A stretch of 64,000 bases of DNA from Nannobrachium achirus. Lineage: Eukaryota; Chordata; Actinopteri; Myctophiformes; Myctophidae. This document shows, piece by piece, positions 1 through 64,000 of this stretch. The DNA is taken from positions 42,313,466 through 42,377,465 of the forward strand of contig OY997661.1 in assembly GCA_963921795.1 (NCBI GenBank), given 5' to 3'. Made by a program: the position numbers and the translations under genes. Numbering within the stretch: the stretch's first letter is position 1; the number at the start of each line of letters is the position of its first letter. Under the pieces are notes generated by a model. It had not been told where the DNA came from. It was given only the letters and a program-made list of their open reading frames with translations, and did not search any database.

Positions 1-119
1 CACATTGTACTTTACAATACAAACCCCCAAATCAATCCTCCAGTTCTAGGCAACACAGAAGAGGGGGAACTTTTTTTTTTATTTCCACACAACTCCTCTA
101 AGGTATATTAATGACAAAG
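1..119. repeat. TTAA MITE fragment (AGGGGAAGACC family)
   Basis: This is the right half of the MITE seen complete at 35125-35332; it shares the central block with CCTCCAGTTCTAGGCAAC and the CTAAGGTATATTAATGACA arm. The window begins inside the element and the outermost terminal repeat is missing. Confidence 0.75.
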
Positions 120-397
120 AATTGAGTACAAAGGACCTACTTTTTCCCAAAAGCCTGTTAGCCACAAAAAAAAAAAAAAAAAAAGCAAAAACAATATGGC
201 CGCCATTTTTTACAACTCTGGGCACTTGGTGGGAGTGTCATCCACACTAGACACTACTTGCCAAATGTCATCTTCTTCTCGCAGAGCCCTCCCAGTTGGC
301 AGGGCTCTCTGTATGCATTTAACATACAGTATCAGGCCTGGCTCCAGACACAGGCCTAATAACAAATTAAGCCTGATATAAGTGTCACGCATCACAT

Positions 398-630
398 GCT
401 GATTTGTTTTGCACAAAAAACATTCCTAAGGCTAGAAATGGACCCCACAAAACTGTGAAAAGTTATGACTCATCACTTTTCATCACAAACCCATAGTTTT
501 GTGTGGCCATTTTTAGCCCAAGGAATGTTTTTTGTGCTGCTTGCAAGGATTCAGAATCATGATAAACCCCTAGTTAGACCCCTCACATGCTACTTAAAGA
601 AGATTTACTCTGGGGTCTTTTCTTCCTGTA
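398..630. repeat. Partial copy of palindromic MITE (see 6539-6838)
   Basis: Matches the centre and right arm of the palindromic element at 6539-6838, including ATGACTCATCACTTTTCA at the dyad and the ATGCTACTTAAAGAAGATT arm ending near CTTCCTGT. Most of the left arm is missing. The open frames here are not genes. Confidence 0.7.
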
Positions 631-949
631 TATTAAGTGAATGGGTAGGTGCAAGAAATCATTACAAATTAACCCCATGAGTCTGTGCATGTGCGCGTGC
701 ACATTAACTAATAAAACAAATTAGTGCATGTGTACTAATTTGTTTGATCATTATACTGTAGTGTCATACCAGTCTTACAACTACTGTATCTATCTCCCCA
801 TCAGTCTTCTCAAATGTATTTTTTATTTTTTAACACAAAATAAGATGCTGAGGATCCTGGTGTAAACAAGTTGTGTTTAACTTATGGAACATGTACTGTA
901 CTGTTCACTGTAGCCTACTGTATTATTAACTGTTTTGAGGTTCATATAA

Positions 950-1053
950 AACTCGCGGGCTGCACTAACATTAAACTTTCATATTAAGGTGGGGGCCACA
1001 AAATATCATCTTGCGGGCCGCAAATGGCCCCCGGGCCGCCAGTTTGAGACCCC
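950..1053. repeat. hAT-like element end (GGGCCGC...GAGACCCCTG)
   Basis: GC-rich terminal segment (GCGGGCCGCAAATGGCCC, then GTTTGAGACCCCTG) of the type that ends many teleost hAT elements. The partner end is not seen, so this is a fragment. Confidence 0.5.
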
Positions 1054-1055
1054 TG

Positions 1056-1549
1056 ATCTAGATTCTAGACTATAGTGCTTTTATTGGATTTTATTGGACG
1101 GCTCTGACACCCATTGTACATTGGACTATTGCATTCACCTCCTACGCCCTGCCCCATATTCCACTGATCTGTTTTATTAGTATAGGTTGAATAAAATAAC
1201 ATTAACTTTGGACTTTTGCCTCACTGTGTGGTTGTGTGGCCACTGTTTAGAACCAAAGCCTAAGAGGATAACAGTAGTTTTCTTTCTCTTCCCATGGGGG
1301 CGGTGAGACATGGGCGAGAGTTCCTTGTGCCCCCCTTCTCTTTTTTCTGTTTTTGAAGCTTTTTACCACTTGAGATGTATATATACTTTTTTTTCCTCCC
1401 CCGTTATTTGTCTATTATCTGTATGTATAATTTCTCGTATGTCTTTTGTCTTTTGTGTAGGTCCAAGTCTGTTAGTCATGTTTGTCTGAAAAAAAAAAAA
1501 CCTGAAAAATAAAAAATAACAAAAAAAATAAATATAAATCCATGAATGT

Positions 1550-1586
<37 letters not shown>

Positions 1587-1774
1587 CAAAGCCTTATTGT
1601 TCAACAAACGGGTGTTACGAGTCATTGGCGAGAAAAGTAAGTAGACTTTATGCAGTTTTGTCTGAGTTGCAGTCGAGAAGGGAGAGATACAGGAGGTATG
1701 AGAATTATTGAAAGAAATATGGAAATAATGTCAGTTGTTTGAAAAGAAATGGGGGCTGTAAATGTGTTTCAACA
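1056..1774. other. Unassigned AT-rich DNA with A-tracts
   Basis: No gene seen. 1270-1545 has a pyrimidine-rich stretch followed by A-rich DNA that could be a retroposon 3' tail. A 32-bp poly-A run lies at 1551-1582. Confidence 0.4.
1551..1582 (+). repeat. Poly-A tract (32 bp)
   Basis: Uninterrupted run of 32 A residues, probably a retroposon tail. Confidence 0.9.
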
Positions 1775-1778
1775 TTAA

Positions 1779-2421
1779 AGGGATATTTCACTAAAAAAAA
1801 AAAGCTTTTGTCATTTTATTGTCTAATCAGGCTTTTATGAACACCTTGAACAGTTTTTAATCTTGATTCAATATTTAGATGTTTGATGGAAAATGTTATC
1901 AGTCCTCCTGCATGCAGGACACCTCCCCATACACACCTATTGTAACTTCAAACTCCATTTTAACCATGATAGATTCATTAAAAACACCCATTATCTTTTC
2001 TAGTGTCTCATGATACGACCCTCCTAATATGTGAGCAGGCCGTGTTTTTCGATAACCTTTTTCATTTATTTTGTATAATCTTTGGTATTATTATTATTAT
2101 TATTTTTTTTCATTTTCCCAAAGAATTATTACAAATAAAAAAAGGTTATCAAAAAACACGGCCTGCTCACGTATTACTAGGATGAGTACTAGGACTCAGT
2201 CACTAGAATAAATAATGGGTGTTTTTAATGACTCTATCCTGGTTAAAATAGAGTTTGAAGTTACAATGGGTGTGTATGGGGCCCTCGTCCTGGAGGAGGA
2301 CGACTGATAACATTTACATCAAATATCTAATATTGAATCAAGCAAATTAAAATCTGTCCAGGGTGTTCATAAAAACCTGATTAGACAATAAAATGACCAA
2401 CAGTTATTTTGAAAGTGGACT
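1779..2421. mobile_element. Long palindromic MITE, TTAA-flanked
   Basis: Two ~270-bp arms are inverted copies: GTCTAATCAGG...AACACCC...CAGGCCGTGTTTTTCGATAACC on the left and GGTTATC...AACACGGCCTG...CCTGATTAGAC on the right, around a ~50-bp AT-rich centre. TTAA lies at both borders (1775-1778, 2422-2425), as for piggyBac/Kolobok-type insertions. No transposase is present. The short frame over the centre is an artefact of the palindrome. Confidence 0.85.
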
Positions 2422-2509
2422 TTAAGGACTACAACGTTATCTCATGCATGCACAAACCTGCATGCAATTTTTTCCTGGTGGCAAGTAGGACTACTGCTCT
2501 CCTTTCTCT

Positions 2510-2594
2510 ATGACAGCACTTGTTTTGTCAATATTATACTGGACAAATTATGATCTGAGATGGATTTCATGTGGTTTAGCTATTTTTGTTCCAG
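2510..2594 (+). other. Candidate leader exon (speculative)
   Basis: An ATG opens a 28-codon hydrophobic-leaning frame ending at a strong donor (CCAG|GTGAGT) in phase 1. It could splice in frame only to an acceptor at 5269-5270 (GGAG), giving ...VPG/DVTC before the first receptor cysteine. The acceptor at 5241-5242 would not be in frame. The leader is not a convincing signal peptide, so this is a suggestion only. Confidence 0.2.
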
Positions 2595-2929
2595 GTGAGT
2601 CTATGTGGATGGCTTGCATTCACTGTTTAAAGGGTGACGCACAAATAATATAGCCGATCTACACACTCACAACCTATTGCGCTGTAAAGCATTGTGGACT
2701 TGTAGAAACACTATTTTTGGATTACACGTTAAACAAAGTATAAAACTTTACTGACCTCTTAAGACCTATTTTATCTTTTTTCCAGACTTCAATCGATTAT
2801 AATGTTTGCGTCGATTCATAGCTAATATAAAAACATTGTTCTCGATTATTTTAATAATTAAAAAATATATAATGCAACTTTAACTAAAGTGTTTTACTAT
2901 GTGCATTTCACTCATACCGGTACACTGAT

Positions 2930-3111
2930 AACACAAGAAACCAAGACCTGCTCTTTGGGAGCAGTCAGGGTTTCAGTGTTTTGCTCAAGGACACTTTGTC
3001 CTTGACATGGAAGCAATCAGATTACAATCTGGATGTGACACAGATCTGATTCAAGCTGGATTTGGCCGCAGTGTAAATCAGGCCTTATAGTGGGGTGGCT
3101 GAGCAAAATGA
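2930..3111. repeat. Left part of an interrupted retroposon-like repeat
   Basis: Contains the common fish-repeat phrase CAGTGTTTTGCTCAAGGACAC. Its likely continuation is at 4630-4735, on the other side of the inserted element 3112-4629. Confidence 0.45.
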
Positions 3112-4629
3112 TCGAAACGAAGAGGATAAAAGCTATTAGGCTGATTTAGAACCTACTGATGGATTCTATCCTTGGGTACCAAACTTTATTTTACCCATAC
3201 AATTATTCATATTATCCATTCAAAAATAAAACAGTCCGATTTACTTTTTGGCCTTCTTGAACCGTATAGGTCACAGCATCAAAAATCCTTTTTCCCCTGG
3301 ACTCCTTGGTCCCGCCCATTTCCGATTTAGACATATTCCGCCATTTTGCATTATTTCAAAAAAAATTGCTACAACTCCTACAAATGTTGTCTAAAACTCA
3401 CACAAATTAGCTCACATGCTTTGTCTTTGGTCATGTGATCAAGATGTATCAGTCAGAATTTAATACCGTATCAGTCATGTTGGGTACCAGGAGTTTGTCA
3501 AGAAGGTGATGAACACAGCCACCCCATCCATGATCCAATCACGAGAAATAACTTGAATCAAGGCAATTACTAATGGTAAGAAGATCAAAGCGCTCCAGAA
3601 CAATGTGGCACTCTTTGGCCAGCACGAGTCCTTTCCGCTATCACTGGACTTTGGCAAGTTTTACCTGACAGGCACAACATCTGACCTACTATCACTGGAC
3701 TTTGGCAAGCTTCACCTAACAGGCATAAAATATGACGTACTGAAATGTCTTGCATGCTCAAGTTATGACTGAAAAACCCTGGATGGAGCAGTCATTGTAC
3801 ACTGCCTGCCCACTATTAGAGTGAGCCCATTTGATGAGTATGCATGCAGATGTAGTGTTCATCCCTTATACAGTATCTGCTGAAGCAGCTGCAGGAAACC
3901 AAGCAGTTGCATGTTGTATGTATCCATCAACCAGACTAGAAAAGAACTCTTCTGTCATGGGAATAGGTTGATGGAGAAACTGCCACCCACCCAACATGCG
4001 CTACATCAGCATGTTAATCGTGCAGTGTATCAATTAGGCAGGCATATGTGTCAAAATGTGACATTTGTAGAATTTGTTGTGCCCCCTATGGGTGCAAGTG
4101 AAATTACATTGACTCTGGTGTTTATTAGTGGTCCCTCAAAGATATTCATTATATTCTTTTGCCAAACGGACCATCCCACAAATTTCAGAAGCCAATCGTA
4201 GCCAATCCGAAGGGAATATGAAAAATATGACTGATACATCTTGATCACATGACCAAAGACAAAGAGTGTAAGACTATTTGTGTGAGTTTTGGACAACATG
4301 TGTAGGAATAGCCTATAGCAAAATTTGTGTTTTGAACATAACGCAAAATGGCGGAAAATCAAATGTTTTCATCAGCTGGACCTTTATGCCTTTATGGGAG
4401 GTTACGTCATGATCCAAGGAGTCTAGGGGAAAAAACGATTTTTGATGCTGTGACCTATACGGTTCAAGAGTTATAGGCCAAAAAGTATACCCGACTGTTT
4501 TATTTTTTAATGGATATTAATATGAATAATTGTATGGATACTTTTCAAAATAAAGTTTGGTACCCAAGGCTAGAATCCATCAGTAGTTACTAGTTCCTAA
4601 AAAAGTCGCTTTTATCTGCTTCGTTTCGA
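3112..4629. mobile_element. 1.5-kb DNA element with ~350-420-bp terminal inverted repeats
   Basis: Starts TCGAAACGAAG and ends CTTCGTTTCGA. The inverted match continues inward through the GGTACCAAACTTTATTTT/AAAATAAAGTTTGGTACC blocks, the GTCACAGCATCAAAAATC block and the TTTGTCTTTGGTCATGTGATCAAGATG block. The unique core (about 3460-4210) carries a decayed coding region (separate entry). It interrupts another repeat (2930-3111/4630-4735). No clear TSD was found. Confidence 0.75.
3491..4050 (+). pseudogene. Decayed TE-associated protein of uncharacterised family
   Basis: Read on + with stops and frame changes, the core of the 3112-4629 element gives several short phrases: EFVKKV, KALQNNVALFGQ, LDGAVIVHCLPT, INQTRKELFCHG and LPPT followed by HVNRAVYQLG. 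From memory, the order VxxLPT...F-EY...KELF...LPPT..AL..H..RA.YQ.G resembles a large uncharacterised family found near transposons in fish and cnidarian genomes; I cannot name its domain. No catalytic motif can be verified. At least two in-frame stops and a partly duplicated SLDFGK segment show it is dead. It could instead be a captured host fragment. Confidence 0.5.
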
Positions 4630-4735
4630 TAACACACTATTAGACACTAACCCAGAGGTAGGATTGAAACGGGAACCTTCTGATTCCCAACTGACCACTG
4701 TACTTCCTGAGCCACTGCTTTCTTGTGAATAAATT
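4630..4735. repeat. Right part of interrupted retroposon-like repeat
   Basis: Contains AGGTAGGATTGAAACGGGAA and CTGAGCCACTGCTT, a phrase common in fish retroposon tails. It probably joined 2930-3111 before insertion of 3112-4629. Confidence 0.45.
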
Positions 4736-5242
4736 ATAAATAGTGAGATGACTCTTTACACATAAGTGTATGGATCATACTGTACGTGACCATGTGCCAC
4801 CTTGCATGAGTGACAAACCCATACAGAAACCTGGGCGTTTCTGAATATCTGTTCTCATCGACGGTCACAGATGCACAGCATTGCATCCCAATGAGAGAAC
4901 AGGCCTAATGCAATGTAATAGTGAAAGAATTACGCACTATAATAACCCTGCAAGGTAATGTTACCTTTTCCTTTTCTTTTTTCTTCCAGACACCTTTGTA
5001 TTGGACAGGCCTATTCATGATTGATGTTTATTATTGATGAAAACCATTGATGTTACCTGAAATGGAGAGAAAACACTGTGTGATTGGTTCATTTGTCTTA
5101 TTGGTAATACAATTAGCTGTGCAAACAGCCTCTCACTCACACACCTGTACATCTCGCACATCTTAAATGTACCTTTGCAGAAGTTTAATGTAAACCATTT
5201 TATCGTTGAATAACTAATGATCATGTTTTCATTGATCAATAG
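4736..5242. other. Sequence upstream of the TNFR exons
   Basis: No repeat recognised. A pyrimidine tract ending TTCTTCCAG at about 4981-4989 is a good acceptor-like signal, but the frame after it closes soon; a 5'-UTR exon is possible. Confidence 0.3.
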
Positions 5243-5336
5243 ATTTTCCTTATGCTCATGGATGTTGGAGGTGATGTGACTTGTTCCAGTTCAGAGTATA
5301 ATGCAGAGGGGAGATGCTGTCCATTGTGTGAAACTG
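5243..5336 (+). CDS. TNF receptor superfamily, HVEM-like: exon A (start of CRD1)
   Basis: First recognisable exon of a five-exon receptor gene (5243-5336, 5494-5619, 6925-7080, 8011-8098, 8562-8868; 771 nt, in frame to a TAA). The frame reads ...DVTCSSSEYNAEGRCCPLCETG, the C-xxx-EY-xxxG-x-CCPxC-xxG start typical of TNFRSF14/HVEM-like and CD40-like cysteine-rich domain 1, where disulphide-bonded modules bind TNF-family or Ig-family ligands outside the cell. The donor is ACTG|GTACTA, phase 1. The acceptor CAATAG at 5237-5242 is my choice; GGAG at 5267-5270 is an alternative. An in-frame stop lies just upstream, so the signal peptide must be on an earlier exon. The receptor class is secure, but orthology is less sure. 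Confidence 0.8.
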
Positions 5337-5493
5337 GTACTAAAAAACAAACAAACAAAAATGTATCAAGATGTTCTTTGTATGTTTTGCATTAGCATAT
5401 TTTAATGTTTAGTAATGTTTTTGATCAACTGCTACAAAGGTAAGTATTCATTTATAACAAAAATACATGTAAGTGTGATTCTCTGTCCAACAG

Positions 5494-5619
5494 GAAGCCA
5501 TGTTTCTAGACATTGCTCACAAAATACAGGAACATCATGTAAACCCTGTCCTGAAGGAACCTTCCTGGATCAGCCTAATGGACGAACAAACTGTTTTACA
5601 TGTAACAACTGTTCTGCAG
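5494..5619 (+). CDS. TNF receptor superfamily, HVEM-like: exon B (CRD1 end, CRD2 start)
   Basis: Acceptor CCAACAG and donor GCAG|GTACAT, phase 1 at both ends, 126 nt. Encodes SHVSRHC...TSCKPCPEGTF...PNG...CFTCNNCSAG: the cysteine spacing and the CPEGTFxDxPNG phrase are diagnostic of TNFR cysteine-rich repeats. NCS is a possible N-glycosylation site. The exon lies just upstream of a GC-rich hairpin (5666-5693). Confidence 0.9.
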
Positions 5620-5665
5620 GTACATTATCCGTGATAAATACTAGTAAGACAACTCAGGGTGACAT

Positions 5666-5693
5666 GCGACCTCGTCCTAAAGGGCGAGGTCGC
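5666..5693. repeat. GC-rich perfect hairpin in intron B
   Basis: GCGACCTCG and CGAGGTCGC are exact inverted copies separated by 10 bp, about 50 bp after the exon B donor. Confidence 0.7.
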
Positions 5694-5704
5694 GCCAATT
5701 CCTT

Positions 5705-6330
5705 GCCATCTGGCCAGTGATACTCATATATGGAGACACCTGCATGATAGTCAACAATGTTATGTAAAAACATGCCCATATATGGGCATTACCAAATATG
5801 GGCATTCCCAGATAATATCCTAAATAATGTCATTAATATTGATAATATAGGAATCTCCTTATATGGGCATAAATGTATTAGTAAAGCCAAGCACGCCTTT
5901 GCGAGTTAGGGGCTGGGTTTGATGCCTGGGGATCTCCATATATGGGCATAAGGGGGTAACCTAACAGGGCATCATCTGGGAATGCCCATACTGTATATGG
6001 ACATTTTATTTATTGTATCCCTTATTAATATATATATCCATATACATATATGGACTTAATATTAACGTTTTCGGCCTGGGATTGATGACATCTGGACTTC
6101 AGAAATCTGGACTTTTTATTTTATTTTATCTTTATTAATAATATGTATCCATATACATACAATATATTTTATGCCCATACATGGAGATCCCTATCTGAAC
6201 CTGCCACAAACAGGCCATTTGGCCAGTGACATATATCAATGACATCAGGGATCTTCATATATGGGCATAAAAGGGATACCCATATGGACTGTCACTGTGA
6301 TATCACCTGTGATATCACCACATTTTTCAG
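5705..6330. repeat. ATATGGGCAT/CCATATATGG repeat region
   Basis: Dispersed short motifs, mainly (C)CATATATGGGCAT or its complement, with GGGATCTCCATATATGGG near both ends and runs of ATAT. The same motif family recurs at 7915-7955, 21795-21955 and 46788-47470. Probably one degenerate repetitive element. Confidence 0.5.
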
Positions 6331-6364
6331 GCCAAGGAGAGAGAGAGAAGAGAGAGAGAGAGAA
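6331..6364. repeat. (GA)n microsatellite
   Basis: Short, slightly imperfect GA run. Confidence 0.8.
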
Positions 6365-6538
6365 AGGGACCCAGCGGTGACAGTTGCGAAAATCTGAAAA
6401 AATCAACACTGGTCTGAATATAAATACGAAACGGGCGGCTGTGTGCAAACGTGATTGACATAACAAGATTTTTTTTTTATTTACGCGCTCCAAAATTCAC
6501 TCAGATATTCGGCCCGAATTCAATATACAGGAATATAT

Positions 6539-6838
6539 ACAGGAAAAATCTTCTTTAGTAGCATGTGAGGGGTATAACTAGGGGTTTTTCATGATTCTGA
6601 ATCCATTGCAAGCATCTGTTTTGCACAAAAAACGGCCACACAAAACTATGGGTTTGTGATGAAAAGTGACGAGTCATCACTTTTCACAGTTTTGTGGGGT
6701 CCATTTCTAGCCTAATTAGGAATGTTTTTTTGTGCAAAACAAATGCTTGCAATGGATTCATAATCATGAAACTCCCCTAGTTAGACCCCTAACATGCTAC
6801 TTAAAGAAGATTATTTTGGTGAGTCTTTTTTTTCCTGT
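6539..6838. mobile_element. ~300-bp palindromic MITE
   Basis: Arms around ATGAAAAGTGACGAGTCATC are inverted copies: AATCTTCTTTAGTAGCATGT...TCATGATTCTGAATCCATTGC...CACAAAACTATGGG against the complementary right arm ending TTTCCTGT. It lies in intron B, and a partial copy is at 398-630. Confidence 0.8.
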
Positions 6839-6924
6839 GTAGTGGGTAGGTGCAATATCATTTAGTTTTGCATTTGAGAAGCTTTATGCTCTCATATTTG
6901 ACCTCAACTCAATGTAATCCACAG

Positions 6925-7080
6925 ATCCTGGTTTGAGAGAGAATAGTCCATGTACACCAACATCTGATGCAGTGTGTGAACCATCAGAGGGATTCTACTG
7001 TGTATTCCAAACAGAGAATGGCTGTCAAATGGCTAAGAATCACAGCAGCTGCAGTCCTGGTCAAGATATTGTTCAAAAAG
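6925..7080 (+). CDS. TNF receptor superfamily, HVEM-like: exon C (CRD2 end, CRD3 start)
   Basis: Acceptor AATCCACAG and donor AAAAAG|GTTAGT, phase 1/1, 156 nt. Encodes DPGLREN..CTPTSDAVCEPSEGFYC.....NGCQMA...SCSPGQDIVQKG. TSDAVCEP..GFYC followed by SCSPGQ.I...G matches the HVEM-like order of repeats. NHS is a possible N-glycosylation site. Confidence 0.9.
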
Positions 7081-7146
7081 GTTAGTCTACTTCTGTTAAA
7101 TTAAATAGCCTAAGATACAGAGGATTAGAGAAGCTGCTATTATTTA

Positions 7147-7475
7147 TCATGACACTTGACACAGGATAAATGAGTCTACTTCTGATCCGCTGATGTTGAA
7201 CACGGGGGTGAAGATCGCTCTTGCGCCATGATCTCTGTTAAGGATGTCGATCACAAGACCTAGTGAGTGGTAAACAGAGGACATGATATCCAGCATGTTG
7301 CATGGCAGTTGGACTGTGGGCCAGGAGAGCACAATCATCTGCATATTGTAGCTTGTAGATGTTGGTGACGATCGGTCTTAGTCTTGGCCTGTAGGTGTCT
7401 AACAAGCTCCCATCAAGGCGGAACTGGATTTGCACCCCGCCATCTACCTGGATGGATTTATGGAAGAGGATAGTG
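7147..7475 (-). pseudogene. Non-LTR retrotransposon reverse transcriptase fragment
   Basis: On the minus strand, residues include GVQIQFRLDGSL, then KLQYADDCALLAHSP with the YADD polymerase motif, then MSSVYHSLGLVI after a frameshift. This is the palm region of a LINE reverse transcriptase, inserted antisense in the intron between receptor exons C and D and truncated at both sides. The clade is not assignable. Confidence 0.75.
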
Positions 7476-7476
7476 G

Positions 7477-7496
7477 CACACACACACGCACACACG

Positions 7497-7586
<90 letters not shown>
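7477..7586. repeat. (CA)n microsatellite, ~110 bp
   Basis: CA repeat with a few CG units near its start. Confidence 0.95.
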
Positions 7587-7592
<6 letters not shown>

Positions 7593-7914
7593 TACAGACA
7601 CTGGCTGTCACTCACTTTGGTGAAAATCTTTTTTAAACTGGAGTAGGTGGTTTCCCAGCCTTAAAATAGAATGTCAGTACTATGACAACTAGAAAGATGC
7701 AATTAGAAATTACAAGTGTCAATTTATTGCCTGGATATTCAAAATTGTCTTATGAAGCTTGACCAAGCTAGCACCACTCCCCCATTGAACTCATTAATCT
7801 ATAATGGTGACATCACCGAGAATTCTGTTTCCTGATATGCTAAGCTGGGCTAGAACTATAGTGGGTTGCCAACAGCAACCACAGTTACCACACTAATAAT
7901 GCAATATTGGTGAC

Positions 7915-7975
7915 ATCAGGGATCTCCATAATGAGCATAAAAGGGACACAGACAGACAGATGGATGGTTGTGTGA
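7915..7975. repeat. Short GGGATCTCCAT..GGGCATAAAAGGGA-type motif
   Basis: Single degenerate unit of the motif family seen at 5705-6330 and 46788-47470, just upstream of the exon D acceptor. Confidence 0.4.
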
Positions 7976-8010
7976 TTGTGACATGTGATTGTGTTTCTGT
8001 TTTCCTATAG

Positions 8011-8098
8011 GAACATCATCTACAGATACAGTGTGTGCCAACTGTACTGGTGATACATATTCAGATGGTACATTTACAACTTGTAAACTACACACACA
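8011..8098 (+). CDS. TNF receptor superfamily, HVEM-like: exon D (CRD3)
   Basis: Acceptor TTTTCCTATAG and donor CACA|GTAAGTG, 88 nt, entering in phase 1 and leaving in phase 2. Encodes TSSTDTVCANCTGDTYSDGT.TTCKLHT; TDTVCxxCxxxTYSDG is the usual CRD3 pattern. NCT is a possible glycosylation site. Confidence 0.9.
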
Positions 8099-8130
8099 GT
8101 AAGTGTCATTTGCAGAAGAGTCCAGTCTTC

Positions 8131-8163
8131 ATAATAATAATAATGATAATAATAATAATAATA
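8131..8163. repeat. (TAA)n microsatellite
   Basis: AT-rich trinucleotide run with one ATG interruption, in the last intron of the receptor gene. Confidence 0.85.
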
Positions 8164-8561
8164 CGTCATGAAAATAAAACATCACAAGGATGCAACTGGG
8201 ACATATCATCAGTGATGTAGCCTGGGGTCGACGGGTGTTTCGGGTCTCGCAACATCATACACCCTCGCCCAGGTGACCCAGCCGGGGTTGATCAAGTCCC
8301 GACTTACGTCCCAGTAGCTATCCACGATCAGTCCTATTAGGGAAAGACAGGGTCACTCAATGTGCTGCACCGGAACTACTCTGCCGGGATTGGGGGTACA
8401 ATTCTGGCGCGTGGAAGAACTAGGCTCTATGGGTCAGACTTATATAGTGCTTTTCACGGTGCCCAAAGTCGTTTTACAAAACAATATAAAAAAAGTAATA
8501 AACAAAAATGTTCATAAAATTAACATTAACCAATTTAAATGTTTCTTCTCTGTTATTCCAG
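8164..8561. other. Last receptor intron, retroposon-like content
   Basis: Contains GC-rich unclassified DNA at 8220-8430 and a degraded piece (TATATAGTGCTTTTCACGGT...CGTTTTACAAAAC) resembling widespread fish retroposon sequence. Ends in the acceptor TCTGTTATTCCAG. Confidence 0.4.
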
Positions 8562-8868
8562 CTGTGCATCTGTTGGACTTCATGTAATAAAATCAGGAAC
8601 TCATTCAAATGATTCTACATGTGGAGAACATTCAACTTTACAAACAATCACTGGTGTTGTTGGGTGGGTGGTGGCGATTGTTGCTGTTGTTGTTGGATTT
8701 GGTGGTGGTGTTACGGCTGTTGTTTTTGGTGATTTCGTTGCTTTAGATGTTGTTAACAATGTTCATACTGGTATTATGGTTGTTATTGCAGTTTTGTTCA
8801 CTGTTGGTGTTGGTGTTCCCCTTTATGTTAGTACGTTATGTAAAGTCTTGGCCATTCTCAGACGATAA
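8562..8868 (+). CDS. TNF receptor superfamily, HVEM-like: exon E (CRD3 end, membrane region, stop)
   Basis: Joins exon D in phase 2 and starts CASVGLHVIKSGTHSNDSTCG, the conserved end of the HVEM ectodomain, with a possible N-glycosylation site NDS. Then come two long hydrophobic stretches (VVGWVVAIVAVVVGF and IMVVIAVLFTVGVGVPLYV) separated by about 30 residues with little charge, a short KVLAILRR and TAA. Typical HVEM has one membrane span plus a tail that recruits TRAF adaptors; I see no tail or TRAF motif. The DNA is rich in GTT triplets, suggesting simple-repeat expansion of the membrane exon. GTACGT at 8831 and CATTCTCAG at 8853-8861 could be alternative splice sites, so the 3' end may differ. 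Confidence 0.75.
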
Positions 8869-9072
8869 GATTCGATGCGTGTGTGGGTCCGGCCTCATTG
8901 TTTTACAGCAAGAAGATGAAAGGTTCCACAAGAGTTTTGTTTTCCCACATGCTTCTATTTAACACTATTTCCATACCCTAGATGTAGGCTACATGGCTGA
9001 CAAACATTAGATTGAAATTATTTTTAACTATGCATCTTGCCCATGTAGGATAATATTTTGTTCTATTGTCAG

Positions 9073-9101
9073 GTCACAATGGGACCATCACCGATACACA
9101 G
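9073..9101 (+). other. Candidate small 3' exon of the receptor gene
   Basis: 29 nt flanked by TTCTATTGTCAG and ACAG|GTAAGAT, both good splice signals. One frame reads HNGTITDTQ. It could be an alternative cytoplasmic or 3'-UTR exon, but no frame connection is proven. Confidence 0.3.
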
Positions 9102-9582
9102 GTAAGATGCCACTGAACTCATGTCATTACTTCATAAATGTATACCGTACTGATGGATGTCAACATGAACAATCCCTCCAACCTCTTCCAACTAGAGATG
9201 ATGACTGGGTACCTGAGTGAGAGAGGAAACGACAGATTCACCAACCCGGGGCAGAGACTTGTAGAGTCCTTTGTGCCGGTGTGCATTCCATTTCGGCGCG
9301 TCTGCCATTTCTGTGCTGCACGTCCGGCGGTTGCAACTGACGTTACACAATATGATGTTGTGATTGGCTTTTGGGCTTTGAATTCTTCTTCAAACCTTTA
9401 TTGAACAAGGAAACTAACATCCCCAAAAGTAACTTTTAATAATAAATAACAGTATTGCATTAATTCTTATTGCCGAAAATTCCTCTTCAATATTCAACAC
9501 TGGAAAATAACATTACAAAAAAAGAAAACGTTTATTAATAATGAAAAATAACGTCCTCCCCTGAGGACCGGTGGTCCGCGAG

Positions 9583-10007
9583 AGACCCCCGCACGGTGGC
9601 CGTGAGTCAGCCGTCCTGCGGGGGTTTCTCGCCGCCGACCACGGGGTGACCGCAGCGGAGGTCCATGAGAGGGTCGACGGATCCCCGCATGGTGGCCGTG
9701 AGTCAGCCGCCCTGCGGAGGTGCTCGCCGCCGACCACGGGGTGACCGCAGCGGAGGTCCGTGAGAGGTGGTCTCCCGGTGGAGGGTCGACAGACCCCCGC
9801 ACGGTGGCCGTGAGTCAGCCGTCCTGCGGGGGTCTCTCGCCGCCGACCACGGGGTGACCGCAGCGGAGGTCCGTGAGAGGTTCTGTGGGACGAGGGTCGC
9901 CGGCGACTTAACCCCCCACGGTAGCAGTGAGTCGGCCGCCCTGCGGGGGTCTCTCGCCACCGACCATGGAGTGACCGCAGCGGAGGTCCGTGAGAGGTGC
10001 CGTGGGA
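9583..10007. repeat. GC-rich minisatellite, units ~96-117 bp, 4 copies
   Basis: Units begin near 9591, 9687, 9799 and 9916 and share CACGGTGGCCGTGAGTCAGC, CTCGCCGCCGACCACGGGG and TGACCGCAGCGGAGGTCC. Open frames on both strands are by-products of base composition. Confidence 0.85.
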
Positions 10008-10139
10008 CCCCGGTGGACGGTCGCCGGTGATGGTCAGCGGCCCGTGGTCACCGGCGAGACCCCCCCCCCCCCCCCCCCCCCCCGGTCACCTCACCGCTGA
10101 CCACGGGGCCGCTGACCGTCACCGGCGACCCTCCACCGG
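10008..10139. repeat. Large GC hairpin with poly-C loop
   Basis: CCCCGGTGGACGGTCGCCGG...GGTCAGCGGCCCGTGGTCA (10008-10050) is matched in inverse by 10097-10139; the spacer contains a C run at about 10060-10083. A stem of over 40 bp and >75% GC is likely to stall polymerases. Confidence 0.8.
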
Positions 10140-10282
10140 GGTGTCTCTCACTGCTGATATTTATTATTAAAAGAAACTATTTACTAATTATTAAGAAACT
10201 AGTTATTTTCCTGTGTTCAATAAGAATGAATCCATGTAGCTGTCTCTAAAAACGACTGGGCACCGGTGGCTGTGTTGGGTAG

Positions 10283-10359
10283 CGAAAACAGCCGATCTAC
10301 AAGCCCACAAAGCGTTGCGCTTGCGATGCGTTGTGAGCTTGTAGGTCTGCTGTTTTCAG
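10283..10359. repeat. GATCTACAAGC hairpin, copy 1
   Basis: Basal stem uses AAAACAG/CTGTTTT (C-G pair where other copies have T-A); apical part GCGTTGCGC/GCGATGCG. Host: TIR element 9296-10420. Confidence 0.85.
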
Positions 10360-10420
10360 CCATATTGTGTGACATCAGTCGCAAGCGCCGGAAGCGCCAG
10401 AAAAGGCAGAGCGAGTGGAT

Positions 10421-12176
10421 CTTTAACCCACACCGGTAACTTTGAAGACCCACAATGAGACAGTGAGACAATGGACAATGGTCGCCTGGCCTGGACAACC
10501 GCAACTAAACCTGGAATAAATGGGGGATGAGCTGCCATCATGGGAATGATTGCCCCCCCCCCCCCCCCTTTCTGACATGTTTTTGCTCCCCGGCTCCACC
10601 GGGCGCTCCGGTGACGGCGCCCAAACTCGAAAATCGCCCCATTTAATTTTTTTGACGCCATCCACAACGTCCAGTCATGTATAAAATATGAATAAATGCA
10701 TTGTAGGCTATATTTAAATGTAGGCTATATACTGTACGTGCGTTTCTGGTGTTGGCTATCCATTCACAAGGGTGACTAGATGTCCCAAAAATCCTAGCAT
10801 ATTTTTTTATGTAATTACAGCGGTCTACTTTGATAAAATTATGTACAACAGGCTATAATCATGACAAAACAAAGTGGTCAGTGGTGCATTGCTGCTCTCT
10901 GCTGAACATAGTGTGCGCTATATGTTCACATTCAGGTCACAAATAGTTTTATTCCTGTTTGAAAGTGATTTTCTTGTTGTTTTGGAAATGGGCTATATTG
11001 GCCATAGAATGAATACCTCACAGTCACAGCCGCTGCGCTGCGGTGGTTGCCTGGCTCCAGCCAATAGATCCGCCCACTCTGAGTGGACTGCTTCTCTTGG
11101 TCTGGTTTTGTCATATGACGCGTCTCTTTCTGTCGGTGTCTTGGCAAACCGACCAATGAAATCAATGCAGACGGAGGAGGGGTGGGTCTAACTTGAAAAT
11201 CAACAGAAACAGTGGAGGGAGGGGTGGCTCACTAGCGCTCTTAATTGTTCCCTTTGAACTTCAAAGGGGTTTGAACTGCAGTCATTGATTGAGCCATACA
11301 AGTGTAAATACTAGCTCGTTAGTGCTTCTCTCTAATCAATGAAACATCAAAGACAACAACTTGATGCCTGTCATACAGGGGGAGGGGAATGTTTTGTGTA
11401 CACAAGTCAAACACAACCCCTCCCACCAGATCTCTTGTGATTGGGAATTTCAAATTTTAAATCCCCTCCCCTTTTAAATCAAATAGAATAGGGACAACTT
11501 CAGACTCAAGCTCCAGCGCAGAGTCTGGAATCAGGCTACTGCGGTGGAGCCGGTCAGACGTCAATGTGACGGCGTCAATGATGCCGTCAAGACGCAGAGC
11601 AACGCGACGCCGCCAGTGGAGCCCTGGGGTAGGGAGTGTAGATTTTACTTTTTATTCTGGGTGTAGTTTAGCTTCTTTTCTATTCAGGTAGGGTTTATTT
11701 ATCCCCTATAAAACCCCTATAAAAACTTTTGATCATAATAAATGTCAACATTTCTGTTATGGGTTTGTGGTAGTTTTTATTATGTTACTCCTGACACCAT
11801 ATAAGGTCGTAACACTGCCTGTCAAGTGGTAGGTGTTTTTGTGTTCCTTTTTTGTTGATCCTTTGTCAGGAAGAATTGAGTGTGGGAGACTTGGGGGTCA
11901 TTGTTGTTTGGCTAATGTATATGTATGGATAGACTAATGTAAATATGTATGGTTATAGAGGGTCTGACTCGAAGTAGATCTGTCCAGGAAGTGAACCCTA
12001 TTAAACAGCCGTATGACAGTAGGCTATGACATGGGTTTTACTTTTACCTGTGTTCACGACTGCTTTTTCTTTGTACACAACAGTACTTTTTTCTTTTCAA
12101 ACTTACCTGTAACTTTGTATCCTTAACTACTGTTTTGCCTCTGTGGGACAGATTTTTACCTTTGGGATAATAAAGT
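10421..12176. other. Gene-poor DNA between elements
   Basis: No coding frame is convincing. There is a 16-bp C run at about 10552-10568. 11500-11830 has LTR-like composition (CCCTATAAAACCCC near 11704) but no partner repeat in the window. Confidence 0.3.
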
Positions 12177-13245
12177 TATCTATCTGACATCATTGTCTCC
12201 ACCAGCCGAAGGCATGGGGGAGAGTATGTTTTCGCTCTTGTCCATCTGTGTGTCCATGCGTCCGTCTGTCCGTCCGTCCGTCCGTCCGTCCGTCCGTCCG
12301 TCCGTCCGTCCGTGCGTCCATCCAGTTTGTTACCAGCTAATCTCCGGCGCCGTTGGCTGCCAAAATGAGCACACACACTCCCTGGATGCTGATTCAGAAC
12401 CTCTGCCCCACATTTTTCAAATGGCCCTGTTCTAGAGCCACCATGAGGCCGATGTTTGCAAAACACATTTCTGTACACTACTCTTAGAGATTTTGTCCAC
12501 AAATCCTACAAATCGGTAGACAGTATCTCTACAGTCATGTGATCAACATGGATCTGTCCGATTTTCCATATTCCATCCTGATTGGCTACAATTGGCTTCC
12601 AAAGTTGCTCCGTTTTGAACAAAATGCCTCAAATCATGAACACAGCGTACAATCTCGGTGAAATTGGGCATGCACGTTCCCACTAGGCCGAGGAAGAAAT
12701 GCCACTTCAAATTTCTCAAATCAGCCATATGGTGGCGCTATAACAGGGCAATTTATGTTTTTACCTTTAACTCCACCGATAAGTGGAAAACTTTGTATGC
12801 GCACTCCCTATAGAATCTAAGGATAAACCTTTGCCCTGCATTTTTCACATCTACCTTTTCTAGTGCCACCAGGAGGCCCACTTATGTAAAACACATCTTT
12901 TCCAATTATTCCTTCAGATTTTATCCAAAAATCATGCAAATCAGTACACAGTATCTCTATAGTCATGTGATAAAGACGGACCTGTCCGATATTTCATATT
13001 CCATCCTAATTGGCAAACATTGGCTTCCAAAGTTTGCAGGATTAGTCCATTTTGAAGAAAATGACTTAAATCATATACTCAGCTTGTGATGCAGAGAGAT
13101 TCTGCACGCACATTCCCACTAGATCAAGGAACAAATTACATATATTTGGATCAAAATGCCTCAAATCATGCATGCAGTGTCAAAGGCCAAAGAAGACATG
13201 GCTTTCACCTGTGAGACCTGTGCTCGGAAGAGCACTTCTACTAGT
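12177..13245 (+). repeat. ~1.07-kb dispersed repeat R1
   Basis: Begins with GTCTCCACCAGCCGAAGGC, carries a (CCGT)n tract at 12260-12315, then modules with TGGCGCTATAACAGG and CAGTATCTCTA, and ends GAAGACATGGCTTTCACCTG...CTTCTACTAGTT. A second copy, in reverse, is split by the LTR element (22498-22584 and 29188-29612). The class is unknown. Confidence 0.7.
12260..12315. repeat. (CCGT)n microsatellite in R1
   Basis: Tetranucleotide tract of about 14 units. The same position of the second R1 copy has (GGAC)n at 29521-29570. Confidence 0.95.
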
Positions 13246-13893
13246 TATTGATTGATTGATGGGCCAGTCAAAATTCTGCCACGGGCCGGAACTGGCCCGC
13301 AGGCCTGAGTTTGACTATCAGTGCTCTAGGGTTCTGGTTAACACTGGTTAACATACGAGCACGCTCTGAAAGAGGATGGGTTGTTTGAACTTCCATATAA
13401 GCTGCAGTTTGTGACAATGCTCATTTCATGTTACATCACATTACATACTGTATAACCTATAACACAGATGTCCTGAGATGTATAGAAAATTACCTGTTGA
13501 CTCCTGACAAAACCTACTTTTCCTCTGCACTGCGTAGTGCAGAGGTATAGGTAATAGGTATCATTGTAAAACTGGTATACCGGTATATTCCATGTAGCAT
13601 CTCACACTAAAACAGCATCAGTGTTGACAAAATGGTGCCTGTTCAATGCAATGCAAATATTGCTCCCCAGAAAGTGCCATGCGATTACCGCAATGCAATC
13701 CATTTGCATTGCATTTGACATTTATCTCAGTACATCTCAAGCAGTGACAACGGGACCTTTTGACAGCATAAACATTCTAAATGGGTCCAAGTTTATTTCC
13801 TGTTGCAGTGTTTCTGGATATTGGTAGATGACAGGAAATAACCCTGGACACAAGCTGTTCCCTAGCCACACAATCCCACTGACAACGTCTATA
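13246..13893. other. Intervening DNA with hAT-end remnant
   Basis: 13255-13330 carries GGGCCGGAACTGGCCCGC, a hAT-end-like stretch. The rest is unassigned. Confidence 0.35.
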
Positions 13894-14363
13894 CAGTAGC
13901 AGCGCTTTTCAACCTGCAGCCCGTGGGCCGCATGCGGCCCCTGCAGCATGTCTATGTGGCCCGTCACGGTCATATCAATAAAAATATATTTTGTCTACTT
14001 TCAGTGTGGACAAATAATTTCTGATGTCATTCTTCAGTTTCTCTCCAAAACCACTATAGGAAACTATTTTTTGGCTTGTTTCATACAAGACTTTTTGGCT
14101 ATTTTGTTTGTTCCAAAAGAAGAAACGTCATAATTTCGTCATTAATCGTTCCATGACAATCTTTTTGTTCAATGAGGCTTTGTCCTTAGAGATGTAAATG
14201 TGTCAGTTTTCTGTGTGTTTCCTTCATTTTTAGACTACTCATGTGGTGTGTTACAAAATCATTGAATAAATGTCCAAAATAGGACTAACTTTTAGCTTGC
14301 AGCCCTTGGACTTTTGGTATTTTGCTGAGTGGCCCCTGAGCCATCTTGAGTTGAGTAGCCCTG
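13894..14363. mobile_element. hAT-like non-autonomous element, ~470 bp
   Basis: Starts CAG...CTTTTCAACCTGCAGCCCGTGG and ends GAGTTGAGTAGCCCTG, flanked by GTCTATA on both sides (13887-13893, 14364-14370). Interior AT-rich and non-coding. Confidence 0.6.
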
Positions 14364-14646
14364 GTCTATAGTAAGGTAGAATGCCAGGGTCAGAGGACAG
14401 AGACTATGCATGTGTATAACGTTTTAAAGGAAGATATAGTAAGACATTTACAGTACAACGTCTACACTTGACATTTCAAGGAGTGCACCGAGTTCACGGA
14501 CACACATGTATTGGGTCATGGTTGCTGGTTGGAGGCCATGGCCTCTCTTGGCATTTTCACGTTGGGGGCTCTGCCAACACTGTAAAACATGAGTGTTTAC
14601 ATTACATTACATACAAAATAATACAATAATATTCTTATGTCTGATA

Positions 14647-15146
14647 CAGTGGCGTCAGTTCAGAAAAAGCTAAGGTATGGCAACATGACTGGTGTCTTTC
14701 ACCCGCGCCTTCGCGCCAGTGCAAGACACCAGTCATGTTGCCATACGTTAGCAACAGGCATGATATTCTTTTCCCCCGTTTCTACGGTTTCTTGGGCTGG
14801 ATATGGCAGCCTGGAACGGTTGTTCAAGTGCAGCTAAACTTGGCATAAACGTGCCACAATTAACAATAATGCATTGCACCTGTACAGCTGACCTATGAAA
14901 CCTGGGAATATACCATCTTGTCAAGATGGGGAGAATAAAAGTGTGGAGAATATAATTATAATACCTTGTTAAAGTGACCATTTTGTTAAATTTTGCATTT
15001 GTAGTTATTTTACTGTAATAAAAATAACCAGCACAGATAGACATAGAGAATGCTTGGATTTATATTTAAAAGTAACTTTTATTTCCCCCCCTGGACCCAG
15101 GGTATGGCAGCTGCATTACCCCTGCCATACCCAATTGACGCCCCTG
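14647..15146 (+). mobile_element. hAT MITE, CAGTGGCGTC family, full copy
   Basis: Ends CAGTGGCGTCAGTTC and CAATTGACGCCCCTG; 8-bp TSD GTCTGATA on both sides (14639-14646, 15147-15154). Near the left end is an internal hairpin of GGTATGGCAACATGACTGG. Other copies: 45330-45494 and 59545-60012. Confidence 0.9.
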
Positions 15147-15301
15147 GTCTGATATCAATATAGTATTTCAAAGTGGGGGTCTTTGACATGAAAACAGTGT
15201 GAGAACTACTTATTTCGAAGGTATCGGTCGAATCGGCCCAGGTCTTAATGGGTTAAAACATGTGGTTTGGGACTGTTTAGGCTATCTCTGATCAGAACAC
15301 A

Positions 15302-15874
15302 TCAGAGTTTGATCCCCCCCTCCCCTTGAATGATTTGACAGTTCCAACAGAGATTTCCAGTGTTCCCTCTCCTGAGCAACATTATCCACTTCCTCCGGGG
15401 GGATCCCGAGGCGTTCCTCGGCCAGTGTGGAGATCTGGTCCATCTGGTCTTTGGTCTTCCCCGGGGTCTCCTCCCAGTGGGACGTGACGGTGCATTTAGG
15501 ACCTTCTTAGGAAGGCGCTCGGGGGGCATCCGTACTAGATACCTGAACCACCTAAGCTGACTCCTTTCCAAGTGTAGGAGCAGCGGTTCTCAAGACTCTC
15601 TCGGGTGACTGAACTTCTCACCCTATCTCTAAGGGAGATAGCAGCCACCCGACTGAGAAAACTCATTTCGGACACTTGTACCCGTGACCTTATGCTTTCG
15701 GTCATGACTCATGACCCACATTTCATGACCATAGGTGAGAGTAGGAACGAAGATTGCTCGGTAGACAGAGAGCTTTGCCTTCTGGCTCAACTCTTTTTTC
15801 GTCACAACAGTGTGATTAAGCGACTGCAAACTGCTGTCCTTCGTCATGATTGGTGTACATAGCCTACATGTCAA
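15302..15874 (-). pseudogene. LINE ORF2 C-terminal fragment
   Basis: Minus-strand phrases in order: KKELSQKAKLSVYRAIFVPT, LTYGHEMWVM, then after frame breaks RSQLRWFRYLVRMP and GRRPRGRPKTRW. This is the region after the reverse-transcriptase palm found in fish non-LTR elements with an apurinic endonuclease. Frameshifts and truncation make it dead. Related to 56391-56884. Confidence 0.8.
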
Positions 15875-15877
15875 TAT

Positions 15878-16143
15878 ATCGTCACTGTCGGGTAGAAACT
15901 TACAAGAAACCTTGTAAGTTTCAAGTTTGTACGTTTTTTCACCAAGTAAAGCCCTGCTTCATCACACAAGGCTGTCTCACAAAAGTAGTGAAAACAGCCG
16001 ATCTACAAGCACACAACGCCTCGCACCGCAAGGCGTTGTGTGCATGTAGATCTGCTATTTTAACTAGTTTTGTTCATTTTTAAAATGATGAATACAAAAC
16101 GAACGGTCTTGGACATACAAGGTTTCCACCCGACAACGACGAT
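15878..16143. mobile_element. MITE with ATCGTCACTGTCGGG ends
   Basis: ATCGTCACTGTCGGGTAGAAAC at left and GTTTCCACCCGACAACGACGAT-type sequence at right are inverted copies. The centre is GATCTACAAGC hairpin copy 2. Other copies: 35734-35986, 38861-39102, 55326-55500. TSD unclear. Confidence 0.75.
15988..16062. repeat. GATCTACAAGC hairpin, copy 2
   Basis: GTGAAAACAGCCGATCTAC arm; apical stem ACAACGCCT/AGGCGTTGT. Host: ATCGTCACTGTCGGG MITE. Confidence 0.85.
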
Positions 16144-16149
16144 ATAATA

Positions 16150-16235
16150 GGCCGGTACGATTCCCGATCCGGACAACCTTTGCCGCGTGTCGCTCCCCAT
16201 CTCTCCCCCCACTTCCTGTCAGTCTACTGTACATG
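16150..16235 (+). repeat. tRNA-derived SINE fragment
   Basis: Contains GGTACGATTCCCGATCCGGA (B-box region) followed by CTTCCTGTCAGTCTACTGT; matches the body of the SINE at 43115-43327. The 5' end is missing. Confidence 0.65.
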
Positions 16236-16556
16236 TAGGCATGTGTATTGTGTATGTGTGTAGCATGAATGTAGCCTATATTGATTTTCAGTATTTAATT
16301 GATTTGAAGCAATTTGCGCCTGCAGCAAAATAATCCATTTGTGCCAGTGAGTGCGTGTCAGATCAATTCTATGCTTTAGCCTTGCTATGGTATGATTTTT
16401 CTTTAACACAGCCATTTAGCTGTAGTGTGATAGTGTATGACACAGTGCATGTCAGTTTCTCTGTTAAGGTGCGTGCTGTGTGTTAGCTCTATCTATCTGC
16501 AGCCATGTGACATACCATGTGCAGCCTTCTCAATGTCTGTCTATATGTTTGCAGAC

Positions 16557-17052
16557 CAGTGTTGCCAGATGGGAAATGTTGAATTATCGTACCGGAGGCT
16601 CAAAATTATCGTATTTGACATGAAGCTATCGTACACAGCCAAAAAAGAGAAATCACTCGCGTAAAACGTAATTTCAAAAAAGAAAATCGTCTTTAGTGTA
16701 AGAAACAACCTTGTTTGAGACTTGTGTCAAAAACGCATCAGATATGCTGTGTGGAGGCAGGCAACTTCCTGGAGCTTACACAAATAAAAGCCTGGAACTG
16801 GTCTGGAAAGATGCAACCGGTGTTTTTAATGCCTCCAAGTACAGATCTAGGGTCAGATTGACTGATTTCCTGGCTTATTTTGAGAAGCCAAACCAGATCA
16901 GCAGCCAGGGAAAATAGTGAATTCACGCTCTTTTTGGTGATATGCCAAAATGATCGTACATTTGGGCATTTTTGGAATTATTGATCGTACATCGTACAGA
17001 GGGTCAAATTATCGTACAAAATACGATAATTATAGTACATCTGGCAACACTG
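16557..17052. mobile_element. hAT-like element, CAGTGTTGCCAGATG ends
   Basis: Perfect terminal inverted repeats CAGTGTTGCCAGATG/CATCTGGCAACACTG; flanks TTGCAGAC and GTGCAGAC (7 of 8 match). Sub-terminal ATTATCGTAC repeats occur at both ends. The interior of about 200 bp is open but not recognisable. Confidence 0.85.
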
Positions 17053-17217
17053 GTGCAGACATAAAACATTGTCAGGAACACTCCAGTCTAAGTAGATTTA
17101 ACCATTTATTGCATAAATGGAATACAGTTAATCTAGGCATTAATGGGCTCTGCGTTTGGAGATGTTCCTTGAATTTGAATTTTGTGCATGCTTTTTGAAC
17201 ATGCTAAGGGATGGCAG

Positions 17218-17733
17218 CCTGCATTACAAACCATTGTGAACAATGGAGCGATGGTCCCAAAATATGAGTTCTGTTCAACCAATTTCTTTTGACCAAATCG
17301 ACAAATGGGCAGATATCAACATCCCCAAAAGGATTAAATAGAAGGGTACATCCACAAATCATGGCAGTTAGGTTGCAGTGTTACTCTGTACAAAGACTTG
17401 CTACAGTATCTGTGCAGACTAGTGCTTGCTCTGCCTGCCATCATATATTAATCAAGCACAATCTAATAGTTAATATGATGGCGGAGCAAGCACTGCACAG
17501 ATAGCAAGTATTTGTACACAGTAAGGTTGCAACCTAACTTACTTTGAATATCATTACCATGGATGTAATCAATCCTGTTACTGTAGGCCCTTCTATTTAA
17601 TCATTTTGGGGATGTTGATGTTGTCATCTGCCCATTTGGTCAATTTGGTCAAAAGAAATTGGTTCAACAGAACTCACATTTTGGGACCATCGCTCCATTG
17701 TTCACAATGGTTTGTAATGCAGGCTGCCATCCC
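17218..17733. mobile_element. Near-complete palindromic MITE, 516 bp
   Basis: GGGATGGCAGCCTGCATTAC...CCATTGTGAACAATGGAGCG at left is repeated inverted at right, ending GGCTGCCATCCC. The arms span about 230 bp each, including AACATCCCCAAA, GTTAGGTTGCA and AGTGCTTGCTC. No clear TSD. Confidence 0.85.
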
Positions 17734-18504
17734 AGGAAGTCATGTGATCCAAGACGGCCGCGGTGTGAATATGGTCTATATCCCCCTTAGGGATACAATA
17801 GCAGAACAAAAGCTAAGTTACATTGACATGTAATTTAATCAGACAATCACAATTATTTTTAGCCAGACTGATAGTGCAGGTCGCTCCAAGGCTGGGGTGG
17901 AGGAGGCAGCTTTCAGCGAATGATTTCCGAAGCTTCGGAACCAAGCATAGGTAGAGAAAGCAAGCCGTATTTAAAGGAGCCTTCCCTACTGATTGAGAGC
18001 TTTGATTGGAGTACTGCAGTCATGTGACGTAATGACCAGCAGATATGAGAATGAGGAATGAGAACAGAGCTGACTGACATCTGACTACATCTGGGCAGGG
18101 CGACTCCCATGTCCTGCATACACTAACGCTTCATTGATCAAATGCAGATTATAATCCCTAGGGACTATAATCTCATACACTATATTATATTTAGAGGGAA
18201 AGGGAACTGTTAAGCATCCACTCTATGGTCCAACTTCATCCTGCTAGGGGTTAAAGGTTATTAACAGTGACCGGGGATCAAGCAGGAGGTCATGCCCTAT
18301 TTCCTCCCCGATGCAGTAACTGTTGCAGAAACGAAAATGTACTCCATTGATCCTTATCCATGAGAATCCATGGTGAATATGAGATTATCTCCCAGGTGTC
18401 CACTCCTTCATGTCAGAGATGTTGGTGCTGAGTGGATTAAGAGGGAGTTGATCTACTCTGTGGGATCCTCGGTGTGGATTAGACCGCTGTGGGTTGTGCA
18501 GGAC
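17734..18504. other. Unassigned DNA
   Basis: No repeat partner in the window and no supported coding frame. 18380-18504 has retroelement-like composition, but no LTR could be shown. Confidence 0.3.
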
Positions 18505-18970
18505 CAGTGTTGTTTTTGACAGCACATTTTGATTTAGTTTTAGTCATAGTCTTTTGAATCAAATGTCTTTTAGTTTTTTTAGTCATAATTTAGTCACCCG
18601 AACAGTTTTAGTTTTAGTCTAATTGTAGTCGACTAAATATCACAAGATGTATTTTGGCATCGTAATGACTGATTTTACACTTGGTTGCATGCTGAAAATA
18701 GCCGATCTATGAGCTCACATGCGTCGCAGCTTGTAGATCAGCTATTTTCAGCGCGCAACACCTGAGAGCAACCGGACATAAAATGACTGTCTTCTCCACT
18801 AGTACCTCCCTAACGTTTTAGTCTAGTTTTTATTTTGTTGACGAAATTGTCAATATATTTAGTTTTAGTTTTAGTCATCATAGTTTAGTTTTTATTTCGT
18901 TTTCGTCAGTGAAAAAAACGTGGTCGACAAACATTTTTCGTCATAGTTTTAGTCGACAACATCAACACTG
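18505..18970. mobile_element. hAT MITE rich in TTTTAGTC, CAGTGTTG ends
   Basis: Ends CAGTGTTG/CAACACTG with exact 8-bp TSD TGCAGGAC (18497-18504, 18971-18978). Many TTTTAGTC(A/G) repeats, typical of a common teleost hAT MITE. Hairpin copy 3 lies near its centre. Confidence 0.9.
18691..18752. repeat. GATCTACAAGC hairpin, copy 3
   Basis: Outer stem GCTGAAAATAGC/GCTATTTTCAGC is perfect, while the core arm is slightly decayed (GATCTATGAGC). Host: hAT MITE 18505-18970. Confidence 0.85.
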
Positions 18971-18978
18971 TGCAGGAC

Positions 18979-19509
18979 TTGCTCAAAGCAAAGCACCTGA
19001 TACACACAAAACAAAGGATCGTTATGCTGCAATCTGTGCCTCTGTGCTGCAAGATTTTAAGAGAATAAAATCAGTGAATCTGGATGGTGTGCATTTCAAC
19101 GTGCTTTGGGAAATACTGTGAGAAATGAATTGGTCAACCTATGCTGATAGTCACTAGTTAGAAACCCAGTGATTTGATGTAGGCTATATCGTATAATCGC
19201 ATAAGGCTGTTGGATGGACACACATTTGGCCATGGCTAGGGACTGCCTGGGTCTGTGATCTTTTAGTTACATGATGTGTCTCTCCAACCACAAACACTTC
19301 CCCACTCCACCGTGCGACCCACATCAAAATTCTGGACAATAATTGTAGTTTATGGTGGCCAAACACACCCACACACTCAAAAGCAAACACAGCCGTTAAA
19401 GACCAGTAGCTCTGGCAGGATATCGGGCCTAGTCGTTCTCTTTTCCTGTGGATTGAACAACAAACTGTGGTTTGTTACTGGTTTGGTTGTAGTCTCTCGG
19501 CAATGTGTT

Positions 19510-19510
<1 letters not shown>
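18979..19510. other. Unassigned DNA
   Basis: No recognisable gene or repeat apart from the flanking elements. Confidence 0.3.
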
Positions 19511-19572
<62 letters not shown>

Positions 19573-19573
19573 G
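19511..19573. repeat. (CTGT)n microsatellite
   Basis: About 15 tetranucleotide units. Confidence 0.95.
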
Positions 19574-19636
19574 CTATTGCTCTCTCATTAAATGCTGTCT
19601 GTCCTCTTTTTCCAGCCCCTCCTCAATCCATCCAGT

Positions 19637-20029
19637 CTGGGACGTGCTGGGCCCCTGATTCAACCCGAGAAAAGGACTTGGAGAGGCCCTCATTGTGCGC
19701 GAACATCGGCCACGCGTTAGATTCTTTCGCCTTCTGGGCGTGCCTGCCGCGAGGCCCCAAATACTAACCGATGAACGGCTGCTGCTACTCAGCGCTATAG
19801 AGAGAGATCTCTCTCCATAGCACTGCTGCTACTCAGCGCTATAGAGAGAGATCTCTCTCCATAGCACTGCTGTTACTCAAAGATTGGCCATTTCAGATCA
19901 TGAGAGACAAGCCAGTGGGCCAGTTGCATGTGTTATATTTACTTTGAGAGCCGGCCATTTTATTTAATAATGTAATGGACCGGCCGTTTGGGACTTGTCC
20001 CGCTTTTCCCAATGGCCAGCACGTCCCTG
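19637..20029. mobile_element. hAT-like MITE, GGGACGTGCTGG family
   Basis: Ends CTGGGACGTGCTGGGCCC and GGCCAGCACGTCCCTG; flanks CATCCAGT and CATCCTGT (7 of 8). Contains a 44-bp tandem. Related copies: 35589-35986 and 38711-39261. Confidence 0.8.
19781..19880. repeat. 44-bp tandem repeat, ~2.2 units
   Basis: GCTGCTACTCAGCGCTATAG units start at 19781, 19825 and 19869; each contains the small palindrome AGAGAGATCTCTCT. Confidence 0.9.
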
Positions 20030-20306
20030 CATCCTGTCTTACACACTGACTCTTTCTTTCTCTCTATCCCCCTTGCTCTCTCTCTGTCTCCCTTTCTCTC
20101 ATTCATCTCTCCAAACATCTGTTCCCAATAAGGCGTAGTAGTGCCTCGCGGCCGGTGAGAAGTTGAGAACAGACAGGATGTAGCCAAGTGACATGATTTA
20201 GTGCCAGGAGAAGAGGAGGCATTCTCTCTCTCCAGGCAGGGGTGTCGATCGCACCAAATTCTGGGCCCTGGGTACAAGGATTCACTCACATCTTGTGCTT
20301 TAACTG

Positions 20307-20385
20307 TTGAAAAATAGCAGATCTACAAGCTCATAGCGCGGCGCCGAGTGCCGCGCTTGTGAGCTTGTAGATCTGCTATTTTTGA
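20307..20385. repeat. GATCTACAAGC hairpin, copy 4
   Basis: Apical stem AGCGCGGC...GCCGCGCT, with C-G where copy 6 has T-A. Left hairpin of MITE copy A. Confidence 0.9.
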
Positions 20386-20634
20386 AAAATCGTGAAAATG
20401 TGTGCAAGCCTTTGATGCGGAAACTTCTAAGGTTTTTTGAAGAACCTATGTTTCTATGTCAGTGGTGCTCAAACTTATTCATGTGAATGACCCCCAAAAT
20501 GACATGTATTTGGCCACGGACCCCCATCTCAAAATATTTAGTTCCAGGGACCCCCCAGTCCTAGAGGCAAAATTTGAGTTACAAATGTTCGCTTAAAAAA
20601 GACATATTCAAAGATTTGCACACATTTTCACGAC

Positions 20635-20690
20635 AAAAATAGCAGATCTACAAGCTTGCAGCGCGGCACTCTGTGCCGTGAGCTTGTATA
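20635..20690. repeat. GATCTACAAGC hairpin, copy 5
   Basis: Left arm AAAAATAGCAGATCTACAAG intact; right arm stops at GAGCTTGTATAGCTA, so the basal stem is partly lost. Right hairpin of MITE copy A. Confidence 0.8.
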
Positions 20691-20789
20691 GCTAAAGTAT
20701 AGCTAAAGTATAAAATAATGAAGGCCCCTCCACCTTGGGCCCTAGTAACTCAGTCCCACTTCCCCCACCCCCGCCTTGTGACACCCCTG

Positions 20790-21308
20790 CCTGCAGGAAA
20801 CACTCATAAACATCTCATTCCCAGCTACCCGTCTCTATACGTTAACATTTCTCAGGAGTTCTTTTCCCATCATAATCATCATCATCATCACCGGCATCCT
20901 CTTCTTTTTTGTTGATGTTCCGTATATATTTTATTCTCTGCATCGCATCTGTTCCTCTCGTTGACTTCCTTTCCTTCTCATCTCTCCTTCCTCTCTGGTG
21001 GCCTTTCTTTCCTCCTCTCCTTTTTTTCTTCACTCTTCAACTAACTTTTCTTTTTTTTTTCACTTAAATTATTGTGTGTGAGTGTGAGTGTGTGTGCGTG
21101 CGTGCGTGCGTGCGTGAGACGTGCGTGTGTCAGTAGAAGCAGAACAGAGGGCGTTTCAGGTTTGAAAGTGATTAACTGTGACTGAATGACTGGAACAAGG
21201 CACTGTGGAATCACAGCAGCCAAACGGGAGCTAATGTAATGGCTGACGAAATGAAGAAACAATCACAACATATGTATTAGCAATGACCCGCTAGCATGAC
21301 TATAGGAC
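20790..21308. other. Simple-sequence-rich DNA
   Basis: CAT-triplet run near 20872-20891, pyrimidine-rich 20950-21060 and GTGCGTGC repeats at 21070-21118. No gene seen. Confidence 0.4.
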
Positions 21309-21592
21309 CAGTGGTGTTTTGGGGGAAATCTCGCTTTTGCGAACGCCCATCATTTCGACCGGAGGGTTAGCGACTCACTCCACGGAGGTTAAGGTTAGGG
21401 TGAGGGTTAGAGTCGGGTGTCGAAAAGATGAGACTTTTGGTCGTAGCACGGGGTACCACGACGTGTGGCCAGTAATGTTTCACGCGCTCGCGCAGGTACT
21501 GCACCGTAACATTGTGGTACGGTGCGCGTGCGTGCTAGAACTTAAAATTTAAATACTGTACCGCCGAAAAGAAAATCACCATTACACCACTG
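21309..21592. mobile_element. hAT-like MITE, 284 bp
   Basis: Ends CAGTGGTGTTTTGG and CCATTACACCACTG; flanks TATAGGAC and TATATGAC (7 of 8). The interior is GC-rich and includes a GTTAGG-type tract. Confidence 0.75.
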
Positions 21593-21599
21593 TATATGA

Positions 21600-22178
21600 C
21601 TATATACAGTATATTATATAGGATGACTATAAGATGACAATGGGGTGCAGAGTGAGTAAATGGAATTGTGCCATCTTTTAATACTACAACGCTTCGCGCC
21701 CCTCACACTTAAGTTGCACCACCGATCCCACTGATATGTCTGCGTCATAGTGACGGGGGCTTGTCAGAGTACACGTTGTACCCGTCTCTTTGTGTCCCCT
21801 TTGTGCCCATATATGGAGAGTCTGCCTGTGTCTCTTTTATACCCACATGAAGCTCTCTGTATCTGTCAGACCTTGTCCCTTTTATGCCCATACAAGGAGA
21901 TCCCTGATGTCATCATTATATGCCCATATATCATTCCCATATATAGACATATTGGTCAGATTGGCGGTTCTGGACAACCGCCTATCCGAACGTTTGAATA
22001 TGAATTCAAAGGGAAGAGGAAAAGATGAATGTTTGATACTGTACTCTAACACGATGTAAATTATGCACCCATGCATGCATTAGCACCGTCAATGGTGACA
22101 CTGATTTATGCATGCATTCTCTCCCACATATACATCTGCCTTACCATTCTCCTACAAGCAATACTACAGTATATACTG
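21600..22178. other. ATATGGGCAT-motif DNA
   Basis: 21795-21955 has several CCCATATATGG/TATGCCCATA motifs as in 5705-6330. Otherwise unassigned. Confidence 0.4.
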
Positions 22179-22398
22179 CAGTGGTTCTCAACCTATGGGT
22201 CGGGACCCCCCAAATCATTTTGAGGGGTCCCCAGATGATTAACTTAACGTGCAACATTGTTTTCTCACTCAACAGTAAACAAACCAGCATAAGGTTTAAG
22301 TGTATAAGAGAATTGAAGGACTTTTTAATACCTCTAAAATGACAAGTTAAATATTGGCCAAATTGTCAAATATTAGAGGCAGAAATTGTGAAAATAGC
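22179..22398. repeat. hAT MITE, CAGTGGTTCTCAACC family, broken copy
   Basis: Right-end half of the element complete at 58879-59285, in inverse orientation. It stops at AATTGTGAAAATAGC, exactly the base of the hairpin of this family, so everything beyond the hairpin is lost. Confidence 0.8.
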
Positions 22399-22497
22399 CT
22401 TCATTCCTTTGCTTTCCTTGTACAATGATAAACTCTTATCTGTCTGTTCACTAGCAAGGACCACACAAGATGAGATTGTGATAAACAAAATAAAAAT

Positions 22498-22584
22498 GAA
22501 CTAGAAGCAGTGCTCTTATCCACCAGGTCAGGTATTACTGTAATTATTGTGCCCTCCTGGTGGCGCTAAATGTGAAAAGGTTGC
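22498..22584 (-). repeat. R1 repeat, part split off by the LTR element
   Basis: AACTAGAAGCAGTGCTCTT matches the R1 end at 13230-13245 in inverse. R1 continues at 29188 after the LTR element, which gives the pre-insertion state. Confidence 0.7.
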
Positions 22585-23086
22585 TGATAGTAAAATATGT
22601 TATTGTTGTTTAACATGGTATAGATATCATTCTCAGTGTTAAAAGTCAATGCCATGATGTTTTGATCTGATAACTAATGCACGAGACGAGAATCTGCCCC
22701 ACTCCAGGGACAGAAAGATTGACCAGCGAAATGTCAAAGTGTCCAGGACACTGGATAATGGAAAGCCAAAACATTCTACATCCTTGACTTCTGAGTCCAC
22801 GAGACTCAGTCACAACAACATCCCATCCATGTTATGTTTAATTGTCCAATCAGAATGTGACTAATGTATTCTGTAAACTCCATATATCTGTGAATCATTA
22901 TGCTTGTCACTCAGAGAGCTACGATGGGTGATTTTGCTCTACTGTACTTGTACAGTACTTTGAACTCTGACTAAACTTCACAAAAACGCATATTCTCCGG
23001 TGTGGTCTCATTCATTGTGTGGAGTACTTTATTATGGTTGGGGAAAACTGTTTATACATATGGAATATGATTTTACAATTCCATCA
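22585..23086 (+). repeat. 5' LTR (502 bp)
   Basis: TGATAGTAAAATATG...TTACAATTCCATCA. The only difference from the 3' LTR that I see is A versus C in the AGACTCAGTCA(A/C)... region. Contains CTCCATATATCTG and GTACTTGTACAGTAC. Confidence 0.95.
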
Positions 23087-24766
23087 ATGGCCCATTCGAG
23101 AGCCGGATTAGCTCCGAGGAGATATTGGGGACTCAACGATTGTTGGACTCATTTTTGTCTTCTCCGCTGCTAGAACCAGTTACGGATTTCTACTGATTTG
23201 ACGTTTATGGATTCGATACAGCTGGACGGTTTGTTTTGGAATCCCACTTCGTTCATCTCTGCTAGTAACAACCAGCCGAGGATATTATCAGACGTTTCCC
23301 CTGACTCCCACGGAGTAACACTGAAAGGACTCCCTCCACGTTTTTTCCTCCTGAGCGCGGCACAGGAAGGCAGAAAACACCTGCCGAAATCTAAACAACC
23401 TTTTTACAAACGGAACAACACCTTTGAATTGAAGCGTCTCTTCAAAGCTTGGGGAATGAACTGATAACAGCTTTAATGGCTAAGATAGACAATGAGGAAA
23501 TGAAACAGGTTGTTTCTAGGTGCCCCACAATTGCACCATTTTTGCCCATATGGAGAAAGGAATTCGGATATGATGACTCTCTCCCACATCAACATATCGA
23601 TAAAACCTCACAACGGTCTGAAGAAAGCCGAAATGGAGGCGGCCAGGTTTGGCTCTGGCACAACGTTCCACACCAGGAGCCGTTCACGGACGGTCTCTCT
23701 CCCCTCATCTCTCCGCACAAGAGACTTGAGAGGCGGGCTCCATTCTCACACGCTAAGTCCTAATTCACCACAATCCGGGGTTCAGACGTTTGTACCTGCT
23801 AAGTTAGAGACTAGCTATCTTTAGCCCAAGCTGCGTTTTTATTGTTTAATGTTTTGTAGTCTATTGTTTTATCGCTTTTCGTTGCACGTTTGAGTAACAG
23901 AATAGGGACTGCGGTTTCCTGTTCTGAGGACATAGCAGACTGTTGGTCACAGATTCATGCTTGTCCATATTATTAGTTGGTGTTATTTAGCACGAGACTC
24001 CAGTTTAGTGTTGCCAGGACGAAAGTTATTTCTGTCCTGAAGGAAATCTTTACACGATTTTGTTTAGTGTACCCAGAACAAAAGCAATTGTTCTGAAGGG
24101 AGAATCTCTTGGCCAGTGCATAACCCAGCCACTTAACCACATAACAAATCGCGTGGTTATTTTATCAATAATAGCTGTTTCCAGCTACTTAATCACATAA
24201 GAAATAGCGTGGTTATTTTAATTGGTAGATTTCCTTTATGTTCCAGAACAGAACGTTCTGACGGAAATCTTCATGCTTTACGCTTACACGTCTTCGTTTT
24301 CGTCTCAGTCTTATCTTATTTTATTTATTTATTTTATTTCCGTCTCAGGCGACTCTGAGATGTTGAATACAGGAGCTTTTTATCTCAGCGCTCCCAAGAA
24401 CATTTTTAAGAAACATGACCATTCAAGCTAAAAAAGCCCCCTGCTCCGAGAAGCAGTGTTTTTATCGTGTAAATCCTGGACACACACGGATGAGATGTTA
24501 CAATCTAAACCTAGAACCTTTTTTTTAACCCGGACCTCACATCACTCTGGAAGATCATCGGGAACTCCCATTTACCAGCAATACCTAAAACCTTTCCTGG
24601 AACATTTCAATGGATATGTGCGAAGCTGACATTATTGCCACTGGATGTGTTGCTGGATACCACGCAAACCTCATTAGGAAGGAACCGAGAACGCAAACAG
24701 TGTTTTCAGATGCTGACGGGCTTGACAAGGCCCCCCCCAGCCGAACCTGGCTGGCACTGCCTTCCA

Positions 24767-24810
24767 CTCACAACGCGATGGGACGCGTTGTGAGCTTGTC
24801 GATCTGCTAC
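24767..24810. repeat. GATCTACAAGC hairpin, partial copy inside LTR element
   Basis: Apical stem CTCACAACGCG/CGCGTTGTGAG is perfect and the right arm continues CTTGTCGATCTGCTA. The left basal arm is absent. Confidence 0.75.
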
Positions 24811-27348
24811 GTGACTTTCATGGATTACAATGTCCCGAAAAGAACAAACACTCTTTTGACCCTGGGGACACCCCGAGATAATGGTACTATATTTTGTTTA
24901 CTTTTGACTAAGTACGACTTCTGGAAAAAAAAAAGAAATCAAGTTCTGACTGACAAACCCTTTTATTAGTGTTAAATGTATGATATATATTGTCTGTCTA
25001 ATCCTCTCTAATCCCATTTTCCTCCCGTGGTTACATTTCGGTTTGTCTATTATGAAAGCAGGAAAATCAAACCAAGTATAAAGTGAGCGGTGCTTATGCT
25101 GCTTGCTTGCTCAATGCCTGCTGCTCGCGTGAGCTGCTTACGCTGCTTATAGGCTGGCACGGCCTATGTGTTATTTTATTGTTTTATTTTGAAAAAAACT
25201 ATGAGGGGATTGCTGGAATTGTTTTTTTTATTTTTAATTTTTTCTTATTTTTACCTTGAGAGGCCACGAGCCGTTTCAGTTTCTGTGTGACCTTGCTCTC
25301 TCTTTCTCTCTCAAAAATGGGTTTCATTCGCTCTTGTTCTGTATAATCTACTGTTTACATTCTAATACAGGGCTTGATAACAATGTGCTGGGGTTATATT
25401 TGAATCTGTCTTATTTGAATCTGTCTTGGGTTTTTCTCCCTCTGTTTGTGTTCTAACTCACTTGCCTGGTTTGCAAAACTAGGAATTATTTACACATATG
25501 ACTCTCTCTCTCTCTCTCTCTAAAAAGGGATCTCATTCACTCTTGGTATGACTACACTCGTACTGATAACAACCAACGCTTGGGTTTATTTGAATGTTTA
25601 TATATGATGCCCCTAACGTCTTAATAATTTTTTTTCTCCCTAATGTATTAATTCTTTTTCACCAATGTGGTAGGGATTATTTTTACTTTATTTATTTCAT
25701 TTTAGGGGACAGGACGGACTCGACCTGGATAGACAGGTATCGTGGAAGGAACTCCACTAACTCGCTAACCAACTTGACTGACACTCAACTTGACGGACTG
25801 ACGGTTTTATTTCAATTTTATTTTAGCCAGTTTAATTTCATGACTGTTTATTTTATTATAACCCATTTTCTCCTGTCCTACTGTTTTGTCGTGAAAACCG
25901 TTCCTCTTGAGAACGTGTAAACAACTGACTTGCTTTCATTCCTTTCTAAAACAACTGATAGCTAGAAGACAGGCCTTCAAGGTCAGAGGGTCTGTGTGTG
26001 TGAGATTTATTATTTAGTAATCCTGTTCTTTTAAACCACATCTTATGGACATGAACCAAAAACATTTACTTTTACCATTCTTAACACAAACTGCAGTATG
26101 GGTTAAGGATGGAAGAGGCCTAGCCCTTAGGGAGGGGATTGGGCACCCCGAACCTAGGGGCTAACAGGCGGCGGCGGAATCGCAAGGTTCCGAGGGCACG
26201 ATAAATACTTTCTATAGTGCTGGGGAGTGACTGAAGGCCCCCGTGTCTAGTGAAGGGTGAGTTCACACCCTGCCGTGGTACCGTCTAGTCGGCGTGATTG
26301 TCGCACATCGTGAGACCCTGTGAGGCAGTGTGTCAGGCAACACGTGGTACGTGGATGACAGTCCACACCTAGCAGAGGGTGCGGTTTTTGGGACGACCTC
26401 TGTGAACAGGCAAGACTGGTGAAAACGGTTAAAGTTTCGATTCCCATAGCCAAGTGGGGTCGGGATCAGACCGTCGGCTTCCTCCCTGGGTGACCAATCA
26501 TCACTACGGGGTCAGGGGTCGCTAACGACTCGGTCACCGGTCGGTCCCATCACAGATGACAGTAAGACTCTATGGAGCCGTCGTGTGGGGCTTAATGTAG
26601 AGTCTAGCCACAGTAAGCCAAAAGCGAATGCGTCAGTAGGCGAGCTGTGTCTCCTGTGATCGGTGGGCTTTGAAAAGAAGACACCGGGAAGCAGGAGAAC
26701 TTGAACTCTCTGTCCAGGGTTGCCTGGGTGCAGACCTCAGGTGGAAAGGGGTCTGCCCGGGACTGCGCCTTATGGGAGGTCCGAAGGACTTAAGTGGCTT
26801 TACTCAACCTTTAATTTCTCATGTTGGTTTATTTTTGGTAATACTTTATCCTCTTTACTTGAGTAAAAGCAGGCTGAGACGGTTCCAAAAACAATTTAGA
26901 TGGCTGGGCTCATTCAAACCTTTTCAGTCAAATTCCACAATTATTACAACCCTACTGGGCTTATACGGGATTACACATTATGGAGAAAAAAAAATGACAT
27001 TATGATTATGTTATGTATTTTTATTATTATTATTTTACTTCTTTAAAGTCTCTCTCTCTGGGACACTTTCAGTAGAGAGCCTTTCAGCAGGCCTCGCTAA
27101 CTATTGTTTTGGGAAAACCTTATCTTGTTATGATACACTTCCCCCCTCACAGGCCTGGAAGCTCACTCTAACTCTGACAGTGAGCAGAGTCATTGTCCTT
27201 TACTGTACCTCGGTACCCTACTGTACCTCGGTACCATCTGTTTCTCATTTAACCATATTTTAACAAATTATCCTCCAAACAAAACAATTTTTGTCACACC
27301 CAATATTTTTGGCTGTGGCAAACGGGAGGGAATGTGTTTGGAGAATTT

Positions 27349-27450
27349 CATTTTCTGAATTCATATTTCATTTTCTGAATTCATATTTTATTTTCTGAAT
27401 TCATATTTCATTTTCTGATTTCATATTTACATATTTCATTTTGTTTTCAT
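27349..27450. repeat. 22-bp tandem repeat, ~4 units
   Basis: Units of CATTTTCTGAATTCATATTT inside the LTR element. Confidence 0.85.
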
Positions 27451-28677
27451 CTCATTTTATTTCAGAATATATATATATTTCATTTTTGCTTAACCATGTT
27501 TAAATCTGTTTACCCCTAACAGAACAAACTTAATACAATTTGACACAAATGGTGTCCCGTGGTGATGTATATCTAAAACAAATCAAACATGTCTATACCT
27601 AAATACACACAATGGTCTTAACTTCCATGTAATTCTGATGTTTATTCTATTTTTCAGACTTATCTATTTGATAGACGGTCCATATCTCTTCCCATGATCT
27701 GTGAGGAAGGATCATTTTTCGTGAGTACGAGGATTCAAGTCACCTGAGTTCCTATATCATTTTTGTTAATATTTACAGTTGTCTTGTCCCAAAATGCAAC
27801 TCTCTTCTTTTGATAAGATCTCATAGCCTCGTCCTGGAAATGTTAAATACTGTCATATTAAGTGTATAAAACCTTACTGAAATGATGAGGACAGAGGTCC
27901 TATACCTTACTGTTGTGGAGTCAAAAAAGGTCCACCCTGGCTGGGACATATCGCGAAGGTCATAGGTCAAGCAAGGAATGGACCATGACGCTCCACCACA
28001 CTAATCAAATTTTCAAAATTCTACATTCGTCAATCTCAGGTGAAGCGACTTCACCAAACAAATTAAAAACAAAAAATATATATATATATATATATTCTCT
28101 TTCATTAAATGCACTCTCTGTAGTGCACCCCACCATCAACCCAGGTGAGGCTGTGAAGAAACTTTGGAAAGATTCTAAATTTAGTGATAAAGTTTGTCAT
28201 GGTGCGACAGGACAATGTTTGTTATTGATGGATCAAAGGTTTCCTTTTCCTATCAATATATTTTAAGGAACGTGTGATTTTCTCCTCTCTCTCATAAAAA
28301 TATTCTAACTCATGTTAACTAAACGTTACAGGCCCCAAATTATAAGAGAAAATATCCTTGGTTTAATCTCAGACTGCCCTTTGACGCACTCCCCCCAATG
28401 ATTCCAAATTATACAGTCCTTTATCTTTCATTATCAAAATATTTTCACCTTTGGTTGTATTCTGATTTAAATACCTTTAAAAGACTTAAATAACTTTGGA
28501 AATATACAGTTCTTTTGACTCTCCTCTTTAAAAAACTTAAAGCTATCGAAATGTTTTGACTTAAATTGTTCAATTATTATGTTCTGTTTCAAATACCTTA
28601 AAAAAAAGTTTAACCCATGTTTTCTTCCCTTGTTGTTTATGCTGCCTTGACATTTAACACTTCAAATGCTATCTCAG

Positions 28678-28685
28678 GAGGGAAT
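28678..28685 (+). promoter_or_regulatory. Candidate polypurine tract
   Basis: AGGAGGGA followed by ATT lies directly before the 3' LTR, the expected place for plus-strand priming. Confidence 0.6.
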
Positions 28686-29187
28686 TGATAGTAAAATATG
28701 TTATTGTTGTTTAACATGGTATAGATATCATTCTCAGTGTTAAAAGTCAATGCCATGATGTTTTGATCTGATAACTAATGCACGAGACGAGAATCTGCCC
28801 CACTCCAGGGACAGAAAGATTGACCAGCGAAATGTCAAAGTGTCCAGGACACTGGATAATGGAAAGCCAAAACATTCTACATCCTTGACTTCTGAGTCCA
28901 CGAGACTCAGTCACCACAACATCCCATCCATGTTATGTTTAATTGTCCAATCAGAATGTGACTAATGTATTCTGTAAACTCCATATATCTGTGAATCATT
29001 ATGCTTGTCACTCAGAGAGCTACGATGGGTGATTTTGCTCTACTGTACTTGTACAGTACTTTGAACTCTGACTAAACTTCACAAAAACGCATATTCTCCG
29101 GTGTGGTCTCATTCATTGTGTGGAGTACTTTATTATGGTTGGGGAAAACTGTTTATACATATGGAATATGATTTTACAATTCCATCA
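28686..29187 (+). repeat. 3' LTR (502 bp)
   Basis: Same length as the 5' LTR and identical apart from one base. Followed by TSD GTTGC. Confidence 0.95.
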
Positions 29188-29490
29188 GTTGCCATGTCTT
29201 CTTTGGCCTTTAACGACAATGTGATGCTGCATGCATGATTTGAGGCATTTCGTTGCAAAAGTTTGTTCGGCAAAAGTCAACCTGCTGGTGGCGCTATAAC
29301 AGGCCAATGTGAAAGGAGTGGCATTTGTTCCTCGACCTAGTGGGAATGCGTGCAGAATTTCTCTGTAATCGCAAGCTGTGTTCATGATTTAAGTCATTTT
29401 GTTCAAAAACGGATCAATCCTACAAACTTTGACGACTGAGATTAGGTGGTAACAAACTGCGAGGACGTACGCACGCACGCACGCACGCAT

Positions 29491-29525
<35 letters not shown>

Positions 29526-29612
29526 CGGACGGACGGACGGACGGACGGACGGACGGACGGACGGACGGAGGGGAAAACATACTCTCCCCTGTGCCTTCGG
29601 CTGGTGGAGACA
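29188..29612 (-). repeat. R1 repeat, main part of the split copy
   Basis: Runs from CATGTCTTCTTTGGCC to CTTCGGCTGGTGGAGACAATG, inverse to 12177-13245 and internally shortened. Includes (CA)n at 29490-29520 and (GGAC)n at 29521-29570. Confidence 0.75.
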
Positions 29613-29823
29613 ATGATGGAGTGAGTGCGAGACATGGCTGCTATGGTATTCTGATTTCCATATGCATTGTGGGGAAGCGTCGTAGGGAGTCCGCAGCAGT
29701 GCCCGGGTGCGACGAACCCCTTGAGGGCCCTATGGAGCGGAGAGAGTGCAGGAAAGATAAGCAGAGTGGAGTGAGGGGTGCAGAATGCCAAAGTGGAAGG
29801 GAAGGAAGGGGTTAGGTGTGTAT
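29613..29823. other. Unassigned GC-rich spacer
   Basis: No gene or repeat recognised. Confidence 0.3.
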
Positions 29824-29888
29824 TCAGGAGTCGCACCAAATTCTGGGCTCTGGGTACAAGGATTCACTCACATTTTGTGCTTTAGCTA

Positions 29889-29967
29889 TTGAAAAATAGC
29901 AGATATACAAGATCATAGCGTGGCACCGAGTGCCACGCTCTGAGCTTGTAGATCTGCTATTTTTGAA
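29889..29967. repeat. GATCTACAAGC hairpin, copy 6
   Basis: Apical stem AGCGTGGCA/TGCCACGCT; the T-A pair replaces the C-G of copy 4 in the same family, a two-sided change. Confidence 0.9.
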
Positions 29968-30213
29968 AAATCATGAAAATTTGTCTTTGAATATTTCAAA
30001 TCCTTCTAAGATTTTTTGAAAAACCTATGTTTCTATTTCAGTGGTGCTCAAACTTCTTCATGTCAAGGACCCCCAAAATGATATGTATTTGGCCACGGAC
30101 CTCCATCTCAAAACATTTAGTTCCAGGGACCCCCCAGAAGCAAAATATTAGTTACAAATGTTCGCTTAAAAATACATATATTCAAAGATTTGCAAACATT
30201 TTCACGACTTTTC

Positions 30214-30270
30214 AAAAATAGCAGATCTACAAGCTTGCAGGCTCGCAGCATGGCACTCTGTGCCTGGCTA
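30214..30270. repeat. GATCTACAAGC hairpin, copy 7 (left arm only)
   Basis: AAAAATAGCAGATCTACAAG is present; the matching right arm is missing and the element ends here. Confidence 0.7.
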
Positions 30271-30683
30271 GCACTGGTTAAGTCTTGGCTGCGACTGCAC
30301 TAAAATCCACTTTGCCAGGCGGCCGGACAAGCTGCTTTTCTATTGTGGAAAACCATGGCTGGTTAAGCCCAGAGCGACCGGCCCGTTTTGGAACTCACAA
30401 CAAGCCGCGTGTAGCTGGCTGAAGGGGGGAAAAAAGCAACGAAAGCGGCCTAGCCCCATTTTCACGCCTGTGCATTTTCTCCTCCACAACGTGAAAGGGA
30501 CTCGGGAGTCACTGGGCGCAGCTCTGATGCTTTTAGCCCACATTCAGCAGCCGTCAGGCAGGATTCAGTGGGTCAGGTGCAGCGCGAGGCGGGGGGAGGC
30601 GGGGCGGCTCACGTGACTCTGGCATCCCCCAGGGGTGGAGCCGGGGGAGGGTGAGAGCACCAGGAGATGGGGTAGGCACTAGG
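30271..30683. other. GC-rich spacer
   Basis: No gene supported; GC-rich 30580-30680. Confidence 0.3.
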
Positions 30684-30727
30684 CAGGGGTGTCGCACCAA
30701 ATTCTGGGCCCTGGGTACTTTAGCTAT

Positions 30728-30783
30728 TGAAAAATAGCAGATATACAAGCTCACAGCGAGCTTGTAGATCTGCTATTTTTGAA
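30728..30783. repeat. GATCTACAAGC hairpin, copy 8
   Basis: TTGAAAAATAGCAG...CTGCTATTTTTGAA; very short apex (CTCACAGCGAG). Confidence 0.85.
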
Positions 30784-31040
30784 AGATCGTGAACATTTGT
30801 GCTAGTCCTTGAATATTTCAAATCCTTCTAAAGGTTTTTTGAAAAAAACCTATGGTTTCTAGGTCAGTGGTGCTCACACTTTTTCATGTGAAGGACCCCC
30901 AAAATGATATGTATTTGGCCGCAGACCCCCATCTCAAAATATTTAGTTCCAGGGACCCCCCAGAAGCAAATATTGGAGTTACAAATGTTCGCTTAAAAAA
31001 TACATATATTCAAAGATTTGCACACATTTTCACGACTTTT

Positions 31041-31091
31041 CAAAAATAGCAGATCTACAAGCTTGCAGAGCTTGTATATCTGCTATTTTTC
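31041..31091. repeat. GATCTACAAGC hairpin, copy 9
   Basis: AAAAATAGCAGATCTACAAG then GCAGAG then CTTGTATATCTGCTATTTTT. Right hairpin of MITE copy C. Confidence 0.85.
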
Positions 31092-31204
31092 CATAGATAA
31101 AGTATCAAATAATTAAGGCCCCTCCACCTTGGGCCCTATTAACTCAGTCCCACTTTCCCCCCTTGTGACGGGGGGGGCTGGTGATTTTGATGACGACGCA
31201 GATA

Positions 31205-31276
31205 TTGTAGACAGAGGATCATGAAGATGAAGATGATGACGATGATGATGATGATGATGTTGATGATGTGGTGATG
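31205..31276. repeat. (GAT)n-rich microsatellite
   Basis: GATGAT triplets with interruptions, ending at the next hAT insertion. Confidence 0.8.
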
Positions 31277-31284
31277 AAGATTTT

Positions 31285-31758
31285 CAGTGGTGTAAATTAA
31301 CTAAGTACATTAACTTAAGTACTGTACTTAATAAGTAACATTTTTAGGTATTTGTACTTTACTTGAGTATTTCCAATTTCCAATACTTTTACTTCTACTC
31401 CACTACATCTCAGATCCAAATACTTTTACTCCACTACAATTGTTTGAAAACGTTAGTTACTAGTTTACTACTTTACAGATATAAATTACAATATTAAAAA
31501 ACATACATTAACCTCTTTAGCCCTATTTTCCTACGCTATTTGAAAATAGCCAATCTCCATGCAGGCTCACAACACGTTGCGATACGATGCGTTGTGAGCT
31601 TGTAGATCTGCTATTTTCAAACATTATTGTACTTTTACTTTTGGCACTTTAAGTACATTTTGATGCCAATACTTTCATACTCAAGTCAAGTACATTTCTA
31701 CATTGCAGTATTGATACTTTTACTTAAGTAAAACATTTGAGCACTCTTTCCACTACTG
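31285..31758. mobile_element. hAT MITE, AAGTA-rich teleost family, full copy
   Basis: CAGTGGTGTAAATTAACTAAG...CTTTCCACTACTG with exact TSD AAGATTTT (31277-31284, 31759-31766). Sub-terminal ACTTAAGTA motifs at both ends. Hairpin copy 10 is at the centre. Confidence 0.92.
31540..31620. repeat. GATCTACAAGC hairpin, copy 10
   Basis: TTGAAAATAGCC...GCTATTTTCAA; apex GCTCACAACACGTTGCGA/GCGTTGTGAGC. Host: hAT MITE 31285-31758. Confidence 0.88.
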
Positions 31759-31796
31759 AAGATTTTGATGGAGGATGAAGACGTATGAATTGTGAT

Positions 31797-32345
31797 AATG
31801 ATGAAACAGACAATTAATACAAGGTTTAAATTACTCCAATATAAATGGTTAATGAGAACATACATAACTCCTGTCAAACTCCATATGTCCGCCAACATTC
31901 CAGATATCTGTACCAAGTGCTTAATTGAGAAAGGTATTATTTCACTGTATGTGGGAGTGTCCTAAGATGCAAATATTTTGGAATGAAGTCATAAAGTGTC
32001 TGTCAGGAATCTTTAAAATTACCATCCTACTAAGTGCCAAGCTCTGTATACTTGGAATTCACCCAAGGAACTTTATACATTCAGCAAAGCAAATTAAAAT
32101 ATTTGACTTTGGTCTTCTTCAAGCCAGAAGAGCTGTGGCATTATGTTGGAAAAGTGTGGAAGCCCCAACATTGAGGATGTGGCATCGAGAACTCATGAAT
32201 TCCATCGGGCTGGAGAGGTTGACATATATAGTTAGAGGTAGAAGGAGTGATTTTGAACAACTTTGGGGGATGTATGTGGGTGCCATGGAGACACTGACAG
32301 CTACCTGAATGTAATGACAACATATGGATAAGAAGAAAAACAAAT
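31797..32345 (+). pseudogene. L1-type LINE ORF2 C-terminus, 5'-truncated
   Basis: Reads QTINTRFKLLQYKWLMRTY...NIPDICTKCL, then after one frameshift FHCMWECPKMQIFWNEVI, then LGIHPRN, ARRAVALCWKS, MWHRELMNSIGLERLTY to a stop at 32306-32308. The C-x(2)-C and HCMWxCP segment is the cysteine motif of fish L1 ORF2p. A 3' UTR-like AT-rich stretch follows. Inactive fragment. Confidence 0.85.
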
Positions 32346-32408
32346 GTTAATTCATTATTTATGTTTTTATTATTTTTATTATTATTTTCAATAACGCATG
32401 TGCAGGTG

Positions 32409-32411
<3 letters not shown>

Positions 32412-32492
<81 letters not shown>
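32412..32492. repeat. (TG)n microsatellite
   Basis: About 40 TG units in the L1 3' region. Confidence 0.95.
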
Positions 32493-32498
<6 letters not shown>

Positions 32499-32614
32499 AA
32501 TGTGTGTGAATGTATGTGAGTATATGTATTGTATTGTACTATTGTATGTTTATTGTATGTCAAAAAAACCAATACAAATATAAATTATATATAAACAAAA
32601 TTGTGCTAATGATT

Positions 32615-32800
32615 CTGATGATGGTGTTGACGATGACGATAATGATGGTGATGACGATGATGATGGTGTTGACGATGACAAAAATGATGGTGATGACGAT
32701 GATGATGGTGTTGACGATGACGATAATGATGGTGATGACGATGATGATGGTGTTGACGATGACGATAATGATGGTGATGACGATGATGATGATGATGATG
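32615..32800. repeat. 42-bp minisatellite, >4 units
   Basis: ATGGTGTTGACGATGA recurs at 32621, 32663, 32705 and 32747 (period 42). Because 42 is a multiple of three it leaves long open frames on both strands, which are not genes. Confidence 0.92.
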
Positions 32801-32919
32801 GCAATGAAGCAGGGCGGAGCAGACTGCGGCCCCATCATATCTGGGCCAGCAGGATTAGGTGGGAGGCTCTGCAGATAAACCACCACAGGGGGAGGGGAGG
32901 GCGAAAATGTGTGTGTGGA

Positions 32920-32923
<4 letters not shown>

Positions 32924-33011
<88 letters not shown>

Positions 33012-33024
33012 TGTGCGTGTGTGG

Positions 33025-33075
<51 letters not shown>

Positions 33076-33166
33076 CGTGTGTGGTAGTGTGTGTGTGTGT
33101 GTGTGTGTGCGTGTGCGTGCGTGTGCGTATGCGTGTATGGTAGTGTGTGTGTGTGTGTGTGTATGT
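32924..33166. repeat. Interrupted (TG)n/(CGTG)n microsatellite
   Basis: Long TG repeat with blocks of GCGTGCGT and three TGTGGTAG/TATGGTAG interruptions. Confidence 0.95.
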
Positions 33167-33230
33167 GAGATTGTGCAGAGGAGGTGGGTCAGGCCAGGGT
33201 TCAACCATCAATAAAGACAGGAGTCTGAGC

Positions 33231-33500
33231 CGTCAACATGAATCTGTCCCATATAGCGCCACCATCAGGTTAATTTTTTCAAACACATTTTTGGACACTA
33301 CAGATTCTGCCCTAAAATCACGCAAATCGCTACACAGTATGTCTACACTCATGCCATCAACATGGATCTGTCCCATATAGCGCCACCATCTGGCCGATTC
33401 TTTCAAACACATTTTTGGACACTGCTCCTACACATTTTGCCCTAAAATCACGCTGTGACCTGTCGGTCGCTTATCTCCCGATTAGGGAGTCTTACCGGTA
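33231..33500 (-). repeat. Repeat R2 fragment (two internal modules)
   Basis: Two copies of a ~130-bp module (CCCATATAGCGCCACCATC...ACACATTTTTGGACACT...CCCTAAAATCACGC) followed by the R2 end GGTCGCTTATCTCCCGATTA...GGGAGTCTTACCGGTA. The complete copy is at 52437-53147. Confidence 0.75.
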
Positions 33501-33990
33501 TTGTAGTTAAAGTCTGATCTCAGAAATGCACTTTTACTTTCATCTGATCTACACCCTCACCACCAGAACCATTTTAGGCAAGTGCGCGTGCGCGCGCATG
33601 CGCATATACACACATGTGTTGTGTGATAGACAAAAAAAGAGACAAAAGGACAGTAGTGGTACACGTCTCTTGCTTCCTATGACTGTATGTTCCAGTAAAT
33701 CATTAAAAAATTTGACTTGCTATGTCCATCTATTATCATAATGCATGTTCACTAACATTATCATGTCAGCGTCGATTAGTCTCCAAAGCAATTGTGCTTT
33801 GATGCAAACATGGAAGCTGGAAACCATATAAAAAAGTCTGAGAGGAGAAATGAAGAGCAGGTGCGTTTCCGCACGAGAAGATTAGTTTGCATGAGTTTGC
33901 ATAAAATTGTCCCTGCGCGGAGAGACAGAGAGCGAAAACACATCGTATTGGCCTTCAACTGACCAATTGTTGTTGACCAATAAAATGAAA
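33501..33990. other. Unassigned DNA
   Basis: GCGCGTGCGCG stretch near 33580-33605; no gene supported. Confidence 0.3.
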
Positions 33991-33993
33991 TGT

Positions 33994-34048
<55 letters not shown>

Positions 34049-34080
34049 CGTGCGTGCGTTTGTGCGTGCGTGCGTGCGTG
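33991..34080. repeat. (TG)n/(CGTG)n microsatellite
   Basis: TG run passing into GCGTGCGT units. Confidence 0.95.
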
Positions 34081-34246
34081 TGGATTACCCTCTGTCACCA
34101 TCCCACGGTTCCGTTCGGGGCATGGGAGGCAGTCGTATCCTTGGTTACCGTCGGGAAGCAGGCAGGACAGGGGTTGAAAGTGGGTCAACACTACAGATTA
34201 AGGCTCAGATCTGGACACACATCTCTCTCGTCTTTCTCTCTCTGGC

Positions 34247-34249
<3 letters not shown>

Positions 34250-34324
<75 letters not shown>

Positions 34325-34350
34325 CACACACACACACACGCACGTACGCA

Positions 34351-34382
<32 letters not shown>

Positions 34383-34390
34383 CACACACA

Positions 34391-34422
<32 letters not shown>

Positions 34423-34434
34423 CACACACACACC
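34250..34434. repeat. (CT)n followed by (CA)n/(CGCA)n
   Basis: 70-bp CT tract joined to alternating CACACA and CGCACGCA blocks. Confidence 0.95.
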
Positions 34435-34645
34435 GAAAAACATACAAACAAGTACACAGACAAACAAACCAAACGTCATACAGAATGCCACATTGGATGT
34501 ATGTTTACAGAATAGCCTACTGAACGTCGGCGACACAAAGTGCTGTCCTTTTACCAGCTGATAGACAGTACTACACAGATCCAAATCCGAGCTATTATTG
34601 GAGCGGTGAAAGCGCTCCCAATGAACAGGTATATCCGTGGGTATG

Positions 34646-34649
<4 letters not shown>

Positions 34650-34677
<28 letters not shown>
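34650..34677. repeat. (GGCT)n microsatellite
   Basis: About seven units; the complement of this motif recurs near 46190. Confidence 0.9.
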
Positions 34678-35120
34678 CCTGTCCGTAGCCTGGGCAATAC
34701 CTTGAGTGGCCACACACAACACACTAGTTAAAGGAGGGGCGCTGTTTTGTGCAGGCCAGGCACACTCACCACTCACTCACAGGCACAGTTTACACTCACT
34801 CACTCACTCACTCACATAGGGTACAGCTGCTCAAATTCACCGCTCCACTTCGAACCGAGGTTTGATTTTTTACTATGAGGTGCAACACCTTGGTCTCTCT
34901 GTTAGCCAAGGTTTACCTTCTAACTCAATAACAACAGAATTCTCCCCATGGAATCTATAAAGGTCTATTGATCTAATCACTTTCACCCCTGTATCACTAT
35001 TTTTGAAAAATAAATTTAGTTTAATTTTATTCATGTTCCAAAATAGCAGATCTACAAGCTAACGTTAGCTTGTAAATCAGCTAGCTTTTGCTATTCGTCG
35101 TATGATGAAATATATAGTGC
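34678..35120. other. Spacer with (CACT)n and hairpin copy 11
   Basis: CACT repeats at about 34786-34816; the solo hairpin 35039-35098 lies here outside any MITE I can bound. Confidence 0.4.
35039..35098. repeat. GATCTACAAGC hairpin, copy 11
   Basis: CCAAAATAGCAGATCTACAAG, apex CTAACGTTAG (self-complementary), right arm CTTGTAAATCAGCTAGC. A different apex from all other copies, with no host MITE found. Confidence 0.75.
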
Positions 35121-35124
35121 TTAA

Positions 35125-35332
35125 AGGGGAAGACCACCCATTTTCAATATTGAACAATGTCATTAATATACCTTAGATGACATCACACCGTTGTACTTCA
35201 ATACAAACCCCAAAATCAATCCTCCAGTTCTAGGCAACGCAGAAGGGGAGGAACTTTTTTTCTATTTCCACACAACTCCTCTAAGGTATATTAATGACAT
35301 AGTTCAATATTGAAAATGGGTGGTCTTCCCCT
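35125..35332. mobile_element. TTAA MITE, AGGGGAAGACC family, full copy (208 bp)
   Basis: AGGGGAAGACCACCCATTTT/AAAATGGGTGGTCTTCCCCT terminal repeats, extended to CTTAGA/TCTAAG-like arms; TTAA at 35121-35124 and 35333-35336. Fragments at 1-119 and 36552-36638. Confidence 0.9.
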
Positions 35333-35588
35333 TTAAGTGGTTAAAAAGCCATGGATTATTAGGCTAAAGTATCAGCGGGAGACTGATTATGCTCGATGTC
35401 TTGCGTTTCGAAAATAAAAAAAATAAAACCACCCAGCTCTATTCCACTAATGGACACGCGGACAAGTGGACTTAAGCGTTAAAGCCGAGACAGGCAAGTT
35501 GAGGGCAAAGCTTATGTCCATCAATCAAGTCACACTTATGTCCCTCGTGTCCCACTTATGTCCATCACGTCCCTCTTATGTCCACCAC
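35333..35588. other. Short spacer
   Basis: Contains two early ATGTCCMTC-type units related to the minisatellite at 36011; otherwise nothing seen. Confidence 0.3.
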
Positions 35589-35986
35589 CAGGGACGTGTT
35601 GCCCATTGGGGAAAATCGGGACAACTCCCGAACGGCCGGTTCATTCCCGGCCGGTCGAGGCCGGCCATTAGGAAAAAAAAAAAAAAATGTTGGTCTTCAT
35701 TCCATTTTGGGGGCTGGGCGGCCAACAAAGTAAATCGTCACTGTCGGGCAGAAACCTTGTATCTTTCAAATGTATAAATTTTTTCGCAAAGCAAAGCCCT
35801 GCTTCATCATACAAGGCCGTTGCACAAAAGTAGTGAAAACAGCAGATCTACAAGCACACAACGCCTCGCGGTGCGAGGCGTTGTGTGCTTGTAGATCGTC
35901 TGTTTTCACTAGTTTAGTTCATTTTTAAAATGATAAATACAAAACGAACGGTCTTGGACATACAAGGTTTCCACCCGACAACGACG
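35589..35986. mobile_element. GGGACGTG-family MITE carrying ATCGTCACTGTCGGG element
   Basis: Left CAGGGACGTGTTGCCCATTG, ACGGCCGGTTCATTCCC, then the nested ATCGTCACTGTCGGG element from 35734 with hairpin copy 12, ending ACAACGACG. The right end of the outer element is missing. Confidence 0.7.
35833..35909. repeat. GATCTACAAGC hairpin, copy 12
   Basis: Apex CAACGCCTCGC/GCGAGGCGTTG is perfect; outer stem GTGAAAACAG/CTGTTTTCAC shows the C-G version. Confidence 0.9.
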
Positions 35987-36010
35987 TTATGTCCCTCGTG
36001 TCCCACTTAT

Positions 36011-36225
36011 ATGTCCATCACGTCCCTCTTATGTCCATCACGTCCCTCTTATGTCCATCACAGCCCAGTTACAGTATGTCCATCACGTCCCTCTTATGTC
36101 CATCACAGCCCAGTTACAGTATGTCCATCACGTCCCTCTTATGTCCATCACAGCCCAGTTACAGTATGTCCATCACGTCCCTCTTATGTCCATCACAGCC
36201 CAGTTACAGTATGTCCATCAGGTAT
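36011..36225. repeat. 45-bp minisatellite, >4 units
   Basis: ATGTCCATCACGTCCCTCTT starts at 36031, 36076, 36121, 36166 and (partial) 36211. The period is a multiple of three, hence long but meaningless frames. Confidence 0.95.
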
Positions 36226-36551
36226 CAAAGTTCTGAGTGTGCTGCCCGGTCGCCACAGATGACCTATGGGGCTGTTAAGTATGACATCATTTTGTAGGCA
36301 GAGGAGAATTTCTGCCCCCAGTTTCCGTGAATCTTTTTACTATTTTTACTATTTACACATTTTTCTTTTCTTTGTTGTTGAAAGGAAAGTGTTAGAATTA
36401 TACTTTAGTCGTTATCGTTGTCTCGGATCTGTTGAAAATAGCGAGGGAGGCAGATTCTCTCTGCCTACAAAATGATGTCACGGCTTAAAAGCCCCATGAT
36501 GACTAGTGGTGGAAAAAGTATTCAAATGTAAAACATTTGAGTGCTTTTTGA
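36226..36551. other. Unassigned DNA with hAT remnant
   Basis: 36240-36500 contains GATGACCTATGGGGC... and a near-inverted AGCCCCATGATGA around 36490, perhaps an old inverted repeat (GCAGAGGAGAATTTCTGCC/GGCAGATTCTCTCTGCC). 36508-36545 is a piece of the AAGTA-rich hAT MITE. Confidence 0.4.
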
Positions 36552-36638
36552 CAACACAGAAGAGGGGGAACTTTTTTTTAACTCTTCTAAGGTATATTAA
36601 TGACATAGTTCAATATTGAAAATGGGTGGTCTTCCCCT
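36552..36638. repeat. TTAA MITE fragment (AGGGGAAGACC family)
   Basis: Right half of the 35125-35332 element, ending GGTCTTCCCCT followed by TTAA. Confidence 0.85.
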
Positions 36639-36761
36639 TTAAGTTCATAAATTTAACATGAGTATATAACTAAATGCGTTTGAAATTAATTCATAATGTT
36701 ACATTTCAGGATTCCAATTAAAAAATAACAAATAATAATTCAGGATTCCAATTCAAAAGCT

Positions 36762-36892
36762 GCGATGCGTTTTGAGCTTGTAGATCTGCTATTTTTGCTT
36801 CTTATTGCAATATGCAATGCGGCCCTCTGGAGTGAAGGTGGAAATATAGTGGCCATCATCAAATTTGCCCACCCCTGACGTAAATGAAAAGA
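36762..36892. repeat. Hairpin right arm plus hAT-end fragment
   Basis: TGAGCTTGTAGATCTGCTAT without its left arm, then a hAT-like end (TTTGCCCACCCCTG) by 36882. The break is at the hairpin apex. Confidence 0.6.
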
Positions 36893-37326
36893 CAGTTTTT
36901 TAGAACCCAGGCAGGGATTTCTATTAGGGATGTCATTAAAATAATCTTCTAAAAATCTTCTTCACATGACTGATGTTTGTAAAGAGTGATCCCACAAAGA
37001 CAGCAGGATTAATGAGTTTAAAGAGTAGAACTGTATAAGGGGAATCCTGGACTTTCCGTTCCATAAACCGCAATCAGAGAAGGCGTGTGTTTCTGTGGCA
37101 ATGATGGTCTCCTCTTGTTCAGTGGGTGTGAGAAATGAAGAGTGCTGGTTGGCTGTATAGGATCCATAATAAATGAATTGATTGAAGAAGCCTTGAAAGG
37201 TTCATCACGAACACGCATGGTTTGGGTTTCGCCAATCCCAGCTTGATTGTTCTTGATCCCCCAAATAGAAATCAGCTGTTGTGGAGCCTGGCTATCCAGA
37301 AAAATGCCACATCTGGCTAGATCTAA
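36893..37326. other. Unassigned DNA
   Basis: No gene or repeat recognised. Confidence 0.3.
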
Positions 37327-37790
37327 AGGACAACTTTAGTTTTTTACAACAAGGGTATAACATATTTTAGATTGTAATTAGCGAAAAGAAAAAGTGAGTG
37401 TTAAAATGTTTTAATTTGCTTCGTTCTATTGTTTTATCGCGTTTGTTGTGCTAAAATGTGGGGCATACGTACGCATGGGGGCATGCGTACAAGTGGCTAA
37501 ATATGTCTTTTTAGACACAATAAGCCAGCAGTTTCTTTGCAATTTACAGTAACACTTCTAGCCCCCATAAGTCACATCAAACCATGAAAGGTTGCGTTGT
37601 ATCTTGGGAATGGGCTTATTCTGTGTAGAATGACATATTTAGCCACTTTTACGCATGCCCCCAACCACTGAAATAAGAATCTCTAAAACAATAGAAAGAA
37701 GTAAATGAAAAAACTTTAACACTCATCTTTTATATTCTTTAATTACAATCTAAAATATGAACCCTTGTTGTAAAAAACTAAAGTTGTCCT
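37327..37790. mobile_element. Palindromic TTAA-type MITE, 464 bp
   Basis: AGGACAACTTTAGTTTTTTA/TAAAAAACTAAAGTTGTCCT ends; arms of ~150 bp include TTTTAGATTGTAATTA and AAGTGGCTAAATATG. TTAA at right (37791-37794), CTAA at left. Confidence 0.85.
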
Positions 37791-37841
37791 TTAAGTTCAA
37801 GACATTTTGAGCCAGATTTCTGGAATACGCATCATGTAGAG

Positions 37842-38157
37842 CAGGGGTCTACTGTCTTCAACCCTTAGTTGAGAGAGAGATGAAGCAGGGACCCCCACAA
37901 CCTTTTCGTAGATTCCATTTCTTTTTTACAGCAAAATCATCAGTGTATTTTGGATTCATGTCAATTTGTGTTTTCTTGTAGATCTGCTATTTTTGGCTGA
38001 AGTTTTCAGAATATGGACGTCAGGGTTCAAGTGGTTAATATATAAGAAAGAAGAAAAGAAAAAAAAAAACGTTTCTATCACACAAAGATTTAGAGGACCC
38101 CCCGTAGTAACTCTGAGGACCCCCTAGGGGTCCCGGACCCCCTGTTGAAGACCCCTG
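37842..38157. mobile_element. hAT MITE, CAGGGGTCT...CTTCAAC family
   Basis: CAGGGGTCT...GAAGACCCCTG with exact TSD ATGTAGAG (37834-37841, 38158-38165). The hairpin is represented only by its right arm at 37976-37998 (CTTGTAGATCTGCTATTTTT). Confidence 0.9.
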
Positions 38158-38165
38158 ATGTAGAG

Positions 38166-38473
38166 GGACATTCTTTGGCTGCCAGAGATGATGATGGGTC
38201 AACAATTGCAACAAAGGAATGAATATATAGGCCTATATTTGTTCCATTTTCTTCAGGTACTCATGGTGCTCATTTGAATGCATCCTTCTTGAAAATACAT
38301 TTTAGTTTCTTGGATCTCTGCAAACTCACATGCTTACAACTGATAAAATCACTAACTATCAATGTTATGTTATCTGGTGTTTTATATGTTGCTATGGGGA
38401 CAAAAGTACAATATTTCTGTTTGAAATGTAGCGGAGTGAAAGTCATGAGCTTGCAAAAACTCAAAATATGTAC
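38166..38473. other. Unassigned AT-rich DNA
   Basis: No gene or repeat recognised. Confidence 0.3.
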
Positions 38474-38477
38474 TTAA

Positions 38478-38676
38478 AGAACGACTTTGCCACTTTTCAA
38501 CCTATCTTCATATAATAGGTCCTCAATAATGTTCATAATAAAATAGCACAAAGAAATTCTACTTGGTCCAGGTCTCTTAGTTAAGTCTTTTTAGTTAAAA
38601 AATGATGCTATTTTATCATGAACATTAGTGAGGACCAATTATATGAAGAGAGGTTGAAAAGTGGTGAAGTCGTCCT
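38478..38676. mobile_element. Palindromic TTAA-type MITE, 199 bp
   Basis: GACTTTGCCACTTTTCAACC/GGTTGAAAAGTGGTGAAGTC arms, also ATAATAGGTCCTCA and TGAGGACC-like blocks; TTAA left, TTGA right. Confidence 0.85.
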
Positions 38677-38710
38677 TTGAGTACTGCACTCAAGTAAATG
38701 TAGTGTCCAC

Positions 38711-39261
38711 CAGGGACGTGCTGGCCATTGGGAAAAGCGGGACAACTCCCGAACGGCCGGTTCATTCCCGTCCGGTCCAGGCCGGCCATTTGGAAAAAAA
38801 TACAAATAAAATGTCGGCCTTCGTTCCATTTTTGGGGCTGGGCGGCCAACAAAGTAAATCATCACTGTCGGGCAGAAACCTTGTATCTCCAAGTTTCAAA
38901 TTCATACATTTTTTCGCAAAGCAAAGCCCTGCTTCATCATACAAGGCCGTTGCACAAAAGTAGTGAAAACACTACTTTTGTTCGCGGTGCGAGGCGTTGT
39001 GTGCTTGTAGATCGGCTGTTTTCACTAGTTGAAATCATTTTTAAAATGATAAATACAAAACAAACGGTTTTGGACATACAAGGTTTCCACCCGACAACGA
39101 CGAAATATAACTCATGCACAGTAATTGGCCCACTGGCTTGTCACTTGTCATGATCTGAAATGGCAGCGCTATAGAGAGAGATCTCACTCTATATAGCGTG
39201 CAATGAGGGCCTCTCCAACTCTTTTTCCCGGGCTGAATCAGGGGCCCAGCACGTCCCTAGA
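38711..39261. mobile_element. GGGACGTGCTGG-family MITE with nested ATC(G)TCACTGTCGGG element
   Basis: CAGGGACGTGCTGGCCATTG...GGGCCCAGCACGTCCCTAG; flanks GTGTCCAC/CTGTCCAC (7 of 8). The nested element 38861-39102 holds a damaged hairpin (right arm 38985-39028). The outer element is itself inserted in an AAGTA-rich hAT remnant. Confidence 0.75.
38985..39028. repeat. GATCTACAAGC hairpin, damaged copy
   Basis: GCGAGGCGTTGTGTGCTTG then TAGATCGGCTGTTTTCAC; the left arm has been replaced by ACACTACTTTTGTTC. Confidence 0.75.
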
Positions 39262-39413
39262 CTGTCCACCACTGGTCTCTTCCATTGTGACCACGTCTGA
39301 GGACATGAGAGGACTGTAATGGCCTCATTACTGAGGGGACAACCGCATTTTGGCTTCCCTCCATGTCGCTGTAATGAGAGTAGGCAGGCGTCCATGGCAC
39401 AGCTAGGCCTGTC

Positions 39414-39640
39414 ACAATTATTACATAATCACCTAATCACAATTACAAGATAATCGAAATGATTTCGCATAATCGTCTTAATCGTTGGCATGTCGAAAAA
39501 GGTTCACACATTCTCAAAAGTATTCAAAGAATTGTGGAAATTGCAGATCCACAAGCTCACAATGCATCGGATTATGAGCTTGTAGATCAGCTATTTCCAC
39601 TATTTTGAATATTTTTCAAAGAATAAAGTTATTAAATGTA
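39414..39640. repeat. TAGGGCTGTCAC-family MITE, partial copy
   Basis: Begins TAGGCCTGTCACAATTATTA with TCGCATAATCGTC and TAATCG repeats, as at 55811-56064. Includes a hairpin at 39536. The far end is not clear. Confidence 0.7.
39536..39602. repeat. GATCTACAAGC hairpin, G-C outer-stem version
   Basis: GTGGAAATTGCAGATCCAC..., apex CTCACAATGCATCGGATTATGAG, right arm CTATTTCCAC: the A-T pair of other copies is G-C here. Confidence 0.85.
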
Positions 39641-40225
39641 TTATGTTATAATGTTGTAATATAATACTAATGTAATAGTCTGTAGCAAATAATTCCATCT
39701 GAATAGAGATATTTAACAATTCTTTTAACAAAAGAAATCACTTAATTCACACACCCTTGTACACTGAAGATTTCACTGTGTACACTACACATACATTATG
39801 TCCACACATTCTCCAGATGTTGAAGTGGAAAATTCCAGAGGATCATAAACTCTAAATATAGCTTATTATGCATACAATATACAATATACTGTATATTGAA
39901 TGTGTTGTGTATGCATGTAAATTATAATTATTACTGAGGGCTATTTTCCCCACAATATTAGCATTTTAAAGTAGGTCAGTGATTCTAACCTAGTTCCACA
40001 TTTATTTTTATATAACCAGAGCTCATTTATTTTATAGTTGCATCAGCTAAAACCCATGTTATAACATGCATACATTAAAGTCTAACACAAGAGTCACAGA
40101 CGAGGTGTGGAAGAGTCCGTCTCTGTCACACATGTATGACAAAGGGCTCAGAGTATAGACTATAGCTTCAGTACTTTCATAATGATTTGCATACTGTGAC
40201 GCTTGGCCAGCAAGCACTGCAGTGT
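39641..40225. other. AT-rich unassigned DNA
   Basis: No gene supported. Confidence 0.3.
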
Positions 40226-40276
40226 GTGTGTGCGTGCGTGTGCGTGCGTGCGTGTGCGTGCGTGCGCGTGCGCGAG
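40226..40276. repeat. (GCGTGC)n-type microsatellite
   Basis: Alternating purine-pyrimidine TGTGCGTGCG tract. Confidence 0.9.
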
Positions 40277-40487
40277 ATGGTGGAAAGTGCCAGAGTGCAC
40301 CGCATCTCATCTTCTGGACAAGTCCTTAATCTGTGTGATCCATGGGCGGATTATGATGGGGTGTGAGTGGGGGATGGAGGGCACATGGGGGTGTCACTGC
40401 ACTTGAGATTCATAACTGAGTTTGGACAGGGGGGTGGGGGGTGCACCGGGGGTGTTTTTGTTTTTGCATGTCATGTGTTGTACTTTG

Positions 40488-40489
<2 letters not shown>

Positions 40490-40562
<73 letters not shown>
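40490..40562. repeat. (TG)n microsatellite
   Basis: About 36 TG units, directly abutting a MITE insertion. Confidence 0.95.
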
Positions 40563-40565
<3 letters not shown>

Positions 40566-40979
40566 GGGCGTGGCACCAAATTCTGGGCCCTGGGTACAAC
40601 GATTCACTGCGGGCCCCCCATGAATGTTCTTCAAAGGGGGAGGGGGTTTAACCCATTTAGACTGGGAACGCATTATTTTGTGCTTTAAATATTGAAAAAT
40701 AGCAGATATACCAGCTCACGCTGCGAGCTTGTAGATCTGCTATTTTCGAAACATCGGGAACGTTTGGGCAAGTCTTTGAACATTTCAAATCCTTCTAAGG
40801 TTTTTTGAAAAATCCATGTTTCTATGTCAGTGGTGCTCAAACGTTTTCATGTGAAGGACCCCCAAAATTATATGTATTTGGCCATGGACCCCCATCTCAA
40901 AATATTTAGTTACAAATGTTTGCTTAAAAATTACACAAAAATACATTAACCCTCAGTCCTCTCCCCGTAACACCCCTGT
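40563..40979 (+). mobile_element. MITE, CAGGGGTGTC family, copy D (inserted in TG repeat)
   Basis: CAGGGGCGTGGCACCAAATT...CCGTAACACCCCTG; (TG)n lies on both sides, so it appears inserted in the microsatellite. One hairpin. Confidence 0.8.
40687..40748. repeat. GATCTACAAGC hairpin in MITE copy D
   Basis: AAAAATAGCAGATATACC, short apex CTCACGCTGCGAG, right arm CTTGTAGATCTGCTATTTTC. Confidence 0.85.
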
Positions 40980-41545
40980 GTATGTGTGTGCTCCAGTGCG
41001 TGTGCATGTACATGTGCCGCTGTGCGTGTGTGCATGTGTATGCGTGCGTGTGTGGGGGTTCATGTGTGTGTGGAGAGCACTGTGGCCATGCTGCAACCAC
41101 AAAGGAACACTTTGTCTTCCTGCATATCTTATCAACAGAGAGAATAAGATTCCGTCCATCCGTCATTGGCTGTACGCATGTGAACAGGGTTCAATTCCCC
41201 ATTGACAAACACTGACACCAAATGAATAACGTCGATTCTTATATGAATCGTCAGCACATTATTAGCCTGAAAGCCCTGCATACTTTGTCGACATGCTGTG
41301 AACGAGTAGATCTGTTCTTTTATTAAAAAGAAATTGAACTTGTTTCAAAATGTTTCGCCTGCCCCAAAGTATGGGTGTCAGGGTGGAAGTGGTTAAAATG
41401 ACGGAGTCCCACACCCCTGAGTATGGCAGAGCAAAATGGCCTCTGTGAATATGGTCAATTACCAGATAATTGGCCAAATCCCGGGTAGGACGGTAAACAT
41501 ATGGTTTTCATCTTTAATGTTAACCCCAAAGTACACTGTGCAAGT
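40980..41545. other. TG-rich, then unassigned DNA
   Basis: GT/GCGT-rich to about 41080. A very decayed hairpin-like GTAGATCTG is near 41306. No gene. Confidence 0.35.
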
Positions 41546-41800
41546 CAGGGGTTCTCAACTTTTTCAGGCCGCGACCCCCAAAATAATCTTATTTGAACAG
41601 GGGACCCCCCACCCTGACGAACGAAGTGGAGTTGGAAGAGTTGAGGCATTACATTTCACGGTTCTATTGTGAAAATAGCTAATCTACATGCTCACAACAC
41701 CGTTGTGAGCATGTAGATCGGCTATTTTCACAATTTATGTCTGTAATATTTGACAATTTGTTCAAATTGTTAATTTTAGAGGTATTAAAAAGGTCTTAAC
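41546..41800. repeat. hAT MITE, CAGTGGTTCTCAACC family, partial
   Basis: CAGGGGTTCTCAACTTTTTCAGGC, then the body with an intact hairpin (41667-41734) and GTAATATTTGACAATTTG; the right end is missing. Confidence 0.8.
41667..41734. repeat. GATCTACAAGC hairpin in hAT copy
   Basis: TGTGAAAATAGCTAATCTAC, apex CTCACAACACCGTTGTGAG, right GTAGATCGGCTATTTTCACA. The outer stem extends into TGTG/CACA of the host. Confidence 0.9.
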
Positions 41801-42569
41801 CCATTTAGTGCTCCAGACATGAAAGGGTTAAAAGTCCAAGCTGCCGGCCGCCTGCTCCGTCCACGGCCAGTCTCTTATTTTGAAGGCCGGAAGTAGATCA
41901 AGCTCACAATTCCTACTTGACGATCTTTACGATTCACCCGGAAGTAGTTCTTGTCCAGATGTAAACAGGAGTGGAAGATGGATCCCTTTATACTTTTGCT
42001 ATTTTAGCGAGAATCCAATGCCAACTTTTTGGCAGAAAATGGACTATAAAGATGAGAAAGACCGTTGGCTTCCATGTTATGGGCACACTATTGTGTGCAC
42101 GTGGATGCGCGATGATGATGAATCGGCGAGTTCACCCGTGCCAGCACTTTCCAACGGACGGTACGTAGCCCTTGCCAGCTTTACTGTATATACAGTAAAT
42201 ATCGCGAGTATACGCGGGATCGGCACTGTAGATACCTTTTAATATTTTGCGAGTATTCGCGGGATCGGCTACAAATGAGAAGTCCTTAAATTGTCACTTT
42301 AGAAATGTGCAGATACACTTAAACCAGACCTGGGCATTGTACTCTGAACGGCCCTTATAGGGTTAATGGCACGTTACAAAATAAACACACTTTCTAATTT
42401 TACCTCATGCATGGACTAAAATGAATTTCTTTTATTTTGAAGTTTTCTATTCACATACATATGCAAAGCGTACATCCGTGTGCGTGATCATTGGATGTTG
42501 TCTCAATAACAAGCAGGTGTTTAGACTCGTCACACGTCAAGACGACCTGCCTTACCTTACCCATAAAGA
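41801..42569. other. Unassigned DNA
   Basis: A 120-codon open frame at 41880-42242 shows no recognisable domain. The ATTTTGCGAGTATTCGCGGG and ATCGCGAGTATACGCGGG phrases near 42200-42260 are a local repeat, so a repeat origin is more likely than a gene. Confidence 0.3.
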
Positions 42570-42673
42570 ATGGCTAAAGTGGCTAAAAAAAGAAAAGTCG
42601 ATGCCGAATGCCGGGTTTTCAACAAGGAGGTAAAGCTGTATGTTTAGTTTGCCGCGAGCACATCTTGCAGGGA
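42570..42673 (+). pseudogene. hAT-like transposase N-terminus, internally deleted
   Basis: Reads MAKVAKKRKVDAECRVF.., then after a deletion KAVCLVCREHI. From memory this is the start of the hAT-derived proteins of the GTF2IRD2/EPM2AIP1/ZBED-like group: a basic KKRKVD nuclear signal followed by a BED-type zinc finger with the CLVC cysteines. About 30 residues of the finger are missing, and a MITE (42674-43076) interrupts the rest. Dead fragment. Confidence 0.7.
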
Positions 42674-43076
42674 CAGTGATGTCATTACGTGCGCATCCCG
42701 CATCAAAAACTCATTCAAGTCACCCAGGGACTCATTCATGTCATGGTCCTGGGGTCCCGGGGATGCGCCTCCATTGGAGTCCATGTTAAAATAATTTACC
42801 GCGTCGCGGTAAAAGAAAAAAAAAAAATTCCACAGACACCACCATTGTTCATGGGTGAAAGCATCCTACTTTACCCTACATTAACACAAATAAAATCCAC
42901 GTAGAAAGTCTTAAACAGGCGATAGAAACGTCAATGTTTTGATTCCACCGACGTCCGACAACATTTTGCGCGCGTAAACTTTATATTGAGGACTCATAAA
43001 AATGTTCTGGGACCCATTTGAATGACCACCTGTGGGTCCTGGGACCCATTACATTGAAAACCTAGTAACATCACTG
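42674..43076. mobile_element. MITE with CAGTGATGT ends and 6-bp TSD, copy 1
   Basis: CAGTGATGTCATTACGT...ACCTAGTAACATCACTG flanked by CAGGGA on both sides (42668-42673, 43077-43082). Shares GGGATGCGCCTCCATTGGAG with the second copy at 54351-55028. No hAT 8-bp duplication. Confidence 0.85.
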
Positions 43077-43114
43077 CAGGGAGCACTGTCTTTTGGCCCG
43101 GCCCTACACAATAT

Positions 43115-43327
43115 ATATATATATATATATATATTTTTTTAAGATTTGTTTTTGGGCTTTTTATGCCTTTATTTGATAGGATAGTAGACTGACAGGAAAT
43201 AAGGAGAGAAATGGGTAATGACATGTGGCAAAGTTCGTCCGGATCGGGAATCGAACCGGCGACGCCAGCAGGCATCATAGCCTAGTATGTGGTATGCACC
43301 TTGACCACCGGGCCAGCAGGCACCCCT
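43115..43327 (-). mobile_element. tRNA-derived SINE with 11-bp TSD
   Basis: On the minus strand the head has TGGCCCGGTGG (A-box like) and GGTTCGATTCCC (B-box), followed by a body with CATTTCTCTCCTTATTTCC, CAGTCTACTATCC and AATAAAGGC and an (AT)n tail. CTACACAATAT flanks both sides (43104-43114, 43328-43338). A Pol III promoter is therefore present in form; activity is unknown. Inserted into a hAT remnant. Confidence 0.88.
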
Positions 43328-43338
43328 CTACACAATAT

Positions 43339-43525
43339 TTTTTGTTGTTCATGTGGCCCCGAGCATGGAAAAAATAACTGGCCACCCCTGACTTAAACTG
43401 TATGTTGGTGTGTTTACTGCTGAGTGAGAAAACAATGTTGCCCATTAAACCAAACATCTGGGGACCCCCCCCGCCCCGCCCCAAAATAGTTTGGGGACCC
43501 GCCCCACAGATTGAGAAACACTGGT
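43339..43525. repeat. hAT-end fragments
   Basis: GTGGCCCCGAGCATGG...TGGCCACCCCTGAC (hAT end), then the CAGTGGTTCTCAACC family right end (TACTGCTGAGTGAGAAAACA...GGGGACC...GAGAAACACTG). Confidence 0.65.
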
Positions 43526-44050
43526 GTAAGTCATGTCCTGTGCTCAAGTAAGTCAAACTGACCTACTTTAAAACCTTCTATATCTCCCTCCAGTCCCTGC
43601 ATGGGCCAAACATCAGGCGCACACAGAGGGTACACAAAGGGTACCCTCTGTGAGTACCAGGCCAGCACATGTGCGTGTGCGCACGGATGCACATGCACAT
43701 GAAAGGGGGGGATGTTTCCTGGACAGTTGTGCGGGGGCTAAGCTTTGCACTGTAAAGGCTACGTGTGCCTCTGTATTAATACCTTATTTAAGAGGATTGC
43801 AGGCAGATGGCATCCCCCTTTGTTTGAGGATGTGTTTATTATTGAAAATGAGGTGAACTGGAGCCCGGAGCGAGCCCGCTGGCCAGTGGACACGCCCACT
43901 TCTATGTTTTTTTCTTCTGGATTCAGGATCTCACTGCTATGGTATATATCTCTCTGTCATTGGACGCTGAGAGTGGATTCTGTATCACCGGCCAATCGGC
44001 TCTCTTTCACAGACAAAGGGTTGGATGAACCGGCATGAGAAAAGTAGACC
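43526..44050. other. Unassigned DNA
   Basis: Short inverted GGGTACCCTCTGTG near 43627-43653; no gene supported. Confidence 0.3.
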
Positions 44051-44318
44051 AGCGGTTCTCAACCTGTGCTCACCAGTAAACAAACCAACATACAGATGGT
44101 ATCTGCACATTTCTAAAGTGACAATTTAAGTACTTGTAAGACCCTGTACCTGTAATATTTCAAAAAAAAAGAAAAAAAAAAAAAAACATTGTCTCACAAC
44201 GCCTCGCAACATAATGTAATGCCTCAAGTCTAACAACTCCACGTGCTCGTCAGGGTAGGGGGGTCCCCAGTTCAAATATGATTATTTTGGGGGTCGCGGC
44301 CTGAAAAGCTGGGGGGTG
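44051..44318. repeat. hAT MITE, CAGTGGTTCTCAACC family, rearranged copy
   Basis: CAGCGGTTCTCAACC at left and GGGGGTCGCGGCCTGAAAAG at right; the internal order is altered and the hairpin is reduced to TCTCACAACGCCTCGCAAC near 44192. Confidence 0.65.
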
Positions 44319-44319
44319 A

Positions 44320-44610
44320 CTTCTGGAGGTCCAGCATGACCATGCCGCAATATTTGCCATCGTGAATTGCATGTTTGATGTAATCATTCAAATAGATGAG
44401 GCATGTATCTGTGGAATGGGACTCTCTGAAGCCAGATTGGAACTCATTGATCAATTTACTCTCTTCAAGATATTTAGCCACCTGTTCGTAGACAAAAAAT
44501 GTTCCATTACCTTAGGCTTAGAGATGGAACTAAGGATTGAGATTGGCCGGTAGTTGCAAGGGTCAAGTTTACTGCCTTTTTTGTGCAGGGAAAAATGGGA
44601 CAGATCCCTG
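44320..44610 (-). pseudogene. LINE reverse transcriptase fragment
   Basis: Minus strand gives LHKKGSKLDPCNYRPISILS, then after a frameshift AKYLEESKLINEFQSGFRES, HSTDTCLIYLNDYI and GMVMLDLQK: the fingers/palm region N-terminal to YxDD of a fish non-LTR element. Frameshifted and cut before the catalytic motif. Confidence 0.8.
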
Positions 44611-44958
44611 TTGATGACATGAATTTGGAGATACTGTGTACCGCTTTGCATGATTTTTTTTGGATGCAAAAATCGTCCTGATGGTGGCGCTAGATGGGAC
44701 AGATGCATGTTGATGAGTGATGACATGACTGTAGAATCTCGATCTCATCATCATCATCATCATCCTTGTCCAAAGTCGGCTTGTTGTGTTGTGTGGCCTG
44801 TGACGTTAGCGTCAAAGCGTTGTCTGGCATCGATTGATCTGAGGCAAAATAAACCCAATCCATGATCTGATAGCGCAGTTACGTCGACGTCTTGAAAGGG
44901 GATTGTAGAGAGAGGGGGTGGGTTGACGGGGAGGTGGTTGGTTAATAGAAAAAGCAGC

Positions 44959-44960
<2 letters not shown>
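44611..44960. other. R2-like module and region upstream of candidate first exon
   Basis: 44630-44730 resembles the R2 module (GGTGGCGCTAGATGGGACAG). GTGACGTTAGCGTCA at about 44800 and TTACGTCGACGTC at about 44879 are CRE-like palindromic sites that might belong to a promoter for the exon at 45161. Confidence 0.35.
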
Positions 44961-45045
<85 letters not shown>

Positions 45046-45078
45046 CAAACGAGGGAGAGAGAGAGAGAGAGAGAGAGA
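44961..45078. repeat. (GA)n microsatellite upstream of candidate first exon
   Basis: Three GA blocks separated by CTGACT and CGAGCGCAAACGAGG, ending about 80 bp before the ATG at 45161. Confidence 0.95.
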
Positions 45079-45160
45079 AAGGGAGCGCAAGACAAGTCGC
45101 CAGGATACTGCATCCATCCAGTAACAGGGTACAAGTGCCACAGGGGGAAACTATCTCAAA

Positions 45161-45230
45161 ATGGATGGAACAAAGCCTACCTTGGAGTCTAACGCGGAGG
45201 AGAGTCAAGACGAGGGACAAGAGAGCAAAG
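45161..45230 (+). CDS. Candidate first coding exon, gene not recognised
   Basis: ATG in a fair context (CAAAATGG) opens MDGTKPTLESNAEESQDEGQ.., an acidic, disordered 23-residue N-terminus, and ends at AAAG|GTAGGC, a usable donor in phase 1. The sequence is non-repetitive, unlike its surroundings, and lies just downstream of a GA tract and CRE-like sites as a promoter-proximal exon would. Acidic N-termini of this kind occur in many nuclear or signalling proteins and identify nothing. No second exon could be located before 64000. A chance frame with a donor cannot be excluded. Confidence 0.45.
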
Positions 45231-45329
45231 GTAGGCTACGACATATTGCGTCGGTGACATTGTTTTTTGCGCGTTTTGGTTTAGTTTTGTTCCCTCTCGC
45301 ATCCTCGCCGCCTGGCTGATCGCTTCAAC

Positions 45330-45494
45330 CTGAGGCGTCAATTGGGTATGGCAACAGGGGAAGTGGCTACAGGGGGAAAGTAATACAATGCACTTCTTAA
45401 AAATTAATTCATCGTGCCTGTTGATAAGGTATGGCAACATGACGGGTGTCTGTCATGTTGCCATACCTTAGCTTTCGCTGGACTGACGCCACTG
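45330..45494 (-). mobile_element. hAT MITE, CAGTGGCGTC family, short 165-bp copy
   Basis: CTGAGGCGTCAATTGGGTAT...CTGACGCCACTG with exact TSD GCTTCAAC (45322-45329, 45495-45502). The internal hairpin GGTATGGCAACATGAC remains while most of the 500-bp body is deleted. Confidence 0.9.
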
Positions 45495-45502
45495 GCTTCA
45501 AC

Positions 45503-46787
45503 CTGGCAATGGCTTCTCTCGGTGCGCGATCACACAATAGCGACCACCACGGGGGTCCCAATCTACAACATCATCAATGCAAAAAAACAAGAATTGATCC
45601 GATCAATATAGCCTACGAACCAGCTGGGGAATTATGAAACGTATTCAAATATGCATAATCGTTTTTTATTATGTCTGACATTTTGGTGCGCGGCAGTCAG
45701 CACAGACGGATGAGGGGGGAGGGGGGTGGGGCTGGGAATGGAGATGGGATATGGGGGGGGGGGGGGGGCGGTACGTGGACGGCTCACCGTCTGTTTTATG
45801 GAGCATATTAATGCTAATTTGCCTTGCTTTGTTCGTAGCCGTGCGGGATCACACGCCGCCATTACCCTATTTCTAGTTAATGAGGAGGGAAATAAAAAAG
45901 GGCCCATAATAAAAGCGTGTCAGTGTGTATGTGGCCGCGCGCAACACGCCTGAGCGCAGGATGGCATTGTTTTGCGAATGTGAAAGGTGTGTGTGTGCGT
46001 GCGTGAGCGTGTGTGTAGGCTGTTTCATCCAGACATGGGGATAAATGTCTTGAGATCTCGTTACGTGCGTGTATGCACACAGACACAGGGATCATCAATG
46101 GACTGCACAGAAAGAAAGAAAGATCTTATAACAAGGTCCCTCGGCTGATCGAGTATTTGCGCCTGCTATTAGGTGGTCTGTGCGTGTGTGACTGGCTGGC
46201 TGGCTGGCTGCGGTGGTTTAAAATCAAATGAAGACATGATCAACTTGATACACTTGACACAAACACACTGGGGGATGGTCAACAACACGCCCATCACCTT
46301 AACGCCTCGAAATAGGCCTACATAACGCACTTGGGCTTACTCACAGTCAATTTACACATACTGAATTGAGGCTTTGGAATTTCAATAGATTATCTTATTG
46401 AAACACCTTCTAGATACAGCTGTGTGTGTGTGATCACTTAATAGAATAGAATGAAGAGAAGACTCTTCTTCCACAGAGAATGGGAATGGGTGTAGCCTAT
46501 CTGGTGGTGTGTTTGATGTGGCATTGCAATGTAGTGAGATTGCACCTTTGCCTGGAATGGATGCACTGCAGACTAAACTGTGGACTGTGGACAGATCACT
46601 TGTGATTTTAGGTTCTTATTTCCCAACATGCCTGTTCCGTCTTAATAGCCTACACCTGTCGAGAAGAGAGCTGTCATCTTGTTATTAATACCAGTAAGAC
46701 TCCCTAATCGGTCGCTTATCTCCACAAATATCACAGCCTCCACCTCTCACGTCATACGGGCAGCCATAGTTACACCTGGAATGTTGA
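45503..46787. other. Low-repeat DNA, possible intron 1 start
   Basis: G-run at about 45750-45768, GT-rich 45988-46012, GGCT units near 46190-46210, R2 end fragment at 46694-46730 (AGACTCCCTAATCGGTCGCT). No exon supported. Confidence 0.4.
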
Positions 46788-47470
46788 ATCTCCATATATG
46801 GAGATAACCTACCCATCACACAAAGTCTGACCTCACCAGCCCATACCTGGGCATGGACGACTTATATCTCCATATACGGAGATGGCCATATATGGAGATA
46901 CGATGACATCACAGAGTCCACAGCTGATGATGTGGCGTGATGTCATACAATACACAAACAAGCCCTATATAAAGGGGCAATTCTCACCAGGGAAGAGAGC
47001 ATTCCCCACTAGCTGAGTATCTTAAGATGGTTGGATGTGATGATAAGCCACAAATAGGCCAAAAGTTTGTTTTACCAATTATCAAGACATACGGGCAGTT
47101 GACAGTTTGCCATTGTTACTCATTGAAGTTGAATCTCCATCTGAATCCCTTTTATGCCCATATATGGAGATCCCTGCTCTGAGTATCTGACATCACTAAT
47201 CCCTTTTATGCCCATATATGGAGATCCCTGCTCTGAGTATCTGACATCACTAATCCCTTTTATGCCCATATACAGTATGGAGATCCCTAACAGAATCCAT
47301 TTTATGCCCATATATGGAGATACCTGCTCTGAGTATCTGACATCACTGTGATGTCACCTGTTTATGCCTAAATATGGAGATCCCTGCTCTGAGTATCTGA
47401 CATCACTGCGATCTCACCTGTGATGTCACAGTGACACATCACCTCAGTATCTGTGATGTCACAGTGACAC
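46788..47470. repeat. CCATATATGG (CArG-like) repeat region
   Basis: Many copies of TCCATATATGGAGAT or CCCATATATGGAGATCCC. Each CCATATATGG equals the CC(A/T)6GG consensus bound by serum response factor. Includes the 54-bp array 47147-47400 and (GTGATGTCACAGTGACACATC)-like repeats at 47410-47480. Confidence 0.7.
47147..47400. repeat. 54-bp minisatellite, ~5 units
   Basis: CCCTTTTATGCCCATATATG starts at 47147, 47201 and 47255, followed by shorter variants; each unit ends CTGCTCTGAGTATCTGACAT. The period is a multiple of three. Confidence 0.92.
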
Positions 47471-47477
47471 ATCACCT

Positions 47478-47607
47478 CAGTATCAGGCGTTACACGTATA
47501 CATTGAGCAGGGCAAAGGTGTGACGTGTGTGACGGACGGACGGACGGACGGACGGACGGACGGCCGGTGGAGGTTTTCATACTAAACTGCGACCTTACGG
47601 TCGCAAT
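47478..47607. repeat. R2 end fragment with (GGAC)n
   Basis: GAGCAGGGCAAAGGTGTGAC, (GGAC)n at about 47530-47562, GGTGGAGGTTTTCATA and the end GCGACCTTACGGTCGCAA, as at 53027-53147. Confidence 0.75.
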
Positions 47608-47614
47608 TATACGT

Positions 47615-47617
<3 letters not shown>

Positions 47618-47659
<42 letters not shown>

Positions 47660-47675
47660 CTCTTTCTCTCTCTCT
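47618..47675. repeat. (CT)n microsatellite
   Basis: CT run with a few interruptions. Confidence 0.9.
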
Positions 47676-47936
47676 GAATGTATAATTGCATGTTTTCTCT
47701 TGCATTTTAGAAATCAACATGTTTGTATAGGTGCCTATTTGGAGGAAAGGGTTCTGTTGCAAAACACCATACAAATGTCAAAATACAAATGTCTGTCATT
47801 CATTGTTATATGAGTTAAAGAGAAGGATATCCTTGGAAATAAGCCGCAAGACTCACCTGAGTTTCCTTTTAGTTGACCTTGTACCAGTGTACTGTACTGT
47901 CATGAAACTGTACCTTTCCCTATGCAAGCTTCTAAT

Positions 47937-48573
47937 TAGCTCCTTTCGGAACCACTCACTCCACGGCTATGCCGCTCCGAGATGTGGTTCCTACTCCTAG
48001 TCACTCCATGCCCAAATGAGGCGTCGCCGGGGGTCGTTCGCCAGGTTTTCAACCGCTCTTACCGTCACCAAGCGTTGTATCCAAAAAGAAATGGTCCTAT
48101 ACCCGTTTCTTGCATCTCTACTTTTTTAGCGGCGGGGGTAATCTAATCGATTTGTTGAAGCAATACTTTAAAAACGCTCACTTTGTCAGCCCGGTCTGTG
48201 TTTTTTTGTCAGCCTGTTGCCATTTCTCACAGGGAAATCTCGCAACACGCTCCCATTTCTCGCTTGAGATTAATGGCGAGTCACGTGGTTGCTTCCGTAA
48301 CATTTCACTGGGAAAACACAGACAGGGCTGATGAAGAGAGCGTTATTAAAGTATTGTTTCAACACAACGCTTGGATTACCCTTTCCGCTAAAAAAGTAGA
48401 GATGCAAGAGACGGGTACAGGACCATTACTTCTTGGATACAACGCTTGGTGACGGTAAGAGCGGTTGAAAACCTGGCGAACCACCCCCGGCGACGCCTCA
48501 TTTGGGCATGGAGTGACTAGGAACCACATCTCGGAGCGGCATAGCCGTGGAGTGAGTGGTTCCGAAAGGAGCT
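47937..48573. mobile_element. Mutator-like long-TIR element, 637 bp
   Basis: TAGCTCCTTTCGGAACCACT...at left and AGTGGTTCCGAAAGGAGCT at right; the inverted arms run about 190-250 bp almost without mismatch (CTCCGAGATGTGGTTCC, GGCGTCGCCGGGGG, TTTTCAACCGCTCTTACCGT). AGCTTCTAAT flanks both sides (47927-47936, 48574-48583), a 9-10-bp duplication as expected for Mutator superfamily. No transposase. Confidence 0.88.
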
Positions 48574-48873
48574 AGCTTCTAATAAATACTTCAATCAATC
48601 AATCAGTCAAACCATACAAATCAATTGGTCACTGCTTCGAATGGGATTGGCATGATCCCATGAAAAACTATCAACATTAGTTTTGTTGAATCCCCCCCCC
48701 CCAAATATATCTTAAAATATGTTTTCAATTATAGTCTAAAGAGAGCAATGGACCATTTTGACAGCAGACATTTTGACAAGAAACACAGCTGAAGGTAACG
48801 TAACGTTAATCGTGGGTGTGTTTCAACACTGTAGGTATTTCAGTATGCCAGCCTGTCCAGGCTGGCACAGGGT

Positions 48874-49188
48874 GGGAGAGTGTTTTTTGCAGGTCTTTCA
48901 GTCCGAGTGTATCATAAAAGCAACTGGGTTAAGGCACCGGAAGCTTGTGATTGGCTGCACGGAGGTGACGAAAGTCAGGGGGACGGAGATACACCTAAAC
49001 CTAACCTTAACCCCTAACCCTAACCTCAGTAAAACTAACGCTGGTGAATGCTAACCTGGTGAAATGCTAACCTGCCGACGCTGGTGAATGCTAACCTGGT
49101 GAATGTTAAACTGGTCGGACCAACGGTGCTTAACCCAGTTGATTTTTTGATACGCTCGGATTGGAAGACCTGCAAAAAACACTCTCCC
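48874..49188. mobile_element. TIR MITE, 315 bp, with telomere-like core
   Basis: GGGAGAGTGTTTTTTGCAGG/CCTGCAAAAAACACTCTCCC ends, arms continuing through CAACTGGGTTAAGGCACCG. The core has CCTAACC(T/C) repeats (48994-49026) and GCTAACCTGGTGAA tandem units. Confidence 0.85.
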
Positions 49189-49298
49189 GGCATAGGACAG
49201 CACAAATGAAACAGACACAATTTATGTTTTTACATTCTGCTGTCTTTGTCTGTCAAAATGTCAGCGGTGGTCGTGGAAAGATGGATATCTACTGTAAC

Positions 49299-50165
49299 CA
49301 GGGCAGGAATTTCATGGAGGCCGTAAAGGTCGTTGCCCCTCAGTTTGGCCTTGTGCCCCTCAAAAGAATTGCATGACCTGAGGCCACAGTGGCCTTAATG
49401 CACCAGCTGACTGTACCACTTTCTCCTCTGTCTCTTTCTTGTCAATATGTAGACACCAGTGTCTATGTCACGGTTTGATAGAGAAACAGTACGGTCGAGA
49501 AACGGAGCACTCGTCGTGCGGCACGGGGCGGAACAAGCGGTCGCCACAACAACGTCCTCCAGGCGGAGCCGCTCGATTGTCCACGACATTGCAAGCGGCG
49601 CAAAGGCCAGCGGACCTTGGTCCTGCTCTTCGCCCCCGAGCGCCGCAGGCGCGAGTGGCCGCGAAGTTACGAAGCCGTGGTGAATGCAATCGTTATATTT
49701 ATTCCCAGGCCGTAAGGCCTGGGCAAGCCCACGATAAACGCCCTGTCCAAGTGACTACAATGGAGCGCTCCCTAGCTCATAGTAAGCTAATGGCTAAACA
49801 CTGCCGAGCTAGGCTAGTAAATAAAGAAAGAGAGTCGCAAACGAGTGACATCAGCGCCTTCACTAGTGAATGGCTGTCGTCGCCATCTGGTGGTGATTGG
49901 TGTGTGGTGAACGACAAAACAAGTGCTCTTACAATGAACGTACTGAGTTACCCAAACGTACTGTAACATCTATATCCTGCAACCTTTGTCTCTTTTCTTG
50001 TCATAATCCTTAATCTTTCAAATCAATTAACTGTTACAATGGACTAAAATCTTGTTTTATTTGACGGCCCTCCTGCCCTGGCATTTGGCCTTTGTGCCCG
50101 CAACAAATGGACAACACAAAAGGCCAAGTGGCCTGACCCAAAAATGACAAGACATTTCAGGCCTG
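49299..50165. mobile_element. hAT element, 867 bp, with GC-rich cargo
   Basis: CAGGGCAGGAATTTCATGG...GACATTTCAGGCCTG with exact 8-bp TSD ACTGTAAC (49291-49298, 50166-50173). Sub-terminal GGCC(A/T) repeats at both ends. Its centre (49480-49720) is GC-rich and holds an unrecognised 175-codon open frame (49439-49966, +). Confidence 0.85.
49439..49966 (+). other. Unrecognised 175-codon open frame inside hAT element
   Basis: The longest non-repeat frame in the region; Arg/Ala-rich N-terminal half (RNKRSPQQRPPGGAAR) and a polar C-terminal half. No domain recognised. It might be a fragment of a captured exon or simply GC-driven openness, since the antisense strand is also open in part. Confidence 0.25.
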
Positions 50166-50328
50166 ACTGTAACATAACATAAGGGAAGAGAGTGTTGTCA
50201 TCTCAGTAAAACAAACCATTAATTTTACAAATGCAGTTTTTAAACTAGCTGTGATGTAATGTGCATGGAGGAGGGTGTCCCTAAGCAATGATGATGAAAA
50301 AACTATGATGATAGCTCTATGTCTATGA

Positions 50329-50740
50329 CAGGGGTCTTCAACATTTTCATGCCAAGGACCCCTTAGCTGAGAGAGAGATGAAGCAGGGACCCCCACAACC
50401 TTTTTATAGATTCCATATAGTTTCATTGTTTGACACACGATCATCAGTGTATTTTGGATTCATGTCCATGTGTGTTTTCAGATATTTATATGAACCGTCA
50501 ATACTTAATAAACTTGACCTTTCACTCTGTACTTAGTCTGCTCTTTTTCCCCTCTACATCAAACCTCTTTGCCGAAAATAGCCGATCTACAAGCGTTGTG
50601 AGCTTGTAGATCTGTAGATCTGCTATTTTTGGCTATAGTTCTCTGAATATGGACGCTAGGGTTCAAGTGGTTATTATAATAAAGGAGAAAAATGTTTCTA
50701 TCACACAAAGATTTGGAGGACCCCCTGTTGAAGACCCCTG
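50329..50740. mobile_element. hAT MITE, CAGGGGTCTTCAAC family, full copy
   Basis: CAGGGGTCTTCAAC/GTTGAAGACCCCTG ends and exact TSD GTCTATGA (50321-50328, 50741-50748). Hairpin near the centre at 50572. Other copies: 37842-38157 and fragments at 53148, 55501, 57001. Confidence 0.93.
50572..50637. repeat. GATCTACAAGC hairpin in hAT MITE
   Basis: GCCGAAAATAGCCGATCTAC, very short apex (AAGCGTTGTGAGCTT), and a duplicated GTAGATCT on the right arm before GCTATTTTTGGC. Confidence 0.88.
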
Positions 50741-50806
50741 GTCTATGATGATGGGTAGGGAATGCAAGCCAGCTCAAGTATGACCTAGAATGACCCATGT
50801 ATGCTC

Positions 50807-50810
<4 letters not shown>

Positions 50811-50844
<34 letters not shown>
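50811..50844 (+). repeat. Poly-A tract (34 bp)
   Basis: A run followed by CGAAATAG. Confidence 0.9.
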
Positions 50845-50845
<1 letters not shown>

Positions 50846-51002
50846 GAAATAGAAATAGTATCCCACAACCTTAATTAGAATTGCCCCGTGTGTTTGTTTG
50901 TGTGTGTTTCCATCTGTAACTCCACGTTCAGCAGTTGTTCAATTGTCTAAAAAACATAATACAAAAATCAATAACGCATGTACCTTGCCCAACATCAACT
51001 TT

Positions 51003-51519
51003 ATCACCTTCAGATGTGTCTCTACTTCTCATAATCCCCAAATGTTTAAAATATTTTCCCAAATTTTGGCCTGTAGGCGGCTTTGTCCTGTGATGCGATT
51101 TACATCACAAATGGGCGTCAACAATCCCAACTGCCTGCAAGCAGACATGGAGTGAGGGGGAGGGGCGCAGTTCCAGAGAGAGCAACATCACAGTCTGTCT
51201 GCTTCACACCAAGGGGCTGTAGGCTAGTTATTCTTATTATACTTTGCCCACTTTTTAGGTCACCTTCAGATGTGTCTCTACTTCTCATAATCCCCAAATG
51301 TTTAAAATATTTTCCCAAATTTTGGCCTGTAGGCGGCTTTGTCCTGTGATGCGATTTACATCACAAATGGGCGTCAACAATCCCAACTGCCTGCAAGCAG
51401 ACATGGAGTGAGGGGGAGGGGCGCAGTTCCAGAGAGAGCAACATCACAGTCTGTCTGCTTCACACCAAGGGGCTGTAGGCTAGTTATTCTTATTATACTT
51501 TGCCCACTTTTTAGGTCAC
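51003..51519. repeat. 256-bp tandem duplication, apparently identical units
   Basis: CACCTTCAGATGTGTCTCTA begins at 51005 and again at 51261; both units run to CTTTGCCCACTTTTTAGGTC with no difference that I see. Recent segmental tandem duplication. The repeated short open frames are not supported as genes. Confidence 0.95.
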
Positions 51520-51687
51520 TCTGGTATGCCTACCGTACCAGTACATTTTACAATGGCAGTGTGGCATTCTTATCTGTCTAATTCAGGTTCTGGGGCTTAG
51601 AGGGGTCTATTCCAGTGATGAGTGATGTCAGAAATAGGACTAAATTTAAGGACGGCCTGCTTGTTGTCTGTGCCATCAGACTTTAGT

Positions 51688-51690
<3 letters not shown>

Positions 51691-51762
<72 letters not shown>

Positions 51763-51765
51763 GTG

Positions 51766-51802
<37 letters not shown>

Positions 51803-51843
51803 ATGTGTGCGTGCGTGTGTGTGTGTGTGCGTGTGTGTGTGTG
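51691..51843. repeat. (TG)n/(GCGT)n microsatellite
   Basis: TG run passing into GCGTGCGT units. Confidence 0.95.
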
Positions 51844-52436
51844 CATTTGACAGCTGGAATGCTGCGACCATAAGCTTATCACTCGTTAAGATGCTGAAGA
51901 TTTGCGGTGAGAGCTAGAAGCTGAAATGTAGCTTGGGGTTGTGTGTCTGTCGCACATGTGTTGTGATGAAAAACACTGTTTAGAAAGTAATTTACTGTCG
52001 CACTGGTTTCACTTATAGACTTACAACAAAACAAGAATTGTCTACAGCAAAGGGAACAGACAGTGGATGTCACAGGGTTCAATGTGTGACAATCAGTTTG
52101 TCATAACGTTACTCGTGTCTGATGTTGAGATCTCTGGGTAAAAATGGGCGATTGGACAGGGCTGTAAGAAGTGTTGGATTGTATTTCAAAGGCTTGGTCT
52201 TCTTCAAAGATCAGTTTACCCCACTGAGATCTGTTCAGTAATGTCAAACGTTCTCAGTGAGTATTACTATCCGTATACACCACTTCAATAAAAGATTGCA
52301 TTCCGCTGTAGGTCACACATTACTGTTCATAATGAATTAGGTAAAATATTTGTTTACTTTTGTGCACTCGCTGCCTAATATAACCTACAGAGGGTGCTAC
52401 AGTTAGCATTCCTGGTTCCTTTAGGACAAGGGTCTT
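51844..52436. other. Unassigned low-repeat DNA
   Basis: No gene supported. Confidence 0.3.
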
Positions 52437-53147
52437 CAACCAGTAAGACTCCCTAATCGAGAGATAAGCGACCGTAGGTCACATGTATACACAAAGAGGG
52501 CAAAAATGTGTTTTTCCAAAATCTTCCTGAGCCATGTTGATGACATGAGTGTAGACATACTGTGTAGTGATTTTCGTGATTTTAGGGCAAAATCTGTAGG
52601 AGCAGTGTCCAAAAATGTGTTTTTAAAAATCGGCCTGAAGGTGGCGCTATATGGGACAGATTCATGTTGATGGGATGAGTGTAGACATACTGTGTAGCAA
52701 TTTGCGTGATTTTAGGGCCAAAACTGTAGGAGCAGTGGCCAAAAATGTGTTTTAAAAATCGGCCTGTAGGTGGCGCTAGAAGAGGGCCATGTGAGAAATG
52801 AGGGGTGGGGTCTCCGCGTTGCCTTGGCGGACGAATAGGTACCGGCCCCGGCTCTCCCGGACGCTCCTAGGCCGAGTTAGGGCATTTGGTATTTTTTTTT
52901 ACACCTGGGGGTCCCCCAGGGACCTGGGGGTCCCTGGAACTCCGGGGGTCCTTGGAGGTTGTAGTTTGGCAGGCAAGGAGTTTGTGTGCAAAATGTGGCA
53001 TGGATCGGGGCAACGGTTGCGGAGATATGAGCAGGGCAAAAGTGTGACGTGTGAGGTGTGACGGACTGACGTGTGACGTGTGAGGTGTGACGGACTGACG
53101 CACGGACACCTGGTGGAGCTTTCTGTAGTAAGTGCGACCTACGGTCG
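52437..53147 (+). mobile_element. Repeat R2, complete copy (~710 bp)
   Basis: Begins AGTAAGACTCCCTAATCGAG...GCGACCGTAGGTCAC and ends GTGCGACCTACGGTCGCAA, so the tips form an imperfect inverted repeat around CGACCGTAGGTC. Inside are two or three ~130-bp modules (GTAGACATACTGTGTAG, GGTGGCGCTA), a GGGGGTCC-rich segment and a GTGTGACGGACTGAC duplication. Fragments at 33231, 46694 and 47478. Class unknown. Confidence 0.65.
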
Positions 53148-53305
53148 CAATAAGGGGTCCGGGACCCATAGGGGGTCCTCAGAGTTACTATAGGGGGTCC
53201 TCCAAATGATAGAAACCTTTTCCGCCTTTTATATTAACCACTCGAACCCTTGTGTCCTTATTCTGAGAACTTAAGCAAAAAATAGCAGATCTACACAAAG
53301 CCTCG
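53148..53305. repeat. CAGGGGTCTTCAAC-family MITE fragment plus half hairpin
   Basis: GGGTCCGGGACCCATAGGGG...GATAGAAACC..., ending in the left hairpin arm AAAAATAGCAGATCTAC at 53278-53294. Fused at the hairpin to a MITE of another family (53306). Confidence 0.75.
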
Positions 53306-53653
53306 CGTTCTAAGGTTTTTTGAAAAACCTATGTTTCTAGGTCAGTGGTGCTCAAACCTATCCATGTGAAGGACCCCCAAAATGATGTGTTTGGCCACAG
53401 ACCCCCATCTCAAAATATTTAGTTCCAGGGACCCCCCAGAAGCAAAATTTGAGTTACAAATGTTCGCTTAGAAAATACATATATTCAAAGATTTGCACAC
53501 ATTTTCATGACTTTTCAAAAATAGCAGATCTACAAGCTCACAGCGTGGCACTGTGAGCTTGTATATCTGCCTTTTTTCAATAGCTAAAGGCCCCTCCACC
53601 TTGGGCCCTAGTAACTGAGTCCCGCTTTCCCCCCCATGTGTGACGCTCCTGCA
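53306..53653 (+). mobile_element. MITE, CAGGGGTGTC family, copy E (left-truncated)
   Basis: Starts inside the hairpin apex (CCTCGCG) and TTCTAAGGTTTTTTGAAAAA, continues through CAGTGGTGCTCAAAC and the right hairpin to GTGTGACGCTCCTG. The left half has been replaced by a CAGGGGTCTTCAAC MITE, with the join at the hairpin. Confidence 0.8.
53515..53578. repeat. GATCTACAAGC hairpin, right copy of MITE E
   Basis: AAAAATAGCAGATCTACAAG, apex CTCACAGCGTGGCACTGTGAG, right CTTGTATATCTGCC. Confidence 0.85.
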
Positions 53654-54344
53654 AGGTTTCCACCCGGCCACGACGATGTATGATCCTTGATGGCTTCCCA
53701 CCCTAACACAGTGACTGTTTGTTGGAGTGGCCCGCCTGGCCAAGCCAGAGGCACTACTTTCTAACCCTCTATGCCTCCAGGACGCCCCAGAATGGCTGTA
53801 GTAGTATTTGATGTTGAAGGACAATCTATGCTGCTTTCATTTTCCTGCTTCAGACAGCATTGATGGACTTAACGTTCCAAGTTTTATTTGACACAGTTAA
53901 TACAATTTGTACAATATGCAAGGAAATGCTTGTTGGCCAGGCATTAGCCTCGGAAACCCAGGCTTATTTTGGTGATCGGAAGAAGAATAAGCCTGGGCAG
54001 TGGGCAAACCCCCCTATAACTGTGCTGGTTCATGACATTTTAATTGTATAAAATACATTTAGCCGTTCAGATATCTTATTTTACATCAGCATTGTTCATG
54101 TGAACTGGTTTGTTTAGACTTATCCATTATAATGATAAAATCGCTATGATTTATCACTCGTTTTCCACCGCGGATCACCTCCCCATTTACTCAAAGCGGA
54201 CAGCAGCAGGAGTCATGTCCCCCTCCACGTCATTTCGAGACGCCGGAGCACCCGGCGAGATCCGCCGGCCAACAAATAATGTCTGCGTTAGTCTAGAGTA
54301 GCCAGGCATAGTCCAAAAATAGAATAGCAATACAAGGAGATACT
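53654..54344. other. Unassigned DNA
   Basis: AAGGTTTCCACCCGGCCACG at 53654-53676 is a leftover of the ATCGTCACTGTCGGG MITE. GCCTGGGT/AAGCCTGGGC inverted motif near 53955-53998. No exon supported. Confidence 0.35.
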
Positions 54345-54350
54345 ATACAT

Positions 54351-55028
54351 CAGTGATGTTACTAGGTTTTCAATGTAATGGGTCCCGGGACCCACAGGTG
54401 GTCATTCAAATGGGTCCCAGAAAAGTTTTATGAGTCCTCAATACAATGTTTTCGAGCGGTGTGAGCTTGTAGATCGGCTATTTTCAAAATGTTTGCCTAT
54501 TTCTTATATTTATTTTACAATTTGGCTAATGTTTGAACTTAGAACTATGATTTCTAAATACACTAGTCTACAGACACCCATTTAATTATATTTATATCAC
54601 TGGGACCCCAATTTATATTAAATGTTAAAATACTAGAGTACAAATGGAACAGGTCCATTTGGTTCCATTTGTTCACCGAGTTACAGACCCATAAAGTTCT
54701 ATTTGGTTCCTAACTATCATTTATTTGGGGACCCCCTGGAACTCCCTCAAGGACCCAGGAACCCACTTTGAGAACCACTAGTGAAAATACTAGTTTTTAG
54801 CTGTTCCAGGTTTAACTGATAATAAATCTTTACAGTGTTTATCTTACGCAATACATTAAAAAACGAATTAAACTATCTAAACTAATATAGCAACTTAAGT
54901 AGAAGAAGTAAATTATTTTAACATGGACTCCAATGGAGGCGCATCCCCGGGACCCCAGGACCATGACATGAATGAGTGAGTGATTGAATGAGTTTTTGAT
55001 GCGGGATGCGCACGTAATGACATCACTG
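54351..55028. mobile_element. MITE with CAGTGATGT ends and 6-bp TSD, copy 2
   Basis: CAGTGATGTTACTAGG...ACGTAATGACATCACTG flanked by ATACAT (54345-54350, 55029-55034); inverse to copy 1. Contains a half hairpin at 54448-54488 (GTGTGAGCTTGTAGATCGGC) and extra DNA (54490-54890) absent from copy 1. Confidence 0.85.
54448..54488. repeat. GATCTACAAGC hairpin, right arm only
   Basis: GTGAGCTTGTAGATCGGCTA with TTTTC after it; left arm lost. Confidence 0.7.
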
Positions 55029-55034
55029 ATACAT

Positions 55035-55325
55035 TATACAGAGTTTTGTATGTTCTGTGTGCAATATCACATGCAAATGAATATGTGATAAGTGGTGATC
55101 TTGGCAAATGTGCAATGGACATGCAAATGCCTATGGATTCTATACAAATACTACAGCAAGAGACAGTAACTGTATAGACTATGGAATAATGTACTGTAGT
55201 CAGGTTTGTATACTAGTGTAACTAGACTACTGTATGTAAATAAATAAATATTTGCCACATAATTTTGAGATACTGTACAAACATGGAAGTAAATACAGTA
55301 CATAAGTCAATAAAACACGTAACAT
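55035..55325. other. AT-rich unassigned DNA
   Basis: Nothing recognised. Confidence 0.3.
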
Positions 55326-55500
55326 ATCGTCACTGTCGGGCAGAAACCTCGTATCTCCAAGTTTCAAATGTGTACGTTCTTTGGCAAAGTAAAGCCCCGC
55401 TTCATCATACAAGGCCGTCGCACAAAAGTAGTGAAAACAGCAGATCTACAAGCACACAACGCCTCACGGTGCGAGTGGTGGGTTTGTAGTTCTGCTGTTT
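55326..55500. repeat. ATCGTCACTGTCGGG MITE, left half with hairpin
   Basis: ATCGTCACTGTCGGGCAGAAAC through hairpin 55433-55503 (apex CAACGCCTCACGGTGCGAG), then abruptly continues as the CAGGGGTCTTCAAC family. Another chimera joined at the hairpin. Confidence 0.8.
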
Positions 55501-55503
55501 TCG
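55433..55503. repeat. GATCTACAAGC hairpin, chimeric copy
   Basis: Left arm GTGAAAACAGCAGATCTAC from one MITE; right arm degraded (GTTTGTAGTTCTGCTGTTTTC) and followed by GGCTAAAGTCCTCAG of another family. Confidence 0.8.
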
Positions 55504-55637
55504 GCTAAAGTCCTCAGAATATGGACGCTAGTGGTTAATATAAAAACGGAGACAAAAGTAACACAAAGATTTGGAGGACCCCCTGTAGTAACTCTGAGGA
55601 CCCCCTAGGGGTCCCGGACCCCCTGTTTAAGGCCCCT
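55501..55637. repeat. CAGGGGTCTTCAAC-family MITE, right part
   Basis: GGACGCTAGTGGTTAAT...GGGTCCCGGACCCCCTG...AAGGCCCCTG. Confidence 0.75.
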
Positions 55638-55810
55638 GCTCTATGTCCAACATTCTGCTTGATGGCCTGCACTCATGTACAGTTAGAGTACACGTTCAAT
55701 GTAAACTGTGTTACGGTTATGTTTACAGACTTAATTGCAGACAGTACAGTAAATGGGGGTTCATGGTCTTGATTGGAGGAGAAGAGAGTCTCTTTAGTGC
55801 CGTGCATGAC

Positions 55811-56064
55811 TAGGGCTGCCACGATTATGACATTTTACATGACGATTAATTGTCACTCTAACAATTGCGATTAACAATTTAATTGTGTTTTTTGTCGTTG
55901 ACAATTAGATTTTTGGCTTTTAGGCTTTGAAGTTGCACATGGCAATTATGACACATAACTTAAATATAAAAATATACGATTATGCAAAATAATTGCGATT
56001 ACCTCAAATAACTGTGATTAGACGATGTCTAATTATACAGTATGTAATAATTGTGACAGCCCTA
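55811..56064. mobile_element. hAT-like MITE, TAGGGCTGYCAC family, full copy
   Basis: TAGGGCTGCCACGATTATGA/TAATAATTGTGACAGCCCTA with exact 8-bp TSD TGCATGAC (55803-55810, 56065-56072). AATTGCGATTA repeats inside. This copy has no hairpin, unlike 39414 and 62263. Confidence 0.9.
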
Positions 56065-56390
56065 TGCATGACACTGAGTGAAGCACCGTTTATGAACTGG
56101 AAAATGAGTGCTGAACGCAGACACTGTTCATAATCCCAGCGAGAGGGGACATACACATTGATCTTTTTGCCTGATTGCTTGGCATAATCTCTAATCTGTA
56201 CTTCTACAGACGTGCGCTGTGCTCAGGACTCAGAAGTGCTGACACCAACCATTAGAGTGTTCTCCAGTTATTATAGCACATCACATTCAATAGTATGAGA
56301 TATTTTGAGTATGGCTGCACAATTCATTGCAAAATCTTTACATTTATTGTTACAATATTATACACAAAATGTCTTTAAATATCTATCCAT
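56065..56390. other. Unassigned DNA
   Basis: Nothing recognised. Confidence 0.3.
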
Positions 56391-56884
56391 CCATCCATCC
56401 ATCTTCAACCGCTTATCCGGAATCGGGTCGTGGGGGTAACAGTTCCAACTGAGATTTCCAGATTTCCTTATCCCGAGCAACTTCCTCCACTCCCCCAGAT
56501 CCATCTGGTCTTTGGTCTGCCACGGGGTCTCCTCCTAGTGGGACGTGCATCGAGGACCTTCCTAGGAAGGCGCTCGGGGGTCATCCGTACTAGATGCCTG
56601 AACTACCTAAGCTGACTCCTTTCCAAGGAGCAGAGGTTCTATTCCAAGTCTCTCTCGGGTGACTGAACTTCTCTCACCCTATCTCTAAGGGAGATGCCAG
56701 CCACCCGTCTGAGAAAACTAATTTTGTACACTTGCACCCGCGAACTTGTACTTTTGGTCATGACCCACATATCATATATTTTTCTACAGAGAAAGTATTG
56801 ACATAGATTTCTAAAGCCGGTATTCCAGTGCCAACTGAAAAAGAGAAGGCTACTGACATAATGACTCGTTATATTTGTCATCAT
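56391..56884 (-). pseudogene. LINE ORF2 C-terminal fragment with (ATCC)n tail
   Basis: Same family as 15302-15874: the minus strand shows RRPRGRP-type coding region decayed by frameshifts, ending in GATAAGCGGTTGAAGATGG and a (GGAT)n tail, the usual 3' end of a fish LINE. Confidence 0.7.
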
Positions 56885-56932
56885 CTCATAGCCTTAAACT
56901 CTTTAGCTCTCTAGACTTCGTTATACAATAAA

Positions 56933-57000
56933 TAGTGAAAATAGCCTGATCTACAAGCTCACAAGACATCGCATCACAACGTTTTGTGAGCTATCTTTGG
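56933..57000. repeat. GATCTACAAGC hairpin, right arm damaged
   Basis: GTGAAAATAGCCTGATCTAC, apex CTCACAAGACATCGCATCAC...TTTTGTGAG, then CTATCTTTGGC without GTAGATC. Confidence 0.75.
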
Positions 57001-57115
57001 CTAAAGAATATGGATGCTAGGGTTCAAGTGGTTATTATAAAAAAGGGGGGAAAAAATCACACAAAGATTTGAAGGACCCCCTAGGGGTCCCGGACCCACT
57101 GTTGAAGAACCATGG
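57001..57115. repeat. CAGGGGTCTTCAAC-family MITE, right part
   Basis: GGATGCTAGGGTTCAAGTGG...GGTCCCGGACCC...GTTGAAGAACCATG. Confidence 0.75.
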
Positions 57116-57174
57116 TCTATAATGAAAGACGTGCAGACACTGGAATCAGATTAACTTAGAGTTTGCTACATTAA

Positions 57175-57630
57175 AGCTATACTATGTAACATTTTTAATA
57201 AAACAAATCTTAAAATTGTCCTAACTATTAAATCGCTGAAGTTTTAGAACACCCACTCTGTTAATTTCAGGCAATAGCCTTTTCTTATTATGTTTTCTAC
57301 TACCGCCGTGTGGCCGTGACCGGGACTGTTTTTCCTTCCCTTTTTCCTTTTTCTTTCCATCATTCCATACGTGTCTCCCAGATGATACACTACCGGCCAA
57401 TCACAGCGCGCATCATAAAGGACCGGCCAATCACAGCGCGTCTTGCCGTCTTCTCAGGAGGTAGCTTGAGGAACGCGAGACCACTCTATGGATTCATCTC
57501 GGCGAGGGCAAGGCAGTCGCGGTGGTCCGCGGCAGCCCCGGGTGAAAACGACCAGACAAGACCGTGTTTTTTGTAAAATACCTGCAATACCGCTACTGAC
57601 CAGTAGTCGAGCAACTTCCAGAGTATAGCT
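57175..57630. mobile_element. TTAA MITE, AGCTATACT ends, 456 bp
   Basis: AGCTATACT.../...AGTATAGCT with TTAA on both sides (57171-57174, 57631-57634). The GC-rich core has a doubled CCGGCCAATCACAGCGCG unit. Confidence 0.8.
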
Positions 57631-57634
57631 TTAA

Positions 57635-58357
57635 TTATGGATATTTGAATCTTTGATGGAGAGAGAGAGAGAGAGAGCCTTCCTGGCCTTCCTGTTCTCA
57701 AAGTTATTGTTATCGATCGCGAAACATCCATATTGAACGAGCTCAACTTCATTGTCTTTCTAAGGAGCTGTTCACACAGAAAGCATTTATTGAGCTGCCT
57801 GTGCATTTCTGCTAGGGGTGGGCGATATGGAAAAATACAATATCACAATATTTTTCATGTTGGTTTTTATGGTTACTTAACAGTACAACCACCTACAGTA
57901 CAAGAAAAACTAAAAGAAAAAGGAGTAACAGACCATTTAGACCAGTGGTCCTCAAAGTGGGGTCCATGGACTCTCTTGGAAGGTCTAAATTGACCCTTAC
58001 GCAATGAATCTCTTGTTATTAACAATTCAAAAAGGCTCCCTCATTGTATCACAATATATACGATATCTCTGAAAAGACATATCGTGGAGTCATTGTATCG
58101 TCCCAACGATATTTATCACCATATCACCCACTGCTAATTTCTGCCATGCATTTCTAAGCTACGAGCGTTCTTTCCAAAAAAAATATTCAGTGCAGTTGGT
58201 GTCCAGCGTTTCTTTACCCAAGGTAAACTCATGTAACCTCAACTTTTGAAGAGATGCGCCGCTCACTTCCCTATTGGAGCGCCACACCCACAAGTGTCAA
58301 ACATTGTGTGTAGGCGTTTTGCTCAGTGCATGTGCAGCGCTCTGGACATGATATTCA

Positions 58358-58360
<3 letters not shown>
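57635..58360. other. Unassigned DNA with TE remnants
   Basis: GA run 57659-57677. GGGGTGGGCGATATGG...ACGATATTTATCACCATATC (57815-58130) looks like the two ends of an old hAT-like element with sub-terminal ATATCACAATAT motifs. Confidence 0.4.

Positions 58361-58411
<51 letters not shown>
58361..58411. repeat. (CT)n microsatellite
   Basis: About 25 CT units. Confidence 0.95.
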
Positions 58412-58413
<2 letters not shown>

Positions 58414-58504
58414 CAGCTTTCTTCTTTGTTCTAAATGAGTGACTTGACCTGTGTGAACATACCTCCTTTCACTGTTCCCACCTTGCCTCAATCCATCCAT
58501 ACCG

Positions 58505-58510
<6 letters not shown>

Positions 58511-58582
<72 letters not shown>
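58511..58582. repeat. (CA)n microsatellite
   Basis: About 36 CA units. Confidence 0.95.
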
Positions 58583-58585
<3 letters not shown>

Positions 58586-58870
58586 CATGTGTGTAAACTT
58601 GTGCATGTGTGTAAACTTGTGCACGGTGCGAGCACCATCGCAGCATTACATAACGTGGCGTCTGCTTGCCATTCTTGAGTTGCTGGTTTTCAGATCCGAT
58701 CCATGAGATTACAATATCTTAACCGTGGTGATGGCGGGTGTGTTTGTATATGTATAAACTCAGTCTACACCAATAATGATGATACATATTGTTGATAACA
58801 TGTTATGGTTTAAATTCAGCATTTTAGTAGCAGGAAAGATGGAGTAGAAAGAGAGATGACATATTATGTG
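58583..58870. other. Unassigned DNA
   Basis: Nothing recognised. Confidence 0.3.
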
Positions 58871-58878
58871 ATATAGAC

Positions 58879-59285
58879 CAGTGGTTCTCAACCTTTTCAG
58901 GCCGCGACCCCCAAAACAATCATATTTTAACTGTTGGGGACCCCCCCTCCACCACCCTGATGAGCACTAAGAGTTTAGGCATTACATTCTGTACAACACG
59001 GTTCTGTTGTGAAAATAGATGATCTACAGAGGCGTTGTGTGCATGTAGATCGTCTATTTTCACAATTTCTGCCTCTAATATTTGACAATTTGGCCAATGT
59101 TTAATTTGGCATTTTAGAGGTGTTTAAAAGTCCTTAAATTGTCACTTTAGTGCATACACTTAAAATCTATGTTGGGTTGTGTGAGAAAACAATCTTGCAC
59201 ATTACGTAAGTTAATCATCTGGGGACCCCCCAAAATAATTGGGGACCCCCCCTGGGGGTCCCGACCCACAGGTTGAGAACCACTG
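58879..59285. mobile_element. hAT MITE, CAGTGGTTCTCAACC family, full copy
   Basis: CAGTGGTTCTCAACC/GGTTGAGAACCACTG ends with exact TSD ATATAGAC (58871-58878, 59286-59293). Hairpin near the middle. Partial copies at 22179, 41546, 43339 and 44051. Confidence 0.93.
59009..59063. repeat. GATCTACAAGC hairpin in hAT MITE
   Basis: TTGTGAAAATAGATGATCTAC...GTAGATCGTCTATTTTCACAA; apex nearly lost (AGAGGCGTTGTGTGCAT). Confidence 0.88.
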
Positions 59286-59293
59286 ATATAGAC

Positions 59294-59544
59294 CATGAGC
59301 AGGATGCCAACCTATGACTAAGATTATGTCTGTAAAAGTGGTATGCAAACCAATTGGCAAAGATGATGTCTTAAGATAAACGATGAGTATACCAATAGTA
59401 GATTGGCTGGCTGTAGTGATCAGCTCCCAGATGTGTGTGCGTGCGTGCTTGCACGTGCGTGTGTTGAAACGTAAGCATGAATAGTACCATGGTGTCTCTT
59501 TGCACCAGGGCAACTGGACCATGCCATGACGTTGGGGTTCTAAG
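59294..59544. other. Unassigned spacer
   Basis: GTGCGTGC-rich 59434-59461; no gene. Confidence 0.3.
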
Positions 59545-60012
59545 CAGGGGCGTCAATTGGGTATGGCAGGGGTATGCAGCTGCCATACCCTGGGTTCAGG
59601 GGGGAAAATAAAAGTTACTTTTAAATATAAATACATGAATGTCTCTTTGTCTATCTGTGCTTGTTATTATGTTGTTAAAATACAGTAAAATAGCTACAAA
59701 TGCAAAATGGTCACTTCAACAAGGTATTAGCCTAGAATAGATGATTATATTCTCCACATTTCAGCTGCACGGGTGCAATGCATTATTGTGGCATGTTTAC
59801 ATGCCAAGTTTAGCTGCACTTGAACAACCATTCCAGGCTGCCATATCCCGCCCAAGAAACCATAGAAACCGGGGGATTGGGGGGAAAAAAGAAAATGTAC
59901 TGTACTTCTCAAAATAAATGAATCATGCCTGTTGATAAGGTATGGCAACATGACTGGTGTCTTACACCAGTCATGTTGCCATACCTTAGCTTTTTCTGAA
60001 CTGAGGCCACTG
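59545..60012 (-). mobile_element. hAT MITE, CAGTGGCGTC family, inverted copy
   Basis: CAGGGGCGTCAATTGGGTAT...CTGAGGCCACTG; TSD GTTCTAAG/GTTCTAAC (7 of 8). Contains the TATGGCAACATGACTGGTG hairpin near its right end. Confidence 0.88.
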
Positions 60013-60977
60013 GTTCTAACTAAGTAGGACTTTGAATGTTTGTCTTTATTACAATTAATGAACGATAAAAAAAATAGGCGATCTACAAGCTCACAACGTG
60101 TTGCATTGCCATTCTTGAGGGGCACCATTGCGCAAGGAAGTTACGAAGTATAATACAGGATTAAGAAGTTAATCAGAAATCTTCATGTTGGGCAAACATG
60201 GAAACACCAGAGGAATATGACCCAGCTGAGCCTGGGTCAAAGGTCACTCTCAGAAGTTTTCTCCCCTGCTGCTGCGACGTGTGATGGTGTTTGATGATCA
60301 CAGAGTAGGAGACAGCAGGAGAGGAAGCATTTTGCAGCGTTGGTTTAACCATAAAGTAAACACATGCACACAAACAGTGCACACATGGATACATACAGTG
60401 AGAGTTGATTTAGCACTGAAAGTGTGAAAATGGCGCAAAACCAACATGTAAGGGTCTAATTTTTACTTAAATACATTAACTTTTTCCCTGCCAGATGTTG
60501 TTATTTATTATTGGGTTTTGTGCCAGCAAAAGCACCTTACCTTTGCGATGATATAGACAAAGATGTATTCATTTTTTTTTTTGAAATTTTCTCTTAAAGA
60601 GGTGTGCCGTGGCTCTACCAGCAGTAGGGGGCAGCCTCATGCAAGAATTAATGTGAAAATGGTCTCAGATCACTCTTGCTCGTCAAGGCTGTTCAAGGCT
60701 GATGAGTCGCTACAGAGCAATAGATCCAGAGAAAAACACATGGAAGAGTGTTGTGACTCCATTGATGCTAACGTCCAGTTGGATTTTAAGAGTACTTTTA
60801 TGGGAGCTGTTTCAACGGTACACACCCGCGCGACGCCTCATCAGGTTACAGACATCAAACCAAGGTACAAAAGAACGAGCCAAAGAACGTACAATTGGCG
60901 TTCCGCCGCCGTAAAAAATGGGGCGAACGTGAACGTTCAAAGCGTTGATAGAGTTAACACTGATTATTTTAAACAAA
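60013..60977. other. Unassigned DNA with half hairpin
   Basis: 60066-60105: left hairpin arm AAATAGGCGATCTACAAG with apex CTCACAACG, right arm missing. A 243-codon open frame spanning 60563-61294 is not supported: it runs through a CA repeat and a hAT MITE. Confidence 0.4.
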
Positions 60978-61005
60978 CACACATACACACGCACACGCGC
61001 ATGCG

Positions 61006-61079
<74 letters not shown>
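60978..61079. repeat. (CA)n microsatellite
   Basis: CACACGCACACGCGCATGCG start followed by a long CA run, ending in the CAG of the next hAT MITE. Confidence 0.95.
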
Positions 61080-61081
<2 letters not shown>

Positions 61082-61508
61082 GGTGGAAAAAAGAGTACTA
61101 CATTGCATGCAGTATCAATACTGCAATGTAGATTTACTCTGTTCCAAGTAGAAGTATGTGTTAAAAGTACAGATTATGCAGAATGTCCCATTTCAACATT
61201 TCAAATATTTAAAAATCTTTTGAAAATAGACGATCTACAAGCTCACATCGAGACACATTGTGAGCTTGTAGATCGTCTATTTTCAAATGGCTGAAATGTA
61301 CCGTATAGGACTGAAGTGGATGATGTAATGATCAAATCTACTATGGAACTAGTAAATAAAGTTTTCATTTAAATGTAGTGGAGTAAACGTACAATATTTG
61401 GATCCAAGATGTAATGGAGTAGAAGTAAAAGTATTGAAAATTGGCGATACTCAAGTAAAGTTCAAATACCTAAAATTGTACTTAGGTACAGTACAGTACT
61501 TACACATG
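61078..61508. mobile_element. hAT MITE, AAGTA-rich family, second copy
   Basis: CAGTGGTGGAAAAAAGAGTA...GTACTTAGGTACAGTACAGTAC, with GTAGTGGAGTAAACGTAC inside; body matches 31285-31758 in inverse. The right tip is unclear because another MITE abuts it. Confidence 0.75.
61216..61287. repeat. GATCTACAAGC hairpin, ACG/CGT version
   Basis: TTTGAAAATAGACGATCTAC...GTAGATCGTCTATTTTCAAA: pairs AC/GT replace CA/TG of most copies on both arms. Confidence 0.92.
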
Positions 61509-61533
61509 GTAGATATGACACATAACCTAAATA

Positions 61534-62260
61534 CCGTATTGGCTCGAATATAGGACAACTCTGATTATAAGACGACCTCTATTTTTCAAATATTATTTTG
61601 GGAAAAAAATATGTTGAAGACGATATAAAATATTTATAAAGAAAAACGTTTTTATTGTAAAATTATTATAGAAAAGCTCATTCAGAGATAACTTTGTTCT
61701 GTATTGTATTGCATTAACTACAGTCAATTACTCACAGAGGTTTACTGCCTGGCTGGGGAATAAAAAACACTATTTCCCATCAAGCTTAGCGACCGCAGAT
61801 CTGTGTCTTTTTGCTCCATTACTCTACACTGCGCCAGACGCATGAAAGCGATTGCCGATTTGTAAACAGGATCCATACTATTGACTAGGCTGCTAGCAAC
61901 GTCAGCTTCGGTTGCGCTTTGGATTAATCGTCTTCACTACGCTAAAGATCACATGTGCGTCATTGAATGACGGGCGCACACGAACACCGATGTTTGCGAG
62001 AACAACGCACATGCACGCGCCCCGGTAAGTGCAATTCCAATGCAAGTCAAGCCATCCGACTTTGCCAAACAGGAGGTGAAGTGAGCCGAGGTCCAAATTT
62101 CGCTGCGCATCATGTAGTGTAATTACCGTAGGAGCTCAGTGTGACGAGAGCAGGGAAAGGTCCTGAAAGATACATAACGTATCTCTCCGGTGAGACGACC
62201 CCATATTTTGAGGATGTGTTTTATAGAATAAAATGTCGTCCTATATTCGGGCCAATACGG
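61534..62260. mobile_element. TA-flanked TIR element, 727 bp
   Basis: CCGTATTGGCTCGAATATAG/CTATATTCGGGCCAATACGG ends, TA at both borders, as for Tc1/mariner-type insertion. Continues GACAACTCTGATTATAAGAC versus GTCGTC on the right. It splits a TAGGGCTGTCAC MITE. Confidence 0.8.
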
Positions 62261-62262
62261 TA

Positions 62263-62474
62263 TACAAAGAAATTACTGACATATTTGACAACTTTATACT
62301 TAAAAGAGAACATTGATAGTGGAAATAGACGATCTGCGACGCGTTGTGAGCTTGTAGATCTGCTATTTCCACTATTTTTTACTTTTTTAGAAATATATGA
62401 AAAATTTTCAACATGGAAACGATTATGTCAAAAAATTGCGATTAGATGATTATGTAATAATTGTGACAGCCCTA
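62263..62474. repeat. TAGGGCTGYCAC MITE, right part, with hairpin
   Basis: Continues ATATGACACATAACC (61510-61531), interrupted by the 61534-62260 element, and ends TAATAATTGTGACAGCCCTA. Hairpin at 62320-62375. Confidence 0.8.
62320..62375. repeat. GATCTACAAGC hairpin, left arm shortened
   Basis: TAGTGGAAATAGACGATCTG, apex CGACGCGTTG, right GTAGATCTGCTATTTCCACTA; outer stem of the G-C type (GGAAATAG/CTATTTCC). Confidence 0.85.
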
Positions 62475-62899
62475 CACACACACACACCTCGATTGTCCTC
62501 CCCTCCCCGAAGGTGTGCAGTAGCATGTGAGAGCCATCACAGAGGGAGAGACTCATGTGTTCCTCATTTGGAGCCATTTGCCCAAAGCATGCTGTCAGGC
62601 TCCATCTGGTTGTGTGTGCGTGTGTGAGCGTATTGTGTGTGTGCGTGCGTGCATGTGTGTGTGTGTTAATGTGTGCCTGTATTTGTTTACGTGTCAGTGA
62701 CCCCGGAGTCATCCAGGGAAACGTCTATGTCAGCGCAACGGTTGTTGCGCCGGAGGAAATGCCTATTTTTGTGTGCACGTGTGGGCGAGGCCACATGGAA
62801 CCCTATTGTGTGTTCGCGTTCACGCTTCTTTTCACCGAAATTGTCTGGGCCCGGATCTCCATTTAACGACCGGGTACACATTATTGCACGTAATGTTTT
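62475..62899. other. Unassigned DNA with GT repeats
   Basis: GTGTGTGCG tracts 62608-62667; no gene supported. Confidence 0.35.
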
Positions 62900-62907
62900 G
62901 CTTTAGC

Positions 62908-62972
62908 TATTGAAAAATAGCAGATATTCAAGCTCACAGTGCGGCACCGAGCTTGTAGATCTGCTATTTTTG
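62908..62972. repeat. GATCTACAAGC hairpin, left copy of MITE F
   Basis: TTGAAAAATAGCAGATATTC, apex CTCACAGTGCGGCACCGAG, right CTTGTAGATCTGCTATTTTT. Confidence 0.85.
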
Positions 62973-63245
62973 AAAAATCATGAAGATTTGTGCAAGTCTT
63001 TGAATATTTTGATTCTAATACCGTAAGTGTCTCCTAAATCCTTCTAAGGTTTTTTGAAAAACCTATGTTTCTATGTCAGTGGTGCTCAAACTGTTTCATG
63101 TCAAGGACCCCCAAAATTATATGTATTTGGCCACGGACCCCCATCTCAAAATATGAACTTCTAGGGACCCCCAGAAGCAAATATTGAGTTACAAATGTTC
63201 GCTTAATACATATATTCAAACATTTGCACACATTTTCACGACTTT

Positions 63246-63316
63246 TAAAAAATAGTTGATCTACAAGCTCGAGCACCGAGTGCCGCGCTGTGAGCTTGTA
63301 TATCTGCTATTTTTCA
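63246..63316. repeat. GATCTACAAGC hairpin, right copy of MITE F
   Basis: AAAAAATAGTTGATCTACAA, apex GAGCACCGAGTGCCGCGCTGTGAG, right CTTGTATATCTGCTATTTTT. Confidence 0.85.
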
Positions 63317-63345
63317 ATAGTTAAAGCATTAAATAATTCTAGACC

Positions 63346-63903
63346 TGGCTTTTTTAACCAAACTAACGAAAATTGCCGATCTCACAACACCGTGCATTGT
63401 GAGGGTACAGTCATGGTTCATAGTTCTGTGTACGACTGTACATGACTATACACTGCCACAGTACTTGGTTAATTTTTAATTGCCTCATTTTATAGATTCT
63501 TCCTTAAGCCATCTGCTGAAATATTTACTGCCTTATTCCACTGCTATTTTTACCAGGCGCCTTATGTTCATTTCTATCGTTCACTTCATGTACAGTATGT
63601 ATTTCTTCACGCTGCCATGCTGACATCTGGTCTGTTTCTTCTGTTTCTTTCTTTCTCCATCTCTTTCCGCCCTTTCTTGAACCTGCAATGGGTCAGCTTG
63701 TATGACTAAGAACTTCGGCCGAGGGCCCAAGACCGTGTTTCCGCTCCTGTCCCGTCCGCTTGTGCGTCTGTGTGTCTGTGAACAGACCTGTGAATAGTTT
63801 TCCCTGGAGTCCTTGGATCATGATGTAACTCCCCATGTAGGCCCTGGCCATTTGTTAGAGCTCTGCATGGGACTGTTTTGTTGGTCCCGCTTCCTGTTGC
63901 ATC
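63346..63903. other. Unassigned DNA
   Basis: 63370-63405 has a residual AATTGCCGATCTCACAACAC hairpin trace. Otherwise nothing recognised. Confidence 0.35.
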
Positions 63904-63904
63904 T

Positions 63905-64000
63905 AGGGCTGTCCCGATTATGACATTTTACATATGACGATTAATTGTCACTCAAATAATTGCGATTAATGATTTAATTGTGTTTTTGTCGTTGACAATT
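63905..64000. repeat. TAGGGCTGYC MITE, left end, runs off the window
   Basis: TAGGGCTGTCCCGATTATGA...AATTGTCACTC...GTCGTTGACAATT matches 55811-55908. Confidence 0.9.

What the first reader, a model, noticed from the sequence alone, without database searches (positions are those of the whole stretch)
10283..63316. One hairpin module, more than 30 copies, shared by unrelated transposon families
A 55-80-nt inverted repeat with core GATCTACAAGC...GCTTGTAGATC recurs about every 2 kb from 10 kb on. Hosts with different terminal repeats and TSD types carry it: CAGTGGTTCTCAACC, CAGGGGTCTTCAAC, CAGTGTTG/TTTTAGTC, AAGTA-rich and TAGGGCTGYCAC hAT-like MITEs, CAGGGGTGTC (two per element), ATCGTCACTGTCGGG, CAGTGATGT (6-bp TSD), the 9296-10420 TIR element, and part of it in a young LTR element. 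It often lies mid-element. Shared ancestry of the hosts cannot easily explain this; a mobile or converting hairpin that settles inside other transposons could.
Basis: partly seen in the sequence, partly recalled or inferred. Interest (0 to 1): 0.92.

Follow-up and report, generated by a model that had tools for sequence, protein, structure and literature searches.

The report
Hairpin element nested in hAT transposons
A roughly 75-base self-complementary DNA segment recurs at very high copy number in what looks like a fish genome, probably because it is the core of small mobile elements that jumped into many other transposons and were copied along with them.

Summary
The 16-base core matches 49 times in the window (0.56 expected); 26 places fit a hairpin model and about 6 more are single arms. 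The window's own genome (1.66 Gb) has 463,584 exact GATCTACAAGC arms. A sample of 20 stretches holds 76 hairpin loci in 188 kb; scaled, I estimate ~0.66 million loci.

Hosts really differ: eight end types with exact 8-bp duplications (hAT-like), a 6-bp-duplication family, and a MITE (H6) flanked by TA in 9 of 14 copies.

The mechanism is partly resolved. In the CAGGGGTCTTCAAC family (H3) the hairpin sits inside a 191-210 bp unit with inverted ends CCACTTGAACC and TTAA borders; one copy (L054) has a single TTAA at that exact point. H6 sits inside three further hAT-like families. So the mobile thing is a small MITE with the hairpin at its centre, nested in hAT-like elements and amplified with them. 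Interior replacement and breaks at the palindrome also move or destroy it (54351-55028, 55324-55640). For most hosts the entry route is inferred. Closest known: Angel in Tol2, and coral CMITEs.

The parts
10275..10367 (.). hairpin in the 9296-10420 element
   Evidence: model R2, E 2e-15; DNA fold z -7.7
15879..16142 (+). H6: MITE with TA on both sides (TCGTCACTGTCGGG / CCCGACAACGACGA), hairpin at 15981-16072
18505..18970 (+). H1: hAT-like MITE CAGTGTTG, TSD TGCAGGAC, hairpin 18685-18759
20233..20793 (.). H7: CAGGGGTGTC element with two hairpins (20301-20393, 20626-20712)
   Evidence: relative L018:414-867 has an exact 8-bp TSD
24762..24810 (.). partial hairpin (left outer arm missing) inside a young LTR element
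   Evidence: LTRs 22585-23092 and 28686-29193, 99.4% identical
29883..29974 (.). hairpin, H7 copy (its second one, left arm only, at 30224)
30721..31100 (.). two hairpins of an H7 copy (30721-30790, 31033-31100)
31285..31758 (+). AAGTA-rich hAT-like element CAGTGGTG, TSD AAGATTTT, hairpin 31533-31628, TTAACC end to its left
35030..35098 (.). short-loop hairpin, host not identified
35590..35990 (+). CAGGGACGTGC element fragment with nested H6, hairpin 35825-35917
36712..36806 (+). right half-hairpin of a CAGGGGTGGGCAA-type element
   Evidence: E 0.0007
37842..38157 (+). CAGGGGTCTTCAAC (H3) copy, TSD ATGTAGAG, only the right half of the hairpin left
38712..39258 (+). CAGGGACGTGC element with nested H6 (38858-39104); left hairpin arm replaced by an inverted copy of AAAAGTAGT (by eye)
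39527..39608 (.). hairpin in a TAGGGCTG-type element starting about 39404
40686..40757 (.). hairpin, H7 copy
41662..41739 (.). hairpin, H4 copy (41546-41799)
42674..43076 (-). hairpin-less copy of the CAGTGATGT family, TSD CAGGGA (read by eye)
50329..50740 (+). H3: hAT-like CAGGGGTCTTCAACA, TSD GTCTATGA, host of the TTAA unit
50486..50674 (+). TTAA-type unit inside H3 (borders read TTAT in this copy), hairpin 50565-50640
   Evidence: single-TTAA copy L054
53508..53587 (.). hairpin, H7 copy
54351..55028 (+). CAGTGATGT element, 6-bp TSD ATACAT; interior replaced by 449 bp that begins inside a hairpin right arm (54460-54475)
55324..55640 (+). chimera: H6 left half and hairpin joined in register to the right half of H3
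55811..56064 (+). TAGGGCTG hAT-like element without hairpin, TSD TGCATGAC
56928..57008 (+). hairpin with H3-type right flank
58879..59285 (+). H4: hAT-like CAGTGGTTCTCAACC, TSD ATATAGAC, hairpin 59002-59071 with shortened left inner arm
60080..60095 (+). left half-hairpin
61213..61294 (.). hairpin with perfect 29-nt arms in an AAGTA-type element
62312..62380 (+). hairpin in a TAGGGCTG-type element ending about 62475
62904..63324 (.). two hairpins (62904-62981, 63239-63324) of an H7 copy
2636..2727 (-). decayed hairpin outside the stated span
   Evidence: E 0.018

Best explanation
The hairpin is the palindromic centre of small non-autonomous elements (MITEs) with their own ends. Two kinds are identified: a TTAA-bordered unit (TTAACCACTTGAACC...hairpin...GGTTCAAGTGGTTAA) and a TA-flanked unit (H6). 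These inserted into many hAT-type MITEs; each composite was then copied as part of its hAT host, which raised the hairpin to about 0.66 million loci. Once inside, the palindrome is a weak point: arms are deleted, elements are truncated or joined there, and interiors are replaced from there; this spreads half-hairpins to still other families. Shown: the TTAA unit in H3 with a single-TTAA copy at the same point; H6 lying inside three hAT-like families; interior replacement in the CAGTGATGT family; an in-register chimera. Inferred: that the remaining hosts (H1, H4, H7, AAGTA, TAGGGCTG, CAGGGGTGGG, L015) got it the same way and that the nested units' ends have decayed; that a TTAA transposase moved the unit; that H6 moves with a TA duplication; that compensated changes in the arms come from hairpin-templated copying in the active lineage.
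For: H3: in 4 copies (L023, L032, L036, L051) the unit has TTAA at both borders and matching ends, length 192-210 bp, same flanks AGATAT and TATA; L057 (191 bp) reads TTAT at the left border; L058 (136 bp) has the unit without the hairpin. The inverted ends of the consensus score 34, best of 200 shuffles 32. L054 runs GATAT-TTAA-TATAAAAAAGG with one TTAA and no unit (from 40 places scored of 559 candidates, 3 covering the joined query almost end to end; I read those 3 and 2 others, not the remaining 35). GGTTAA outward on both sides with matching ends: 6 of 91 full hairpins (the four H3 copies above, L021 with a 67% match to H3, and L029), 0 for each of 8 control motifs. AAGTGGTTAA (<=1 mismatch) near hairpins: 15 outward against 1 inward, of 51 in 252 kb, many of the 15 in H3 copies; of five control words one that differs by a single letter, and so overlaps, gave 11 to 2, the others 1-4 outward. 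L029:412-526 is a 115-bp TTAA-bordered hairpin unit; beside it only a 27-base match to L011 upstream and an H4 copy starting 187 bases downstream were found. H6: 9 of 14 copies have TA on both sides (2 of the 9 share one site), and H6 lies inside CAGGGACGTGC (L017; 35590, 38712), CAGGGGTCGGCAA (L029:3079-3543) and CAGGGTTCCCCAA (L019:2728-3090, L028) elements. Hairpin position is fixed within AAGTA: at least one arm at that place in 18 of 20 copies read, of 40 scored and 3514 candidates.
Against: The single-TTAA copy is one copy; a deletion between two TTAA repeats would look alike, and L054 has another small deletion nearby. Among the 15 flank pairs tested for inverted ends of a nested unit only H3 and H6 beat every shuffle; TAGGGACG (z 3.3) did not, and H1, H4, H7, AAGTA, TAGGGCTG, CAGGGGTGGG and L015 show none. 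AAGTA has a TTAACC end on one side only. The TTAA unit's ends (CCAC) do not fit the CC[C/T]T motif given for piggyBac ends in PMC2872659. No empty site was seen for H6. Why TA-type and TTAA-type MITEs share one core is not explained by nesting. 22 of 76 sample loci have no recognised host.
Confidence: 0.6

Rival explanations
1. Interior swapping is the main route: when a hAT element is cut out or a fork stalls in it, repair copies the ends and then switches template, picking up another element's interior; the palindrome is the usual switch point.
For: 54351-55028 keeps 108 + 121 bp of its family's ends but has 449 bp in place of 167-169 bp, starting inside a hairpin arm after a shared GCG (by eye); the hairpin-less form is seen twice (42674-43076 and L028:4676-5076). 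The TAGGGCATTCAC element L019:9093-9576 contains an H4 interior (z 30); a second, internally deleted copy is L023:5082-5289; both have exact 8-bp TSDs. 55324-55640 joins H6 and H3 in register at the hairpin. Gap-filling and fork-stalling models exist for animal hATs (PMC8277862, passages).
Against: Flank pairs are mostly constant among the 54 hairpins with both arms, so such joins look rare; the H3 and H6 cases are plain nested insertions; some swaps could equally be nested insertion followed by deletion.
Confidence: 0.22
2. The bare ~75-nt hairpin is itself a minimal MITE that inserts with its own target duplication.
For: Cross-hairpin similarity falls off sharply at GAAAATAG/CTATTTTC; some copies look solitary (L031:3789, with a direct repeat on both sides; L022:6679).
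Against: In the families looked at, flanks immediately outside are short inverted, not direct, repeats (over all 17 hairpins the extension at -20 to -11 is not significant, 0.447 vs 0.364, p 0.067); no empty site at the hairpin edge was seen; the hairpin of L058 is missing without a direct repeat.
Confidence: 0.08
3. All hosts descend from one ancestral element; the hairpin is kept by selection while the rest diverged.
For: Arms of one hairpin co-vary (32 cells changed on both sides against 16.1 in shuffles, 0 of 500; but the two measures that count pairs or pair types were reached by 43 and 131 of 500 shuffles). 40 of 76 sample loci lie in hosts with hAT-type ends.
Against: Hosts have 8-bp, 6-bp, TA and TTAA target types and ends that do not align; the CAGTGATGT family exists without it; one H3 copy has a single TTAA in its place; arms of one hairpin differ at 13.5% (16 pairs), as much as arms of other copies in the family, as in neutral decay.
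Confidence: 0.05

Closest known systems
Angel elements of teleosts, and the Angel inside the hAT transposon Tol2
   Same: [quoted passage not shown] stem-loop and compensatory changes in Angel copies of lncRNAs in PMC3636048, passages).
   Different: Here the core sits in many hAT-like families, not one, and also in a TA-flanked and a 6-bp-type element. Whether this core is Angel by sequence could not be tested: no Angel sequence was at hand; Izsvak et al. 1999 was seen only as a reference entry.
CMITEs of Acropora corals (PMC2872659)
   Same: About 75-nt internal region better conserved across MITE families than their TIRs; TTAA duplications; insertion of a CMITE creating a new composite mobile element (abstract and sections 10, 13, 14 read).
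   Different: CMITE ends share CC[C/T]T, ours start CCAC; the words hairpin and palindrom- do not occur in the paper; CMITEs are put at about 1600 copies in A. millepora, here hundreds of thousands of loci; here the hosts are hAT-like.
Pack-TIRs by gap filling / FoSTeST (PMC8277862)
   Same: Interior of hAT and other TIR elements changed through template switching at short shared sequence (passages).
   Different: Those capture non-transposon sequence such as gene pieces; here one transposon takes another's palindromic interior.

Membership tests
hAT superfamily (hosts) | 8-bp target duplication | tested here: met
   exact in 8 hairpin-bearing end types: CAGTGTTG, CAGGGGTCTTCAAC, CAGTGGTTCTCAACC, CAGTGGTG/AAGTA, CAGGGACGTGC, CAGGGGYGTC, TAGGGCATTCAC, CAGGGGTCGGCAA; 7 of 8 bases in CAGGGTTCCCCAA and TAGGGACGGGACG
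hAT superfamily (hosts) | CAG/TAG-type terminal repeats | tested here: met
hAT superfamily (hosts) | hAT transposase in an autonomous partner | not tested
   PF05699 search did not complete
hAT superfamily (54351-55028 family) | 8-bp target duplication | tested here: not met
   6-bp duplications ATACAT, CAGGGA, CCTGAG; not filed as hAT
piggyBac-type TTAA element (unit in H3) | TTAA duplication with one TTAA in an empty site | tested here: met
   TTAA at both borders in 4 hairpin-bearing copies plus L058; single TTAA in one copy, L054
piggyBac-type TTAA element (unit in H3) | TIR starting CC[C/T]T (as stated in PMC2872659) | tested here: not met
   starts CCAC; so not filed as piggyBac
piggyBac-type TTAA element (unit in H3) | mobilised by a piggyBac transposase | not tested
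   no transposase search was made; mobilisation itself needs an assay
Tc1/mariner-type MITE (H6) | TA target duplication | tested here: inconclusive
   TA on both sides in 9 of 14 copies; no empty site seen
Angel / CMITE | sequence similarity to the published consensus | not testable with these tools
   no consensus held; text searches only
known RNA family | Rfam match at gathering score | tested here: not met
   0 matches in the window; 7 sub-threshold ones at 35700-36000

The most novel reading that the evidence does not exclude
One palindromic core has become an interchangeable centre for MITEs of at least four target types (TTAA, TA, 6-bp, 8-bp), because the palindrome itself is copied from element to element by hairpin-primed template switching, which re-matches its arms in each new lineage. 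Nested insertion would then be only one of its routes, and the hairpin a parasite of MITEs that needs no transposase of its own.
Probability: 0.18. Interest if true: 0.85.

Novelty: new variant of a known kind. Interest (0 to 1): 0.6.

Why it matters
If right, a single small palindromic element makes up perhaps 2-3% of a vertebrate genome (my estimate from the locus count), mostly as a passenger of other transposons: mobile elements parasitising mobile elements. The genome holds families with and without the hairpin, enough to ask directly whether an internal palindrome helps or harms the amplification of MITEs, and how TIR families exchange interiors. It also warns that a shared internal hairpin does not prove common descent of repeat families.

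Tried and rejected
Rfam: nothing above threshold. IMG/VR and GTDB scans for the core: 0 viral; 5 bacterial matches, about the number expected by chance by my estimate; one was printed and had no second arm (which then failed), the other four were not examined. An AAGTA pattern in IMG/VR: 0. RNAalifold on A1 found no structure (I think because truncated copies were in it, not tested); with a named structure 87.6% of cells pair, shuffled 83.4%. Pfam on 7 open frames: three weak hits in two frames, each below its curated cut-off. Common ancestry of hosts: set aside on target types. Left-right inverted ends of a nested unit in hosts other than H3 and H6: not found. Search for an autonomous hAT source: not completed. 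Joined-flank test of H4 for an empty site: not completed.

Against my reading: only one host family, H3, has a single-TTAA copy, and only one such copy was read; TTAA borders on both sides in 6 of 91 full hairpins, four or five of them H3 copies. My notebook said 10 of 14 H6 copies have TA on both sides; the recount gives 9. The sample of 20 stretches is systematic (20.00 Mb of C1-C20), not random, though notes call it random.
Full report
WHAT IS THERE. The core GATCTACAAGCTCACA matches 49 times in the window with up to 3 mismatches, 0.56 expected. Most matches pair into hairpins with arms GTGAAAATAGCMGATCTACAAGCTCACAACGC and a variable inner stem. A model built from 22 of them finds 26 places at E<0.02, 22 of them its training set; about six more are half-hairpins. 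Six of six folded copies fold with z from -7.7 to -13.8. Rfam has no match at its thresholds.

SCALE. The window lies in a 1,658,514,493-base assembly of 564 contigs, on contig C24. Exact GATCTACAAGC occurs 231,940 + 231,644 times; the reversed, uncomplemented control 54 + 43 times. Twenty stretches of 10 kb (one per contig C1-C20, at 20.00 Mb; 188,050 bases without N) hold 53 exact arms and 76 hairpin loci, 29 of them with both arms at up to 3 mismatches. The exact-arm density, 282 per Mb, agrees with the whole genome, 280 per Mb. Scaling gives about 0.66 million loci, half-hairpins included. That, the CA repeats and repeat types I recall from teleosts suggest a fish; this is inference.

HOSTS. 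Elements with exact 8-bp duplications and CAG/TAG ends carry the hairpin. In the window there are 8 such elements, 7 and 18505-18970 (missed by the filter); 5 of 8 carry a hairpin arm and 3 (14647-15146, 49299-50165, 55811-56064) do not. The sample adds CAGGGACGTGC, CAGGGGYGTC, TAGGGCATTCAC and CAGGGGTCGGCAA with exact duplications, and CAGGGTTCCCCAA and TAGGGACGGGACG with 7 of 8. One search proposed end pairs for 34 of 90 loci; I rely only on those read, and many of the others look like chance. The CAGTGATGT family has 6-bp duplications. H6 has TCGTC-type ends and TA on both sides in 9 of 14 copies. Of the 76 sample loci, 54 fall into families recognised by flank (H6 12 + 2, H4 9, H7 8 + 1, H3 5, TAGGGACG 4, H1, TAGGGCATT, TAGG and AAGTA 3 each, L015 1) and 22 into none.

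NESTED UNITS. H6, with its hairpin, lies inside CAGGGACGTGC, CAGGGGTCGGCAA and CAGGGTTCCCCAA elements, and copies of two of these composites recur. In H3 the hairpin lies in a unit bordered by TTAA with ends CCACTTGAACC/GGTTCAAGTGG. Six units between the same flanks were measured: five with hairpin, 191-210 bp, four of them with TTAA at both borders and one (L057) with TTAT at the left; and L058, 136 bp, whose hairpin is missing between its two bases. I searched the genome with the two host flanks joined across one TTAA: 40 places were scored of 559 candidates, 3 covered the query almost end to end. I read 5 places, not the other 35, which match one side only. L054 has the host running through a single TTAA with no unit. 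L055 and L056 are other rearrangements, L057 and L058 contain the unit. So the unit behaves as a TTAA-target element that inserted into, or left, an hAT-like element; a deletion between two TTAA repeats is the alternative for this one copy. Outward GGTTAA on both sides with matching ends occurs in 6 of 91 full hairpins and for none of 8 control motifs; in a stricter test over 16 palindromic tetramers TTAA scored 3 of 91, ATAT and TATA 1 each (the same H6 copy), the rest 0. One of the 6 is the 115-bp unit L029:412-526, beside which only a 27-base match to L011 and, 187 bases downstream, an H4 copy were found. AAGTA elements have TTAACC on one side only.

BREAKS AND SWAPS. 54351-55028 shares 108 and 121 bp of ends (94-95%) with the hairpin-less 42674-43076 and L028:4676-5076 but has another interior, starting inside a hairpin arm. 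The TAGGGCATTCAC element of L019 contains an H4 interior. 55324-55640 joins the left of H6 to the right of H3 at the hairpin. At 38958-38985 a left arm has been replaced by an inverted copy of its neighbour (by eye). In AAGTA, 18 of 20 copies read have a hairpin arm at the usual place; L037 has a collapsed hairpin and L039 a different palindrome. In the TAGGGCTG family the hairpin-bearing L020 copy has about 140 extra interior bases compared with 55811-56064, with no clean junction.

ARMS. Own arms match better than arms of other hairpins: 0.789 against 0.718, 0 of 5000 shuffles, in 35 full hairpins of the sample. In the window, 32 cells changed on both sides against 16.1 in shuffles, but the measures counting pairs and pair types were reached by 43 and 131 of 500 shuffles. 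Neither test controls for relatedness, and the family-specific outward extension is not significant over 17 hairpins (p 0.067). The two arms of one hairpin differ at 13.5% (16 pairs), as much as arms of other copies in the family (12.5%), against 19.8% between families. So matched arms seem to have been set when each family was founded and to decay afterwards; no upkeep within copies is seen.

READING. Nested insertion of hairpin-centred MITEs, copied with their hAT-like hosts, explains H3 and H6 directly and is my best account of the whole. Interior replacement at the palindrome is a second route that is seen. What joins the TTAA and TA types to one core remains open.

KNOWN KINDS. Tol2, a fish hAT, contains an Angel inverted-repeat element (figure legend in PMC8151067). 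Coral CMITEs share a 75-nt interior across TIR families and have TTAA duplications (PMC2872659, abstract and sections 10, 13, 14). That paper cites Izsvak et al. 1999 on teleost short inverted-repeat elements among MITEs of the same origin; I did not read that article. The text searches listed no paper that I recognised as describing this core; searching the 11-mer itself listed 4 papers on other subjects (none read).

Noticed in passing
14669-14752 and 59936-59988: A second, unrelated palindrome (GCTAAGGTATGGCAACATGACTGGTGTC) inside another hAT-like element, 14647-15146 (exact 8-bp TSD GTCTGATA) and its relative at 59545-60012.
   Followed up: partly
L039, about 1740-1930: An AAGTA element whose hairpin region is replaced by a different palindrome with ends ACACCAAAATACC: palindromes may replace each other at the same site.
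   Followed up: no
22585-29193: Young LTR element, LTRs 508 bp and 99.4% identical, no stop-free frame of 130 aa inside, carrying a partial hairpin at 24762-24810.
   Followed up: partly
L027:5908-6105; G000:C1:469826-469959: Hairpin arms in short tandem series (spacing about 90 bases; 43, 43 and 37 bases), so the core may also form minisatellites.
   Followed up: no
L031:3750-3870: A hairpin flanked by a 20-24-base direct repeat (GTTGAAACCACGCCCACTCGTTAA) on both sides; insertion with a long duplication or a local tandem duplication.
   Followed up: no
51004-51519: Perfect tandem duplication with a period of 256 bases.
   Followed up: no
42674-43076, 54351-55028, L028:4676-5076: CAGTGATGT family with 6-bp target duplications, superfamily not determined.
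   Followed up: partly
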